A DNA stretch of 64,000 bases from Enchytraeus crypticus (taxonomy: Eukaryota > Annelida > Clitellata > Enchytraeida > Enchytraeidae), in NCBI GenBank assembly GCA_905160935.1, contig CAJHZI010000495.1:1264501-1328500 (forward strand), read 5' to 3'. The notes beneath the pieces are model-generated. The model did no database searches, was not told the origin of the DNA, and worked only from the letters and a program-made list of their open reading frames with translations. Positions 1 through 64,000 of this stretch are shown here, piece by piece (within the stretch, counting starts at the first letter, position 1; every line of letters starts with the position of its first letter). The translations under genes and the position numbers were made by a program.

Positions 1-292
1 ATAATTTTCTTCCCCGTGTTGTGTCCGGGTTGTTTGAAGAATTGACGAACCGGTGACTGCACGTGTCGTAGAAGACGACTAAAACACTAAGATCTATACC
101 AACGTCAGAAAGGGCATTCGGTTGATTAGCGCCTAGGCTCCAGAAATTGCTACAAAAATTTAAACGAATGGAAATCTCAAATAGGGGATTGGCTGGTGAT
201 GTGGTGTAGGACAGAGAGGATATGAGACAGTCTATTTCGTATCCCGACCCTGGTTAAACTGGGATTTTAGAGAAGATAATGAAGATGATTCA
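1..292 (+). repeat. Dispersed repeat family B, copy 1
   Basis: Copy of a dispersed, probably retroposed repeat. In this orientation it runs from a GCACGTGTCGT segment through AAAGGGCATTCGGTTG and a TATCCCGACCCTGGTTAAAC segment to an imperfect GAAGATGATT tail. The same segments recur, mostly on the other strand, near 9303, 14690, 28930, 32908, 41681 and 45820. It lies in the intron upstream of the first visible MTHFD1-like exon. The (ATG)n-type tail suggests a LINE or SINE 3' end; the family is unnamed here. Confidence 0.75.
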
Positions 293-308
293 ATAATATT
301 CTGATTAG

Positions 309-2666
309 ATCGGACACTGCGGCAGAGCTGGAGGTGGTTCGACAGAAGTCGTTGGCTGCTGGAGCATTCGACGCTGTTGTGTGCAATCACTGGGCTAGAG
401 GCGGCGAGGGCGCCTTAGGGTTGGCTGTAGCCGTGGAGAAAGCCGTGCAGCAGCCGAGCGCTTTCAAGTTCCTATATGATCTCAGTGTAATATATTATTA
501 CCTTATTTTGTATTTTATTTATTTAGTATTGCTTCTATCAATTTTTGTCATTGAACGCTTTATTTACAATAATAATTTAAATATCACGTATTTTAGTGAA
601 ACGATCAACCATGTTGATATCTATTACTTGTTATACCACATGTTTAAACCGTTAGGCAATTTAGTCCAGTTTCCATGTAACGAGTCGTGTGAATGTACGA
701 GATTTTACTCTCAGATCAGCGTGGCCGGGAATCGATTCCAAAAGATTTCTATTCACCTCAAGATCTGATTGATTGATTGATTGATTGATGATACAGTTGC
801 CGCTGGAGCAAAAGATCGAGGTGATTGCTAAGGAGATTTATGGAGCCGATGGGATTGAGCTTCTTCCAGAGGCGAAGAAGAGCCTGGAGCTCTACACCAA
901 ACAGGTAGCGTTCTTCTGCTTGTACCAAACAGGTAGCGTTCTTCTGCTTGTACCAAACAGGTAGCGTTCTTCTGCTTGTACCAAACAGGTAGCGTTCTTT
1001 TGCTTGTACCAAACAGGTAGCGTTCTTCTGCTTGTACCAAACAGGTAGCGTTCTTCTGCTTGTACCAAACAGGTAACGTTCTTCTACTTGTACCAAACAG
1101 GTGGCGTTCTTCTGCTTGTACCAAACAGGTAGCATTATTCTGCTTGTACAGTACTTACTAAGCACTTGACTTTTTCAGCTTTTTAAACTATTTTAACAGT
1201 TGTCCGGTAAATATTTGCACAAAATATTACAAATGATTGATTAAGATATTGTTTGATGATTGATTGATATTGAGTGATTGATTATTACTGAAAAATGTTG
1301 GTAACTTATCTACATTAATAACTAGGATCCTCTTGTCTATATCATGTGGTTGATTGAATGATTGATTGATTGATTGATTGATGGTTGTTTAGTCGGTTGG
1401 TTGATGGGTGAGTTAGTTGGTGGATTGATTGATTGAGATTGTTTAATTGATTGATTGATGTAACAGGGTTTTGGTAACCTACCTATATGCATGGCCAAGA
1501 CCCACCTGTCTCTATCACACGACGGTAACCTGAAGGGAGCTCCCACTGGATTTACTCTGCCCATCAGAGACGCTAGAGCGAGCGTTGGCGCCGGGTTCAT
1601 CTACCCTCTCGTCGGATCTGTAAGTAGAACACTTCTTAGTGAAGTTATGTGCTCACCACGTGGCGAGATGGCCGTGATTTATTTGTTTAATTTAGTGACT
1701 TGTGTGTCATGCGAATTAAAAAACCAGCTGCCATCAGATCCTCATATTGTGGCTACTTAAAGCACCCTCTTTGCTGCTTAAAGTACCCTCCTATTTACCT
1801 GTGGCTACTTAAAATACTCTCTTTGCTGCTTAAAATACCCTCTTATTTACCTGTGGCTACTTAAAATACCCTCTTTGCTGCTTAAAATACCCTCCTATTT
1901 ACCTGTGGCTACTTAAAATACTCTCTTTGCTGCTTAAGATACCCTCCTATTTACCTGTGGCTACTTAAAATACTCTCTTTGCTGCTTAAGATACCCTCCT
2001 ATTTACCTATGGCTACTTAAAATACTCTCTTTGCTGCTTAAAATACCCTCCTATTTACCTGTGGCTACTTAAAATACCCTCTTTGCTGCTTAAAATACCC
2101 TCCTATTTACCTGTGGCTACTTAAAATACTCTCTTGGCTGCTTAAGATACCGTCCTATTTACCTGTGGCTACTTAAAAAACCCTCTCATTGACCTGTGGC
2201 TACTTAACAAAATCTTAATTGCTTAGTGTCATGCTTACTATGAAGAGCAACTGGTGGAATGAACAAAACGTTCTTGCTAGGGTTATGTTTTAGATGATAT
2301 TTACCAAAATTTCAACTGCCATTCAGTGGCCTATACAGTTTAATTTTATTTTTTACATTTTATTAATGAATTGCAACAAAATATTAAAGAATGAATATTA
2401 ATATTCTATGTTGATAAGTACAGTACTGGGATTCAAGGGAAGGTAGTGATGATGATTAAGTTCGGTACAGTGTATGTCCAATATACGTGTAATTGTGAGT
2501 TTATTTTTGTTACATTTGTACACTGTTAGTTGGCAGTTATCTGTGTAACTTTAGCATTGTTTAATTTTATTTACAGATGCCAACCATGCCTGGTCTACCA
2601 ACTCGACCTTGTATATACGACATTGACCTCAACCTTGAGAATGGAGAGATCCAAGGATTGTCCTAA
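309..2666 (+). CDS. MTHFD1: C1-tetrahydrofolate synthase, C-terminal exons (formate-THF ligase domain)
   Basis: 3' end of a trifunctional C1-THF synthase (MTHFD1 or mitochondrial MTHFD1L), the enzyme that makes 10-formyl-THF from formate, ATP and THF. Exons: 309-486, 797-904, 1467-1619 and 2577-2666 (stop TAA at 2664). Phases agree and all introns are GT-AG. Visible ligase-family blocks are [20 protein letters not shown], then [19 protein letters not shown], then [18 protein letters not shown], then [20 protein letters not shown], ending [10 protein letters not shown]...DIDL. The N-terminal part, with the nucleotide-binding loop and any dehydrogenase/cyclohydrolase domain, lies left of the window. 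MTHFD1 versus MTHFD1L cannot be decided from the C-terminus. The donor of exon 797-904 is the seed of a 28-bp minisatellite. Confidence 0.93.
592..770 (-). mobile_element. tRNA-like SINE family D, copy 1
   Basis: Shares long stretches with 53045-53230 and partly with 15776-15880 (GATCAACCATGTTGATATCT, TTTACTCTCAGATCAGCGTGG, then a Pol III B-box-like stretch, TCRAATCCC type, on the minus strand, then TTCACCTCA-GATCTG). Here the B box is mutated. It is followed directly by (TTGA)n, which runs into the acceptor of the exon at 797. Calling it a SINE is inference from the B box and dispersed copies. Confidence 0.6.
905..1150 (+). repeat. 28-bp minisatellite carrying splice-donor copies (MTHFD1-like intron)
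   Basis: Nine units at exact 28-bp spacing, starting at 905, 933, 961, 989, 1017, 1045, 1073, 1101 and 1129. The unit starts GTAGCGTTCTTCTGCTTGTA and ends CCAAACAG. The end of exon 797-904 (ACCAAACAG, donor GTAGCG) is identical to the unit boundary, so every unit repeats the exon end and donor. 28 is not a multiple of 3, and a TAG appears within three units, so use of distal donors would shift frame or truncate. Confidence 0.95.
1751..2212. repeat. 52-bp minisatellite
   Basis: About nine units of 52 bp (GGCTACTTAAAATA... starting at 1751, 1803, 1855, 1907, 1959, 2011, 2063, 2115 and 2167), then a partial copy. Each unit holds two related halves (GGCTACTTAAAATACCCTC and TTGCTGCTTAAAATACCCTC). 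It lies in the last visible intron of the MTHFD1-like gene and shows no relation to the exon ends. Confidence 0.9.
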
Positions 2667-4965
2667 ATCATGCTTGCCTGCTACTAAATCATGATTTACT
2701 GCTACTTAATCATGATTTAGCAATAGATCGCGAGTGAAAGATGCCTTAAAGAAACTTCCAAATCTGTTATTCCGTACTATTTTTTCTTGTATTATTCCGT
2801 TCTCCAAGCATTGATACAATTAATATAATAGTTTTGTTAACTAATGCGTTATTTTTGTAGTTTTTGTGAGCTCTATTACTAATCGTGTCAACAGGTGAAC
2901 CACTTAGTTCAATTTATCAGAAATGTATTGTAGTGATTCGAGAATCGTCATTGGAGTGATTCTGGAATATTCAGACTAGGAAGCGGTAATGAAATCACAC
3001 GAATGATCATTGTATCGCAAAAGTTTAATGACTGATTGAATTGTCACCGTGTGAAATTGATGCCAGTGCTTTGTGCTGATTGTCAGACGAGAGGCATCGT
3101 TGATGCTTGTAGCATCTAATATAGTTTAGGCTGAGCCCGTGACTTGTTGGTATGTTTTTCGAGAGCGGATCAGTACATTCAGGGTTCAAATCCAGTGTTC
3201 AATCTGTCACTGACATGCTATCGAGCAGAAAACTGACGTTAAACTTGGCTTTAGTTTTTGAAGCCTTTCATTGAGCTGAGCCGGCAGCATGTCGGTAAAT
3301 TCTGGCTTTGTGGATCAGTTGGTGCTGGATTTAAATCCAGTGATCAACCCGTCACGGAAATGCTTTAACTAGGAACATCTGCGCGTGATTGCATCAAAGT
3401 AGTGTGAACTTTTTTAATGTCAGTATTGCTGTTATTAGGTGCAGTGTCGAACTACAAAGTGCAAGATATACATATCTTCGCAAAATTCGTTGAAGGTTTC
3501 AGAATTCATCTCAAAGTTTGCATTTATTACTCTTGCCAATGTCAATCAATGCTATTCATTGCTATTAAACTGTTAAAGTTTAGCACTTCTATTATTTAGT
3601 TAGCACTAAGAATATTCAATGATCATATCACTTATTAAATACATCTAATAATTTGGCTTAAGCTTTACTGTACTGACGCTATTCACTATTGTAAGTAGTA
3701 AATATAGTTTTTGCGCTGATGATAATATTTTGTGCCTACTTCTGAAACTCTTTTAAAGTTTTAAACCAGACATACTAAGTGAATGCAGAATATATATATA
3801 TCAAGTTTTAAATAAATTAGATCAATTCTCTGACAAATCTGATTGCAAGCTTCTGCTGTAGTTACTGCCATTGATACTAGACCGTTGTCCATGACAATAC
3901 CGAAAAATATTAAGTCAAATAAATTAGTGCAAACTGATGACTTCCGCATAGTGGATATTAGTGGTGCAATCCAATTGAACAAATAACTTTAACAACCTAT
4001 TGGTGTTGGTATTAAAGTGTCAACTATCGTTATTGAAAACCTTATGTCAATGTTGTTTAATAGAGCCGTAAAATAAAATAATCGTATCCTTAACAGATTC
4101 ACATATTTTACATAGTTGCTATAAAAGTTTACTTTTGTAGCATACCAGCTATTCTTTGGATATTTGATCATGTTAACATAACAGAGTAGATGTTATTGTA
4201 TAAATAAAGGGTTATTACAAAGAAAAGCAATGCTCAACTTTAATCTCGCTTTCTCTCTGCTTAAAACGAGCTGTTGCTCACTTCCGCGATATAATCAATC
4301 TCAAAAACTAAATAAAACAGTTTAGCTTTTCTCTTTTTATTTTAAATACCAACGACGCAATACATCACAAACAAGCACGACATGCCAGCATTGAATAACG
4401 CTCAAAACTTCACAATGTGTACTTCATACAAAACTTCTTATGCACAAAATACCTATAATGAATAATTATGTACAATTATAATTATTTAATATACGTTGCC
4501 AATGCACTAGGGAAAATATTTTAACGAACATGACTACATGCTCAGGGTGTCCACACAATATTAATGATGACGCAATGCTCTCGATTCATTGGAAAAATAG
4601 GGGGAAGTAAGTGGAAAAAGGTGCAGTACCTTAAAAATGGGAGGGGTGGAAAAAATACGTGGCGTGAGTTAGGCGGGGAGGGAAGCATACGTCGTTGCTC
4701 CTGGGGGATGGACGCCCCTGTATATACTCTTGTTGACCTGAATAGGGTCAATGGTAGTACCTTATAATCATGTGTCAAGTCCCACTATTTACTTAACTTA
4801 CTGTCGGGATGAAAAGTTACGATCATTTCGAATTTATAATCGCAAATGCAATTTGTTTCCCACGCTCAACTAAAGTAGCTTACTAAGAGATCATTACAAA
4901 TACAGCATTGAACGTTTAAACCTATCTGTACAGTAAGCAAGAACATTAACAGTACTGTCACACAG
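2667..4965. other. Intergenic DNA between convergent MTHFD1-like and IFT81 genes
   Basis: AT-rich DNA with no exon I can support. It should contain both 3' UTRs. It holds two divergent copies of a SINE related to family A (3150-3390). The short ORFs at 3417, 3761, 3989 and 4542-4778 have no recognisable family and no partner splice sites I could see. Confidence 0.7.
3150..3390 (+). mobile_element. Divergent tRNA-like SINE copies (family A relative)
   Basis: GCGGATCAGTACATTC, GGGTTCAAATCCAG (B-box-like), CTGTCACTGACATGC and AAAACTGACGTTAAAC occur in the same order as in family A at 5329 and 40853. A second, more eroded half-copy follows at 3285-3390. Related divergent copies are at 34851-34985 and, on the other strand, 44971-45093. 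Confidence 0.6.
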
Positions 4966-7900
4966 TTATATGATTAGCCTGTCTTCCATGTCTTCTCTAG
5001 CATTAAACCTATCGGCGCTGGGATAGTTTTCCCTTGGTTTACCGCTGAGATCCTGCTTTGCTTGCAGCAGACGTTCGAGATCCTTCCACATCTTGACCTG
5101 TTTACCACTGCCCTCCTGATTGTCCTTGAGGTTCCTCTGCCTCTCTCTCAAAGTCTTGCCCTGATTCTCTTGCTCCTGTATCTTCTTGCTGTAGACTTCC
5201 CTAGAAAACAACAGTCCAACGAATGTTAAACCCTCAGAATAATCTCGTTTGTGTTAATTTAAAATTTCACTACTTGAAGCTGCACACACTGAGCTATTTT
5301 GGCATGAAATCATAGTTTAGTCTCACTCATTGGCTGGAGCCAGTGGCGATGTTGGTAAGATATTCGACCGTGGATCAGTATGCGCGGGGTTAAAATCCTG
5401 GGCCCGCCCGTCACTGACATCGCTTTCGGGTGAGAAAACTGACGTTAACATTAGCCTTACCTTGCTTACCTTACTCGTTAATGTCAGGAAGAACCATAAT
5501 GCTTATAAAGGACTTCAATATACCTCAGAGATTTCCTCTTCTCGGTGGAGTCGCTGGATTTGTAGGACTTAGACTCGCTGTTGATGGACTCCTGTTGTGT
5601 CTGCAGCATATTGGTCATAAAGGTCATGTAGTGGTAGCGAGACTCCTCTGCTGAAATCTCCTCACGGTACGCTCTCACCTCCTGACCACAACAACAACAA
5701 CAGCAACAACAACATGAATAATATAGCTAATAAAAAGCTAATGTTAGCGTCAGTTTCCTCACTCGAAAGCGATGTCAGTGACGGGAGAGCCTAGGATTTA
5801 CAGATAATACAGTAAGAATAACTTCTTTGTAATTCAATAAGAACTCTTTTTCAGCTTTTACTTAAACGAAGTCTCTGTTTATCTTATTTTTAAGCCCAGG
5901 ACCCTATACAAATCAGGGCATTTGAAGAAAGTTATTATTATTATATAATAATAAATTTACATAAATTACTAAATCGATATATTAAAATTTTGATGACGGC
6001 ATCATTTCTTGGCTAGTATCACACGGGATATCATCCCAATTACAATCATCCAATGATTACTAAGTTTATATGTTCGAATGACTTTGGCTTTGCCATATCT
6101 AAACAGCTCAATTTAGTTTTTGAATGTCTAAATTGCACAGTGAATAAATGCGTTAGCTAACATCATGAATTTTAAATGGCTGTTCCCGAAGTCCTGAGAT
6201 CAATTCCCGGTAGAGCTGATCAGAGAGTAAAATCTCAATCAATAAGCTTTACATCAGTTTGTCAGTGTCCTTATTTATAGGATTTATTACAAAGGAATAG
6301 CTTCTACTCAACCATCATTTATTTTCTTTGACACAAAACTAAGGAAGAAAACTAAGCCTTCAAAATTAAATCAAATCTTCATAACTGTAATGAGAATATA
6401 AAAAGAATTTCAACCTAAAATTTCTGTACTAGTACCGAGAGATTTAACATCTGAGAATGGAGTGTTTACTACAATGAAATGTCTATAGTCTATTGTTATA
6501 CACAAGACACAATGGTGTAACAACATATGTTAGCACAAGTCAGACCTGCTCTAGTGATGAACGATTGCTCTCCAGTCCGGCAATCAGGGAATCATAGGCT
6601 GCCTTTCTCTGATTGTGTTCTATCTCCAAATCCTATCAATCAATCAATTATATAATCAATCAACTAGTAAATCATTCAATAAGTCAATCTTGGTTGCTTA
6701 TTTTATTGTATTTCCTCCTTCCTCTCCATTATAATTAGTAATCGTTGCCTTTGATAGCATACTGATTGCCACCAGCACAGATTCAAGAATAACCTTCCGA
6801 TCCTCTTGGAGATTTTTTTTGCATTCAAAGCTGTCAGTACTTGGTCTTATACGGTGTTCACCCATCCTTTAACTAACCACCCTCTACATAGCTTAACTTT
6901 GTTCATTTACATGCAGCTAAACAAAGTGCGCTAATTCCCACCCCATTTGGTAACTGTGATGACTGCTTGCAGGCCATCCAGACCACATCATAGAAACTCT
7001 ATCTCTGCAGACAGAAACAAACTGCGCTCGAGATTAGCAGTGAAGCTTTTAAAGTGTTCAAAAGCAGGATGGTCGATAGTTGCTTCAAATCCAGACTACC
7101 CCAATCATCGTAACCCTGGCAACAGGAAACTAACGCTACACTCAGAGATTGGATTTGAAAAGCTCCATAGGAAAATTGAGCAATAATAATTGAATGAATG
7201 TAGAACTGGACCTTCTGTCAGAGAGGGCAGAGCTGTTTAATGATTGACGTGTTACTAACCTGAGCCTGTTGCCTGAGAGGGCGGGGCTCTTTAATGATTG
7301 GCGTGAGACTAACCTGAGCCTGTTGCCTGAGGGGGCGGAGCTCTTTAATGATTGGCGAGCGACTAACCTGAGCTTATTGCCTGAGAGCGCGGAACTCTTT
7401 AATGATTGGCGTGAGACTAACCGGAGCATGTTGCCTGAGAGGGCAGAGTTATTTAATGATTAGCGTGAGACTAACCGGAGCATGTTGCCTGAGAGGGCAG
7501 AGCTATTTAATGATTGGCGTGAGACTAACCTGAGCCTGTTGCCTAAGTGGGCGGGGCTCTTCAATGATTGGCGTGAGACTAACCTGAACCTGTTACCTGA
7601 GAGAGCGGGGCTCTTTAATGATTGGCGTGAGACTAACCTGAACCTGTTACCTGAGAGGGCGGAGCTCTTTGATGATTGACGTAAGACTAACCTGAGCCTG
7701 TTGCCTAAGTGGATGGAGCTCTTTAATGATTGGCGTGAGACTAACATGAGCCTGTTGCCTGAGAGGGGGAGCTTTTTTAATGATTGGCGTGAGACTAACC
7801 TGAGCCTGTTGCCTAAGTGGGCGTAGCTCTTTAATTATTGACGTGGGACTAACCTGAGCCTGTTGCCTGAGTGGGCGGAGCTCTTTGATGACTGGCGCAA

Positions 7901-10900
7901 GACTCTCTTTCTTGCTGGCGATACGATTGTTGAGCTGCTGAACCATATGTGAGATGTCCTCCAGTGTCTTCCCCTTCAGCTCGTCTTTCTCGCTCTTCAG
8001 AGCTGACACTGACTCCAGGGCGTCTTGTGTATCACGGAATCCTGCCACACCTTTCTTTCTCTCCTGTGCGGACTGTATAAATAAGTAAAACAATTATTGT
8101 CGTGCGAATTAATTATAAAACTTCGGTTTCACTAAAACAGTAATTTACTGTTACCTTAATCTTTGTGACGGTAGCTCGAGTGTGTCGAGTCGTCTTGAAG
8201 AGAAGCCTTGTGCTTTGAACATTGACGTTAAACACACTATAACCTATTGTTGAGCGAATTAGTTCAATTACTGCGCAATTACCAGTTTAACTACCAGTAA
8301 TTTACTGTTACATTAATCTTTGTAACGGTAGCTGGAGTGTGTCGAGTCGTCTTGAAGTGAAGCCTTGTGCTTCTGAACCTTGACGTTAATACACTACAGT
8401 CTACCTACCACTGTCGTGCGGAATTTTAAATGTGGCTTAAATTTCTAAATCAAAAGTAAAATTTATATAAAGTACAGCCTTTCATTGGTAAATGTATTAA
8501 TCAAATAATAGAATATCAATTGCGATATTTCAACTAAAAACAATATAGGAGCAATGTACCACACCTCTTTTAGAAAACCCACACCTTATTGTGTCCCTGA
8601 TAATAACAATAGGATTTTTTCATTTCATAAATATTACACTAATGATGTTCTGCCTTACTAAGTGATTTATATGCCCAGGATTATGGTAGTAATAAAATCA
8701 CAATAAAATTAAAATATTAAACTTAAACACTTACATTTAACCAAAACATTACAATAGGCCTACATTAAATAATTAAATGAAATTAAAACAGTATTAATAA
8801 TAATGAAATGCTAACAGAGTATCACAATAAAATCTTAACTTACATATTTTAAATTCCACAAAATAGATTTACATGTATATTTAAACATTTTTAACTTACC
8901 AAACTGTCGTCAATTTTTCCATATTTCATCTTCAGAATTTCTTCAGTTCTCACCAGCACTCCTGCTTCAGCGCGTAGCTCAGCTAAATCCTGCCTCTTCT
9001 CCTTGTACACTGTGTTCTTAGACCTCAACTTGTTCACGTATCTCTTAAACTGTATCAGTAAAAAAAAATCAGCTAACTCCTGCCTCTTCTCCTGTGTTCT
9101 AAGTGCTCTTAGATCTAAGTTTACTCGCATTTCTCGTAAATTTATACACCAGACTCTTGATCAGAATCATTTTAATTATTGAGAACACTATCACAGTAGC
9201 AGAGTTTTGATTGGTGCAACAAGCGGCTAACGGATTAACTAATTCACTATGGTGATGTCAACTGACTGAATGACTGCCTTACTCACTTACTCATAGTTAA
9301 CTCATCATCATCACTATCATCCTCCCTTGAATTCCACTTTAACCAGGGTCGGGATACAAATAGACTGTCTCAAATCCTCTCTGTCCTGCACCACACCACC
9401 AGCCAATCCCCTACTTGAGACTTTCCTGATAGCTGACTGATTGATTTATATATATATATTGATTGATTGAGAGCGATCACATCCTAACCTCGTCACCTCT
9501 CAGTATTTCCTCTCCTTCCCCGTGCTTTACTTTCTTTCTCTTCTCCTCGTAGAGAGCCTCTGCTTTAGCTACCTCGTCCCTTGTCTCTCGCAGCAGTTCT
9601 GCTGCTGACTCCTTCTTACGATGAATTATCGACGCCTGCAAATAATAAACTCACATCAATATCCAAATTCAATCAATCATTTTTATAGGTGCAGTTTCAA
9701 GTGTTCTCAAGTGTTCAATATAAGTTTTTTAAATTCTTAAATGTTCAGTACACTTAACGGCTTAATGTGAGTTCCTTTCCTAACAGAGCTTCTGCCGTGT
9801 AATGCCGGGTCTAGATTTTACAGACATGAAATGCTGTATAGCTACGTTTAACGGCTGTTTCTGTACACAAGTGATGACGTTTTGCTTTTCAGACCTACGC
9901 GCTATCAACACAGCCATCAACCAGTTTTTTTCTTCAGTCAATTGAAGTTAATATACAGATATTCATATAATAAAGATCACAAATATTAGTCACTTCTTAT
10001 TCTCTACAGTTATTTCATATAATAATCTGCAACAATTGAAATATCAGTGAATTATGCTGCATTCATCACACATGAAATTGTTAAAAGAACAAATGGTTTA
10101 CACTCTAGTCCCATCAACTATATATATTCTAAACATAGAAATTATGCTAAATTGTTAACACCATAATTCTACATTTCAAATATTGTTTAAAAAGTAGGCT
10201 GATTAATTGTGCCTCTGCAGTAGAATACGGTGAATACGCACCTGTTGTCTGAATAGAGACAACTTATCATCTCCAGGATCAGACCTCATCATCTTCTTCT
10301 CTATCAACTGATTCAATTCAGCATTCATGTCTCGGATCTGATCATACACAGCGCTTGATGTAGTCTTTATACATGATCAACTTACCATAAAGCTTCAGTA
10401 ATAGCATGAAGTAAAAGCCTCAGATTCTATTCAGTTTTATTATAATATATAAAATTAAAATGGATTTTAAATAATCTGAGAACTAAGAATTTTAAAACGT
10501 TCATCATATTATTTGCAAGTCATACGTCTTTAATTATTACATATATGGCAATTTTTGTTAATTTATAAGATGGCAGATAGTTTAAGAATAACTAAATTCC
10601 AATTTTAATTCTAAATTTTACAATCTAAATTTTAATTCTTTAGCTAAACTCTAGATCTAAATTCAATAATATAAATTCTAATTCTTTAGATAAACTCTAG
10701 AGCTAACTTCTAAATTCTAAATTCTGAGGATAAATAAATTCTGATGAAGTCAAACCGGAACCAACTTTTCTGTTGATGGCGTCCAGGTCGGACTGTCCCA
10801 TGGCGGGCTCAGATATGAGAGACTGCAGCTCCATGACGTGCTTCCTACGAGAGTCCAGTTCACTTGGAAGCTTTTCCTTCACGAGGTACGTGTTGACTCG

Positions 10901-13115
10901 CACTTCCTCCTCCAGGTTCTGTACGAGACCTGAGACATTGGCAAAATCAGCGTATGTCGCACTCATTCAAACATCGTTTAGCAACTTCATCAACAGTATT
11001 TAGACGAGCTAAACCACCATTGACTTTGACGTAGGGTACTCTTGCACAATGTGATGATGCATAGTTTGGCGTGGAGCACCACACAGTAACACTAAATTAA
11101 CTAAATAGCTACCATAACTGACTGAAATCACTTTCCAGTTATTTTAATGAATAAATATGCAAAATTTTAGTTAATAGGCATAAAATTTATTTAAATACCT
11201 GCTGGAGTGGTTCCTATCCCAGCTTGTTTAGCGTCCTTGATCTGCTGTTGTAGACGTTGCGTTCTTTGATTAAGCTGAATCAACTGTAAACAGTTGGAAA
11301 ACAGTAAAATATAAGTAAATCAGTTCATGCATACTGGCCTATCAATGGTAAACTCTGTAGTAAAAGTTTAATAGATGTAACATCAGCTATGCATACTGGC
11401 CTATCAATGATAAACTCAAAAGCCTATTAGATGTACTGCAGTCCCTATACTAAATAAAATCTTGAATTATCCATACAATAATCCGCATATCAATTTGTCA
11501 AGGCTCGATTCGATATATATTTTGAGTGTATTTGTATTTGTAATTGTATTTCTAGTAAAGTATTTCATAATACTGCAGGTTAAGTAAAGTTTTTAAGTAA
11601 ATCATCGACTGGTCGATGGACTACAAATTAGTTCGAATAACTGAACCCTTCGAATTGCTCTCAATTCGTCTATTCTTGAGATACTTTTAGTTAAGATTTA
11701 AAGTATTGAGTTTTATTTAAGTGAGATCCTAGGCGGTAGCTAAGCTAGGGCCAGTGACCAATGAGGGCATGCCTAAACAGGAAGTGAGAGAGATCCAAGA
11801 TGGAAGAGTGACAACACGGACGTAAAACGTGACAAGTTGAAGAGATCTAGGAGATTTTAAGTATCTCAAGAATAGACGAATTGAGAGCAATTCGAAGGGT
11901 TCAGTTATTCGAACTAATTTGTAGTCCATCGACCAGTCGATGAGAAAGGAGTGATTTTTTTAGAAGATCGAAGAGAGAAGAGAGTTCCATCGAAATATTC
12001 TAACCTAGGGATTATATTAGAAGGAATCCTAGTAGACGAATAGTCGAGAGGAAACTAGAGTAAAGTCTAGGAATTTATGCTAGAGTGCGTATTAGTAATT
12101 TGTACGTCAAAAGTAATCCTATGTAATATAAAGTACTTAATTTTGCGATAATTAAAGTGAACTATAATTAGATAGAAAGTATAATTTTAAGTTATATGTA
12201 ATTCGCTTACACGTGTTATTTGAAATCATTTTAATTTTCGTTTTACCATATATCCGTGCATTATTTTATTTCTTTTCATATTAAATTAATATTTAATTTA
12301 ATACAGTCATTGAAGTTATCAATCACTTAGTAAGATACCTAGATTCAGTCAAATCGAGGACAGGTAAAGATTCCAAAATAATAATTAGAGGCATATTATT
12401 AGGAATTTAAATCCTGGACCATTTGATGTCAGGTCCTCATTTTACCTCAGATTAAAAATAGTAGAATCAGGTTCCTTGACACAATTGATTTCTAAAGTAA
12501 TATTATCACAATGGAAGAGCTGGAAATTAAATGATTAAAGAGATATTCTTTTAAATAATTTGTCACTTAATCAGATCTCTATGAATACACAAAATGTTAC
12601 ACACAGTTATTGACCTGACTAATTCCATATAGAAATCGATTAAATATAATTGACCTTAAAAATTAATAATTTAAAGTTATAAACTTAAAACCTTATAATT
12701 ATGACTGTAATCGGCTGCTTCTCAGATTTATCAAAACGCAACCACGGTTCAACATATATTTAAATGTTGATAAGCAGCAACATATATAACCAAATCATAA
12801 TATATAATTTCAAAACAGCCGTAAATATTTAACTAAACTTCAAATAATTTTCGAGACTGCAGAAAATAACGAACTTGAACAATTTATAATAATACACCAC
12901 AGCAGTCAAGACTGCTGCCAATGTCTGGCTATATTTCTGCATCATATGGAAGCTAGAGTTATAGTTTCTACAGACTGTTTGATACCCTGTTTTCTGGGAA
13001 TTTTTTAAATTTATTTCTTTTAAATGTTTATTTCTATTTGTATTTGTCAGTGATTTCGTGTTGATGCTGAAATAAACACAAATCTCTCTCTCGCTCTCTC
13101 TCTCTTTCTCTCTCC

Positions 13116-13146
<31 letters not shown>

Positions 13147-16100
13147 CCTCTCTAGAGTTTATTCACTTTTGTACAACAAACCCATTAAGAATATCAAACC
13201 AGATTTCTCTGTTCTTGTTTTTGTCTGGCCAGCAGTTCCTCTCTGTCCATCTCGACCCTCAAGTCTCTGGCAGCCTGCAGCATCGGTCCACTGCTGGGAG
13301 AGGCCTCCACCTGAGCGACAACCAATAATTCTCTACAAAAAGTTCATCAACTAATTATTACCTATACTAACCTGCACCTATTAATTAGCCACACCTGTTA
13401 ATTTAGCCGCACCTGTTAATTAGCCGCACCTGTTAATTAACCGCACCTGTTAATTAACCGCACCTGTTAATTAGCCGCACCTGTTAATTAAGCGCACCTG
13501 TTGATTAGGTGCACCTGTTGATTAGGTGCACCTGTTAATTAGCCGCACCTGTTAATTAGGCGCACCTGTAAATTAGGCGCACCTGTTGATTAAGTGCACC
13601 TGTTAATTACCCGCACCTGTTAATTAGCCGCACCTGTTAATTAGGTGCACCTGTTAATTAGGTGCACCTGTTGATTAGGTGCACCTGTTGATTAGGTGCA
13701 CCTGTTAATTAGCCGCACCTGTTAATTAGGCGCACCTGTTGATTAGGTGCACCTGTTGATTACGTGAAGATTTGGTGAAGCAGTAATGAGGATGATAAAA
13801 ATCAACGAAGACATCATATAGTCAAATATTATGAAAAGTGATATGAAGATATATGATCAGTGATATGAACAGATATGATGAGCGATATAAACATATATGA
13901 TTTGAGATATGAACAGATTTAATTAGCAAGTCAACTGTAAAGAGTAAAATAAAGAATACAAGTAACATTGCATATAATTAATTATACTTTAAAGTTACTA
14001 GAAAATAAGTTTAATTCGAAAACTTCATAAAAATTATAAATTTAGAAAAGCGGTATAATTTCAAACCTTTTTCTTGAGTCGCTCAACCCTTTTAACAAGC
14101 TGGTCCTTTTCATCCTCCATGGAAGCTATGTCCTTCTTTATATCAGCCGTGTTAAATCCACTGTTCTTTACTGCGGTATATTGCTTGTGAGTCTCCGTAA
14201 ACACGCGAATCATTTCTGTGTACTACAATTAACCAATCAATGAACGACTTCGTCAATGAGTGGCAGAAATAACAATAATAATTAATTTAGTTAATTATTA
14301 TTAATTAGAAATTAATTAATTAATAATAATTAATTTATTCATTAAAACTTAATTTATTTATTATTATTAGAAATAACAATAATTATTAATTTAATTAATA
14401 ATTTAAATCAATCATTCTAGTAAATTGATGTGTATATGACAAAGGTTTTCACAACTTTCTGCTCACAACTGTAAGACTGTCAATAAATAATTAAATATAT
14501 AATGGTGTATAAATGACTTTAATTTAAAGTTATTTACACAACACTTTTCATTCAAAATCTATAAGGTACAGCCTCTATGTGCAATGAGCCATCACTTAGA
14601 AGATTTAGTACATTCTCTCAAATGTGACATGTAGAACCGCCTGACACTGAATTTCAGTTAAAGAAACTCATTGCAAACATATTCCAAATCATCAGCATCA
14701 CCATCTTCCCTTGAATCCCAGTTTAACCAGGGTCGGGATACAAACAGACCTTCTCCAATCCTCTCTTCCCACACCACATCAACAGTCAATCCCCTAAATA
14801 ATAGGGGATTGACTGTTCAATAATAATAAGATTGAATATAATAGCTTTATTATATTCAAATATAGCTTTTCCATTCATTAAAAAAAAGTATAACAATATT
14901 CAGAACCTTGGCGCCTACCAACCGAATGCCCTTTCTAACGTTAGCTTCGATCTTAGTGCTTTGTCACCTTTCACGACACGTGCAGAACACTGTCTATTCT
15001 TCAACAACCCAGATACAACAAGCGCTACAAACGTATATTCCAAAATAGTTATTAAATCCATAAACTCAAGTCTAACCTGGTCATACAGTTCAGCAATTTT
15101 TGAATCAGCGAGTATTTCTGCGGGTACATCCACCTTGACAAGATATTTGGCAAGGTAGGTTCTTTCCTTGAGCTCGGGAACTCTTCTGAGAATCCATTCC
15201 AGTATCGGATGAACCACGTGCTTGTCCCCCTGTACGACTCCCTGGCGAAAGTCTGCCCTGAAACAGTACAGTAATTTCAATCAAATAAATTAAAATATAT
15301 ACATTAATTTTGAAGAATAGATAAAATTGGCTGTTTAGTATATCATGTTTTAGTATGTCATGCACAGGAATGGATCAGTGAGAGAAACCCGGATTTCATT
15401 AAGAAGAATGAATGGCCTCCAAACTCTCCTGATCTAAATCCTATGGATTACTATGTCTGGGGAACCATGCTGCATCTCTATCAGAAACACCAGCCGAAGC
15501 CTAAAAAAGACAGAACTGCCAGAAGTGCTACAATCAATCTGGGAGGGAGTGCTCTAAGCTGGAATCAACAAGGCTGTCCTAGCGTTCTGAAAGCATATCG
15601 AATAGTCAGCAATGCTAGCAGATACAACTGGTTCTTTCTGAACCACTACAACGGCCCTTTCCAGGGCCAAAATAAAAATGTAATTTATATTTACAGTACA
15701 TTAAAAAATGGGGGGTTGCTCTGCTGCAACTGGCGTAACTGGCCAATCTACATGTATATACCAAAATAATATAACCAGTCCAGCGAATGTCCAAGACTTT
15801 ACTCTCAGATCAGCACGGCTGGGATTTGAACCCGCGAGAGTTCAATTCATCTTCATAACGTTACCCCTATGCTAGCGAGACATTCTATTATATTATATGA
15901 TAGTGATATATTATATTATTCTATTATATGATAGTGATAGACTAGTAGATCAGATGAGCAGAATGACTAACAGTGCTTTCTGTTCAGTAGGTGGTCGATA
16001 GTTGAGAATTCTGAGCATTGAGAAAATCCTTATGGCCGTCTGATCAGCCGTCTCCTCTCTAACATCGGCCTTTTGCTGCTCATGCAAAATAAGAAGAAGA

Positions 16101-17046
16101 CATATGAAAGAATAAAATAATAAAATAAGAAGACATTAATAGCAGAGTATGTTGAAATAATTGAACTGACTTAATTTTATACCACTTTTAGTGATAGTTG
16201 GTGCAACTGTGATACATGGTATCGACTGCAATATCAGCTACGATGGCTTCTTGAGAGAATAAGTTTGATGTGTTATATTAGAAATTCACGACTTATCCAT
16301 TGCTGATATGATTTAGAGTTACAGACCATGTCTTGGTCTTCCTCTAACTCTTTTCCCTTACCTTCTTCATTCAATTACATTCTTTAGCAAACCACCCCTA
16401 TATACAATGTCCTATCCAGCTTTTATTTCTATTTGTTATCACATTTATTAACTGTATATCTGTACCGACTCTTTCAAGCGCTTCTTCATTTGTATTTTTT
16501 TCAATCCAACTAATCTTTTCCATAACCACATTTTCAATGCCTTTAATTTCCTAATATCTTCTTTCTTTAATGTCCACGTTTCACATCCAACTACCAAACT
16601 ATAATTTAAAATTTACATTCAGGGATTCTAAATACACTAAACACCTCAATGTGAACAAAGAAGAAAAAGTAACCAAATTTATCAAAAGACATAAATGATA
16701 CAGTACATATGATATATTCAAGTAGATACAGTATAATTCTCCTTATTACTCAACATTGATTTTAAAATCAATAATTATATAAGATAAAAATCATCAGCAC
16801 GCTGATACCACATTTAGCTTATTTATTTGATTTTAGAATGCACCATACAGATGAAAAATCACATAGTTCGCAACTAAGTAACCAGACTTCAAATAATCTA
16901 ACCTTAGGATCAATTCCAGCAAATACATCTGTGAGAACTTGAAGAAGCTGCAAAGAGTCCAGAGAATCAAATGTGATAAGATTATATGTTTTAGAGAAAG
17001 GTTCCTTCTCTAGCTCCGACACAATAAATTTTAGCTGCTCACTCAT
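4966..17046 (-). CDS. IFT81: Intraflagellar transport protein 81 (IFT81), complete, 14 exons
   Basis: IFT-B core subunit; with IFT74 it binds tubulin cargo for cilium assembly. Exons in transcript order: 17046-16903, 16075-15972, 15257-15077, 14222-14067, 13310-13200, 11283-11199, 10929-10766, 10337-10242, 9635-9489, 9049-8900, 8072-7854, 6632-6546, 5681-5524, 5200-4966. They sum to 2037 nt, 678 codons plus stop; human IFT81 is about 676. All phases join and all introns are GT-AG. The N-terminus [17 protein letters not shown] begins the calponin-homology-like tubulin-binding domain (about residues 1-125). The rest is coiled coil with family blocks such as [36 protein letters not shown] and [18 protein letters not shown]. 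The C-terminus is [11 protein letters not shown]. The exon ending at 7854 (residue 519) abuts a 54-bp minisatellite made of its own last 18 codons. Confidence 0.96.
5329..5461 (+). mobile_element. tRNA-derived SINE family A, copy in last IFT81 intron
   Basis: Near full-length: TTGGCTGGAGCCAGTGGCGA (A-box-like AGCCAGTGG), GGATCAGTATGCGC, a B-box region (GGTTAAAATCC, one base off GGTTCAAATCC), then the shared 3' domain CACTGACATCG...GAAAACTGACGTTAA and a TTAGCCTTACC end. Antisense to IFT81. Confidence 0.85.
5732..5802 (-). mobile_element. SINE family A, 3' fragment
   Basis: Starts AAAAAGCTAATGTTAGCGTC and contains CTCGAAAGCGATGTCAGTGA; cut off near the B box. In sense with IFT81, in the intron before the exon at 5681. 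Confidence 0.8.
6634..6675 (-). repeat. (TTGA)n-type tract at IFT81 acceptor
   Basis: CTATCAATCAATCAATTA on the plus strand, i.e. a TTGA-rich tract ending in GATAG directly at the 3' splice site of exon 6632-6546. Confidence 0.8.
7212..7907 (-). repeat. 54-bp minisatellite duplicating an IFT81 exon end and splice donor
   Basis: Twelve ACTAAC (minus-strand GTTAGT donor) sites at exact 54-bp spacing from 7254 to 7848, with no length change in any unit. The last 54 nt of the IFT81 exon (7854-7907, encoding [18 protein letters not shown]) are the thirteenth copy, where GAGAGT stands in place of GTTAGT. Read in the exon frame, the first units give [36 protein letters not shown] and [18 protein letters not shown]; a fourth stops at TAA near 7647. 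Each unit therefore ends with a potential donor and keeps phase. Confidence 0.95.
8130..8395. repeat. Duplicated segment with GACGTTAA-type end
   Basis: Two copies about 158 bp apart (near 8138-8236 and 8296-8395) share CAGTAATTTACTGTTAC, GTGTGTCGAGTCGTCTTGAAG and GAAGCCTTGTGCTT, then TTGACGTTAA. The end resembles the SINE/LINE 3' motif, but the rest is not recognised. Intronic in IFT81. Confidence 0.7.
8975..9140 (-). repeat. Decayed duplication of IFT81 exon 9049-8900 start and acceptor
   Basis: Exon sequence near 8978-9045 (TCAGCTAAATCCTGCCTCTT...) recurs degraded at 9067-9140 (TCAGCTAACTCCTGCCTCTT...). On the minus strand the copy reads [20 protein letters not shown] against the exon's [22 protein letters not shown]. 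The true acceptor at 9050 lies between the two copies. Confidence 0.7.
9303..9423 (-). repeat. Dispersed repeat family B, copy 2
   Basis: Plus strand reads ATCATCATCACTATCATCC, then CCACTTTAACCAGGGTCGGG, then CAAATCCTCTCTGTCCTGCA and CCAATCCCCTACTTGAGAC. Sense orientation, judged by the (ATG)n tail, is minus, as for IFT81. Intronic. Confidence 0.8.
11602..11943. repeat. Long perfect inverted repeat (85-bp arms, 172-bp loop)
   Basis: Left arm 11602-11686 (TCATCGACTGGTCGATGGAC...ATACTT) is the exact reverse complement of 11859-11943 (AAGTATCTC...AGTCGATGA) over 85 bases as read by eye. The arm tip itself contains the small palindrome ATCGACTGGTCGAT. It lies in the IFT81 intron between exons 13310-13200 and 11283-11199, so the pre-mRNA could fold into an 85-bp duplex. 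Could be a foldback/MITE-like element or a recent inverted duplication. No flanking target duplication was resolved. Confidence 0.9.
13078..13155 (+). repeat. (CT)n tract at the end of a probable retroposon tail
   Basis: CTCTCTCTCGCTCTC... follows TGATGCTGAAATAAACACAA. A similar (TC)n tract ends the LINE fragment at 36300. The upstream 12940-13077 may be a 5'-truncated LINE 3' UTR. It sits just downstream (on the minus strand) of the IFT81 exon end at 13200. Confidence 0.6.
13370..13768. repeat. 17-bp minisatellite
   Basis: About 23 units of a 17-bp repeat, GCACCTGTTAATTAGCC with variants GGTGCACCTGTTGATTA. In the IFT81 intron upstream of exon 13310-13200. On the transcribed strand units contain AACAGGTG, a donor-like motif, but the array is not built from the exon edge. 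Confidence 0.9.
14690..15055 (-). repeat. Dispersed repeat family B, long copy
   Basis: Plus strand: CATCAGCATCACCATCTTCC, CAGTTTAACCAGGGTCGGG, CAATCCCCTAAATAATAGG, then after an interruption CCAACCGAATGCCCTTTC, GCTTTGTCACCTTTCACGAC and TTCAACAACCCAGATAC. Same order as in copies at 1-292 (other strand) and 45820-46180. It abuts the IFT81 exon that ends at 15077. Confidence 0.8.
15362..15770 (+). pseudogene. mariner/Tc1-type transposase C-terminal remnant
   Basis: Encodes [20 protein letters not shown] followed by [16 protein letters not shown], the typical C-terminal DDD/DDE block of IS630/Tc1/mariner transposases (WPPxSPDLNPxDYxxWG). Only the last catalytic aspartate region remains; the earlier catalytic D positions are absent. 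No terminal inverted repeats identified. Antisense to IFT81, in the intron between 16075-15972 and 15257-15077. Confidence 0.85.
15776..15880 (-). mobile_element. tRNA-like SINE family D, fragment
   Basis: CCAGTCCAGCGAATGTCC, TTTACTCTCAGATCAGCACG, GGGATTTGAACCCGCGAG (minus-strand B box) and GTTCAATTCATCTTC match the copy at 53045-53230. Confidence 0.7.
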
Positions 17047-17535
17047 TTTCGTGATCTTTTGGACACCTTAGCTAGTCTGAAATAGCATTAAACCACACCA
17101 CATTTTCAAGTATTTATTAAAGTTCATGGATATTTAATATCATTATTCATAAAAATTCAGATAAAGCAATTAAGGTGTTGCTTAAATTAATTTACATAAC
17201 AATTACATTTTTCATTTAACACATGCAATTAAATAATTTAAAGTTTTAAGCCGTTTATTTTTATTTAGATTAATGTAAACTCTGCATATTTTATCTTCTT
17301 CAAGCTCTATATAACGCGTCACATTGTGGACACTAGAGTATTCTTAACTTAACTTAACTCAACATAATTATACTGGTTAAGGAAGTCACAAAGACTTGTA
17401 ACACCAGTCTTCGTCATAATTTCATACCTCTATACATAGAGACTGTAAAGGAAAAAAGATACAAACTTTGACAACTTGATAGGCTTCAAAAGAAGCACAT
17501 AAGAAAAAACTAAAAATTCACCAACAAACCACATA
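17047..17535. other. Upstream region of IFT81
   Basis: AT-rich DNA before the IFT81 start. I see no convincing promoter element or upstream exon. It ends in the (CATA)n tract. Confidence 0.5.
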
Positions 17536-18290
17536 CACACACATAACCAGCTCATGTATAAACTTACACACAGGTATACAACTATGCACAAATACACATA
17601 CATATATGCACCAATGCATGTTTACATGCATGTTCATGCATACATACCCACACACACATTTGTACATATACACATACATAAAGACATAGAAACACTCAAA
17701 TACTTACATGTATTGTGTCATACATATACATACATACATACCCCACATCCATATATATACAGATACACACATAAATATGCACAAATATACATACAAATAT
17801 ATACATATACATGCACGAACATATACACATACATACACACATACATATAGATACACACATACATACACATATGTACATACATACACATATACACACATAT
17901 AACACATATACACACATATATACACACATACACATATACATATATACATACACATACATATATACACACATACACAATTACACATACACCTACATATATA
18001 CACATAGAATACACTCACTTGTACATACACACATCGACCTTACAGACAAAAATATGCAAGCATGCATATAACTACATACTAGGCATATCCACAATTTGCA
18101 AAATATAGTCATACATTACAATACATACACGCATATATGCACAAACATACAAAGACATACACACATGTGCATACACTTACCCACACCTACATACACATAC
18201 AAGCCTTACCCACACTCATGAATACCTAGAAACCAAATACCCTCATGTGGTGTGCAACTAATCAGCCTATCTACACAAAACAAATAAACA
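17536..18290. repeat. (CATA)n/(ACACAT)n microsatellite tract
   Basis: Roughly 500-750 bp of CATACATACACA-type repeats, densest at 17536-18020 and thinning toward 18290. It lies at the 3' end of the minus-strand LINE at 18300-20600 and may be an expanded retroposon tail. It generates several low-complexity ORFs on both strands, none of them genes. Confidence 0.85.
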
Positions 18291-18299
18291 ATTTATCAA

Positions 18300-20560
18300 T
18301 TCAATGTATTTCTTTCCAATACTTATCTAGCCTTTTCTTAAAAGCATTCACTGTCTCTGCCTCTACTACATACTGAGGTAGCACGTTCCATATATTGACA
18401 ACTCTCTGACTGAAAAGTTTCTTCTAACCTCTAATCTGGATCTAACCTTTATTATTTTGAATCTATTTCCTCTAGTTCTAGCATAATCAGATAATTTGAA
18501 AAATTGTCCACATTTGATATTGTCAAAAACCTTTAATTATTTTAAACACTTGAATTAAATCCCCTCTGGTATGTCTATCTTCTAAACTAATTAAACCTAA
18601 TGCATCTAACCTAGATTCATAGCTTTGACCTCTACATTCAGCAATCATTCTAGTTGCTCTCCTTTGAACTCTTTCTATACATTCTACATCCTTCCTTAAA
18701 AAAGGTCTCCATGCTTGTATGCAATATTCTAATTTAGGTCTTACTAATGCTTTATATAATTTAACTATTACATCCTTATTACGACTTTTCATGGTTCTCG
18801 TTGCGTTTAAACCTAAAGTGCGATTAGCACAATTTACTGCTGATTTACACTGCTCTGAAAATTTTTGGGTATTATCAATAATGACACCTAGATCCTTTTC
18901 TTTAATTGATGATTTTAGTTCTGCGTTACCAAGCTTATATTGATTACAACTATTGTTGTGACCTACATGCATAACTGTACATTTATCAACATTGAAGCTC
19001 ATCTGCCAAGTAGTTGACCAATTATGCAAATGGTCTAAATCTCTCTGAAGTGACAACATATCCTCTAGATTGCCTATATCTTTACATAATTTGGTATCAT
19101 CAGCAAACTTACTCATTTTGGATATTATGCTGTTGTCTAAGTCATTAATGTAAACCAAAAATAAAATTGGTCCCAACAGTGAACCTTGTGGAACCCCACT
19201 AGTAACACTGCGCCAAGCCGAGTCGTGATTTGAAATGCAAACTTTTTGTCTCCTGGAGATTAACCAACTTCTAATCCAATTCAGGACAGAGCCAGTAACT
19301 CCATGAGCTTCAAGTTTACAAAACAATCTCTCGTAAGGCACTTTATCAAACGCCTTTGCAAAATCCAAATAGACAATGTCTACTGGATTACCATTATCAA
19401 CATGCAGTGTGACGGATTCCATGAAGCTCAAGATGTTTGTTAGACAAGATCTGTTTCTGGTAAATCCATGTTGACTATTTCTTATTAATCCATAACTATT
19501 AAAATGTGTAAATAAACTATCCTTAATAATGCTCTCAAACACCTTACCTATGATACTAGTTAAACTAACTGGTCTATAGTTCTCAGGTTTGTCTCTTCTA
19601 CCTTTCTTGAACAAGGGAGACACCCTGGCCTCTTTCCAGTCTTGAGGTACAATCCCAGTTTCGAGCGATAGATTGAACAATTTAGTAAGAGGACCTACTA
19701 ATTGTTGTCTCAGCTCCAATAGTAACTTAGGATGAAGATCATCTGAACCTGGACTTTTATTAAAGTTAATTTCACTAAGTTTCTGTAACACCATTTCCTT
19801 GTCTATGACTATTTCACTTAAACATTCTGATTCTAGGCCTGAAATATTTTATCTGCTATTGGAATATTAACTAGATTTTCTACTGTAAAAACACTGCTAA
19901 AGTAATCATTGAACATTTTGCTGTAAGCTCATCATCAGTGATAATGATACCATCAGCATCCCGCAATGGACCTACTTTAACTTTGTTCCTCTCTTTATTT
20001 CTAACATAGGCAAAGAAACTTTTATTGTCATTTTTTACATTATTACTTAATTTAATCTCAAACTTGCCTCATCATTTGCCCTAGTAGACTTGCTTAATTT
20101 CTCCTTATACTTATTGTAATATGACAATTTTCTACCTGATTTTATATATTTATCCCAAGCTCGTCTCTTTGCTCTCCTTAACTTTTTGCATAATTTAGTT
20201 GCCCATTTGCATTTTACTTTTGACCTATATGTTAAAGGTATCAATTTATTTCTGATTTCTAAAATATCATTCTTTAAAATTGACCATATATCACTAACAT
20301 TATTCAAGGATATGCTGTCCCAACCACTTAATTGAGCAGATGCAATTATAGTGTGATAATTAGCTTTATGAAAATTCAATACTTTACTCTCTTTCTCAGT
20401 TTTTATTTTATTAGTGATTAATTGAAAATCTACCATGCTATGATTACTAGTTCCTAAAGGTTCTCTAACCATTATATTCTCTACAATATTTTCACCTGAG
20501 CTAAATAATAGATCTAAAATATTTCCATTTCGACTAGGTTCACTAACTAATTGAAATATG
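18300..20560 (-). mobile_element. CR1/L2-like LINE, 5'-truncated, reverse transcriptase largely intact
   Basis: Non-LTR retrotransposon. The longest open part (19794-18523, 423 codons) carries SPGSDDLHPKLL, VSPLFKKGRRDKPENYRPVS, DFAKAFDKVPYERL, SGVPQGSLLGPILFL and the catalytic KFADDTKL box, then a C-terminal arm (YKALVRPKLEYC). A second open piece (20472-20047) begins with PLGTSNHSMVDFQL, the end of an AP-endonuclease domain, so the 5' part is missing. Stops and frame breaks around 19800-20050 show decay. Clade is inferred from motifs; Jockey-superfamily (CR1/L2) fits best. Confidence 0.9.
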
Positions 20561-20572
20561 AAGTTATTAATT

Positions 20573-20978
20573 ATTGCAAATTATTATTGCATTATAATTT
20601 GCAAAATTATATTTTATATTTTGCAAAAATAAATAAAACATTTAAATAAAATTAAAATTAGTATTCTCCCCAATCCTCTTCCCCCACTAATCTCAATCCA
20701 TCGCAGAGTCATACATATCATCATCTGCATAATTGAATTTGATAAGTTACATAATAATCACAAGTCTATACCTAATTAAGTTTCCTACAGATTTAGCTAT
20801 CTTTTTAAATTTTATCTAAAAATAATATAAACAAATACCTCGTTGTCATAGCTACGTTTGCACTAGCTTAAGCTTAGAGTCTTGGTAGAACAAAATATAA
20901 ATTATAATTTGCAAAATTATATTTTATACTTTGCAAAAATAAATAAAACATTTAAGTAAAATTACTTAATTAGTTTTC
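20573..20978. repeat. Pair of ~80-bp direct repeats about 320 bp apart
   Basis: TTATAATTTGCAAAATTATA...TTTTGCAAAAATAAATAAAAC occurs at about 20590-20665 and 20897-20975 with few differences. They flank about 230 bp of unrelated sequence upstream of the LINE. Origin not determined. Confidence 0.7.
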
Positions 20979-20979
20979 T

Positions 20980-22319
20980 TCATGCATCGAAAATGGATAT
21001 AATTATATAAAATATATCAAAACAATCATTGATCAAAACAATTCTAAATTCAGAAGGGATGATTCTAAAAAACCTTTCCATATTTGTCGTGAAAAGTTTA
21101 AAAAAATAAGTTCTACTGTTGTCCATGAAAACATCGAGCACCACTGAGACAAATAAAACCGCTGAGTAAAAATGAGTTTGTGTAACGATGCATATTCTAA
21201 AATCCAAAAAGACAGTCCTTGGAATGACAATGCCAGACATCAACTAAAGTATTACAAAGGAGATTTACATTCCTGGTCACAGATATTAACTAATGCATGG
21301 AAACTAGAAGGAGAAATGGAAAATGGTAGTTCTTCAATTGCCTATATGGAACTGCTCCTGGGAAAACAAAGGCTAATGTGATTCAAAGAGTGGGTGGGAG
21401 AAAATTCTAGACCTGCAGTGCAGCATGCTGGATAGAACAACGTAAGATGTAGCTAAATTAAGAGCGCGAAGGTAAGCAGTCTTACAAGAGTAATTAATTT
21501 AGAAGACCGACTAGCAGCTGGATTAAAGTACCATATTCATTCAACATAAAGTAATTATAAAGGAGGATTTTAAAAAGTAAGGCATTAACAACAAGAGAAG
21601 TTACAGTTTCGCAGTAAAGATAAAGGAACTTGCAGAGTTTCTAGCTGAGTAAACAAAAACAAATTAATTTGTATTTAAAGCTTTTGAAAGTTTTGAGGTC
21701 TTTGAGACCTAACTATCATTTTATGATAAGATCATATGCACGTTAATGAATCTCTTTATATTTAACGGTTGTTCTGTCGCTTGTCGCTAAAGTTTACAGA
21801 CAAAGCTGTATAGTTTGCAAAGTCTATTTTTGGCAGCGGGTTAATGGGTTTGACAAAGCACTTCTGGATTTTGAGCTCCTTAACGTTTTAAAAATAATCC
21901 TACAAGTTCGAACCATAGATTTCGCAACAAAACTGTCAACGAGGAAGATTCTAGACAGTCAAGAAATTGTTTCTAATTGAATTTTTAAAAGATAATACAT
22001 ATTTTAGATGCATTAGTTAATGTATCTCTGGCGTCCCTGACATTATCCTTGTGTGAGGGAACGGACGTTAAACCTTTATTATTATTATTATTATTATTTT
22101 TAAAAGGGAGAACTTACCTGTATCCTTTTAATTAGAGTTTTAAATTATATTGATTGGACTAGTGCTCTATTCCATTGTTTTAAATACAATAAATGATCAT
22201 TATGTGCATATATGTGATCATTATCTGTATATTGTTATATATAAACATTTGCTTTTTCTGCTAAATGTACATAAAATATATGCCCTAATAGGAGCAGATA
22301 AAAAATAAATAGAAATCAA

Positions 22320-22373
<54 letters not shown>

Positions 22374-22500
22374 GTATATAAATATATATATATACACACG
22401 TATGTAAATATATATATATATATATATATATGTGTGTATATATATATATACACACGTATATAAATCAAGTATATATTATTTTGTACAGATTGGATTTTAC
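20980..22500. other. Intergenic region upstream of the TFAM-like gene
   Basis: Contains a segment (21000-21240) with weak similarity to 30430-30600 (ACATCGAGCAC, TCTAAAATCC/TCCAAAATCC, AGTCC), a LINE 3'-end fragment at 22028-22098, and (AT)n/ACACACGTATATA repeats at 22320-22465. The 69-codon ORF at 21172-21381 has no family I recognise. The missing first exon of the TFAM-like gene should be in or near this interval. Confidence 0.5.
22028..22098 (+). mobile_element. LINE 3'-end fragment (family C)
   Basis: GGCGTCCCTGACATTATCC, TGTGAGGGAACGGACGTTAA, then ACCTTTATTATTATT: the same terminal domain as the LINE end at 59448 and the fragment at 63171. Confidence 0.85.
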
Positions 22501-23223
22501 AAATTTACAGACCTGAAAGGCCAAGGCATTCAAGATGATAGGCTTGAGAGAGTTATGCATTAGATTTTCTGGAGTTGTAATCCAAAATATATCTCGGTAT
22601 ATAAACTAATTCTTGTGTTAAATATTAGATTTGATAAAAAGTCATGCTATTTTTTTATCAATTGCCGTGGTTTTGTTTCTTAACACTAAATGTTAACTTC
22701 CAACAACAACAGAAAACATAACATGAAAGGATAACATGAAAACGATAAAAATATAACATAATATACCAACTTTATTTGAGTAACAATAAAGTATGACAAA
22801 TTTATTGAATTTTTCTATTTGAAGCCTATATAGAATCAAAGTCTTCATATGTCGCTTGAGATATTTTACATAGTTTATAGATCCTTGCTCAACTTTTGCA
22901 TCAGTTTTATTATATATAATATATATTTAGTTAGCTTAACTCCTCTAGTTGTCTCCATTTTTATTTTTAGTGTCTTTCTTGTAGTTCTTTCTTTCTTGCA
23001 CTTTAGTTGCACTTGCAATTTCTTTCTTTCTTTATTGCACTTTAGTGGCACTTGCAATTTCTTTCTTTCTTGCACTTTAGTGCTAGTGGCATTCTTGCAT
23101 GCTGTGAACAAACTTCTTGTAGCATATCTAAATACGGAGCAATCTTGTATTTACACTTATTGCAGAGATGCAACAAATTTAAGTTACATTGAAATATAAA
23201 TAAATAATTTTAAATAATTCCAG

Positions 23224-24183
23224 ATCTGTCGAGCAAGGGTCTCAGCTACTGAGTCCGAGCAACAGCACGGTATGGGGAATTGCTCGTGCCTCTACGCAGA
23301 CTCCGCTGGCATTGAGGAAGCAGAGTCGCACTCCGTTCATCATCTTCTCGGGAGAAAAAAGAGAAGAAGTGAAGAAAGCAAATCCTGGTAAATATTCTCT
23401 CTCCAAGTGTAAACTTTAGGCTACTTAGATGATGGGAAAAGAGTTTAAAATAAAAGTAATAAAGAATAAAATAATGATAAAAAGAATAAAAACATAAAGG
23501 ATTGTTCTGTAAGTTGTAAATATGTTACTGTGGTTAGTTCTGAAAATTGTGAAAATGTCACTGAAAACTTCCCATGCTTTGTATGATTTAACAAATTTCA
23601 GAAGAAGTCAGCAGTAAGACAACTCAGGCTCAAACTAAATTTGTTCTTATGAATACAAAAGATATGAAATTTTTTTATATTGTTCTCATTAACTTAGCTC
23701 TTTTGCATTGAGAACAACTTTGGAGATCGATCATTAGACAATACTTAAAGCAGGATTGACCTACAATTTCTGAGAATTTTGTATTGGACATATCATTCAA
23801 TTGGAAGGGCAGTTTGGAATCATAGACTGAATATAGTGATTAGTTCAAAGATTGCTAGTTGCTACTGTTTGCACACTAAGTGCTTGTATGAGCATATGCT
23901 ATAAGCATAAAGATAAGTAATTGTAAATATGTTATATTTTAAAAAACATTTTAATGAGCTCATTTATGCATAACATACTAAAATTTATTTTCAATTGAAA
24001 TTTTGAAGAAAAATTAATTTTTAAATAAATTATTTCAGAAAGATTTAAAATGCATAATTAATTTTTTTTTCTAGGAATAGCCATTCCTCAGCTGGGACGA
24101 ATTCTGGGACAGATGTGGCGTTCACTGTCCGTGGAAAATAAAGAAGTATGAATTTTGTGATTTAAAATTTAAAATATGGTTTC

Positions 24184-24233
<50 letters not shown>

Positions 24234-26279
24234 GGTGACAATAAAATACATAGGAAATTTTTTTTTTGTATTTTATCACTCACACCCCCTTAAATTATTC
24301 ATTTTGGTACAAATGATTAATAAAAAAAATTTGGATGGATTTGGTTGATATTTAGAGGTTGCACAAGACCGCTGAAGTTTTCATCTATTATCAAGCTATT
24401 GGCGACTTACATTGTATTCAAAGTTTATTCGTTATTTATTGAATAAATTAAAATTCAATTAAGATACATAGAGATTCAGTTTAAGAAAAATAGCAACTAT
24501 CTATGGAGTTAATTTCTTGTATTTTAGCTCACAAAGTACTTGGTTCATTGTTTACTTAAGTAGTCTAAATCAAAGGTCAACTAACTTACTTCAAGTGAGA
24601 CAGAGAAAAGAAGAAAATCGTTCTAGAATTGAGTCACAACCTGTTCAACAGAGTAGTAGAGCAGCAGCAACATCTAGAAAATGAATCAAGGTAGCAGCTC
24701 TGATGTAGATGTGTTGGGCTTATAGGTGAAAGCTAGTGTACCTTCGAAGAGAAGGAAGACTACCGCGATCGTAAGTTCTGAAATTTCTGCTGCTTTGGAT
24801 CGATCTTAGATGAGCGAAAGAAATACAGTATAGGTTTTGGCAGCTACTGCACATTCTTTAGGAATAGATCCTAATAAACTGACCAGTAATCGGGAAGATT
24901 ACAAAGATACAAAGATATCACAAAGATACAGACTAGTACTGGTGAAGCCCAAGCGACAGCGGTCTTCAGTTGAATTCAAGAATGGAATTTGAATGATCGC
25001 ATACATTTCGTGTCAATCGACACGACTGCAAACAACACGGGACTGAAAAGTGGAGCTTGTATGCTCCTCGAACAGAAGCTTGGCCACAATCTTGTCAGCT
25101 TTCCATGTAGACATCATGTAATGGAGTTAACAGTTGCAAAAGTTTTTGATTCGATTATAGAGACATCAAACGGACCAAAAATGAAACTGCAGACTTCTGG
25201 ACTTCCATCGATAGGCACGAGTTTGAAAGCGGAGTAGCCGATCGCCATATCGTGGCAGCTGTCTCAGTTGCAACCTCGTGATGACTATAGAGAGCTTCTT
25301 CAGCTGTCTCAACTCTTTCTTGAAGCTGAAAGTTTGGGAGATGTTACTATTCATCAACCTGGTGCTGTACATCGAGCAAGGTGGATGGCCAAGCTAACAT
25401 ACTCTCTGAAGATTTTTTCTCTTCCGATCTCAGTTTAAGCTGACAGAGCGAGAACTCATAGGACTCCGTCGATTCAACATTATTGTGATCAAGGTGTATT
25501 TATCAAGCATGATTTACCTGCCAATGTCCAACATCAGCTCCATGCAACAACCTGTCTTTGCTCGAAGACATAGAGACATACGAGACCTTGGCTGAATCTG
25601 TTACATCGACAGCAATGAAGAATTTCTCCAACCATCTATGGTATCTAAGTGAGACTCTGATTGGATTGGTTCTTTTGATGCAGATGTTACTGTAGATGAA
25701 AAAGTTGACATGATAAGAGCGCTTGAAAGCGAAGGTTCATATGACTATCCACCACGCAGAATTATTATTGACGATAAAACTACCAAGAAAAAACTATTGA
25801 TTTCGTAACAAGGAACACTAGGACGCTGTTCATAGCTCTAGGTGTGGATCATGATTTTCTAGAAGAAGATCCAAATACATGGGATGATAGGACACCAATG
25901 ACGTATACATTAAGGCTCGGAGAAAGGCAGGTCAATTAAAGATCGTGAATGACGCTGCTGAGCGCGTTGTTGAGCTTTGTCAATCTTTCAACGGAGTGCT
26001 TGCTAACCAAGAAGAACAGATACAGTTCCTTTTACAGATTGTGGAGAATCATAGATTGCATTATCCTGACTCAAGTCAACGGTCATCCAGGAAACTTTTA
26101 ATCATCGACAGTGTTTTCAATAAGTAGGTCACATATATATATAATATTCGAGTCTGTTGTGCAACCTCTAGATATGAATGGATTCTCATAAAATTTTCTA
26201 AATTTAACTTTTGCATAGAAATGAACATATTTAGAGGGTGTGAGCATTAAAAATAACAACTTTAGGTTTTATTGTCACC

Positions 26280-26353
<74 letters not shown>

Positions 26354-29300
26354 ACAACAATCGGACAACCGCAGAGTGTTACAATATATCAATGGCAATG
26401 CTATGCAAATGCAAATAATGATGTAAACACATAGATGAAAAGCAGTTACAGCTCATTAGCAGCATTTAATAACATACAAGTTTTGGAGCTTATCATTCAA
26501 GGAGCTGCATATCATATCATTTATATTTACATTTATTGCATATTCACATCATTTATCATTCAAGGAGCTGCGAGTTGAAATTGTATGGCTTCTTTTAATG
26601 TTTCTTTGGATTAGATATGAATATTAGTTTAGTTTGGACAAAAGGTAAGCCAGTAAGTGACCAGTATTATAACACATTGGTTTAAGTAGCTTGCTATCAG
26701 CCAAAAAGCAGAGATATTAAAAATTGGATTCATTGTTTTAGAAACCTGTTTTTTTTCGCTTTGTCTATCCTTGTCATTTTTTAAAGTCAGTGATGAATAT
26801 ATCTATATTGACACAAGTTTTGGCTATATTTAAAGTAGCTCTGCTTTACATAAATCTGCCCTAATCAGATGTGAGAGTTGATGTTTAAGCCAATGCATCC
26901 AATGTTCTCAGTAAAGATTTGTCCCAGTGTTTAAACACTTTTATAGTAGTATTAGGGCTTAAAAACTAAACTAACTAATTAATCTAATGCTTATTGTGAA
27001 TGTTATAATTCATTATAAGAATTTTATTATCATGATAAATAAAGAACAGAACAGACTGATTAATTGATTGATCGATTGGCTGATTGATTGATTGATTAGT
27101 TGATCGATTGACTGATTAATTTAGTGATTAGTTGCTTGATTAATTGACTGATTGAGTGATTGATTAATTAGTTGCTTGATCGATTGACTGATGGGTTGAT
27201 GTATTAGTTAATTGATAGACTGACTGACTGATTGAATTGTCAATTGATTAACTAATTGATTGGTTGCTTGACTGATCGATTGATTGGTTTCTTGATAAAT
27301 TGATTGATTTCTTATTATCAATTGATTGAATTGCTGCAGGTGTACCTGAGACGCTATCATGATGAGCGAGAGATTTTTATCGCTAAGAGGAACGCTGAGC
27401 TGGACAGCTTGACGGAGCAGGAGAAAGCGCAGTTGATGCAGCAGAAAGAAGAACAAAAGAACAAGAAGCAGCTTCGTAAAGAGAGAAAGGCATGTTGTTC
27501 ATAGAACACTTTGAGTTCAATTTATTTATTTATTATTTTTTATACTTTTAAAGTACAATATCAGCTTTCTAAAATATGTGCGTAATCTTGTTAGCTTGAT
27601 CATTATATACTCAGTTTAATGATGTGACTGTTTATTGTTGTCTAGTATGAGATACTGCAGTATGCTAGAATCTTCCCCTTTTTGGCTGAGATTATTTTGA
27701 GAATTTGTCTGTTTTCTTTGTTATATGTACTATTATTATTGTATTAGTGCTTTTATGATGCAAGTTTTAGATTCCACTGCCATCACTATAGTGTTGGAAA
27801 AAATGATGTCTCTTTGAATTCGCTATTTTTCAAACCATGGGCTACATGCACCCATTAAATAATGAGCTTTGGATGGAAAGTCAATGCTGATATGCTGTGC
27901 TGTTATATAGTGTACTATTATTAATCATATTATATTGGTATAAATTACATTATAGTGTACTGATTGTTGTATTATATTATATTATATAACATTACATTAT
28001 ATTATATTATATATATTTTTTAATGCCCTGGGCTAAAAAATAAGATAAAGGAGACTTTATTTAATTAAAAGTTAAATGAAGCGATTAAAATAATTCCTCT
28101 GCACTCTGGGAAGCCGCATTAGTCAAAGTGCCACGGAAACAGACAGCATTGAATCGCTGGAATAAACTATAATGTAATGGAGAGATTATAGAACGGTATT
28201 AGTACAAAAGAGAGAAAGAGAGAGAGAGAGGCAGAGGGAGTTGTAAGAGAGAGAATGGATTGCTGTATTAATACAAGCGAGAGAGAGACAGAGAGAGAGA
28301 GTTTCAACGGAGAGTATGTATTTCCATATTAATACATGACGCTAGTACATGTATATAAACCGCTAGAGAGAGTCATTCATTCATTCGGGCTAGCAACGAG
28401 AGAGTTCAGTCGAATCGAGGACAGTTACATACGTGCTGAGAAAACTGTGTAAAATCATCGGGTAGTGGAGTTTGTTGCTGGGAGGATGCAACAAGAAAGC
28501 GATGGCTAATTGGGAGGCAGGTGCCTAAAGCTACCAGACAGCGATGGGGCATTCAGACATAACGTTCATAGGTTTTGAGCACTAACAGTACGCTCGTTGA
28601 ATTAATAATTATAACTTAATATAGAAACTGTTTAAGTGTAGTTTAGAGTATGCATGTTGTTGAGATAAAATATGGACTAATAAAATAGAACATAGCAGGC
28701 GCTGTTAATGAACTGTGTTCGTCTCATTATCACTGCAATCTTAGCGGTCCTTCATTTCATCAGTGGCTTATCTGGCTGAACAACTGATCGATCCAGTACC
28801 GGGCTCTACAGCTACGTTCCAGAGTCATCATCAGTGCGTCCACGGACGTTAAATGCATCTTCAACTTTTAGTACTAATAATCATCATTATATATTCCACC
28901 TTTATCTTAATAATGCGTATAAGTATTATAACATCATCATCGTCATCATCATCATCATCATCATCATCATCCCTTGAATCCCAGTTTAACCAGGGTCGGG
29001 ATACGAATAGACTCTCTCAAATCCTCTCTGTCCTTCGTCATAGCATCCATCAGTCAATCCTCTATTTGAGACTTTTCCATATATTATACTATATAGTAAA
29101 CTATATTATATCGCACCACTTGTTCTTGATGACATTAAGCTCTAGGAATCTGTTCTGAATTTCGGATAGTTTTTTCTTTGCGTACAGTTGTATCTAAGAT
29201 AACGTGTTGTTTTCAGCTCAAGAAGGAGCTGATGAAGCCTAGGCCCACTGACGTCAATCCATTTGTTCTGTTCTACAAGTCTAAAGCTGCTGAGAGAGGT

Positions 29301-31417
29301 GACACCCCCGTCAGTGTAAGTAATAATAATAATAACAATTAGAGTGCTATATTTTCTAAAACGAATGAAGAAGTTCCTCACCCCACAGAGAGGAGTGGAG
29401 AAGGTCTATTCATATCCAGACTCTAACTAGACTGTGATTCAAGGGAAGATGCTGATGATGTTTTACTATGAAAAATTGGAATTGATGAAAGTTTGCACAA
29501 GTCAACCGGTTAAAACCGGTCATTATTCCCATTGTATCTCAGAGGTTGCCTCCATCTGGTGAAGCTAATTTGTAAACAAATTCTTAGTATTCAGTATTCT
29601 TATGGCCTTATTTACTAGTGAGATAATCAAGTGTTTAAACATCAACAGTTGCGTAAACTGCTGTTTAGTCATCATTTGATATTCTGTATGCTTTAATCGA
29701 TGTGTAAAGTAATGAATAGCTGCGCGCCTGTTTTCGGGCGTTTAAACAGTTGATTAGTTACATCACTGATTAAGAAATAGTATTCTGGCTTTGTTTACGA
29801 AGTAAGCTAATTGGTCGATAAGCCTGAGGGACAGCGCGGTATTTGGCTGAGAGATATAATTTTGGCGGTTGACCTTAACCCCACAAAATTTTTTAGTAAG
29901 TGATCAATTGATTAAAGAAAGGTTAGTAAATGCGGATATTTATGTCAAATATAAATTATTATTTTATTGCAAAACAATTTTTTCTGTGTGTGACTGTGTG
30001 TCTTTATATACACGTCCACTTGAATACTTGACTATGATTGTTCATTTCTGTATTCACTTAGGTCTTTCTAAAGCGTCAATCTGAAAACTGGAAGTCATTG
30101 AGTGATGCACAAAGAAAGGTAGGATTTTATGTAGAGCTAGAAGAAATGCCTCCTCCAGATTATTCAATAATAATAATAATAATAATAAAGGTAATAATAA
30201 AGGTTTAACGTCCGTTTCCTCATACAAGGATGATGTCAGGGACGTCCCCCCATCACATGTCACTACAAATCGATTCACCCCAAACGATCTGAAAAACACG
30301 TGCTGAAGAGAAATATAAGATCGTAAGCAGTGCCGGTCCGGTGATCAAAAAACAGTCAGGCAGGATGAAATAAAATCTATGGTGGGAAGAGATGTGTTAC
30401 AATTAATACATTAATTAATTAAAACAATTAGAGTGCTACAGTCATCAATGACAACATCGAGCACTGTTGAGACAAAATCAAGCCGGCGAGCAAAAAGAAG
30501 GTCCAAAAACGGTGCAAATTCCAAAATCCTGAAAATCAGTCCAAAGTTATTCAGACTGTTTTCTGTGAATGAACTATGGTTATAAGTGGAAAAATTTGGC
30601 AAATATTAGATAAGTGCTATTTCTAGGCTTGTGGACTTATTTGCAAGCTGGAGCGAGCTTTGTCCTCTTTGCACACTGTTCATGCTCTATACTTAAACAC
30701 CTGCCTGTACTCTCTTGAATGCTGACTTTACTATTTATGGACCAATTGTTTGGAATAATCTTCCCGTTAGTCTGTGTCAGTCTGATCTATCCCTTTATAG
30801 CTTCCAGAAGAAACTCAAGACTTTTCTATTCGATCGAGCATAATTATACCCGCTCTTATAAACGGAAAGATATTCTCGCCGATATCAATCTCTACCATTT
30901 GACTTTATCCTCGAGATAACTACCAATCTGCTTCTTGCATCTTATGAAACTTTTCTATTCTCAACTTTATCTTGAGCCTGTTATGTCACATTTCCAAGAA
31001 TTCAAAACGTTTGCGCGGATTTCGCGCTCTCCTATTGGCTGGAGCCACCTGCGACGGTTGAGTATCAGCCCCTGGCGACGACTTTGTTTTAATCTAACGG
31101 TGACATTATCCGCCCGATCTCGACAAGATATAGTTCCGTCACATGTAGCTGAAATCAGCTCAGATGCCGAGCGACATCTCGTTCATAAGATGCAAAAGCG
31201 ACTTACGGCGACGATATCTTTCTGATCTTCGCTTTATAAGATCGGCGGTAAGTTGCACTTACAGCGCTATTTTAGCATGGTGCATAAAGTAGCGTGTATA
31301 TAAATGTACTTATTATTATTATTATATACTGTACTGATGTTGAATTAAGTTAACGGTGCCGTGCAAGAATATTTCAGATACAATCAGTCTGTTTTATGAA
31401 GTTTCTGTGTATATATT

Positions 31418-31462
<45 letters not shown>

Positions 31463-32048
31463 GGTTTAACGTCCGTTTCCTCATCCAGGGATGATGTCAG
31501 GGACGTCATAATTGTTATATTTATCTTTCTGTTTTACTTCGCAGGACTGTAAGTTAGTGTAGATTTGATGAATCGGTATGAAACTTGTATGCTATCCAAT
31601 CATTCGTTAGAGATTTACAATTATTTAAATTAAACATCTGATATGAAACCTAATTTAGCACTTTTGTTTTATATAAATAAAATAACCTAATATTTTTTTA
31701 GTATGATGCTTGTTGATTTATTATTAATAAACTTATTTCCAGCCGTTTGAGGAGCAGGCTAAAATGAACAGTCAGCGTTACCAGGAGGAAGTGAAGAGAT
31801 GGGAGGCGAGGATGTTTGCGCAGGGTAACACTAACGTGCTCAGCCCCAACGTCATTGGTAAACTACAGAAAGCATCGCGACCTCGCACGAGAAAATCTGC
31901 CACCGTAAAACCGAGAAAACCTCGGGGCAGTGCAAAAGCCGCGACAACATCGAGCCCTAGTGGGATAAGTCCAGGAAAGACTGCTTCTGCGAGCGCTAGC
32001 AAGACAAGCCCCGTTAAACCTACTCCGATAAAACCCAAGGTTAACTAA
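23224..32048 (+). CDS. TFAM: TFAM-like mitochondrial transcription factor A, double HMG box (first exon missing)
   Basis: TFAM packages mtDNA and bends promoter DNA. Exons: 23224-23387, 24075-24145, 27340-27489, 29217-29315, 30062-30118, 31743-32048 (stop 32046-32048); about 282 codons. HMG box 1: TPFIIFSGEKREEVKKANPG through LGQMWRSLSVENKEVYLRRY. The charged linker LTEQEKAQLMQQKEEQKNKK resembles the TFAM linker. HMG box 2: RPTDVNPFVLFYKSKAAERG through ENWKSLSDAQRKPFEEQAK. A basic Ser/Thr/Pro/Lys tail ends KPTPIKPKVN. The first listed exon begins mid-codon and has no Met, so a 5' exon with start and probable mitochondrial presequence is unplaced. The intron after 27489 appears to use a GC donor (AAAG|GCATGT). 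Other two-box HMG proteins are possible, but the linker and spacing favour TFAM. Confidence 0.85.
24231..26282 (+). mobile_element. Decayed DNA transposon with terminal inverted repeats, in a TFAM-like intron
   Basis: About 2.05 kb bounded by TAGGGTGACAATAAAA (24231) and its exact reverse complement TTTTATTGTCACCCTA (26267-26282). Weaker inverted similarity extends inward about 65 bp (CTCACACCC, TTCATTT). It is inserted in (AT)n, so a TA-type target duplication is possible but cannot be read. The interior has broken coding sequence: STGEAQATAVF, HFVSIDTTANNTGLKSGACM, LGHNLVSFPCRHHVMEL, VNDAAERVVELCQSFNG, EEQIQFLLQIVENHRLHYPD, with several stops and frame breaks. It resembles a repeated uncharacterised transposase-like family of cnidarians and insects that I recall but cannot name; superfamily unresolved. 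Confidence 0.8.
26280..26352. repeat. (AT)n microsatellite at transposon right end
   Basis: About 70 bp of ATATAT directly after the right inverted repeat; a matching (AT)n tract at 24196-24230 abuts the left end, as expected for insertion into one (AT)n array. Confidence 0.95.
27055..27330 (+). repeat. Imperfect (TTGA)n tract before a TFAM-like exon
   Basis: About 275 bp of TTGATTGATTGATCGATTGACTGATT variants ending 10 bp before the acceptor CTGCAG of exon 27340-27489. Sense orientation to the gene. Confidence 0.9.
28030..28860. other. GA-rich segment with LTR-like signals, unclassified
   Basis: Contains GAGAGAGAGAAAG tracts, a TATA-like GTATATAAACCGC near 28350 and AATAAAATAG near 28680. 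It shares TTCAGTCRAATCGAGGACAG (about 28405) with an IFT81 intron (about 12345). A solo LTR is one reading; no paired repeat, integrase or RT was seen. Confidence 0.25.
28930..29075 (-). repeat. Dispersed repeat family B, copy with (ATC)n
   Basis: (ATC)n at 28930-28970, then CCTTGAATCCCAGTTTAACC, GGGTCGGGATACGAATAGAC, CAATCCTCTATTTGAGAC. Antisense to the TFAM-like gene. Confidence 0.85.
29385..29462 (+). repeat. Dispersed repeat family B, 3' fragment
   Basis: GTCTATTCATATCCAGACTC, TAGACTGTGATTCAAGGGAA, then GATGCTGATGATG: the tail end of family B in sense orientation to the TFAM-like gene. Confidence 0.7.
30164..30400 (-). mobile_element. LINE 3' UTR copy (family C), 5'-truncated
   Basis: Plus strand starts with (AATAAT)n AAAGGTTTAACGTCCGTTTC, GGATGATGTCAGGGACGTCC, then CAAATCGATTCACCCCAAAC, GTGCCGGTCCGGTGATCA and CTATGGTGGGAA, matching the 3' UTR of the LINE at 59448-60968. 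Confidence 0.85.
30640..30860 (+). mobile_element. LINE ORF C-terminal fragment
   Basis: Encodes FTIYGPIVWNNLPVSLCQSD then SLYSFQKKLKTFLFDRA, the usual C-terminal end of CR1/L2-type LINE proteins (WNxLP...F...LKTxLF). In a TFAM-like intron, sense orientation; no RT core remains. Confidence 0.7.
31418..31510 (-). mobile_element. LINE 3'-end fragment (family C)
   Basis: (AATAAT)n then AAAGGTTTAACGTCCGTTTC, CATCCAGGGATGATGTCAGG and GACGTC; stops there. Confidence 0.85.
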
Positions 32049-32198
32049 ATCAACGTGGAACCTAGGGATACTTTGAAAAGATATACAAAGCCGAGTAGTA
32101 CATTTTGCTAGTAACTGAAAGATTGGAACGATCAAATGACAGTTTTAACTATTGTACTGTTTCAAAGGTGTTTTAATTATGTAAATTAAAAACAACTG

Positions 32199-32252
32199 CC
32201 CGTCACTGACATCGCTTTCGAGTGAGGAAACTGGCATTAATATTAGCTTTAC
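32199..32252 (+). mobile_element. SINE family A, 3' domain fragment
   Basis: CCCGTCACTGACATCGCTTT, GAGTGAGGAAACTGGCATTAA, TATTAGCTTTACC. Confidence 0.8.
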
Positions 32253-32907
32253 CAGCGTTACAAGTTTTATTCGATCGGTAGTATTTTGAGATCACAACTG
32301 ATATCTGAACTATCGACACTAGTCTGATGGCATATGACACATCTCTTGTTCAATTTTGGCGGCATGATAATCGCCATAAATAAAAAAACTCAGTCTGGGA
32401 TAAGCCTCTGCTGAAGTGTAATCTTCTTGCTACTTAATACGTGTAGCTTGTAGATCAATGGCGTGCTCTTGAAGGAGCGTCATTGACGGAGTTTATGCCT
32501 TGCCGCATCTGATGGGTATATAGGTCTTATTCCGTCATTATATTGGTATCAAGTTTTTCAATTGCTTGGCTATATTATTTTTTCGATGCCTTTTCGGATT
32601 TCTACGACAAAACACCATCGTTTGTTGAAACTGTTTATTTTGTGTCGGTGAAAGTTTTAATGAGACATTACCTTATATTGACATTTAGTGCATTAGAACG
32701 TGTGATAAAGCCTCTGATATTAGTGTCTATAATGCATAGTACAAAGCTTTTATCAAGTGTCAATTATTATCTCTAGACCAGTTAATAGAATAGGCTCTCT
32801 CACAGGATTGCTATCTCACGTGATTTTCCTATGCGATCTGTCAGTATCTTGCTGATTATCACTGAAAAGCTCCACGAGATCATAGTAATAAAATTATAGT
32901 TATGTTC

Positions 32908-33030
32908 ATCATCATCTTCTTCCCTTGTATCCCAGTTAACTAGGGTCAGGATTACATTTTATACTAATTTTTGGAGCCTAGGTGCTTTCCAACCGAATGC
33001 TGTCTCTGTCGATAATTATACTTAATAATA
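32908..33030 (-). repeat. Dispersed repeat family B, copy
   Basis: ATCATCATCTTCTTCCCTTG, CCCAGTTAACTAGGGTCAGG, then TTTTTGGAGCCTAGGTGCTT and CCAACCGAATGCTGTCTCTG. Confidence 0.75.
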
Positions 33031-33639
33031 ATTATAATAAGACAGAGGCTTTACGTTACTGAACCTGATAAGCACAAATAGCCGGGCTGTGTAATTGTTG
33101 AGTCATACTGTCGTACCCAAGGATCGTAATGCCGAACATAAGGGGTCTTATCAATCAATTAGTTTAGTCTTAACAATCAATTAATCAAACTACAATCATT
33201 AAAACACCTAGTTCCTCGCTCAATAATATTCACTGGCTTCCTGTGATTCAAAGAATTAAGTATAAAATTTCTCTGTTAACCTTCAAAAAACTTCCCTTTA
33301 AAAAAACCTTACATTTTTTTACATTTCAAACCTAACAAACTCGTATTACATACCAGAATTCTATGAGTACTACAAACAGAATATTAGGGTTGCATGTACA
33401 TTGTACAGGTATTAAGTACAAACTATTACGTACACTTTCTAACGCACATTCTAGTAAAAACAGAAATGCAATCAATCGTGAAGAACGTATTTTACTTCTT
33501 TTTAACTAAATACAAATAGTTACAAATAGTTACAACTGTTCTTCGCACAATACAACATACACAGCTTGCGCACATTCAAACTAATACATTAACAGCATCT
33601 TGAACAATATCTCCTATACGAGGACACAACAGCAATCAT

Positions 33640-33698
33640 CAATCAATAAGAATTTAACGTCCGGTTCCTCGCCATAAGGCAATGTCAGGGACGTCAAG
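33640..33698 (-). mobile_element. LINE 3'-end fragment, (TTGAT)n-tailed subfamily
   Basis: CAATCAATAAGAATTTAACG, TCCGGTTCCTCGCCATAAGG, CAATGTCAGGGACGTC. Same variant as 43495-43560 and, on the other strand, 34685-34745. It lies just past the NOMO stop codon. Confidence 0.85.
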
Positions 33699-33732
33699 CA
33701 GTTTAAACAGCAAGCAGTCCAAGAACAAAGCG

Positions 33733-36700
33733 CTACTGTATCTTTTTCGTTTTCGGCTTCTTCTTCAGTCCGAGACTGTCGCCAAAGTCTCTAATTCCAC
33801 CGAAGTCTCCAGCGCTCTCCTGGTACTGCGGCTGAGGCTTGATGAACGACTGGAAGACAGAGATCCTCGAGAGAGAGTTCAGCAACCCTGACGACTGCAG
33901 GAATGGTATGATCTGAATAGAGACAACAAATAAAATAAAATAGTCTACGAATATTATCTGAATAAAGATGACAAACGAATAAAATAAACCCAGAGGACTG
34001 CATGAATGATGGTATGATCTGAATAGAGATAACAAATAAAATAAATTAGATAGCCTACGAATATTTTCTGAGTAAAGATGACAAACGAATAGAATAATCT
34101 ACTGCTGCTGCTACCACTAATACAACCATTGCTACCAAATTAAATGCAATTAATCCATTATAGAACTGAGGAAGGCAACGCGAAACCACCTCAGAAGCTA
34201 TACTATTCCCAAGGTATAGGCTACATTAAGGTGTCGATAATGCATAGCCATTTGTGAAGGGATTAACTCGTTAATTGATGGTGTGCTCTTTATGGAGCGT
34301 GAAAAGCAGCATGTGAGCAGGAATATGTACATTGGACCTGCCGCTTGGTTTAGCACTAAAGAGTGAGAGAGAGAAGTCACTTTAAATTACTTTAATGTTT
34401 CCTACACTACCTAGCGCAAACTGTGGCTATGGCAAGAGTTTCTAAACCACCTAGCACAAACTGAGTCTAGTGAACGAGTATACAGAAAGCTTGAGTCTGC
34501 TGAGAGCGGTGGGTTACCTGATTGTAGTTGTAGACCAGAGCGAGAACGAGCAGCGCTAGAGGCATCACGATAACTGACTCACGTGTCGTCTCCTGATCAA
34601 CCGCCTTCCTCTACAAACATCATAACGCATCAGTTAGAAACTACGTCATCGTGTCGTGCTTCAGCGTCAGTTGGTGCAGAGTCCGCTAGAGACGACCCTG
34701 ACATTGCCGTATGACGAGAAACCCGACGTTATATCATTATTGATTGAAATAATGAACTGTAAAGTATAAGAAATTATTACAGTAAGTTATTACAGTAGCC
34801 TGAATGTACTGGAGCAGTAAAGAGTGAAATAAAACAAGCAGTTTAATACGGGCTGAGCCATTAGCATTTCTTTAACTAGTAAAACTACTTATCATTTTGT
34901 GCAAGGTTCAAATTCAACGCTCATCCCGTCACAGAAATGCCTTAAAACCTGGAAACTAACGTTTAACTTGAATTTAACGTTTAACATTTTAACTTTTATT
35001 CCCTAACTTCTGAAGCAGAAGTTATTGTGTGGGTAAAGCTGCTAGAATCGCTAAGATATATCACTGGAAGGAAGATAAGCGATGAATAAAACTCCACGAA
35101 GCAACAGAGAAGCATGGCGTATGGTTATTTAGCCTTCTTCTTACGATATAATTAAAAGGTTGACTGAAACAAGTAAATAGAAACCTTAGGGTTGAACTTG
35201 AGAACAAAGTGTCTGTAGGAGGTGTTGGCTTGGAAGTGTATCTCAGTGGAGACGTATTCGTACATAGCGGTGGAGAGAGTGGACGTGAGTTTTATCATGT
35301 ACTCCTACAACAACAACAACAACAACAACAACATACATAATATACCGCATCAAAAGTACATCAATTTCACGAAATTACAATTAAATACAAAAAACATGAT
35401 ATCAGCTTTACTCAGAGTTGAATTCGCGCACTGTTTAATGGATTCAGATCAAAACAAATCGTTCATCTCTTGTATTCAATATATGTCACGAAGAATGTAA
35501 AATGAATCAATTAATGAATGAAGTTTACGGTAATGCAACTGAGTCAGCTCTTCATCCATTACATGTTTCAATTAATAAAGTTTTGAGGAATCTACAAAAT
35601 CATAATCGCTTCTACAATGTTAAGCAACTTTATGTGAATTATGATATCCTTCCAATTGCCCTTCTACATAAATTCTCAATTGCTAAACTTATATGTAAGC
35701 ATTTACACTTTCCTATTAATTTGTCTACTGCTATTAGTGATCTTTTTATTCATAGTAAAACCTCGCACAACGACATAACCAGATTATCATTAACTGACCA
35801 TCTATACTTACAATCTAACCGTGCATTCTTCTCTGCGACGCTATTCAACAGCTACAAAATTTGGAATAGTCTATCAGACCATATCAGATCCATCCAAAAC
35901 CGTAATAGATTCCAAAAGCTTCTTAAAAATCATCTACATGCTTGTTTGTCATCATAATTATTCATGTTTCTCGAGCGTCGATTTGTTATTTAATCTGCTT
36001 TATTCTTACTAACTTAATTTCTAGTCTGGATCGATATGATAGCCTAATTATGTTATACTTCTAAAGTCTAATAACTTATGTAAATTTACGTGTTTATATG
36101 TTTTATCGGTGGCCAGCAAGATAGGGATATGCCCTCACTGGTGGCCGATATGCTGGTAGCTATTTGATTGCTATGTCTTGAGCACATTTGCACACCTGTG
36201 TTTATTTTAACTGCACTTTTTATAGTTTTGTGTTATTATGATCTACACTATGTTGAATCTGTAATTGTAATCTGTAATTGTCAATGAATTAAACATTGAG
36301 TCTCTCTCTCTCTCTCTGTAAAATGAAGTCCATATTAACTAAACAGACCTTAAATTGTAGATTACCTAAACAAACCATGGAATAGATCAAACCGCAAATA
36401 ATAAATCAAATAGAAATGTTGGTTTAAGCGATAAATGTAGCGTGATCATATATAATTATTAACTTCAAGGCCAGTCAAAATTATATAGTACAAACAATGA
36501 CAGCTTTGTCATTCAGGCTGATCGACCAATCAGCTTACTTCTTAAACAAAACTAGAATTATCTTCTTAAATCGTGAAATAATTAAACAGTAGTGTAAATA
36601 TTCGAAAAGGGAGGTACAGCTACAGTTTAACAAGTATAATAAGCTTATGTAGTACAAAATTGTAACTATTCCATGGTTGAAGCCACAGTAGAAGTTTAAG

Positions 36701-37128
36701 CTGTGGTTTATCTATGTTGTAAATATGCGCAAATACATATGATCACTTAACTAAAAAGTCAAGTTTAACACCATATTTCATATCACAGACTTGTGGTGCC
36801 AAGATTTTTACAGAATATCTACTCAATAGTGGACATTTATCTTCTTAATTTATTTAAAAAGCTGGTAGAGCTAATGTGAACGTCAGTTTCCTCACTCGAA
36901 AGCGATGTCAGGGACGTGTGAGACCAGAATATGAACCCCGCACATACTGATCCGTGGTCGAATATCTTACAGACATCGCCACTGGCTCCAGCCAGTGTCA
37001 ACGCCAATTAGATCAACTGCGTAACTATATCATGCCCCTTGCTGACAGATCCTATAAGGATTAGATCATCCCTATATAATCAACCTGTGACTTACAATCA
37101 TCATTATGTGATTATAATTATGATTATG

Positions 37129-37194
<66 letters not shown>

Positions 37195-40100
37195 ATATAT
37201 ATATTATAGTAACATATATATATTATATTATATATTATAGTATATATATATTATATTATATATATTATATTATGATTATGTGATTTATAATCATCCTGTG
37301 ATCACAGACCTGGCCGTCCAGTGGAACAGAGGGGCAGTAGAAGAAGGACGTGAGGTCCACAGGTGTAGAGCTGAGCAGAGACTCTGTGGGGGACAGTCTA
37401 TATAGGTGAACCTAAACAAATACAATCTCCTCAAGTCAGTCTATATAGGTGAACCTAAACCAATACAATCTCCTCAAGTCAGTCTATACAGGTCAACCTA
37501 AACAAATACCATCTCCTCAAGTCAGTCTATACAGGTCAACCTAAACAAATACCATCTCCTCAAGTCAGTCTATACAGGTCAACCTAAACAAGGTATAAAC
37601 GCAGCTACGCCTTACTTTGAACCATGATTTAAAGCTCACAGAATATCAAATTGTGACTAATTCAGAGTTTACGCCTCTGTTAAGGTTTAACCGTGGATAT
37701 CTCACTAGTAGCTATGGCCATTATTGTCAATAAAATCAATAACAGGCGACGAACCTTCAGAGTAGGAAGGAATGCATCAGACGAGTGGATAATTCCGCTC
37801 AAATCCATCTGCTGCAGACTTCTAATCGCTATAAACCTCACACCAGAGTAGTCACTCGTCTCCATCTACAACATTTATTATTTCAAGGCATCACTAGCAC
37901 TGCAACAGCATAATCAGTTAACTGGCTTCACGACAGACACACTGCATTATAGAAAACTGTGTTAACTCAAAACAAGTAACTCATATGAGCAGAACTCAAT
38001 AAGTAGACATATTAACTAGACATATTAAGCAGAACTCAATAAGTAGACATATTAACTCATATAAGTAGACATATTAACTCATATAAGTAGACATATTAAC
38101 TCATATAAGTAGACATATTAACTCATATAAGTAAACATATTAACTCATATAAGTAGACTTTGAATCAGATATGGTGTAAAGTGATCAATAAATTGCAAAT
38201 TTTACTATCGAGTAACAATAACGTTATTCATTTAAATCTACATCAATCTATCCAAATCAATTTAGCCAACTTACGTTTAGGGCACAGGCAGCTTAATACA
38301 GGACTGTGATATTGTATCGGCAGATGTTTTATCAACGATTACGATGCAGTCGTAGAAAAATAATTAACAGCAAAGCACAGAGTTAGTAAATATTTATTCA
38401 GACTCTAGCACAGTACGTGTAAGAGAATTAAATCTTATTACGGATCACTGTATTTATCCTCACAACAACAACAACAACAAAACAACATACCTTGACCTTC
38501 CACTGCTTAGGAATAGATCTCTGGACTTCCTGCCCGTCCTCTGACTTAGGATAGACGTTATATTCACAACCAGGCTGCAGAAACGTCAATATAATAATAA
38601 CAATAAAGGTTTAATGTCTGTTTCCTCATCTAGGGATGATGTCAGGGCGTCCCCGCAACACACATCACTACAGATCAATTCACCCAGACCAATCTGAAAA
38701 AGAAATGTGCTGAGAAGTAAGGTCCTAAACGAAAGCCAGTCCGGTGGTAAAAAATGATCAGGGTAGATTGATTATGCCTACGGTGGGAAAAGGTAAAGTC
38801 TAATAATTACTAATAGAGCAATAATCGATAAATCAATCAATCAATCAATCAATCAATAACCAAGCATTAAATAGTTGACACATTCAGTCATTCGCTCAGG
38901 AAATAGAGGTACACTGTAGTACGTTAATGACAAAGTTTCAGCAACTCACCACCAATTATAATTATCAAGAAAACTTGGGATACTCTAGCTACCGTCTCAA
39001 AAGAAAACTTTAAGCTTTCTGTTCCACATCATATCATCAGTCAGTCCCCTTACTAACTTGGGTATAAAACAATTAATATATAAATTCAAGGTACCAAGCT
39101 AGAAATCGAGATATCAGGAAAAATGAAAAGTGCACAAGTTTAAAACATCAACTCTGGTCTAAAAAATTATTAAGGACTGACACAGTGTACAGCCAGCCCA
39201 TCAATCAACAGCCTCCGTAATACCATACCTAGCACAGCTTCTTGAGTGATAAAAACTTTTTGTAAGTTACCTATCTGCGGTTGTCAGATTGTTTTGAAAT
39301 AAACAAAGATAAATATCTGTCTGAAATAGCACACAATCACATCATGCAATACCCTCGTGAATACCTCCCCCAATACCCTCGCGTATACCTCCCCCAATAC
39401 CCCAGTGAATACCTCCCCCAATACCCTAGTGAATACCTCCCCCAATACTCTCGTGAATACCTCCCCCAATACCCTAGCGAATACCTCCCCCAATACCCTC
39501 GCGTAAACCTCCCCCAATACCCTCGTGAATACCTCCTCCAATACACTAGTGAATACCTCCCCCAATACCCTCGTGAATACCTCGCCAATATCCTCGTGAA
39601 TACCTTCCTCAATACCCTCGCGTATACCTCCCCCAATACCCTCGTGAATACCTCCTCCAATACACTAGTGAATACCTCCCCCAATACCCTCGTGAATACC
39701 TCCCCCAATACCCTAGTGAATACCTCCCCAATACCCTCGCGTATACCTCCCCCAATACCCTCGTGAATACCTCCCCCAATACCCTCGCGTATACCTCCCC
39801 CAATACCCTCACGAATACCTTCCCCAATACCCTCGTGAATACCTCCTCAATACCCTCGTGAATACCTCGCCAATATCCTCGTGAATACCTCCCCCAATAC
39901 CCTCTTGAATACCTCCACCAATACCCTCGTGAATACCTCCCCCAATACCCTCACGAATACCTCCCGCAATACTCTCGCGAATACCTCCCCACACAGCTCC
40001 ATACCTCACGACAGCTACACAACTACGTACAGACCTTGAGGCCTCTGATGCGGAAGCTGCCGTCAGGGTTAGTGTTGCTCTCCTCCTGGAGGTTACTGCA

Positions 40101-41679
40101 CGAGTCCACACCCTGTGCCTCCACGCGTATCCCTGACTCCACCTCCCCGTTCAGTGACTCCACCGTGCCCATACAACTACAATCAATCAATCAACCAGTT
40201 AATTTATCAATCAGTCAGTTAACTGATCAGTCAATCAATTAATCCATCAATCATTCATTCATGCAATCGACGAAATCAATCAATTGATAGCTTAATATAC
40301 TACATTATAACGACATCCATCAACTGTTAGATTAACTTATTACATTATTGAGTGTTGTGTATATGATTTAAGGCTCACTATCAAATTTCTCTAATCTTAC
40401 AAAATTTTACTGGAAAAACTCTCTAAATTACGCCTGTGGAATGCTATAAAATTTGCATAATTTACTAAATAGCTCTGAAGAGAATGATTCAGCAATATTG
40501 TACCCAAAATTTGAAATTTTGCAAAATACAATCTATCTAGACCCGATTATATACCAATCTTCACAATCATATAACAGCTTAGTTTAATACGAGTTTGTCT
40601 GCAGAGAGTTATTTCACGTGGCCACACCTGAACGAGACACGTTTTCCTCTGATGGTAACTCTCTCACTGGCGCCGCTGACCAGTTCTATCATCTCTGCAG
40701 CCGGTTCAAACTGGTATTCCTTCATCATTGCCTTCAGGAAATACTTACCCGGCAACTGTGCAGTACAAGTAAATACATAACAATAAAATACACCACAGCA
40801 GAATGCAATAGTGCAGTACAGTAAAGTGCCATTGTCTTGATTACCTTACTTGGTGGCTGGAGCCAGTGGCAAAGTCGGTTAGATACTCGACAGCGGATCA
40901 GTATGTGCGTGGTTCAAATCCTGGGCTCGCCCGTCACTGACATCGATTTCGAGTGAGGAAACTGACGTTAACCTTAGCTTTTTACCATCTCTTTTACTAG
41001 GACACAACGCACTTCGACTACATTTGCCAGCATATCCTTAGTTAAAGCTGGTACTGCTAAGGTTAACGTCAGTTTCCTCACCTATATCCTTAGTTACATC
41101 TGGAATCAATAGGCTAGACTATGCAGCACATTTGTTACAACAGACACCTAGAGCACATCCGGTGATAAAGAGAAAGGAGATTGACAGCATCATTTTATGC
41201 ATAAAACTGTTGGATCATTCAACTATAAGTCCGCATATTCACTGTTTATAATTAATCAGCCTTCTTTTAGACATGCAGATACAAATTATGCCGATGTTTT
41301 ATACATTATATAATATTTATAAGTATATGTAATATTACACATTATATTTAACAATATATAATATTTATATATAATATTTATAATTTATAAATTTATACAA
41401 TATCGTACATTTACCCAAAAATTCTAGCAGTTTTCTTTAAAATAATTTCTGATAAAATTAAATTTAAATAACTGAAGAATAGAAGAAGATGGTCGAAAAA
41501 AGCTGGCCTCAAAAGAGTAGTAACTAGCACAATACACGTGTACTGGATGCAACCGAACCAGTTGAGAGAAGAGATTGGACTGGTCGGGCTGAGATATGCT
41601 GTTGTTCCTGTAGCTGTTTGATCCGCTCAGAGCTAACAGCACCCCAGCCAACTGAGCGTTTGACTCATCCAGCACCTGA

Positions 41680-41721
<42 letters not shown>

Positions 41722-44700
41722 AATCATCCCCTTAATCCCAGTTTAGCTAGGGTCGGGATACGAATAAACCTTCACCAATTGACTGAGCCAACCTATGCCT
41801 GATTCATTCAACATCCCAATTCATCCTCACATAATCATTATCCTGACATCATACACAACACGGGAAATAGCAAAGTCGAGTTTGACTCCGAAGCATTTGA
41901 ATCAGCCAAGCAACCTACAATTGTACTAAAATTTAAAGTTCTTCCAAAGTGCCGAGAATGTATTTCACTAGATCTTTTATCACTAGAGAAAGAGTTCTGG
42001 AGGGAATGTCTTGCGAGAGGCGTTACGCTGTAAGTTTGCAATCAGAACTAAAATTCTAAAAACGTTGAAAGAATTCACTGACTGACACAAACTTAGACAG
42101 TTATCTGAATGAGTTAATCATAACAATTGTCATATGACACAAACCTCGACAGTTATCTGAATGAGTTAATCAGCAATATTGTCATATATGACACAAACCT
42201 TGACAGCTATCAGAGTTAATCAGATATAAGTCATATGACACACACCTCGACAGTTATCTGACTGAGCTGGAAGGACGTGAAGTGCCCAGGCTTGTTAACA
42301 ACCTCAGTCAAGCTGTAGCCCTCCTTCGTAGCACGAATCTTATAATCTGCCTTACCCTCTAGCGGACCAACTCTATCAAAATAGCAACAAAATGCATGCA
42401 AAATACTCCACCGACAAGAAAAATCTATTACAAAAAGCTAATGTTAACGTCAGTTTCCTCACTCGAAAGCGATGTCAGTGACGGGCGAGCCCAGGATTTG
42501 AACTCCGCACATACTGATCCGCGGTCGAATATCTTACCGACATCGCCACTGACTCTAGCCATAAATGTATGAATAAATGTATGTGTAATACTAACATTAT
42601 ACATTATAATAATAATATTACTAGTATTTCTTTGAGTAGTCACATACAAGCATATACATTACAAATATAAACAACCAGTAGTCATCAGTAGTCAGAAGTG
42701 TGAACCAAGGGAATGTGAGTTTAATTTAAAAAATGAAAATTTTAAAAAGTTAAATATAATCATAATGAAATATAGAGTAAATAGGCCAGTAGTAAGTATT
42801 AGAGTATAAATATACTAAATTAGACTAATATTATAAAATATACAACAAAAATATTAGACTAATGCATATTATATGCGTTTAAGGTTCTCAAACATAGAAT
42901 AATTCAAACAAACATAGATTCAAAATCTCAGTATATGGAGATTTCAGTATCTGACTGTTACAGCAGTTTAATCGTGTAGCAACTAAAAGACAAACCCTGC
43001 GTAAGAAACAGAAAAACTTTATACTATCATTCATAAGCTTAACAAATATCTTAGTATTCCAAGACAATGTCAAGATGTACAATTTATCGTGAAGAAATAT
43101 TCTCTAAATTCCCAGAAAATTGGTAAAACTATAAGGACAAATAAATCCACACAAAAAAATAATAGAAAACATACACAAAATGACAATTCAAGCACACTAT
43201 GTAGCAATAAAAATAAAAAGTCTCTATCTCACAAAAGCAGTATATGAATAAAATAAGGCAATAGAACTGCAATGGCTAAGATTCGCTCATAGAACAGATC
43301 AAGACTAACTTGTAAGTGCCGTTGCTATTGGTCAGTGCTTCAGCCAATGGGACGTCATTATTTCCTACTGAGACTTGAATGGTCACGCCCTCCAAAGCAG
43401 GGTGGATCTGACCCTCAACGAAATACCCCATACGCCCCTCAAACTTTACCCCCTCCCCTGGGCACACCCCTAACAACAGCCACATTATATCAACAATCAA
43501 TCAATAAGAATTTAACGTCCAGTTCCTCGCCATAAGGCAATGTCAGGGACGTCTCTTGCAGACTCTGCACAAACAGGTGCCAAAGCACCGCACGATGACG
43601 ACTGAGTACACAGAGACCACAAGAGAAAGCGAGATTAAAACAGTGCAAGTCCAAAAAACAAGGCAAGTGGGTCACACTTTAGACCTATGGCGGAAAGAGA
43701 TGGGTTTTCAATCGAAATCTAACCAACCTCCAGACTACCAACTCAATCACAGTGGCAACAAAATGCATACAAAATATTCCATTCCAGGTGTAAGGCTCTA
43801 ATTGTAATATATAGTTAGATAGTTGGCTCCAGGATGAACACAAATACTTGTCTAACAAGTCAATCTCATCAGAAAGTTCATCATATCTAAAGTGCTGCCC
43901 CAATTTAAGATAAAAGTTTAGTCACTAAGGTCCTGCTTTCTTTCCCGGATCTCATTACTCATCGTTACTGTTACAATTACAATTACTTAACAGTGCTTGC
44001 TTAGACTATCGTCAAGTTTCAAGGAAAGATGATGATGATGATTGGACTATCTTGTAATTCCTTGAATGATTCACTGTTATTTTATTAATATTTACTCTAA
44101 TTTTACTAATATTTACAGTTATTACACTAATATTTACAGTTATTACACTAATATTTACAGTTATTACACTAATATTTACAGTTATTACACTAATATTTAC
44201 AGTTATTACACTAATATTTACAGTTATTACACTAATATTTACAGTTATTACACTAATATTTACAGTTATTACACTAATATTTACAGTTATTATACTGATA
44301 TTTATTATATTTTCACTGCTACTTTTTAATTTTTATCAGTAAGAGAGTGCAAAAATTATGCCGATCAACTACCAGTAAATACGAACTGATGTCATACGTG
44401 GAACTAAAGTGGAAAAGCTAACATGAAATAACAAGTACGGCAATTCTAACCGAGTGAAACAGTCATTTCAGCAAGCTTAGGATGAAAGAGAAGTAGGCTT
44501 GAAACAGGCCTGAATGTAAGCTTCTCATCAACTCTGAGAAATAATAACAATCAATCAATCAATCCTAATCAATAAATCCTAATCAATCCAAATCAACTAA
44601 TCAATCAATCCTAATCAATTAATCAATCAATCCTAATCAACTAATCAATCAATCCTAATCAATTAATCAATCAATCCAAATCAACTAATCAATCAATCCT

Positions 44701-47700
44701 AATCAATTAATCAATCAATCCTAATCAACTAATCAATCAATCCTAATCAATTAATCAATCAATCCCAATCAACTAATCAATCAATCCTAATCAACTAATC
44801 AATAAATCCTAATCAACTAATCAATCAATCCTAGTCAACTAATCAATCAATCCTAATCAACCAATCAATCAATCCTAATCAACAAATCCTAATCAACTAA
44901 CCAATCAATCAATCCATCAATCAGTCAGTTACTCAAATAATTAATAAATAAATAAATAAATGTCAATGTACAGCTAAAGCCAAGTTTAACGTCAGTTTCC
45001 TGCTCGACAGCAAGTTAGTGATGGGGAGACCACTGGTTTTGAACTCTTCATCTACTGATCTGCTATCTAACAAGCCAACAAGCCACTAGGTAATGATTTT
45101 CACCGAAAATCCTCAGGGCAAATTATGACAAAAATTTCAAAAGGGAAATTAAACCATTAAAAGGGCATATAAATTCTTAAAAATGGCACTGTAATTACAT
45201 AGAACACTGGTATCTTCAACTGTTGCCAATTCTTAAAAAAATTATAACATTTTAATTCAGAAACAACGTCACATATTTTTTAGGGTGCATACAGCCGTTT
45301 CTTGAGTGAATTTTGCGGCTGTGGTAAACCACTGCTAGGGATATCATGTCTACTGGGGAGGGAGGAAATCCTCTGGCTGGAGTCCATTGCCCCGCAGCTA
45401 ACATGCTAAAAGAGGTAAATTCACTGACTAAGAGTCCATGTTATTCCGACAGCTCTAACAACAAGGTAATCCTACCAGTATATCAGTGCAGTTAAACTTA
45501 AAAGTTAAAACATTTGACCTTCAAACAAGAACACTGGCAACAAGGTCACCCCATCAGTGTATTAGTGACATTTAATTCATTCTCTAATCCAATAATCTGA
45601 TGCCTAGTAACTATTAATTTGTTTCAGTTTTAGAATTGATCTCACTATCGCTGGACATCGAGTACAACAGTAGACTGAGGCTGACCTGGCACTGTAAGTG
45701 AACCTGTACTCAAAGGCTGATCTAGCCTCCTTCTTGTCTGTCGATGAGTCAATAGCCTTCACTACCAGCGGTTCGTCAGGCTTTAGAGATGATCTGCAGA
45801 GAAGACGACAAACAATAAAATACAATCATCATCATCATCGTCGTCGTCATAATTATCGTCATCATCATCATAATCATCGTCATCATCCTCCTCCTCATCA
45901 TCATCGTCATCATCATCATCATCCTCATCGTCATCATCATCATCCTCATCATCATCGTCATCATCATCATTATCATCATCATCGTCAACATCTAACCTTG
46001 AATCCCAGTTTAACTAGGATCGGGATTAGGACATTTTGGAGCAATTTCTTGAGCCTAGGCGCTCACCAACCGAATGCCCTTTCTGACATTGGTTTCCTGA
46101 ATCTCACTGCTTTGTCACCTTTTACGACATGTGCAGTCCACAGTTCATCTATCCTTCAGCAACACGGACAAAACATGGGTAAAACTAAAAATATAATAAA
46201 AAATTATGCTGCTAAATTAAGCTAGTAAAAGCTAAAAAGCTAAGGTTAACGTCAGTTTCCCCACTCGAAAGCAATGTCAGTGACGGGCGAGCCTAGGATT
46301 TGAACCCCACACCATCTGATCCGCAGTCGAGTATCTAACCGACTTCGCTTCTGGCTCCAGCCTAGCAATGTAAACAGAGGCGAAAGCTTTGTCTTTGTTT
46401 CCTAATATCTAAAAACTAATAATAATAATAAATTATGATATAATGTACCTGATATGAACAGCGACATCTGGCACTTTGCTGCTCGTAACGATCAGGCCGT
46501 CCACTGTTCTGCCTACAGCCTCAAGATGTACCACCTCAGGTTGACTTCTGACAATCAGTCATTTCCACCAACATTTGTAAAGTTAACATAAAATAAGTTA
46601 AATTAAACTAATAAGAAAAATATTAACAAAACCTTTATAAAATTAACTAGAAACATACAAAGCTAATTAAACACTACAGTAGTTAGTCAGCAAATGATGG
46701 GAGTAAAAACTCAAATTTCAATTTTTTTAAGTTTATTTATTTGATTTTCTATTTTTTTATTCAAAAACCTGAGAGTTCAAATATAGAAACCACATTATCA
46801 TATCTGTGTCAATATATAGATTACATTATACATAACACATTGCATATCAAGTACAATCCAATGGGATGTGGAAAAAAATCCTATAGATAGTAACTGTTAA
46901 AATACAATCTTATGGCAAATACATGAATGTTAAAAGCAAAAGACATGAACGATAAATTACTTGCATGACTTGATTAAGTAAAATACAATGCATGTTAAAA
47001 TAAAAGTGGTACCACAGTGACACACATTTCTGAACAATGGCGTCTTTGACGTCATACTTGAACGAGGATCATAAGAATTTTAAAACATTTTCACGATTAT
47101 GAATATAACAAAAATTAATTATTTTATTCAGTCTGTGCAAAGCAGCCTCGAGGACCGAATTCGGCCACGACAACTCTATAAAGTTTTCATTGTTAATCAT
47201 AATATGAAGAACATCATCATCGCATCGTCATCATTTAATTTAACAATACAATTGCATCGACAAGTTGAAGACTCGATAATAAAACTTACGAATCGAAGCT
47301 GTAGACGTCTCGTTCATAGCTGAGACACGTAACGGGCTGTATGTCGTACACACCCGGCCTCTCTACACAAAACTTGTTCGAACCACTCTTCAACTGCAGC
47401 GTCTTCACTTGATCCGTCTTCCTCGCATTCAATTTCTGCTCGAACAAAACAGTCCTGAGACCTCAACATACGACGATGAAAGAAGCGCAAAATAGAACAG
47501 AAATTATTTCAAGAGATATAAAAAATAGAAATAATCAAAAGTACTACACTAAATAATGGGAGAAAGTATAAACATACAACGCTGATATCATGTGAAGAGG
47601 AGTAGGACACGGTGTATCCTGACTGCTTGAAATCAACACCCGCCACATTTGATGATATCACCTCAAACTCTTTCTCTGTCACATCCCAGCACCAAGCAGA

Positions 47701-48211
47701 CTCTGACATAGACACTACACAACACAGAACATGCATCTTTAAATTTATTTACCTCTATATTTGGTTTTTGTCAATTACATGTTTCTATTTTTTCTAAATA
47801 TATATATATATACTAGGATATATATATACTAGGTATGTTTACGGTTAAACAGGATTGCCTTCTTAGGAAATGACGCCCCTACCCAGTAAATTTTAGTCGA
47901 AGCAAACGGGGCCCACCTCGTCATAAGCATAACCCTCGATGTCGGTATATTCTACCGCGGATCAGTATGTGCGGGGTTCAAATCCTGTGCTCGCCCGTCA
48001 CTGACATCACTTTCAAGTGAGAAAACTGACGTTAAGATTAGCTATTTTTACCAAGAAAGAATGGTCTATCAAAGCATCACTCTGAAAGGTCATGTATATG
48101 TGGACATGAAGAGGAAAGCGGAAGACAGAGAAGAGTACAGGCATTATACGCCATTGACCTGCCATTGACCAGTAGGCAGTGCACTAAGAGAGAGAGAGAA
48201 AGATATATACA

Positions 48212-48299
<88 letters not shown>

Positions 48300-51200
48300 T
48301 AGAAAATAAGATGAAATGCTACAAATTAAGTGGAGCACGGCAAACTAAAATGTGCAAAAATGCATGAACGTTTGACATTTTTGGACATTGAATATCTGAG
48401 CCTCTGTTGAGCCCTCTAGACTATTTTTGAGTTTGTGCGCGAGTACTAGTGGAGTCTTATGGAAAATGTGACTAAGGGTTGAGTCTTCTTCAGTGTACTG
48501 CCAAGTGGCAGGTTCAAGGTACATATTCAAACTCAAAGTCTGCTTTCTCGCTCCATAAGAGCACTCCTTAGATCAACAAGTTAATCCCTTCACAGAGTCT
48601 ATGCCTTAACCATGCCTTATGTAGCCTACAGCTTGGGGAAAATATGGCTTCTGAGGTGGTTTCCCATTACCTACCTCAGTTAGGTGGATTAATTACCATT
48701 TAATCCTGGGGGAAAATATTTCATGGTGAGGTGGGTCCCTTCTTGCCACCCTCAGCTCCTGCTGAGGATGGCAACATAATACGTAAGAGGCGACCAATTA
48801 GTCGCCATTGTTTACCGTTGCCCTATTCTGCAGTGGTCCAACCACACCCGAGCACAACACGGGGAAAGGAATGGTGGAGTAAGAAATTAATATCGGGGAG
48901 TTTGATGCACCAGACCACATATGATATCAGTTGCCCAATAAATTGATGCATCAATACATTCCAATTAAAGTCAAATAACAACTTTGAATTGTACCAATAG
49001 TGCACAGCATTCAACCGGTGAAATTTGATGTACAGTATTAAGTGATCTCTGCAAGTCAAGGAGTTAAATGTTTAGTAGGTACATAGCGCACAAGTCATGG
49101 CATTGAAACATTTATTCTTCGTTGCAGCTTCAATCATCCAGACGAAATGAGAGTACAAACACTGCCTACCTCTGTATTTTCCCGGAGCAACGTCTGAGAA
49201 ACTGAACGATATCTTATTGCCATTCTCATTGAACTATAACAAATAAAGATAAAAAATACTGTTATACACAAGTAAATCTTCAAACTAAGCAAACTAGTCA
49301 TGGAAGTACTTTGAACCAATCAATCAAACAACAAACTAATCATGCAGGTACTGTACATAAATCAATTCAATCAATCAATCAATTAACCGCAATCTAATCA
49401 ATGTACATAAATAGATTTAAATAATCAACAACAAACCCAGGCAGTGTATCTAAACCAAGCCTCCTAATAAATTTAAGACATTAAAAAAAAGACATTAAAG
49501 TTACGGACAGCTAGTCCTTATTACAGAAATCCATCACATTCAACTTGACTTCACAATGGGTTATTTTAAATTTGAACACCCAATAGACTAATTGACATTT
49601 TCAAAGAAATACGGCTCAGAAAACTAGTACTTCACACCTATATCTGCATTAGTGACATATTAGAAATGCCCAGTTGTCAAAACATCACATCTTTAATTTT
49701 CAGCTCCAACAAGGAAAGCTGAATGTTGGGCATATAAAAACTAAGGAATTTATAATACAAGCCAATTTGGTGTCATAAATCAGACAAAAGTAACTACATG
49801 CAAATTTGTGTGGCTCCAATATCTGCTACCACTAAAGCATGCCACCTTCATTCATCGTTCCACTTTTATAATACTGAAAATTAAATTTTCTCACAAAGTG
49901 AAGCTAAATTGTATACCTGCAGAATTTTCTTGTTATTATTTCTTCCAAGATCAAGTAGAGTCAGCTGCAGCACCCCACACGACTCTGAAACAATACAAGA
50001 TATTACCAGTATTCCCATACTGACAACTGCTCATGATTTTCTCAACTAGTTTTATCGTACACAATTTTACTTAAAAAAGAGAACTGACGACGATGACAAT
50101 AATAATTGCTCTTTGGCTGAAGCCAGTGGCAATGTCAGTAAGATATTCGATAAGTATGTTAACATTATCTTTATTCAGCAAAGCAACACAAGTTTTACTA
50201 CACCATCATGATTCTCGTTTCACATACACAAATGACTTATTCATTCGGTCAGCACTAAGGACTAATATTATTATACATTTATAAGCATGTCATTGACAGG
50301 GAGATCACTGGATTTGAACCCTACATCAACTCATCCACAGTGGGACACCCTACAGCATGCTACTGGCTTAGCCAATAATTGTATTTCTAGTTTATAATTT
50401 AATATTGAATAGTTAAGTAACAGCTACTAACCGATGCAGTGTACAGCGCCGCTAACAGTGGCGTAGAACTGAGAGAACCTTACAGAGCTCTGAGGCTCCC
50501 CCTTCACCGTCACCTCCTGCTTGTCTGGTATCAGCTTAACTCCCGCCTTTATCAGAGGTTCAGCCAGTTCAACCTGTGAAATAAACACAAGCCTTTATCA
50601 GTGGTCAAGCCAGTTCAACCTGTGAAATAAACATAAGCCTTTATGAGCGGCTCAACAGTTCAGACTGTGAAAAAAGTAATTCATCAACGTCTGAAAATGA
50701 TATGAGCATCGCTTTTTTTTGCTTTTAGAGCATACTAATATATGTAAAATGCATTAGTAACAAAATGGCTACAGAATAAGCTAAAGAGAAGATCCTGAAA
50801 TACGACAGCTGGCTGCAAGAATCTTAATGTTGATTCAGCGTACACCTACCTACAGGGCAATATATTGATATGTGTCTTATATATTTAATATATAACATCA
50901 TCTTAGAATCTTTTATTACCTACCGAACACACAAGACGACCGCAGACCAAAAATAGGAGTAAAATAACGAGAGAATAATAGAAAACACAGAAAAACTACA
51001 GATTGTTTGTAGTTTATCAGCATCACTACCTCAACAACTTTCACGTACCTTGAAGCTGTAGCGTCCTGGATGGCAAAAGACGCAGAAGTTTCCGTCAGGT
51101 TTGGTCGAGACAGTCTCGTACTGGTCGCCGCTGGATTTCGCAACCAAGATCTTGTGAGTCATGGCATCGGGCAAGCCATCGTTGGGCTTGCGCTCAATCT

Positions 51201-54066
51201 CCACCGAGCCGCAGACTGAAAACCTAATAACATCCAGTGTGACGTGCAGACTCAGGAAGCCGTCGTAATTGTAACAGTAGCGCAGCAGTTTCAGGTAATT
51301 GTCAAATCGGCACAATATCGAGTTATACTTTATAATTAAGTACATTGTATAGAAATAATTGTGTAGTCATCAATATACTAAATATATAATAGATTGGATG
51401 GTAAACGATTCCACAAAACTGATCAATAAACCTCCACACAGAGCAATACAAATAAAACAAAAAGATCAATTTTTATTTTATAGCGGCTTCAATGCCTTCC
51501 TAATTAATTATCGGCAGATCACAGAACCTAGGAAAATAAACCTATACTTCAGCTGACCTCTTACTAAGCTTCACATGGCCAAGACATAAAATTCTACCTA
51601 TACATTAAATTTAGATTTTTATCTTGTAATTTTAGATGATGATGAAGATGATTTAGAATTTTAACGATTCATTATATTTAGATTTTGAAGTCACACCTTG
51701 CAGCCAGTATATCAGGCAGTTTTGGTGTGCTGGGAGAAATCTTGACTTCAGTTTTATCAAAAATCATTTCAGTCGCCTCAACCTTCACGACGTAAGTGCC
51801 AGCCTTCATACCGTCCAACAGATATACACCCGTGTCTGTAGTAACAGCCTGCTTCTCACCAACACTCACCCTGGCGTTAGCTATGCCTGCACCCTGTAAA
51901 AAAAAGCTAATGTTAACGTCAGTTTCCTCACTCGAAATGATGTCTGTGATGGGAGAGCCCAGGATTTGAACCCAGCACATACTGTGATCGAATAGTGGTC
52001 GCGGTCGAATAGCATCCGCGGTCGAATAAATAACATTAATAATAAATAGCAAAAAATAGAAATAGCATCTGCGGTCGAATAAATAACATAATAATAAATA
52101 GCAAATAATAGAAATAGCAACCGTGGTAGAATAAATAACATAACAATAAATAACAAATAATAGAAATAGCATCCGCGTTCGAACAGCTTACCGACATAGC
52201 CACTGTTGGAATAAAAATATATGTTCTACAACCATTTTTCCATACCATTTATAGAATCTGCATTATTCAACTCTTATGAATAAGTGCAGTTTTCAGAGGC
52301 TCTATTTTTGAGTTTTGAAAACATATTATGAAAGTACATCAACAATACGTATAAAGGTGAAGCTTATCTAATTTTGTTAAATGTAAACATAATATTAAAA
52401 AACAGTTCTACTTACTCCTTTTGTTGCTCGAACGACTCCAGTTACTGTGAATCCAGCCACTTGAAATGCATCCTACAATCAATCAAAACAAAAACTGATG
52501 CTGAAGTTCTAAGCTAATTAAATATTGAAGCATAATATACAAGTATCAACTGAACTGTGAGTCAAGAATCTGCTGTCAACTATAGTCAGCTATATAAAAG
52601 CAGCGCCACTAACAATATGCTATAGAGTTCTGACTCTAAAAACTTTGGACATAAAATGTGATAGCTCTCACTGATTTTTTAAAGTAATTTATAGTTGGAA
52701 AACATCCCCTTCAACCAAATTGCGTATAAGGTTGTAGTTCTTGGGACCGGCTTCTTGGATAATGAATTTGCACAATTTTTAGATCATTTTGTTATTTTTT
52801 TCTCGCATTCTTAGCCTTGGTTGCATTGAGCTTCATGTTGTCATTGACTACAGTAGCACTCTATGAGCGGTGTTGTTGTTGTTATGCAAACTGCTATGCT
52901 AACAGAGTATTTAATATATATAGAAGCATAAAGTGCGGCTTACCTTGAGGCCAACAGAAGAATGCTCCACTTCAACTTCTAGCCTGTTTGGTACTACGTC
53001 GAACTTAATGTTTTCTCCCTTGTAGAACGGCACCTAAAGTAAACAAGCATTATAGCGAAATGATCAACCATGTTGATATCTATCACTATTAATATCACGT
53101 GTTTCAACCGTCTGGCAATTTAGACCATTTTCCATGCAACCAGTCCAGTGCTTGTCCGAAATTTTACTCTCAGATCAGCGTGGCTGGGATTCGAACCCAT
53201 GAGGGTTCAATTCACCTCAGGATCTGTCATTTAAAATTTCTTAAAATAAAATAACCAACCAAGGCATTAAATTAAAGCACTAAATGGACAGTCCATTCTT
53301 AAACAACGCTAAGCCCGGTTATGAAAGCGACGAGAGGTGGATGTAACAGCATAGTCATAAGAACGTCACAACTACAGTGACACGCCCACAACCTCCTGAG
53401 CAACTAATTACACAATACACGCAGATCAGTATATCATGATGAAATGATTGATTGATACTAAGCAGTCTAATACATTTCATCAGTGAATATTGTTTGTAAA
53501 TGCATATGTAAAGATACATTACCCCTCGCATCATAGAAACACACTGATAATTGCCTGAAAGACTTATTTGATTTAATTATATCAATTGAACAGAAACCTA
53601 AGAATGTAACAGCATCCAACTCTAACGAAACTCTGTATTCATTGTCAAATCAGATAAATAAAATGTTTACTTAATTGATCAATAGATAGACTAAATGATT
53701 GATTGATGGGGTGATTGATCGATTGATACTGACCAGCACATATTTGCCACATGGCACAGCCTTGAAGACAAATCTGCCACTAGGATCAGATTTGACCTGA
53801 CACACGGCCTCATAGCCTTCCACCCCCTCCACGTCCTTCCTGACGGGCTTATCACACTGCGGCAAAGCCTGGGTCATCAGCACAACAACAACAGTTAGAA
53901 TACTAGCAATAATAATAATAATAATCTTCTGTAACTAATAGCAATAATAGTAGTATTAACAGTAATAATAGCAGTAATAATAATAACAATAATAATATTA
54001 GTAATATTAGTAATAATAGTAGTAATAATAATAGTTGTAATAATAGTTGTAATAATAGTAGTAATA

Positions 54067-54116
<50 letters not shown>

Positions 54117-56633
54117 GATTTGCAAAGATTTATTGCAGTCTGCTTCAACAATTCTTTTAAGCCAATTTATGACCTCGAGTAGCCGGCCGGCGATTCAGCA
54201 CTTATCGCTTGAATCTTTTTTATCAAACCCCAATATAATGATAAAGGATAAAATAAAAAAAAATAATAATAATAATATTAATACTAATAATAATAATAAT
54301 ACCTCGGATTCCTTACACCCAGGGTAAAAAATAACAAAAATAATTTTTGAAAACAATATAGCATTGAGGCAGCATTGAGGTAGTACTGAGATAGCAATGA
54401 GGTAGCATTGAGACAGCACCAGTGAGATAGCAATGAGGTAGTATTCTTGCCTATTCGTAACTATAATTCTACTAGATGTGCCACAGTATGTAGGGATGTG
54501 TCGTTTACCCATTTTAGTTTCTCTTTAGAGAGCAGAATGAAGTTAACTCCAGTCACAGGCTCTCCGTCACTATACACCTGACCCTGAGCAGAGTCAATCA
54601 AAATCAGTCAGTCAACGGTATAGCTGCAAAAACAACTAATCAGAAATCAATAACAAAGTCAATCAATATTGTTAGAGAAAGTCTGTCCCGCTGAGGCAGC
54701 ATTGAAAGATTCACGAATAGAAATATTACAAATACGTAAATAATAAATACTTAAATATTTAGAAAAAACTTAAATATTAAATATTTAAGAGCTCTAGAAA
54801 TGGCTAAGCTATCCAGAGAGAGAAGATGCGATGGTATAGACAGTGCACACAGACCGTGACATCATATCCTGCCACAGTGAAAGCGTTGCCAATGTTGATG
54901 CTCTCTCTCGAAACCTCTGCTGTAGCTTCATTCTGTTCAGAGAAACATTTGCAACAATAATTTATAATATTACATGTTTAGACTTCTCAAATGTTATATA
55001 ATAGTACTGTATTATCAAATGTTATATAATAGTACTGTATTATCAAATGTTATATAATAGTACTGTATTATCAAATGTTATCTAAAAGTACTGCATTATC
55101 TTGCTAGGGTCGAACAAAGTTTACGTTAGTCAACAATTAATTTTGAGCATTTAGGTGCAATTTAAGCTCAGTTTATAGATTTTTTCAAGGTTCTATACAT
55201 CATGCTTGTTCCACATATCATTATCATCTAAAACTATATTGGAATGTTTTAATTTCAATCAAAGAAAAATAAAACCACGCATAGTCAATATTAACTAAAA
55301 AGCATGGAACAGTTTAAGGTCTATTCATATCCCGAATCTAGTTATGCTAGGATTCAAGGGAAGATGATGAAGGTCAATATTACAACAGATAAAAACAGTA
55401 ACAGTCTTCTAACATACTCATCAAAATGATTGATAGATGTCTATATTGTAGCCAAATTAAATGAAGACAATTAAAATTTTACACCACTCTAGAACTATTG
55501 AATACATCAGAAGAGTTAAATAGTGAAAGATACGGGTTTTGCATTAAGTAAGACATCACTGACATGATTTTGTAGCAAACTAAAATGTACTAAAAACTGA
55601 TACCTCTCCTTTCACTTACACCACGTGAATGTAAATCAAACATTATTTCAAGAAATTAATTACCTAATTAAATTAATTAAAAATTAATTACATTATTTTT
55701 AATTAAAATATATTCATATGAATTCAAGAGTAATTTAGACAACGACAAAGAAACCTTGTCGAGAAGCAGTGTAGCGTGCGATGCAGACAGAACGTATTTT
55801 CCAGGCATAACTTTCTCGAATGAGAAGAGTCCTCCAGCCCTACTGCTAGTCTGCATGAGGGGTTCAGTGGAACCAGCCCTCAACAGCTTTACCTCAACAC
55901 CAGCAGGGCCCGTCATGTGCCCTTTGCTAATCACCTGCAAACAATTGAAACATCTTATAAGACCAACCGTAGTACTGCAATCTAATTAAAAGAGATTATT
56001 TATATACTATTAACAAAATACTTATATAAAAGTAATTATCGACAAACTTAACATTATATAATTATTTATATTTCATAACAGATACGTCACAATAAAAACA
56101 GAGCCGCCAACCCAAGCATCCAGTATACAATTATCTAAGGGTGATTCTCCAATGACTTCTACAGTAACTACATTAGATGAGCCCAGTGCTGAGAAAAAAC
56201 AATATTAGTTTAATCTTTTCTTTTTAAGAAAAACAAATATAATACTATAATAACATATGTAGTAATATACTATATAATAATATTAAATAGTAATATACTA
56301 TAAATATATAACTTTAATACAAATAAAAAAGCAAAGCACTGACAGTTCCGCTGATGGAGAACCCAGCAAACAGGAAGTTGATGTCAGCGGAACGGCTGCA
56401 GAGGTCGTCCTCTCCGTTGATTGACAGCTCAACTGACTCTGGCTCTGCAGCAGATATCAAAGTGCAGAAATAACAAATGTTTAGCATTGAATATTCAATA
56501 TCTGAATGCCATATTCGAGGAAAATGAGAATCGATTCCCGCAGAAAATGCAAATGTTAGAGATGCACCTAATGCAGAAACACAGTAAGGCAGTTTGGAAT
56601 CCAAATGGTATATATAAATTAAAGGATTCAGTT

Positions 56634-56675
<42 letters not shown>

Positions 56676-57737
56676 AAGTTACTTGACCGGCCAATCACAT
56701 GACAATCGGCGTAGTGTAAATAAAACCACAGATGCGCATAAGCTGTCAGCCTTCAACGTTATAGTTACAATTTTAAGGAATATTTTTGTCAGATCAACAA
56801 TAACTGAATACAAGCGCTTACGAAATTTCCAGCCGAACTGTGACTCGACTCTGAGGACGTAGTCGCCCTTATCGTAGACAGGCACCATGTAGTAGCCACT
56901 GTTAGGAGCGCAGCTTGTCTCGTACTTCAGTATACCTGACTTCGTTACCAGCTTCACCTGCAGCAAAATCAATCAGTTAGTTTGTTATATAGAGTTAGCA
57001 TTTATAGTTCATGGATATAGATTAATCTACTCTATGAGCCAACATGATATTCTTGCTTGCATTGCGTGGTTCACTTAGTTGGAGATCAGAGTTTAACACT
57101 CTGTTCTAAGTATAAGAGAGAGAGAGCTTTACATATTGATTATGCCATTATTACTATCGATATTTTATGGAACTCAAACATATCTAGAGGATATTATCTA
57201 GAGAGGAACTTATATAGGTTAATAAAACTACACTGGGACCTGCAGATGCAGAACTTTAGGATTTTTCACGTTCTATTCAAATGAAAAAGAAATATTGTTA
57301 GAAATTTTGTGCAGAAATATTGCTAACTGTGAGCGATTTGCAAATTTTCTTTTCTCACAGTGATGTAAAATTTTAGGAATTCTTTGGGTGTAGAGGATGT
57401 ATATATGCAATGTCTAGAATTTTAATAGTTTTAAGAAAAAGAGATATTGCTCAATTACAATTGATGATAGAAATAAATTTTATGCAATCCTTATCTCACA
57501 ATTCCCGCTGATCAATTATTTGTGAAGGAGAAATGGTAAATTCCAATATGCCTAATTTATTTATAAAATTTTTTGTAATATATCATGTACAGTGAACATA
57601 AAATTTACCTGCACGTGTGATATGTCCAACTCAACGTCAGATTTAATAAATCCACCGCAGCCAATCACATCATTACACAAAGCAGACTGAAGTGAAAGAA
57701 GCAAACCCAGAAACGAAACAAAGATGAAATTATTCAT
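33733..57737 (-). CDS. NOMO1: Nodal modulator (NOMO), complete, 30 exons
   Basis: ER membrane protein of the NOMO-nicalin-TMEM147 complex at the translocon: large lumenal chain of beta-sandwich repeats, one C-terminal membrane span. Exons, 5' to 3' on the minus strand: 57737-57609, 56957-56822, 56444-56344, 55934-55755, 54932-54855, 54583-54509, 53868-53734, 53033-52944, 52472-52416, 51893-51697, 51223-51049, 50573-50432, 49984-49917, 49233-49170, 47702-47578, 47435-47290, 46547-46449, 45793-45686, 44533-44451, 43469-43310, 42372-42246, 41675-41559, 40755-40628, 40176-40035, 38574-38491, 37865-37755, 37411-37310, 35304-35185, 34610-34518, 33912-33733. Sum 3552 nt, 1183 codons plus stop (human about 1222). 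Signal peptide [20 protein letters not shown]; diagnostic [50 protein letters not shown]; membrane segment [17 protein letters not shown] about 1105-1121; basic end [10 protein letters not shown]. The 47578/47435 junction is the only uncertain one. Confidence 0.95.
33895..34100 (-). repeat. ~106-bp tandem duplication spanning the acceptor of the last NOMO exon
   Basis: TATGATCTGAATAGAGACAA at 33907 recurs as TATGATCTGAATAGAGATAA at 34013, and TACGAATATTATCTGAATAA recurs as TACGAATATTTTCTGAGTAA. The upstream copy keeps CTATTCAG|ATCATACC and a degraded exon start, so a second candidate acceptor lies 106 bp upstream of the real one. Confidence 0.85.
34140..34385 (-). repeat. Dispersed repeat family E, copy 1
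   Basis: Reverse complement of a segment shared with 48470-48710: CCACCTCAGAAGC on this plus strand (GCTTCTGAGGTGGTTTC on the other), ATTAACTCGTTAATTGATGG, TATGGAGCGTGAAAAGCAG. Nature unknown. Confidence 0.6.
34685..34745 (+). mobile_element. LINE 3'-end fragment, (TTGAT)n-tailed subfamily
   Basis: GACGACCCTGACATTGCCGT, GACGAGAAACCCGACGTTAT, then ATCATTATTGATTGA. Confidence 0.7.
34851..34985 (+). mobile_element. Divergent tRNA-like SINE (family A relative)
   Basis: GGGCTGAGCCATTAGCATTT (A-box-like), AAGGTTCAAATTCAACGC (B-box-like), TCCCGTCACAGAAATGCC, GGAAACTAACGTTTAAC. Confidence 0.6.
35490..36322 (+). mobile_element. LINE 3' end with (TC)n tail
   Basis: The 151-codon ORF at 35502-35957 reads [60 protein letters not shown], the C-terminal arm of a non-LTR element ORF2. 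About 340 bp of 3' UTR follow, ending AATTAAACATTGAG and (TC)n. The RT core is missing. In a NOMO intron, antisense. Not a host gene. Confidence 0.8.
36868..36996 (-). mobile_element. SINE family A copy
   Basis: CTAATGTGAACGTCAGTTTC, CTCGAAAGCGATGTCAGGGA, TGAACCCCGCACATACTGAT, CATCGCCACTGGCTCCAGCC; full head to tail, sense to NOMO. Confidence 0.9.
37130..37270. repeat. (AT)n-rich microsatellite
   Basis: ATATAT runs with TTATAGT/TTATATT interruptions, about 40 bp past the donor of NOMO exon 37411-37310. Confidence 0.9.
37391..37600 (-). repeat. 43-bp minisatellite duplicating a NOMO splice acceptor
   Basis: Five CCTAAAC sites at 37411, 37454, 37497, 37540 and 37583, spacing exactly 43. On the transcript strand each unit reads ...TTTAG|GTTCACCTATATAGACTG or a one-base variant, so every unit repeats the 3' splice site plus the first codons of exon 37411-37310. 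Confidence 0.93.
38020..38165. repeat. 22-bp tandem repeat
   Basis: About six units of AAGTAGACATATTAACTCAT plus AT. Intronic in NOMO, no link to an exon edge. Confidence 0.85.
38588..38800 (-). mobile_element. LINE 3' UTR copy (family C)
   Basis: AATAAAGGTTTAATGTCTG, GATGATGTCAGGGCGTCC, CACTACAGATCAATTCACCC, AGGTCCTAAACGAAAGCCAG, CTACGGTGGGAAAAGGTAAA: very close to 59448-59670. It starts 14 bp from NOMO exon 38574-38491, upstream of its acceptor, and is in sense with NOMO. Confidence 0.88.
39345..39995. repeat. 24-bp minisatellite
   Basis: About 27 units of CAATACCCTCGTGAATACCT plus CCCC, 8 codons long, so long ORFs appear on both strands (YLPQYPRE repeats on plus, GEVFTRVL repeats on minus). 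On the NOMO strand each unit contains GAGGTATTC, a donor-like motif, and the array starts about 40 bp after the real donor of exon 40176-40035. Not a gene. Confidence 0.92.
40853..40985 (+). mobile_element. SINE family A, best-preserved copy
   Basis: GGTGGCTGGAGCCAGTGGCA (A-box region), GCGGATCAGTATGTGCG, GGTTCAAATCCTGGGCTCGC (perfect B-box core GGTTCAAATCC), CCGTCACTGACATCG, GAGTGAGGAAACTGACGTTA, ending CTTAGCTTTTTACC. Antisense to NOMO. A 3' fragment on the other strand is at 41055-41083. Confidence 0.92.
41681..41790 (-). repeat. Dispersed repeat family B, with (ATC)n
   Basis: (ATC)n then CCCCTTAATCCCAGTTTAGC, TAGGGTCGGGATACGAATAA, CTTCACCAATTGAC. It abuts the acceptor side of NOMO exon 41675-41559; sense to NOMO. 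Confidence 0.85.
42085..42260 (-). repeat. ~50-bp tandem duplications of a NOMO exon end and donor
   Basis: The exon 42372-42246 end (transcript ...GATAACTGTCGAG|GTGTGTGTCATATGAC) recurs three times downstream with junction equivalents at 42199, 42145 and 42093 (spacing 47, 54, 52). Copies read GATAGCTGTCAAG|GTTTGTG, GATAACTGTCGAG|GTTTGTG and GATAACTGTCTAA|GTTTGTG. Confidence 0.9.
42433..42562 (-). mobile_element. SINE family A copy
   Basis: AAAAAGCTAATGTTAACGTC, CTCGAAAGCGATGTCAGTGA, GGATTTGAACTCCGCACATA, GCGGTCGAATATCTTACCGA. Sense to NOMO. Confidence 0.9.
43495..43700 (-). mobile_element. LINE 3' UTR copy, (TTGAT)n-tailed subfamily, at a NOMO acceptor
   Basis: CAACAATCAATCAATAAGAA, TTTAACGTCCAGTTCCTCGC, CATAAGGCAATGTCAGGGAC, then a 3' UTR with GACCTATGGCGGAAAGAG. 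Its tail ends about 25 bp from the acceptor of exon 43469-43310, sense orientation, so the retroposon tail forms the 3' splice-site surroundings. Confidence 0.85.
44085..44305. repeat. 21-bp tandem repeat
   Basis: About ten units of TATTTACAGTTATTACACTAA, 7 codons, hence the artefactual ORF with NIYSYYT repeats. NOMO intron. Confidence 0.93.
44551..44915. repeat. (CAAT)n/CCTAATCAACTAAT higher-order repeat
   Basis: AATCAATCAATCCTAATCAA and variants in about 14 units of 21-26 bp. On the NOMO strand this is (TTGA)n-rich and ends about 20 bp before the acceptor of exon 44533-44451. Confidence 0.88.
44971..45093 (-). mobile_element. Divergent SINE (family A relative)
   Basis: AGCCAAGTTTAACGTCAGTT, GACAGCAAGTTAGTGATGGG, CACTGGTTTTGAACTC. 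Closest to the copy at 3150. Confidence 0.6.
45820..46185 (-). repeat. Dispersed repeat family B, long copy with (ATC)n tail
   Basis: About 170 bp of (ATC/GTC)n, then CCTTGAATCCCAGTTTAACT, GAGCCTAGGCGCTCACCAAC, CGAATGCCCTTTCTGACATT, GCTTTGTCACCTTTTACGAC, CTTCAGCAACACGGAC. It makes a His-rich artefactual ORF. It follows the acceptor side of NOMO exon 45793-45686. Confidence 0.88.
46228..46365 (-). mobile_element. SINE family A copy
   Basis: GCTAAGGTTAACGTCAGTTT, CTCGAAAGCAATGTCAGTGA, GAGCCTAGGATTTGAACCCC, CTTCTGGCTCCAGCC. Confidence 0.88.
47939..48052 (+). mobile_element. SINE family A copy, head truncated
   Basis: ATGTCGGTATATTCTACCGC, GGATCAGTATGTGCGGGGTT, CAAATCCTGTGCTCGCCCGT, CACTGACATCACTTTCAAGT, GAAAACTGACGTTAAGATTA. 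Confidence 0.85.
48213..48300. repeat. (AT)n microsatellite
   Basis: About 85 bp of uninterrupted ATATAT. Confidence 0.95.
48470..48710 (+). repeat. Dispersed repeat family E, copy 2
   Basis: Homologous to the reverse complement of 34140-34385: CTCGCTCCATAAGAGCACTC, GTTAATCCCTTCACAGAG, TATGTAGCCTACAGCTTGGG, GCTTCTGAGGTGGTTTCCC. Confidence 0.6.
50106..50378. mobile_element. Two degraded SINE (family A-like) pieces
   Basis: 50110-50150 on plus (GGCTGAAGCCAGTGGCAATG, TCAGTAAGATATTCGATAAG) and 50285-50378 on minus (CATTGACAGGGAGATCACTG, GATTTGAACCC). Confidence 0.6.
50545..50672 (-). repeat. ~46-bp tandem duplications of a NOMO acceptor
   Basis: Exon start at 50573 (plus strand GCCAGTTCAAC|CTGTGAAATAAAC) recurs at 50619 (GCCAGTTCAACCTGTGAAAT) and, degraded, at about 50664 (CAGTTCAGACTGTGAAAAA). 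GCCTTTATCAGAGGTTCAGC likewise recurs as GCCTTTATCAGTGGTCAAGC. Each copy carries TTTCACAG|GTTGAACTGG or a variant. Confidence 0.9.
51899..52206 (-). mobile_element. SINE family A copy with internal tandem expansion
   Basis: Tail part AAAAAAGCTAATGTTAACGT through GGATTTGAACCCAGCACATA, then about four units of 55-65 bp each starting GCATCCGCGGTCGAATAAAT or a variant and carrying AAATAGCAAATAATAGAAAT, then the head remnant CTTACCGACATAGCCACTG. The GCGGTCGAATA stretch of the tRNA-like head has been amplified. Confidence 0.85.
53045..53232 (-). mobile_element. tRNA-like SINE family D, best copy
   Basis: GATCAACCATGTTGATATCT, CAATTTAGACCATTTTCCAT, TTTACTCTCAGATCAGCGTG, GGGATTCGAACCCATGAGGG (minus-strand B box GGGTTCGAATCCC). 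It begins just beyond the acceptor of NOMO exon 53033-52944. Confidence 0.75.
53915..54118. repeat. (AAT)n/(AGTAAT)n microsatellite
   Basis: About 200 bp of AATAATAATAGTAATAAT variants in the NOMO intron before exon 53868-53734; source of Leu- or Ile-rich artefactual ORFs. Confidence 0.93.
54985..55098. repeat. ~28-bp tandem repeat
   Basis: About four units of ATAGTACTGTATTATCAAAT plus GTTATATA. NOMO intron. Confidence 0.85.
55318..55376 (+). repeat. Dispersed repeat family B, 3' fragment
   Basis: GGTCTATTCATATCCCGAAT, GCTAGGATTCAAGGGAAGAT, GATGAAG. Similar stubs occur at 2427-2458 and 44010-44042. Confidence 0.65.
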
Positions 57738-59447
57738 CTTCGAAGGCTTTCGTTAAAAAAGGATAATTCACCTACACAATCAACAAAAAATGTATTACTA
57801 AATAACATTAAGGTATAAACTGATACGAGATTGCATCTATTATTTTGAAAAGCCATAAAAAAGCCGTAGAGCCAATATTAACGTCACTTTGTCTCTCGGA
57901 AGGAATATCAATGACAGCAGAGCCCAGGTTTTGAACCCACACATATAAATATCTTAGTCGACATCGCCACAGGCTCCAGCCACTACGGATGTTGCTGATG
58001 ATATTAAATTATATATTCAATATATATATATTAAACTATATATATATTAAATTATATATTCAAATTCTAAATAACAATAAATGGGATATAATTCTGGATT
58101 TATTGAGGTAACTGCTTGGGGGTTGGAATAAACTTGCAGATGTACATCTTTTTCATACAGCAAATATAGACAACAATAGTTCAATATTTAGCGGTCCTTA
58201 GGCATACAATTATTCCGTATTGGTTATCCACAACTTTGTGTTCTTCATATTTCAGCTATTATACCTATTAGATTTACCAAAGTTCAAATTCTCGTACATA
58301 GTTTGAAATATTACGCAGCAAAGTTAACTTAAAAAATTTAATAATAGATAATTGTGTGGATGAGTTTAAATTAACAGAAATAATGTCGTGTCCTTGAAAA
58401 AAATTCTTAGCTTAATTTACATTAAATTATCAATGCCTACTATCGGCTTAATTTCATCTAATTCAGTAATCATTAAAATGCCGCAAAACACAAAACTACT
58501 CTGTATCATAAGAAAGTGAGTAAATGTAATCTGAACTATAATGGGATGTATAATATGTTAAACTTATCGATAAATGTAAAATTACAACCAAATAAATTAG
58601 GCATAACACACACCGGTCAATGTTGACGTTAAGTTTTACACACAACGGATGTTATATTTAGTATTTATCTCTTAGAGTAAATATAGGCTCGCTTATAATG
58701 AAAAAAAACATGTAATTACAAATTCAATGTAAAATGTACACTAAACTTCAAGCAAGGGTGGCGTATCTAATTCTAGCCTCTCTGAGTTTGATACTTTACA
58801 AACTTAAGCTCTCTCTATTTTTTATATTTCCACATATACATTAGAATCAAAATATATAATTATTTTCACTTTTATAGATGAAAAATTCAGTCAATTATTC
58901 ATAAAGCAGTCCTCTTTTGGATTGAAATGCAACATTCTGGTGAGCACACCAGCTAAAAGTTGATTCGTCGGATCCTCGAAATTAGACACCTGATTCTTTG
59001 GATTTAAGAAATTCCGAAATAGTATCTTACTATTTCTGAATTCTTCAGGATTCATTTTCAAGATCATCAGCTTGTCCTATCGTGGACGATTGTTTACGTT
59101 TTCGCCAATGGTTGCTATCGGGTTTTGTTTTTTGTACAGGAGGATTGATTTATTTGTAATTTTTATTATTTTTGTATTAACTTAATATTTAGCAAAATAA
59201 TTAGTTGTTATGAAGTGGGCTACTGTGTGTCAATTAAATTGATTAATGCAATATAATTTGTCGCACAAGGATCTTAACATTGATGCCAAGTTTCATGTGA
59301 AATCTATAAATTTCTTTTCCCTAATTTGTATTGTAAGTGTAGTAATTAATAGACTTCTTTAATTATTTATACGTTAACGTGACTTTTTTGTATCATAATG
59401 TTAGACGTTCCTTTATCTACACTATATAATACATAGTGTGTTTAATA
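57738..59447. other. Upstream region of NOMO (divergent from PIGT)
   Basis: AT-rich. Holds one eroded SINE A copy (57869-57983, minus) and AT repeats near 58020-58065. No upstream exon or clear promoter motif seen. Confidence 0.5.
57869..57985 (-). mobile_element. SINE family A, eroded copy
   Basis: GCCAATATTAACGTCACTTT, CAGAGCCCAGGTTTTGAACC, CATCGCCACAGGCTCCAGCC. Confidence 0.75.
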
Positions 59448-60968
59448 ATATAATAATAATAATAATAATAAAGGTTTAACGTCCGTTTCCTCATCCAGGG
59501 ATGATGTCAGGGACGTCCCCAACAGCACACATCACTACAGATCAATTCACCCAGACCAATCTGCTTAAGAAATGTGCTGAGAAAAGTAAGGTCCTAAACG
59601 AAAGCCAGTCCGATGATCATAAAATGGTCAAGGTAGATTGATTATATCTATGGTGGGAAAAGGTAAGTTTTAAGCTTGCTAGAGAATGTTGAAAGAGAAA
59701 AACAACAGCGAAGATTAGCAGGTAAAGAGTTCCAGATTGTGGTTGCTGCGTAAGAAAATGAACGTCTGCCCAATGATGTGAGAACATTTGGAACTGAGAG
59801 AAGATTGGCATCGGTGAAGCGAAGTGTACGTGAGGGACGATAGGGAAGAAGAATTTCAGATAAGTAAGAAGGCTTGCCAAATCGCAGAGTTTTGAAAGTT
59901 AATAGCACTATTTTATATCTTATGCGTTGATTAACAGGGAGCCAGTGAATACTGCGAAGTAGAGAAAGAGAGCGAAATTGAAGTCTAGAGGACTTACAAA
60001 CAACACGTGCAAGAGAATTTTGGATGTGTTGCAAATGATTGAGAGAAGAAGTAGGCAACCCATGTAATAATGAATCACAGTAGTCAAGCTTTGAATGAAC
60101 TATAGAATTAGCTAGGATAGTGGCTGAACTTCTAGTAAGGGATGGACGTATTTGTCTAATCTGACGAATCTGAAAGAAAGAAGCACGACAAACAGAAGAG
60201 ATATGGGATTTAAAGTCAAGGTTTTCATCAAATTTGACTCCAAGGTTTTTGGCGGATCGAGAAGGTGAAAGAGCAAGATTCTGAAAATTAACAGAGTTAT
60301 TGGTAATTTTACTTCTTTGCAAAGGAGTGCCAATTAAAAGATAATCAGTTTTGGAGGGATTAACAGCAAGACGGTTAGCACAAAACCAGGAATAAACCTT
60401 GTCTAGAATGGATGAGAGATGAGCCAGTTTTTGATCGGAATCATGATTAGAAAAGGAAATATATAGTTGTGTGTCGTCTGCATAGAAATGAAAATTTATG
60501 GAGGACTGAGCAAGTAGGTAGCTAAGAGGAGTGATATATAAAGAGAAGAGCAATGGACCTAACACTGAACCTTGAGGAACACCGCATAGGAGGGGTAGTT
60601 CAGAAGAGTGATTTTGACCAATAACAACCGATTGTGTGTGATATGAGAGATATGATGTGAGAAGGGAAAAAGCAGAATCAGATATGCCAAAACAAGATTT
60701 AAGCCTATTTATTAGGATGCCATGGTCAATTGTTTCAAAGGCAGCTGAGAGATCTAGAAGAACCAAGGCCAAAACCTGTTTACTACTCATGGCCAAGCTA
60801 AGATCATTATGTATACGAAGAAGAGCGGTTTCAGTAGAATGGAGTTTTCTATAGGCAGATTGATAATGAGAGAGAGAAGAGAAAGAATCAAGATGAGTGC
60901 ATAAACGGGTATAAATTACCTTTTCAAGAAGTTTAGAGATGATGTAAATAGTGTGTTTATTAGGTGTC
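59448..60968 (-). mobile_element. L2/CR1-like LINE, 5'-truncated, open RT frame and full 3' UTR
   Basis: Minus-strand frame open from about 60958 to 59648: ISKLLEKVIYTRL, HYQSAYRKLHSTETALLRIH, LVLLDLSAAFETIDHGIL, LLCGVPQGSVLGPLLFSLYI, the catalytic FHFYADDTQLYISF, and the C-terminal end TIWNSLPANLRCCF. No endonuclease is present, so it is truncated at about 60968. The roughly 200-bp 3' UTR ends with GGGACGTCCCTGACATCATC, GATGAGGAAACGGACGTTAA and ACC(TTTATT)n. The unbroken frame suggests recent insertion. It lies in the NOMO/PIGT divergent interval. Confidence 0.93.
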
Positions 60969-61250
60969 CTGGTTCGCCTGTTTTCCCCTATTCGTAAATA
61001 TACGAAAAAAATTTATTCTGTAGGCCTACTTAAATTTCCTTAAAATTTTGGACGGACAACTGTGACTACGATTTGTAAGTTACTGGTTTTTTGAATTGCT
61101 TAATATGATTACGGGATTTCAGTCTTTATTTAACATATTATAATGGACCATACTGAAAAACCATGAAAAGCTAATTTATAGATTTTAATTTTGGAGCTAC
61201 TGATTTAGTATTTTACACATTTTCGTTATTGTAGAAAAATCAACAATACA

Positions 61251-64000
61251 ATGGGGATATTATATAGACATTGTCGGTTGTATGGCTTATTGGTTGGATT
61301 GCTGATTGCAAGCTTCTCCGTGGATGGAATTTTCTGTGCGACTCCTGAGGAGAATTTCAGTGAAGAGATGATTATGAAAGAGCTGAGTGATGGAAACATG
61401 TACTCACATTTTCAGTTCACAACTTTTTTGAATTCATCAGTGAATAGTGAAGACTGTAAGTTGATTGGTTCATTGTGTTGAGTGTTAGTTTAATTGTGTA
61501 TTAGTGTTTTAGAGTTGGTTTATAAGCATAAATTTACAGCTTATTTTTTATACATATAATATGCAGAAACTGTATTTTATAAATATATATATATATAAAA
61601 TATTTTTTCGTTCGCACTGTTAAACTTTATACTTTTTGGGGTTACCTATTCATTTTTGCAATCAAGATGAGCATTAAGGTATGAAAAGATTGTGCTACTA
61701 TGTAACAAATGTCCAAGTCCTTGTGTTAATTAATTTATTGTCTATGCTGCAATGTGCAGTAGATTGCTGTCAGTATGATGCTATCAGTAGATTGCAATCA
61801 GTATGATGCTATCAGTAGATTGCTATTATAAATCACTACCAATAGATTTATATCAGTTTGATTGCTATCAGTAGATTGCTATCAGTAGATTGTTATCAGT
61901 AGATCGTTATCACGAGATTGCTATCAGTGGATTGCTACCAGTAGATTGTTATCAATAGATTGCTAGATAATATCAATAGATTGCTACCAGTAGATTACTA
62001 TCAGTCAGTTGCTATCAGTAGACTGCTGTCAGTAGATTGCTACCACTAGATTGCTACCAGTAGATTGCTATCACTAGATTGCTATCATTAGATTGCCACC
62101 AGTAGATTGTTATCACTAGATTGCTATCATGAGATTGTTACCAGTAGATTGTTATCCCTAGATTGCTATCATGAGATTGCTATCAGTAGATTGTTATCAC
62201 TAGATTTTTATCATTAGATTGCTACCAGTAGATTGTTATCACTAGATTGCTACCAGTAGATTGCTATCAGTAGATTGTTATCAGTAGATTGTTGTCATTA
62301 GATTGCTATCAGTAGATTGCTATCACTAGATTGCTAGATAATATATTGTCATCATATTGTCGATGTTGCGCTGCATTGCTTCTGTAGTTCATCATTTGAA
62401 GACATTCCCGAAGGCTATTGGAGAGATTCTGCACAAGTTTAGAGTACAGGAGCTTCACTTGAGCCTGACTCAGGGCTACTGGAGACACGACAAGTGGGGC
62501 TACCCATTGATCGATGCCCCGCCCGGGGCAGAGCTCTGGAGCTGGTTTAAACACAGCACGGGCAAGTATGATATCAAGCAAATTCATTAGATATCATAGC
62601 TGTTATTTTTTAAAAAGCTAATGTTAACGTCAGTTTCCTTACTCGAAAGCGATGTCAGTGACGGATGAACCCAGGATTTGAACCCTGCACATACTGATCC
62701 GCCGTCGAGTATCTTACCGACATCGTCACTGGCTCCAGCCAGTGTTTCTTGTACTACCTCGCTTAGCTGAGGCTTCTTTGTTGGTATTCCTTATATTTTG
62801 TTGGAGGAGTTTTGCTAACACTTATTAATTATGTTTTCCATGACAGTGTAATCTCTCTGTCTATTATGCCTAGTCCAGCGTGAATGGTAATTTTCTTTCC
62901 TTTTTCTGTTTTCTGTTTCCATCATTTGCTGTACATACAATAACATTTCTTTTCAAGCTATGTATAACTTCTCTATTGCTATTTAATACTCGACATCTTT
63001 AAACTAAACAAGTACTTATTGTTGATGTTTATGCTTCTTGATGTTATGACGTATTATGCAGGTATTAATGCTTATAGATGAATATTAATTACATTCTAAC
63101 CTTTGTTGCTGTAATTTAGCTAAGACATATAATATATGGGCCTAATCTATCCCTTGCATTACCATTCTGACGTCAAGGATGATGTCTCTGACATCATCCT
63201 TGTATGAGGAAATGGACTTTAAACCTTTATTATTATTATTCTCATTACATATATATATTTTTAAGTCTTATTCCTTAAGTTTCCCTTCCTGATCTGTTAT
63301 AAATCTTGATATTGTGATGGATGAGGCTTGTACTCTAATGGTTGTTGTTACAGTGTGGATGACATGTGGAACGGCCTAACCCAATCACTTGCCGGTCAGT
63401 TCTGTACGTCCATTAACTTCATGGACAGCAAGTCCGTCATCACTCCTCGCTGGAGTTTTCGTCCCGCTGGTATTGTTACCGCTGACTACAACAAGTGGTT
63501 TTCTCAGCACATCAGGTACGCACTGTTGTCTCGTGAGGTCGTGTGCACCGAGAATCTGACGCCTTGGAAGAAACTTCTGCCTTGTGGATCACAGGTACTG
63601 AATACTAGGTACTGAGTACTAGGTACTGAATACTTGGTACTGAATACTTGGTACTGAGTAATAATAGGTACTAATAGGTAATAAATACTAGGTACTTCTT
63701 ACTAGGTACAGTATACTAGGTACAGTATACTAGGTACAGTATATTAGCAATTAACCCTTTGCTGTTCAAAGCACTTTGATATTTTAAGAGCACTATGTAA
63801 ATGATTGTATTAACATATTGATTGCACTTAAATTGTATTCAGTAGTTCAGTTGCTTGGTTGAAGTTAATTTATTCACTTTTAATATCTCACTGTTTGAAG
63901 GCAAATGTTTTTTGTATTTTGCAGTCAGGTTTGGCAACACTGTTGAATGCTGTTCAACTATACAGTACAGCCTATCATTCTCTTGGCGTTCATTTCAGGC
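61251..64000 (+). CDS. PIGT: GPI transamidase component PIG-T, N-terminal exons (runs off window)
   Basis: ER-membrane subunit of the GPI-anchor transamidase (with GPI8/PIGK, GPAA1, PIGS, PIGU), which attaches GPI to C-terminal signals. Exons: 61251-61455, 62388-62565, 63354-63594, 63925 to beyond 64000; phases join and introns are GT-AG. About 233 codons of roughly 580 are visible. MGILYRHCRLYGLLVGLLIA begins a signal sequence with a hydrophobic core to about residue 27. Family blocks: FPKAIGEILHKFRVQELHLS, LTQGYWRHDKWG, PPGAELWSWF, GQFCTSINFMDS, REVVCTENLTPWKKLLPCGS (the Cys of VVC is expected to be the intersubunit disulfide residue). ATG 61251 chosen because the signal peptide follows directly. 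Divergent to NOMO. Confidence 0.95.
61745..62345 (+). repeat. ~14-bp minisatellite in PIGT intron 1
   Basis: Roughly 40 units of AGTAGATTGCTATC with many single-base variants (CACTAGATTGTTATC, CATTAGATTGCTACC), ending 43 bp before exon 2. Not derived from the adjacent exon edges. Confidence 0.93.
62613..62742 (-). mobile_element. SINE family A copy
   Basis: AAAAAGCTAATGTTAACGTC, CTCGAAAGCGATGTCAGTGA, GGATTTGAACCCTGCACATA, CATCGTCACTGGCTCCAGCC; antisense to PIGT. Confidence 0.92.
63171..63243 (+). mobile_element. LINE 3'-end fragment (family C)
   Basis: GATGATGTCTCTGACATCAT, CCTTGTATGAGGAAATGGAC, TTTAAACCTTTATTATTATT. Confidence 0.83.
63591..63748 (+). repeat. 14-bp minisatellite starting at a PIGT splice donor
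   Basis: Exon 63354-63594 ends ACAG|GTACTGAATACT and the intron continues AGGTACTGAGTACT, AGGTACTGAATACT, TGGTACTGAATACT, decaying to AGGTACAGTATACT. Each early unit repeats the donor-like AGGTACTG. Confidence 0.88.

Follow-up and report, generated by a model that had tools for sequence, protein, structure and literature searches.

Tandem duplications at exon–intron junctions in four genes of an annelid

Within 64 kb of annelid DNA, hereafter called the window, eight exon–intron junctions in four genes (MTHFD1-like, IFT81, NOMO and PIGT) are duplicated, four of them donors and four acceptors. The account we favour, and consider reasonably probable, is that these structures are neutral minisatellites of the type described as ‘mirages’ in amphioxus, seeded on exon edges. 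They would have begun as ordinary short tandem duplications, which are common in introns here, and some of the duplicated segments would have happened to hold an exon edge, as the anatomy of the arrays indicates. In the first duplication a piece of exon and the splice site attached to it would have been copied into the intron, and slippage or unequal exchange may later have added copies, as copy number and sequence variation suggest. The exon-proximal copy, which encodes residues shared with relatives and is presumably the one spliced, would be under selection as the splice site for the conserved protein, and the distal copies would be intronic and drifting. Since a working site is always left, arrays of this kind would survive, and no function would be required of them.

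Gene models and anatomy of the duplicated junctions

The exons of IFT81 and NOMO were determined by spliced alignment, in which proteins of relatives were aligned against the window with a custom dynamic-programming script, and those of MTHFD1-like and PIGT were placed by hand:

309..2666 (+): MTHFD1-like gene, formate-THF ligase domain, last four exons; stop codon at 2664–2666; start of the first exon placed by hand
4969..17046 (−): IFT81 gene, 14 coding exons by spliced alignment
33742..57737 (−): NOMO gene, 30 coding exons by spliced alignment
61251..64000 (+): PIGT gene, first four exons placed by hand; continues past the end of the window

Two of the three reference proteins used for IFT81 agree fully and the third (Branchiostoma) moves the borders of the first intron; among the four references used for NOMO one moves the acceptor at 53868 by 12 bases and another aligned only from residue 24. 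The 3′ end of MTHFD1-like matched formate-tetrahydrofolate ligase in the PDB (E 3.5e-41), the 5′ end of PIGT matched PIG-T (E 6.7e-61), and the hand-placed exons of both genes are translated without internal stops. Altogether the four genes provide 97 junctions in the 64-kb window.

An amphioxus origin of the window, as suggested by the mirage literature, was ruled out by the annelid placement of both IFT81 and NOMO in trees calculated from 26 and 21 chosen rows, respectively, taken from the match lists. The IFT81 sequence of the window grouped with Capitella, Paralvinella and two further rows in a five-row set (support 99/99), which Dimorphilus joined in an enclosing eight-row set (99/98), and the NOMO sequence fell into a seven-row set with Capitella, Lamellibrachia and four further rows (100/99). 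Owenia stood outside the annelid sets holding the window sequence in both trees, and the best identity within the trees was 61% for IFT81 and 46% for NOMO. The top-scoring named matches of the IFT81 protein were Owenia, Capitella, the nemertean Lineus and Paralvinella, followed by a hemichordate; Branchiostoma floridae, with 53% identity, held rank 79 of 120 listed matches.

The preliminary description had placed duplications at eight junctions of these genes, and all eight were recovered at the same coordinates, with the exon edges confirmed by spliced alignment (IFT81, NOMO) or by hand placement (MTHFD1-like, PIGT):

896..1149 (+): MTHFD1-like donor array (TRF), 28-bp unit × 9.1, each unit of 9 exonic and 19 intronic bases; authentic donor after 904
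7221..7904 (−): IFT81 donor array (TRF), 54-bp unit × 12.7, 12 aligned copies; exon edge 7854
8979..9140 (−): IFT81 acceptor duplication, first 71 exon bases from 9049 downwards; intronic copy at about 9069–9140
33903..34097 (−): NOMO last-exon acceptor duplication (TRF), 106–110-bp unit × 1.8; exon edge 33912
37394..37591 (−): NOMO acceptor array (TRF), 43-bp unit × 4.6, 25 intronic and 18 exonic bases; exon edge 37411
42083..42266 (−): NOMO donor array (TRF), about 52-bp unit × 3.6, 21 exonic bases; exon edge 42246
50545..50672 (−): NOMO acceptor array (TRF), 46-bp unit × 2.8, 17 intronic and 29 exonic bases; exon edge 50573
63593..63737 (+): PIGT donor array (TRF), 14-bp unit × 10.4; donor after 63594

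Arrays detected by TRF cross seven of the eight junctions, exactly one junction per array, and reach into the exon by 9, 51, 21 and 2 bases at the donors MTHFD1-like 904, IFT81 7854, NOMO 42246 and PIGT 63594 and by 29, 18 and 10 bases at the NOMO acceptors 50573, 37411 and 33912. In the register used, the IFT81 donor unit consists of 44 exonic and 10 intronic bases, and at NOMO 33912 the junction CTATTCAG|ATCATACCAT is present in both copies. No TRF locus was obtained at IFT81 9049, where a single diverged and gapped copy was found whose score of 57 compares with at most 29 among 1000 shuffles and which starts at the junction, with no clear intronic part. Hence the description of the splice site as lying inside the duplicated unit is apt for most sites and weak for two, namely PIGT with its two exonic bases and IFT81 9049.

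The exonic part of the six units in IFT81 and NOMO is coding sequence that aligns with relatives (eight for IFT81, seven for NOMO), well in most units, moderately at NOMO 50573 and partially at NOMO 33912. At none of these six sites did any of the eight IFT81 and seven NOMO relatives show a unit-sized insertion; at NOMO 42246 and 33912 the relatives differ in length by one or two residues. Since the exonic parts of the units are common to the relatives, exon edges were copied into introns and exons were not invaded by repeats.

Two further explanations touch on this anatomy. Arrays of this shape might be footprints of intron gain through tandem duplication of an exon segment bearing AG|GT, the Rogers model as it is outlined for Drosophila (PMC2891723) and for globins of amphioxus (PMC3087553), and exon sequence beside AG|GT or AG|G is indeed contained in the units. 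However, as each of the seven arrays overlaps a single junction, none covers both ends of its intron, and we consider this origin very improbable. Even less credit is given to assembly artefacts: the copies differ from one another (TRF matches between copies amount to 95% in the MTHFD1-like and 87% in the IFT81 array), the units range from 14 to 110 bp, exon edges and reading frames are intact, and haplotype or collapse errors would not be expected to yield nine to 12 diverged short copies.

Splice motifs and reading frames of the copies

The splice motif is widely retained among the copies: CAG|GT occurs in all nine at MTHFD1-like and TTTAG|G in all five at NOMO 37411, and at NOMO 42246 GT is found in 4/4 and AG|GT in 3/4 copies. 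At IFT81 7854 GT stands in 12/12 copies and CAG|GTTAGT in nine of them, and the motif changes less than the rest of the unit (7% of equally long segments are as conserved), which speaks weakly against plain neutrality. Conservation of the motif was assessed in three arrays, and in the other two it was no more conserved than the remainder of the unit (82% of segments as conserved at MTHFD1-like, 35% at NOMO 37411).

The copies might be functional as alternative splice sites for protein variants, above all in IFT81, the unit of which, with 54 bp, is a multiple of three. Besides the retention of the donor motif in most copies, this is favoured by copies 2–4 of IFT81 (3/11 alternatives), which are open in frame and would add 18, 36 or 54 residues. 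However, the other eight of the 11 alternatives reach a stop, stops being present from copy 5 onward, and no insertion at IFT81 7854 was found in any of eight relatives (0/8). In the 11 intronic copies minority bases are spread over codon positions 1, 2 and 3 as 17, 13 and 19; this count shows no third-position bias and thus no sign of coding constraint, and most distal IFT81 copies do not look coding. At the remaining six array junctions the copies tested likewise lead to stops or, in one case, to a frameshift: use of the distal copies of MTHFD1-like results in a stop in 8/8 cases, 12–40 codons on, as it does for 10/10 candidate copies at PIGT, 3/3 alternatives at NOMO 42246, 4/4 at NOMO 37411 and the one alternative checked at NOMO 50573, and with the alternative copy at NOMO 33912 (1/1) the last exon is read in another frame. 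To judge from the reading frames, in-frame exon extension could arise from IFT81 alone among the eight sites, and a functional role of the arrays appears improbable to us. The notion that only the exon-proximal copy fits the conserved protein was therefore borne out at six of the seven array junctions, as far as alternatives were tested there, and has to be given up for IFT81, where copies 2–4 stay open.

Frequency of arrays at junctions

TRF returned 202 rows, which were merged into 125 loci; 73 of these were removed as microsatellite-like (best period <10, or a period ≤9 scoring 40% of the best) and 52 were retained. None of the removed loci crosses a junction, and 11 of them score at least 100. 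For the null each array was collapsed to one unit and placed at random. Among arrays within genes that score at least 100, seven of 20 cross a junction, against 1.8–2.0 expected with random seeds in genes (P 0.0009–0.002), 2.4 when dispersed and simple repeats were excluded from the available space (P 0.005) and 2.8 when arrays were confined to their own intron (P 0.012). For the whole window the count is 7/21 (1.2–1.3 expected, P about 1e-4); for genic arrays it is 5/14 at a score of at least 200 (1.3–1.4 expected, P 0.005–0.009) and 7/37–38 at a score of at least 35 (2.3–3.4 expected, P 0.006–0.042 depending on the null). If at least eight exonic bases were demanded, PIGT was lost and 6/20 arrays remained (1.6–2.0 expected, P 0.003–0.009), and with at least five the figures were 6/20 and 1.8–2.2 (P 0.005–0.015). 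All these P values are nominal, as they stem from a single window that was flagged for the very pattern tested. Arrays are thus moderately enriched at junctions, a modest excess of about two- to fourfold that depends on the null; intronic arrays without a junction are commoner and make up 13 of the 20 strong genic arrays.

Such an excess would be expected if a mutational process, e.g., one connected with transcription, R-loops or AG|GT itself, favoured duplication at junctions and seeded arrays there more than elsewhere in introns. Donors as well as acceptors are hit, across four genes, and the seven of 20 strong genic arrays exceed all expectations of 1.8–2.8, which, together with the nearness of other arrays to exon ends, speaks against plain neutrality and hints at a bias. 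Wholly intronic arrays lie nearer to exon ends than random positions, with medians of 58.5–63 against 108–115 bases at score cut-offs of 50–100 (P 0.019–0.041) and of 95 against 138 bases at a cut-off of 35 (P 0.034); when mean log distance is used instead, P is 0.03–0.15. On the other hand, the window was singled out because the pattern had been noticed, the excess shrinks when weak arrays are included, and 73 of 125 loci, none of them crossing a junction, were dropped before the count. Moreover, in a scan by position (score at least 22) duplicated sequence was found at 6/97 junctions, compared with 262/1500 intronic and 33/1500 intergenic control positions, so that intron interiors are more often duplicated; the intronic count is high because long intronic arrays score once per copy, and the scan is unfair as a test of enrichment without collapsing of arrays, but taken as it is, it speaks against an excess. 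We regard a process directed at junctions as unlikely.

The excess could be due to chance together with how the window was chosen, to arrays at junctions staying recognisable for longer, or to a genuine local bias. As to the second, it is a possible idea that arrays tied to a conserved copy can be recognised for longer than arrays in which every copy drifts. Of the two views offered in the preliminary description, tolerance of duplications through an intact exon-proximal site fits the data, and for a process favouring junctions there is an excess of about two- to fourfold, which depends on the null and comes from one post hoc window. Neutral seeding on exon edges is retained as the best account.

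Two arrays near junctions were left uncounted:

44553..44918 (−): 22-bp × 16.5 array, separated by 19 bases from the NOMO acceptor 44533
61757..62336 (+): 14-bp × 42 array, 51 bases upstream of a PIGT acceptor

A junction origin was considered for the near-junction arrays at 13374, 39347, 54987 and 61757 and rejected, as the similarity of unit to junction is weak; only for the unit at 61757 was its own junction, the PIGT acceptor, the best of all 97, at a low score of 16. By its sequence the array at 61757–62336 is perhaps an old, drifted boundary array. The array at 39347–39990 (24 bp × 27) lies 44 bases past a NOMO donor, and its unit is a multiple of three with long open stretches in several frames. 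The stop codon of MTHFD1-like stands at the start of a 21-bp × 2.7 repeat (2663–2719) that enters the 3′ UTR, so that the edge of coding region and UTR is duplicated too. At 40854–41000 lies a dispersed element, up to about 147 bp long and by eye SINE-like; its eight copies are all intronic and occur in both orientations, the seven others being 84–92% identical to this one, with a start or end at 5331, 36994, 42561, 46362, 47941, 51984 and 62741. Scans of the window with Rfam and for tRNAs gave no matches. Frames with a reverse transcriptase domain (Pfam RVT_1) at 18526–19848 (−) and 59651–61012 (−) are probably non-LTR retrotransposons.

Significance and relation to known systems

In the openly licensed papers searched here, recurrent minisatellites that duplicate exon boundaries are on record for amphioxus only, and no report of recurrent junction arrays in an annelid or any other non-cephalochordate was met with among them; eight such arrays in 64 kb of annelid DNA suggest that they are no oddity of cephalochordates. 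An annelid lineage with junction-biased duplication independent of amphioxus, in which about one junction in 12 (8/97) is affected and alternative splice sites and in-frame IFT81 extensions are constantly supplied far beyond the cephalochordates, seems rather doubtful to us; preferential seeding of duplications at junctions is testable in annelid genomes. The arrays also raise the question of how the spliceosome singles out the copy next to the exon when as many as a dozen nearly identical ones are present, which is sharpest at acceptors, where equally good copies stand upstream. Through such repeats a gene of the worm comes to hold one splice site in as many as 12 copies, and they may feed slow intron evolution.

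A minisatellite with multiple splice donors is said to have been described in a 1995 study in Nucleic Acids Research (23:1854) for the human interferon-induced 6-16 transcript, reportedly of the gene IFI6/G1P3. Like the donor arrays of the window it supplies many donor sites; to our knowledge it concerns a single gene, compared with four genes here. Among annelids, the earthworm metallothionein locus shares the possession of intronic minisatellites, and copies of its exon 4 are absent from the final transcript (PMC12783039); as a junction case it was rejected, since the part of that paper drawn on here does not describe the repeats as extending across splice junctions. The gain of introns from tandemly duplicated proto-splice sites in Drosophila, as presented in PMC2891723, resembles the situation in the window in that exon sequence with AG|GY is tandemly duplicated, but there the duplication makes the intron, whereas the arrays of the window stand at one end of existing introns.

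The closest counterparts are the amphioxus mirages, reported for Adh3, the globins BflGb6 and BflGb9, TnC, PGBD5 and others (PMC3087553; PMC3902484, which added the TnC and PGBD5 cases). In the parts of both papers used here they are characterised as minisatellite-like tandem duplications across donor or acceptor junctions with units of 10–160 bp, and the structures in Adh3, the globins and TnC are reported as not disturbing splicing. Junction-crossing arrays and many copies with AG/GT are, as far as these accounts go, common to both systems, as presumably is an authentic exon-proximal copy, so that the earlier impression that no system of such a kind had been described does not hold and the kind of structure is already known. 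The amphioxus mirages are further documented in these papers by results on RT-PCR, haplotypes and somatic instability, whereas the arrays of the window are known from one genomic sequence alone; and the former belong to cephalochordates, whereas the latter occur in an annelid, with eight in 64 kb, distributed over four genes.
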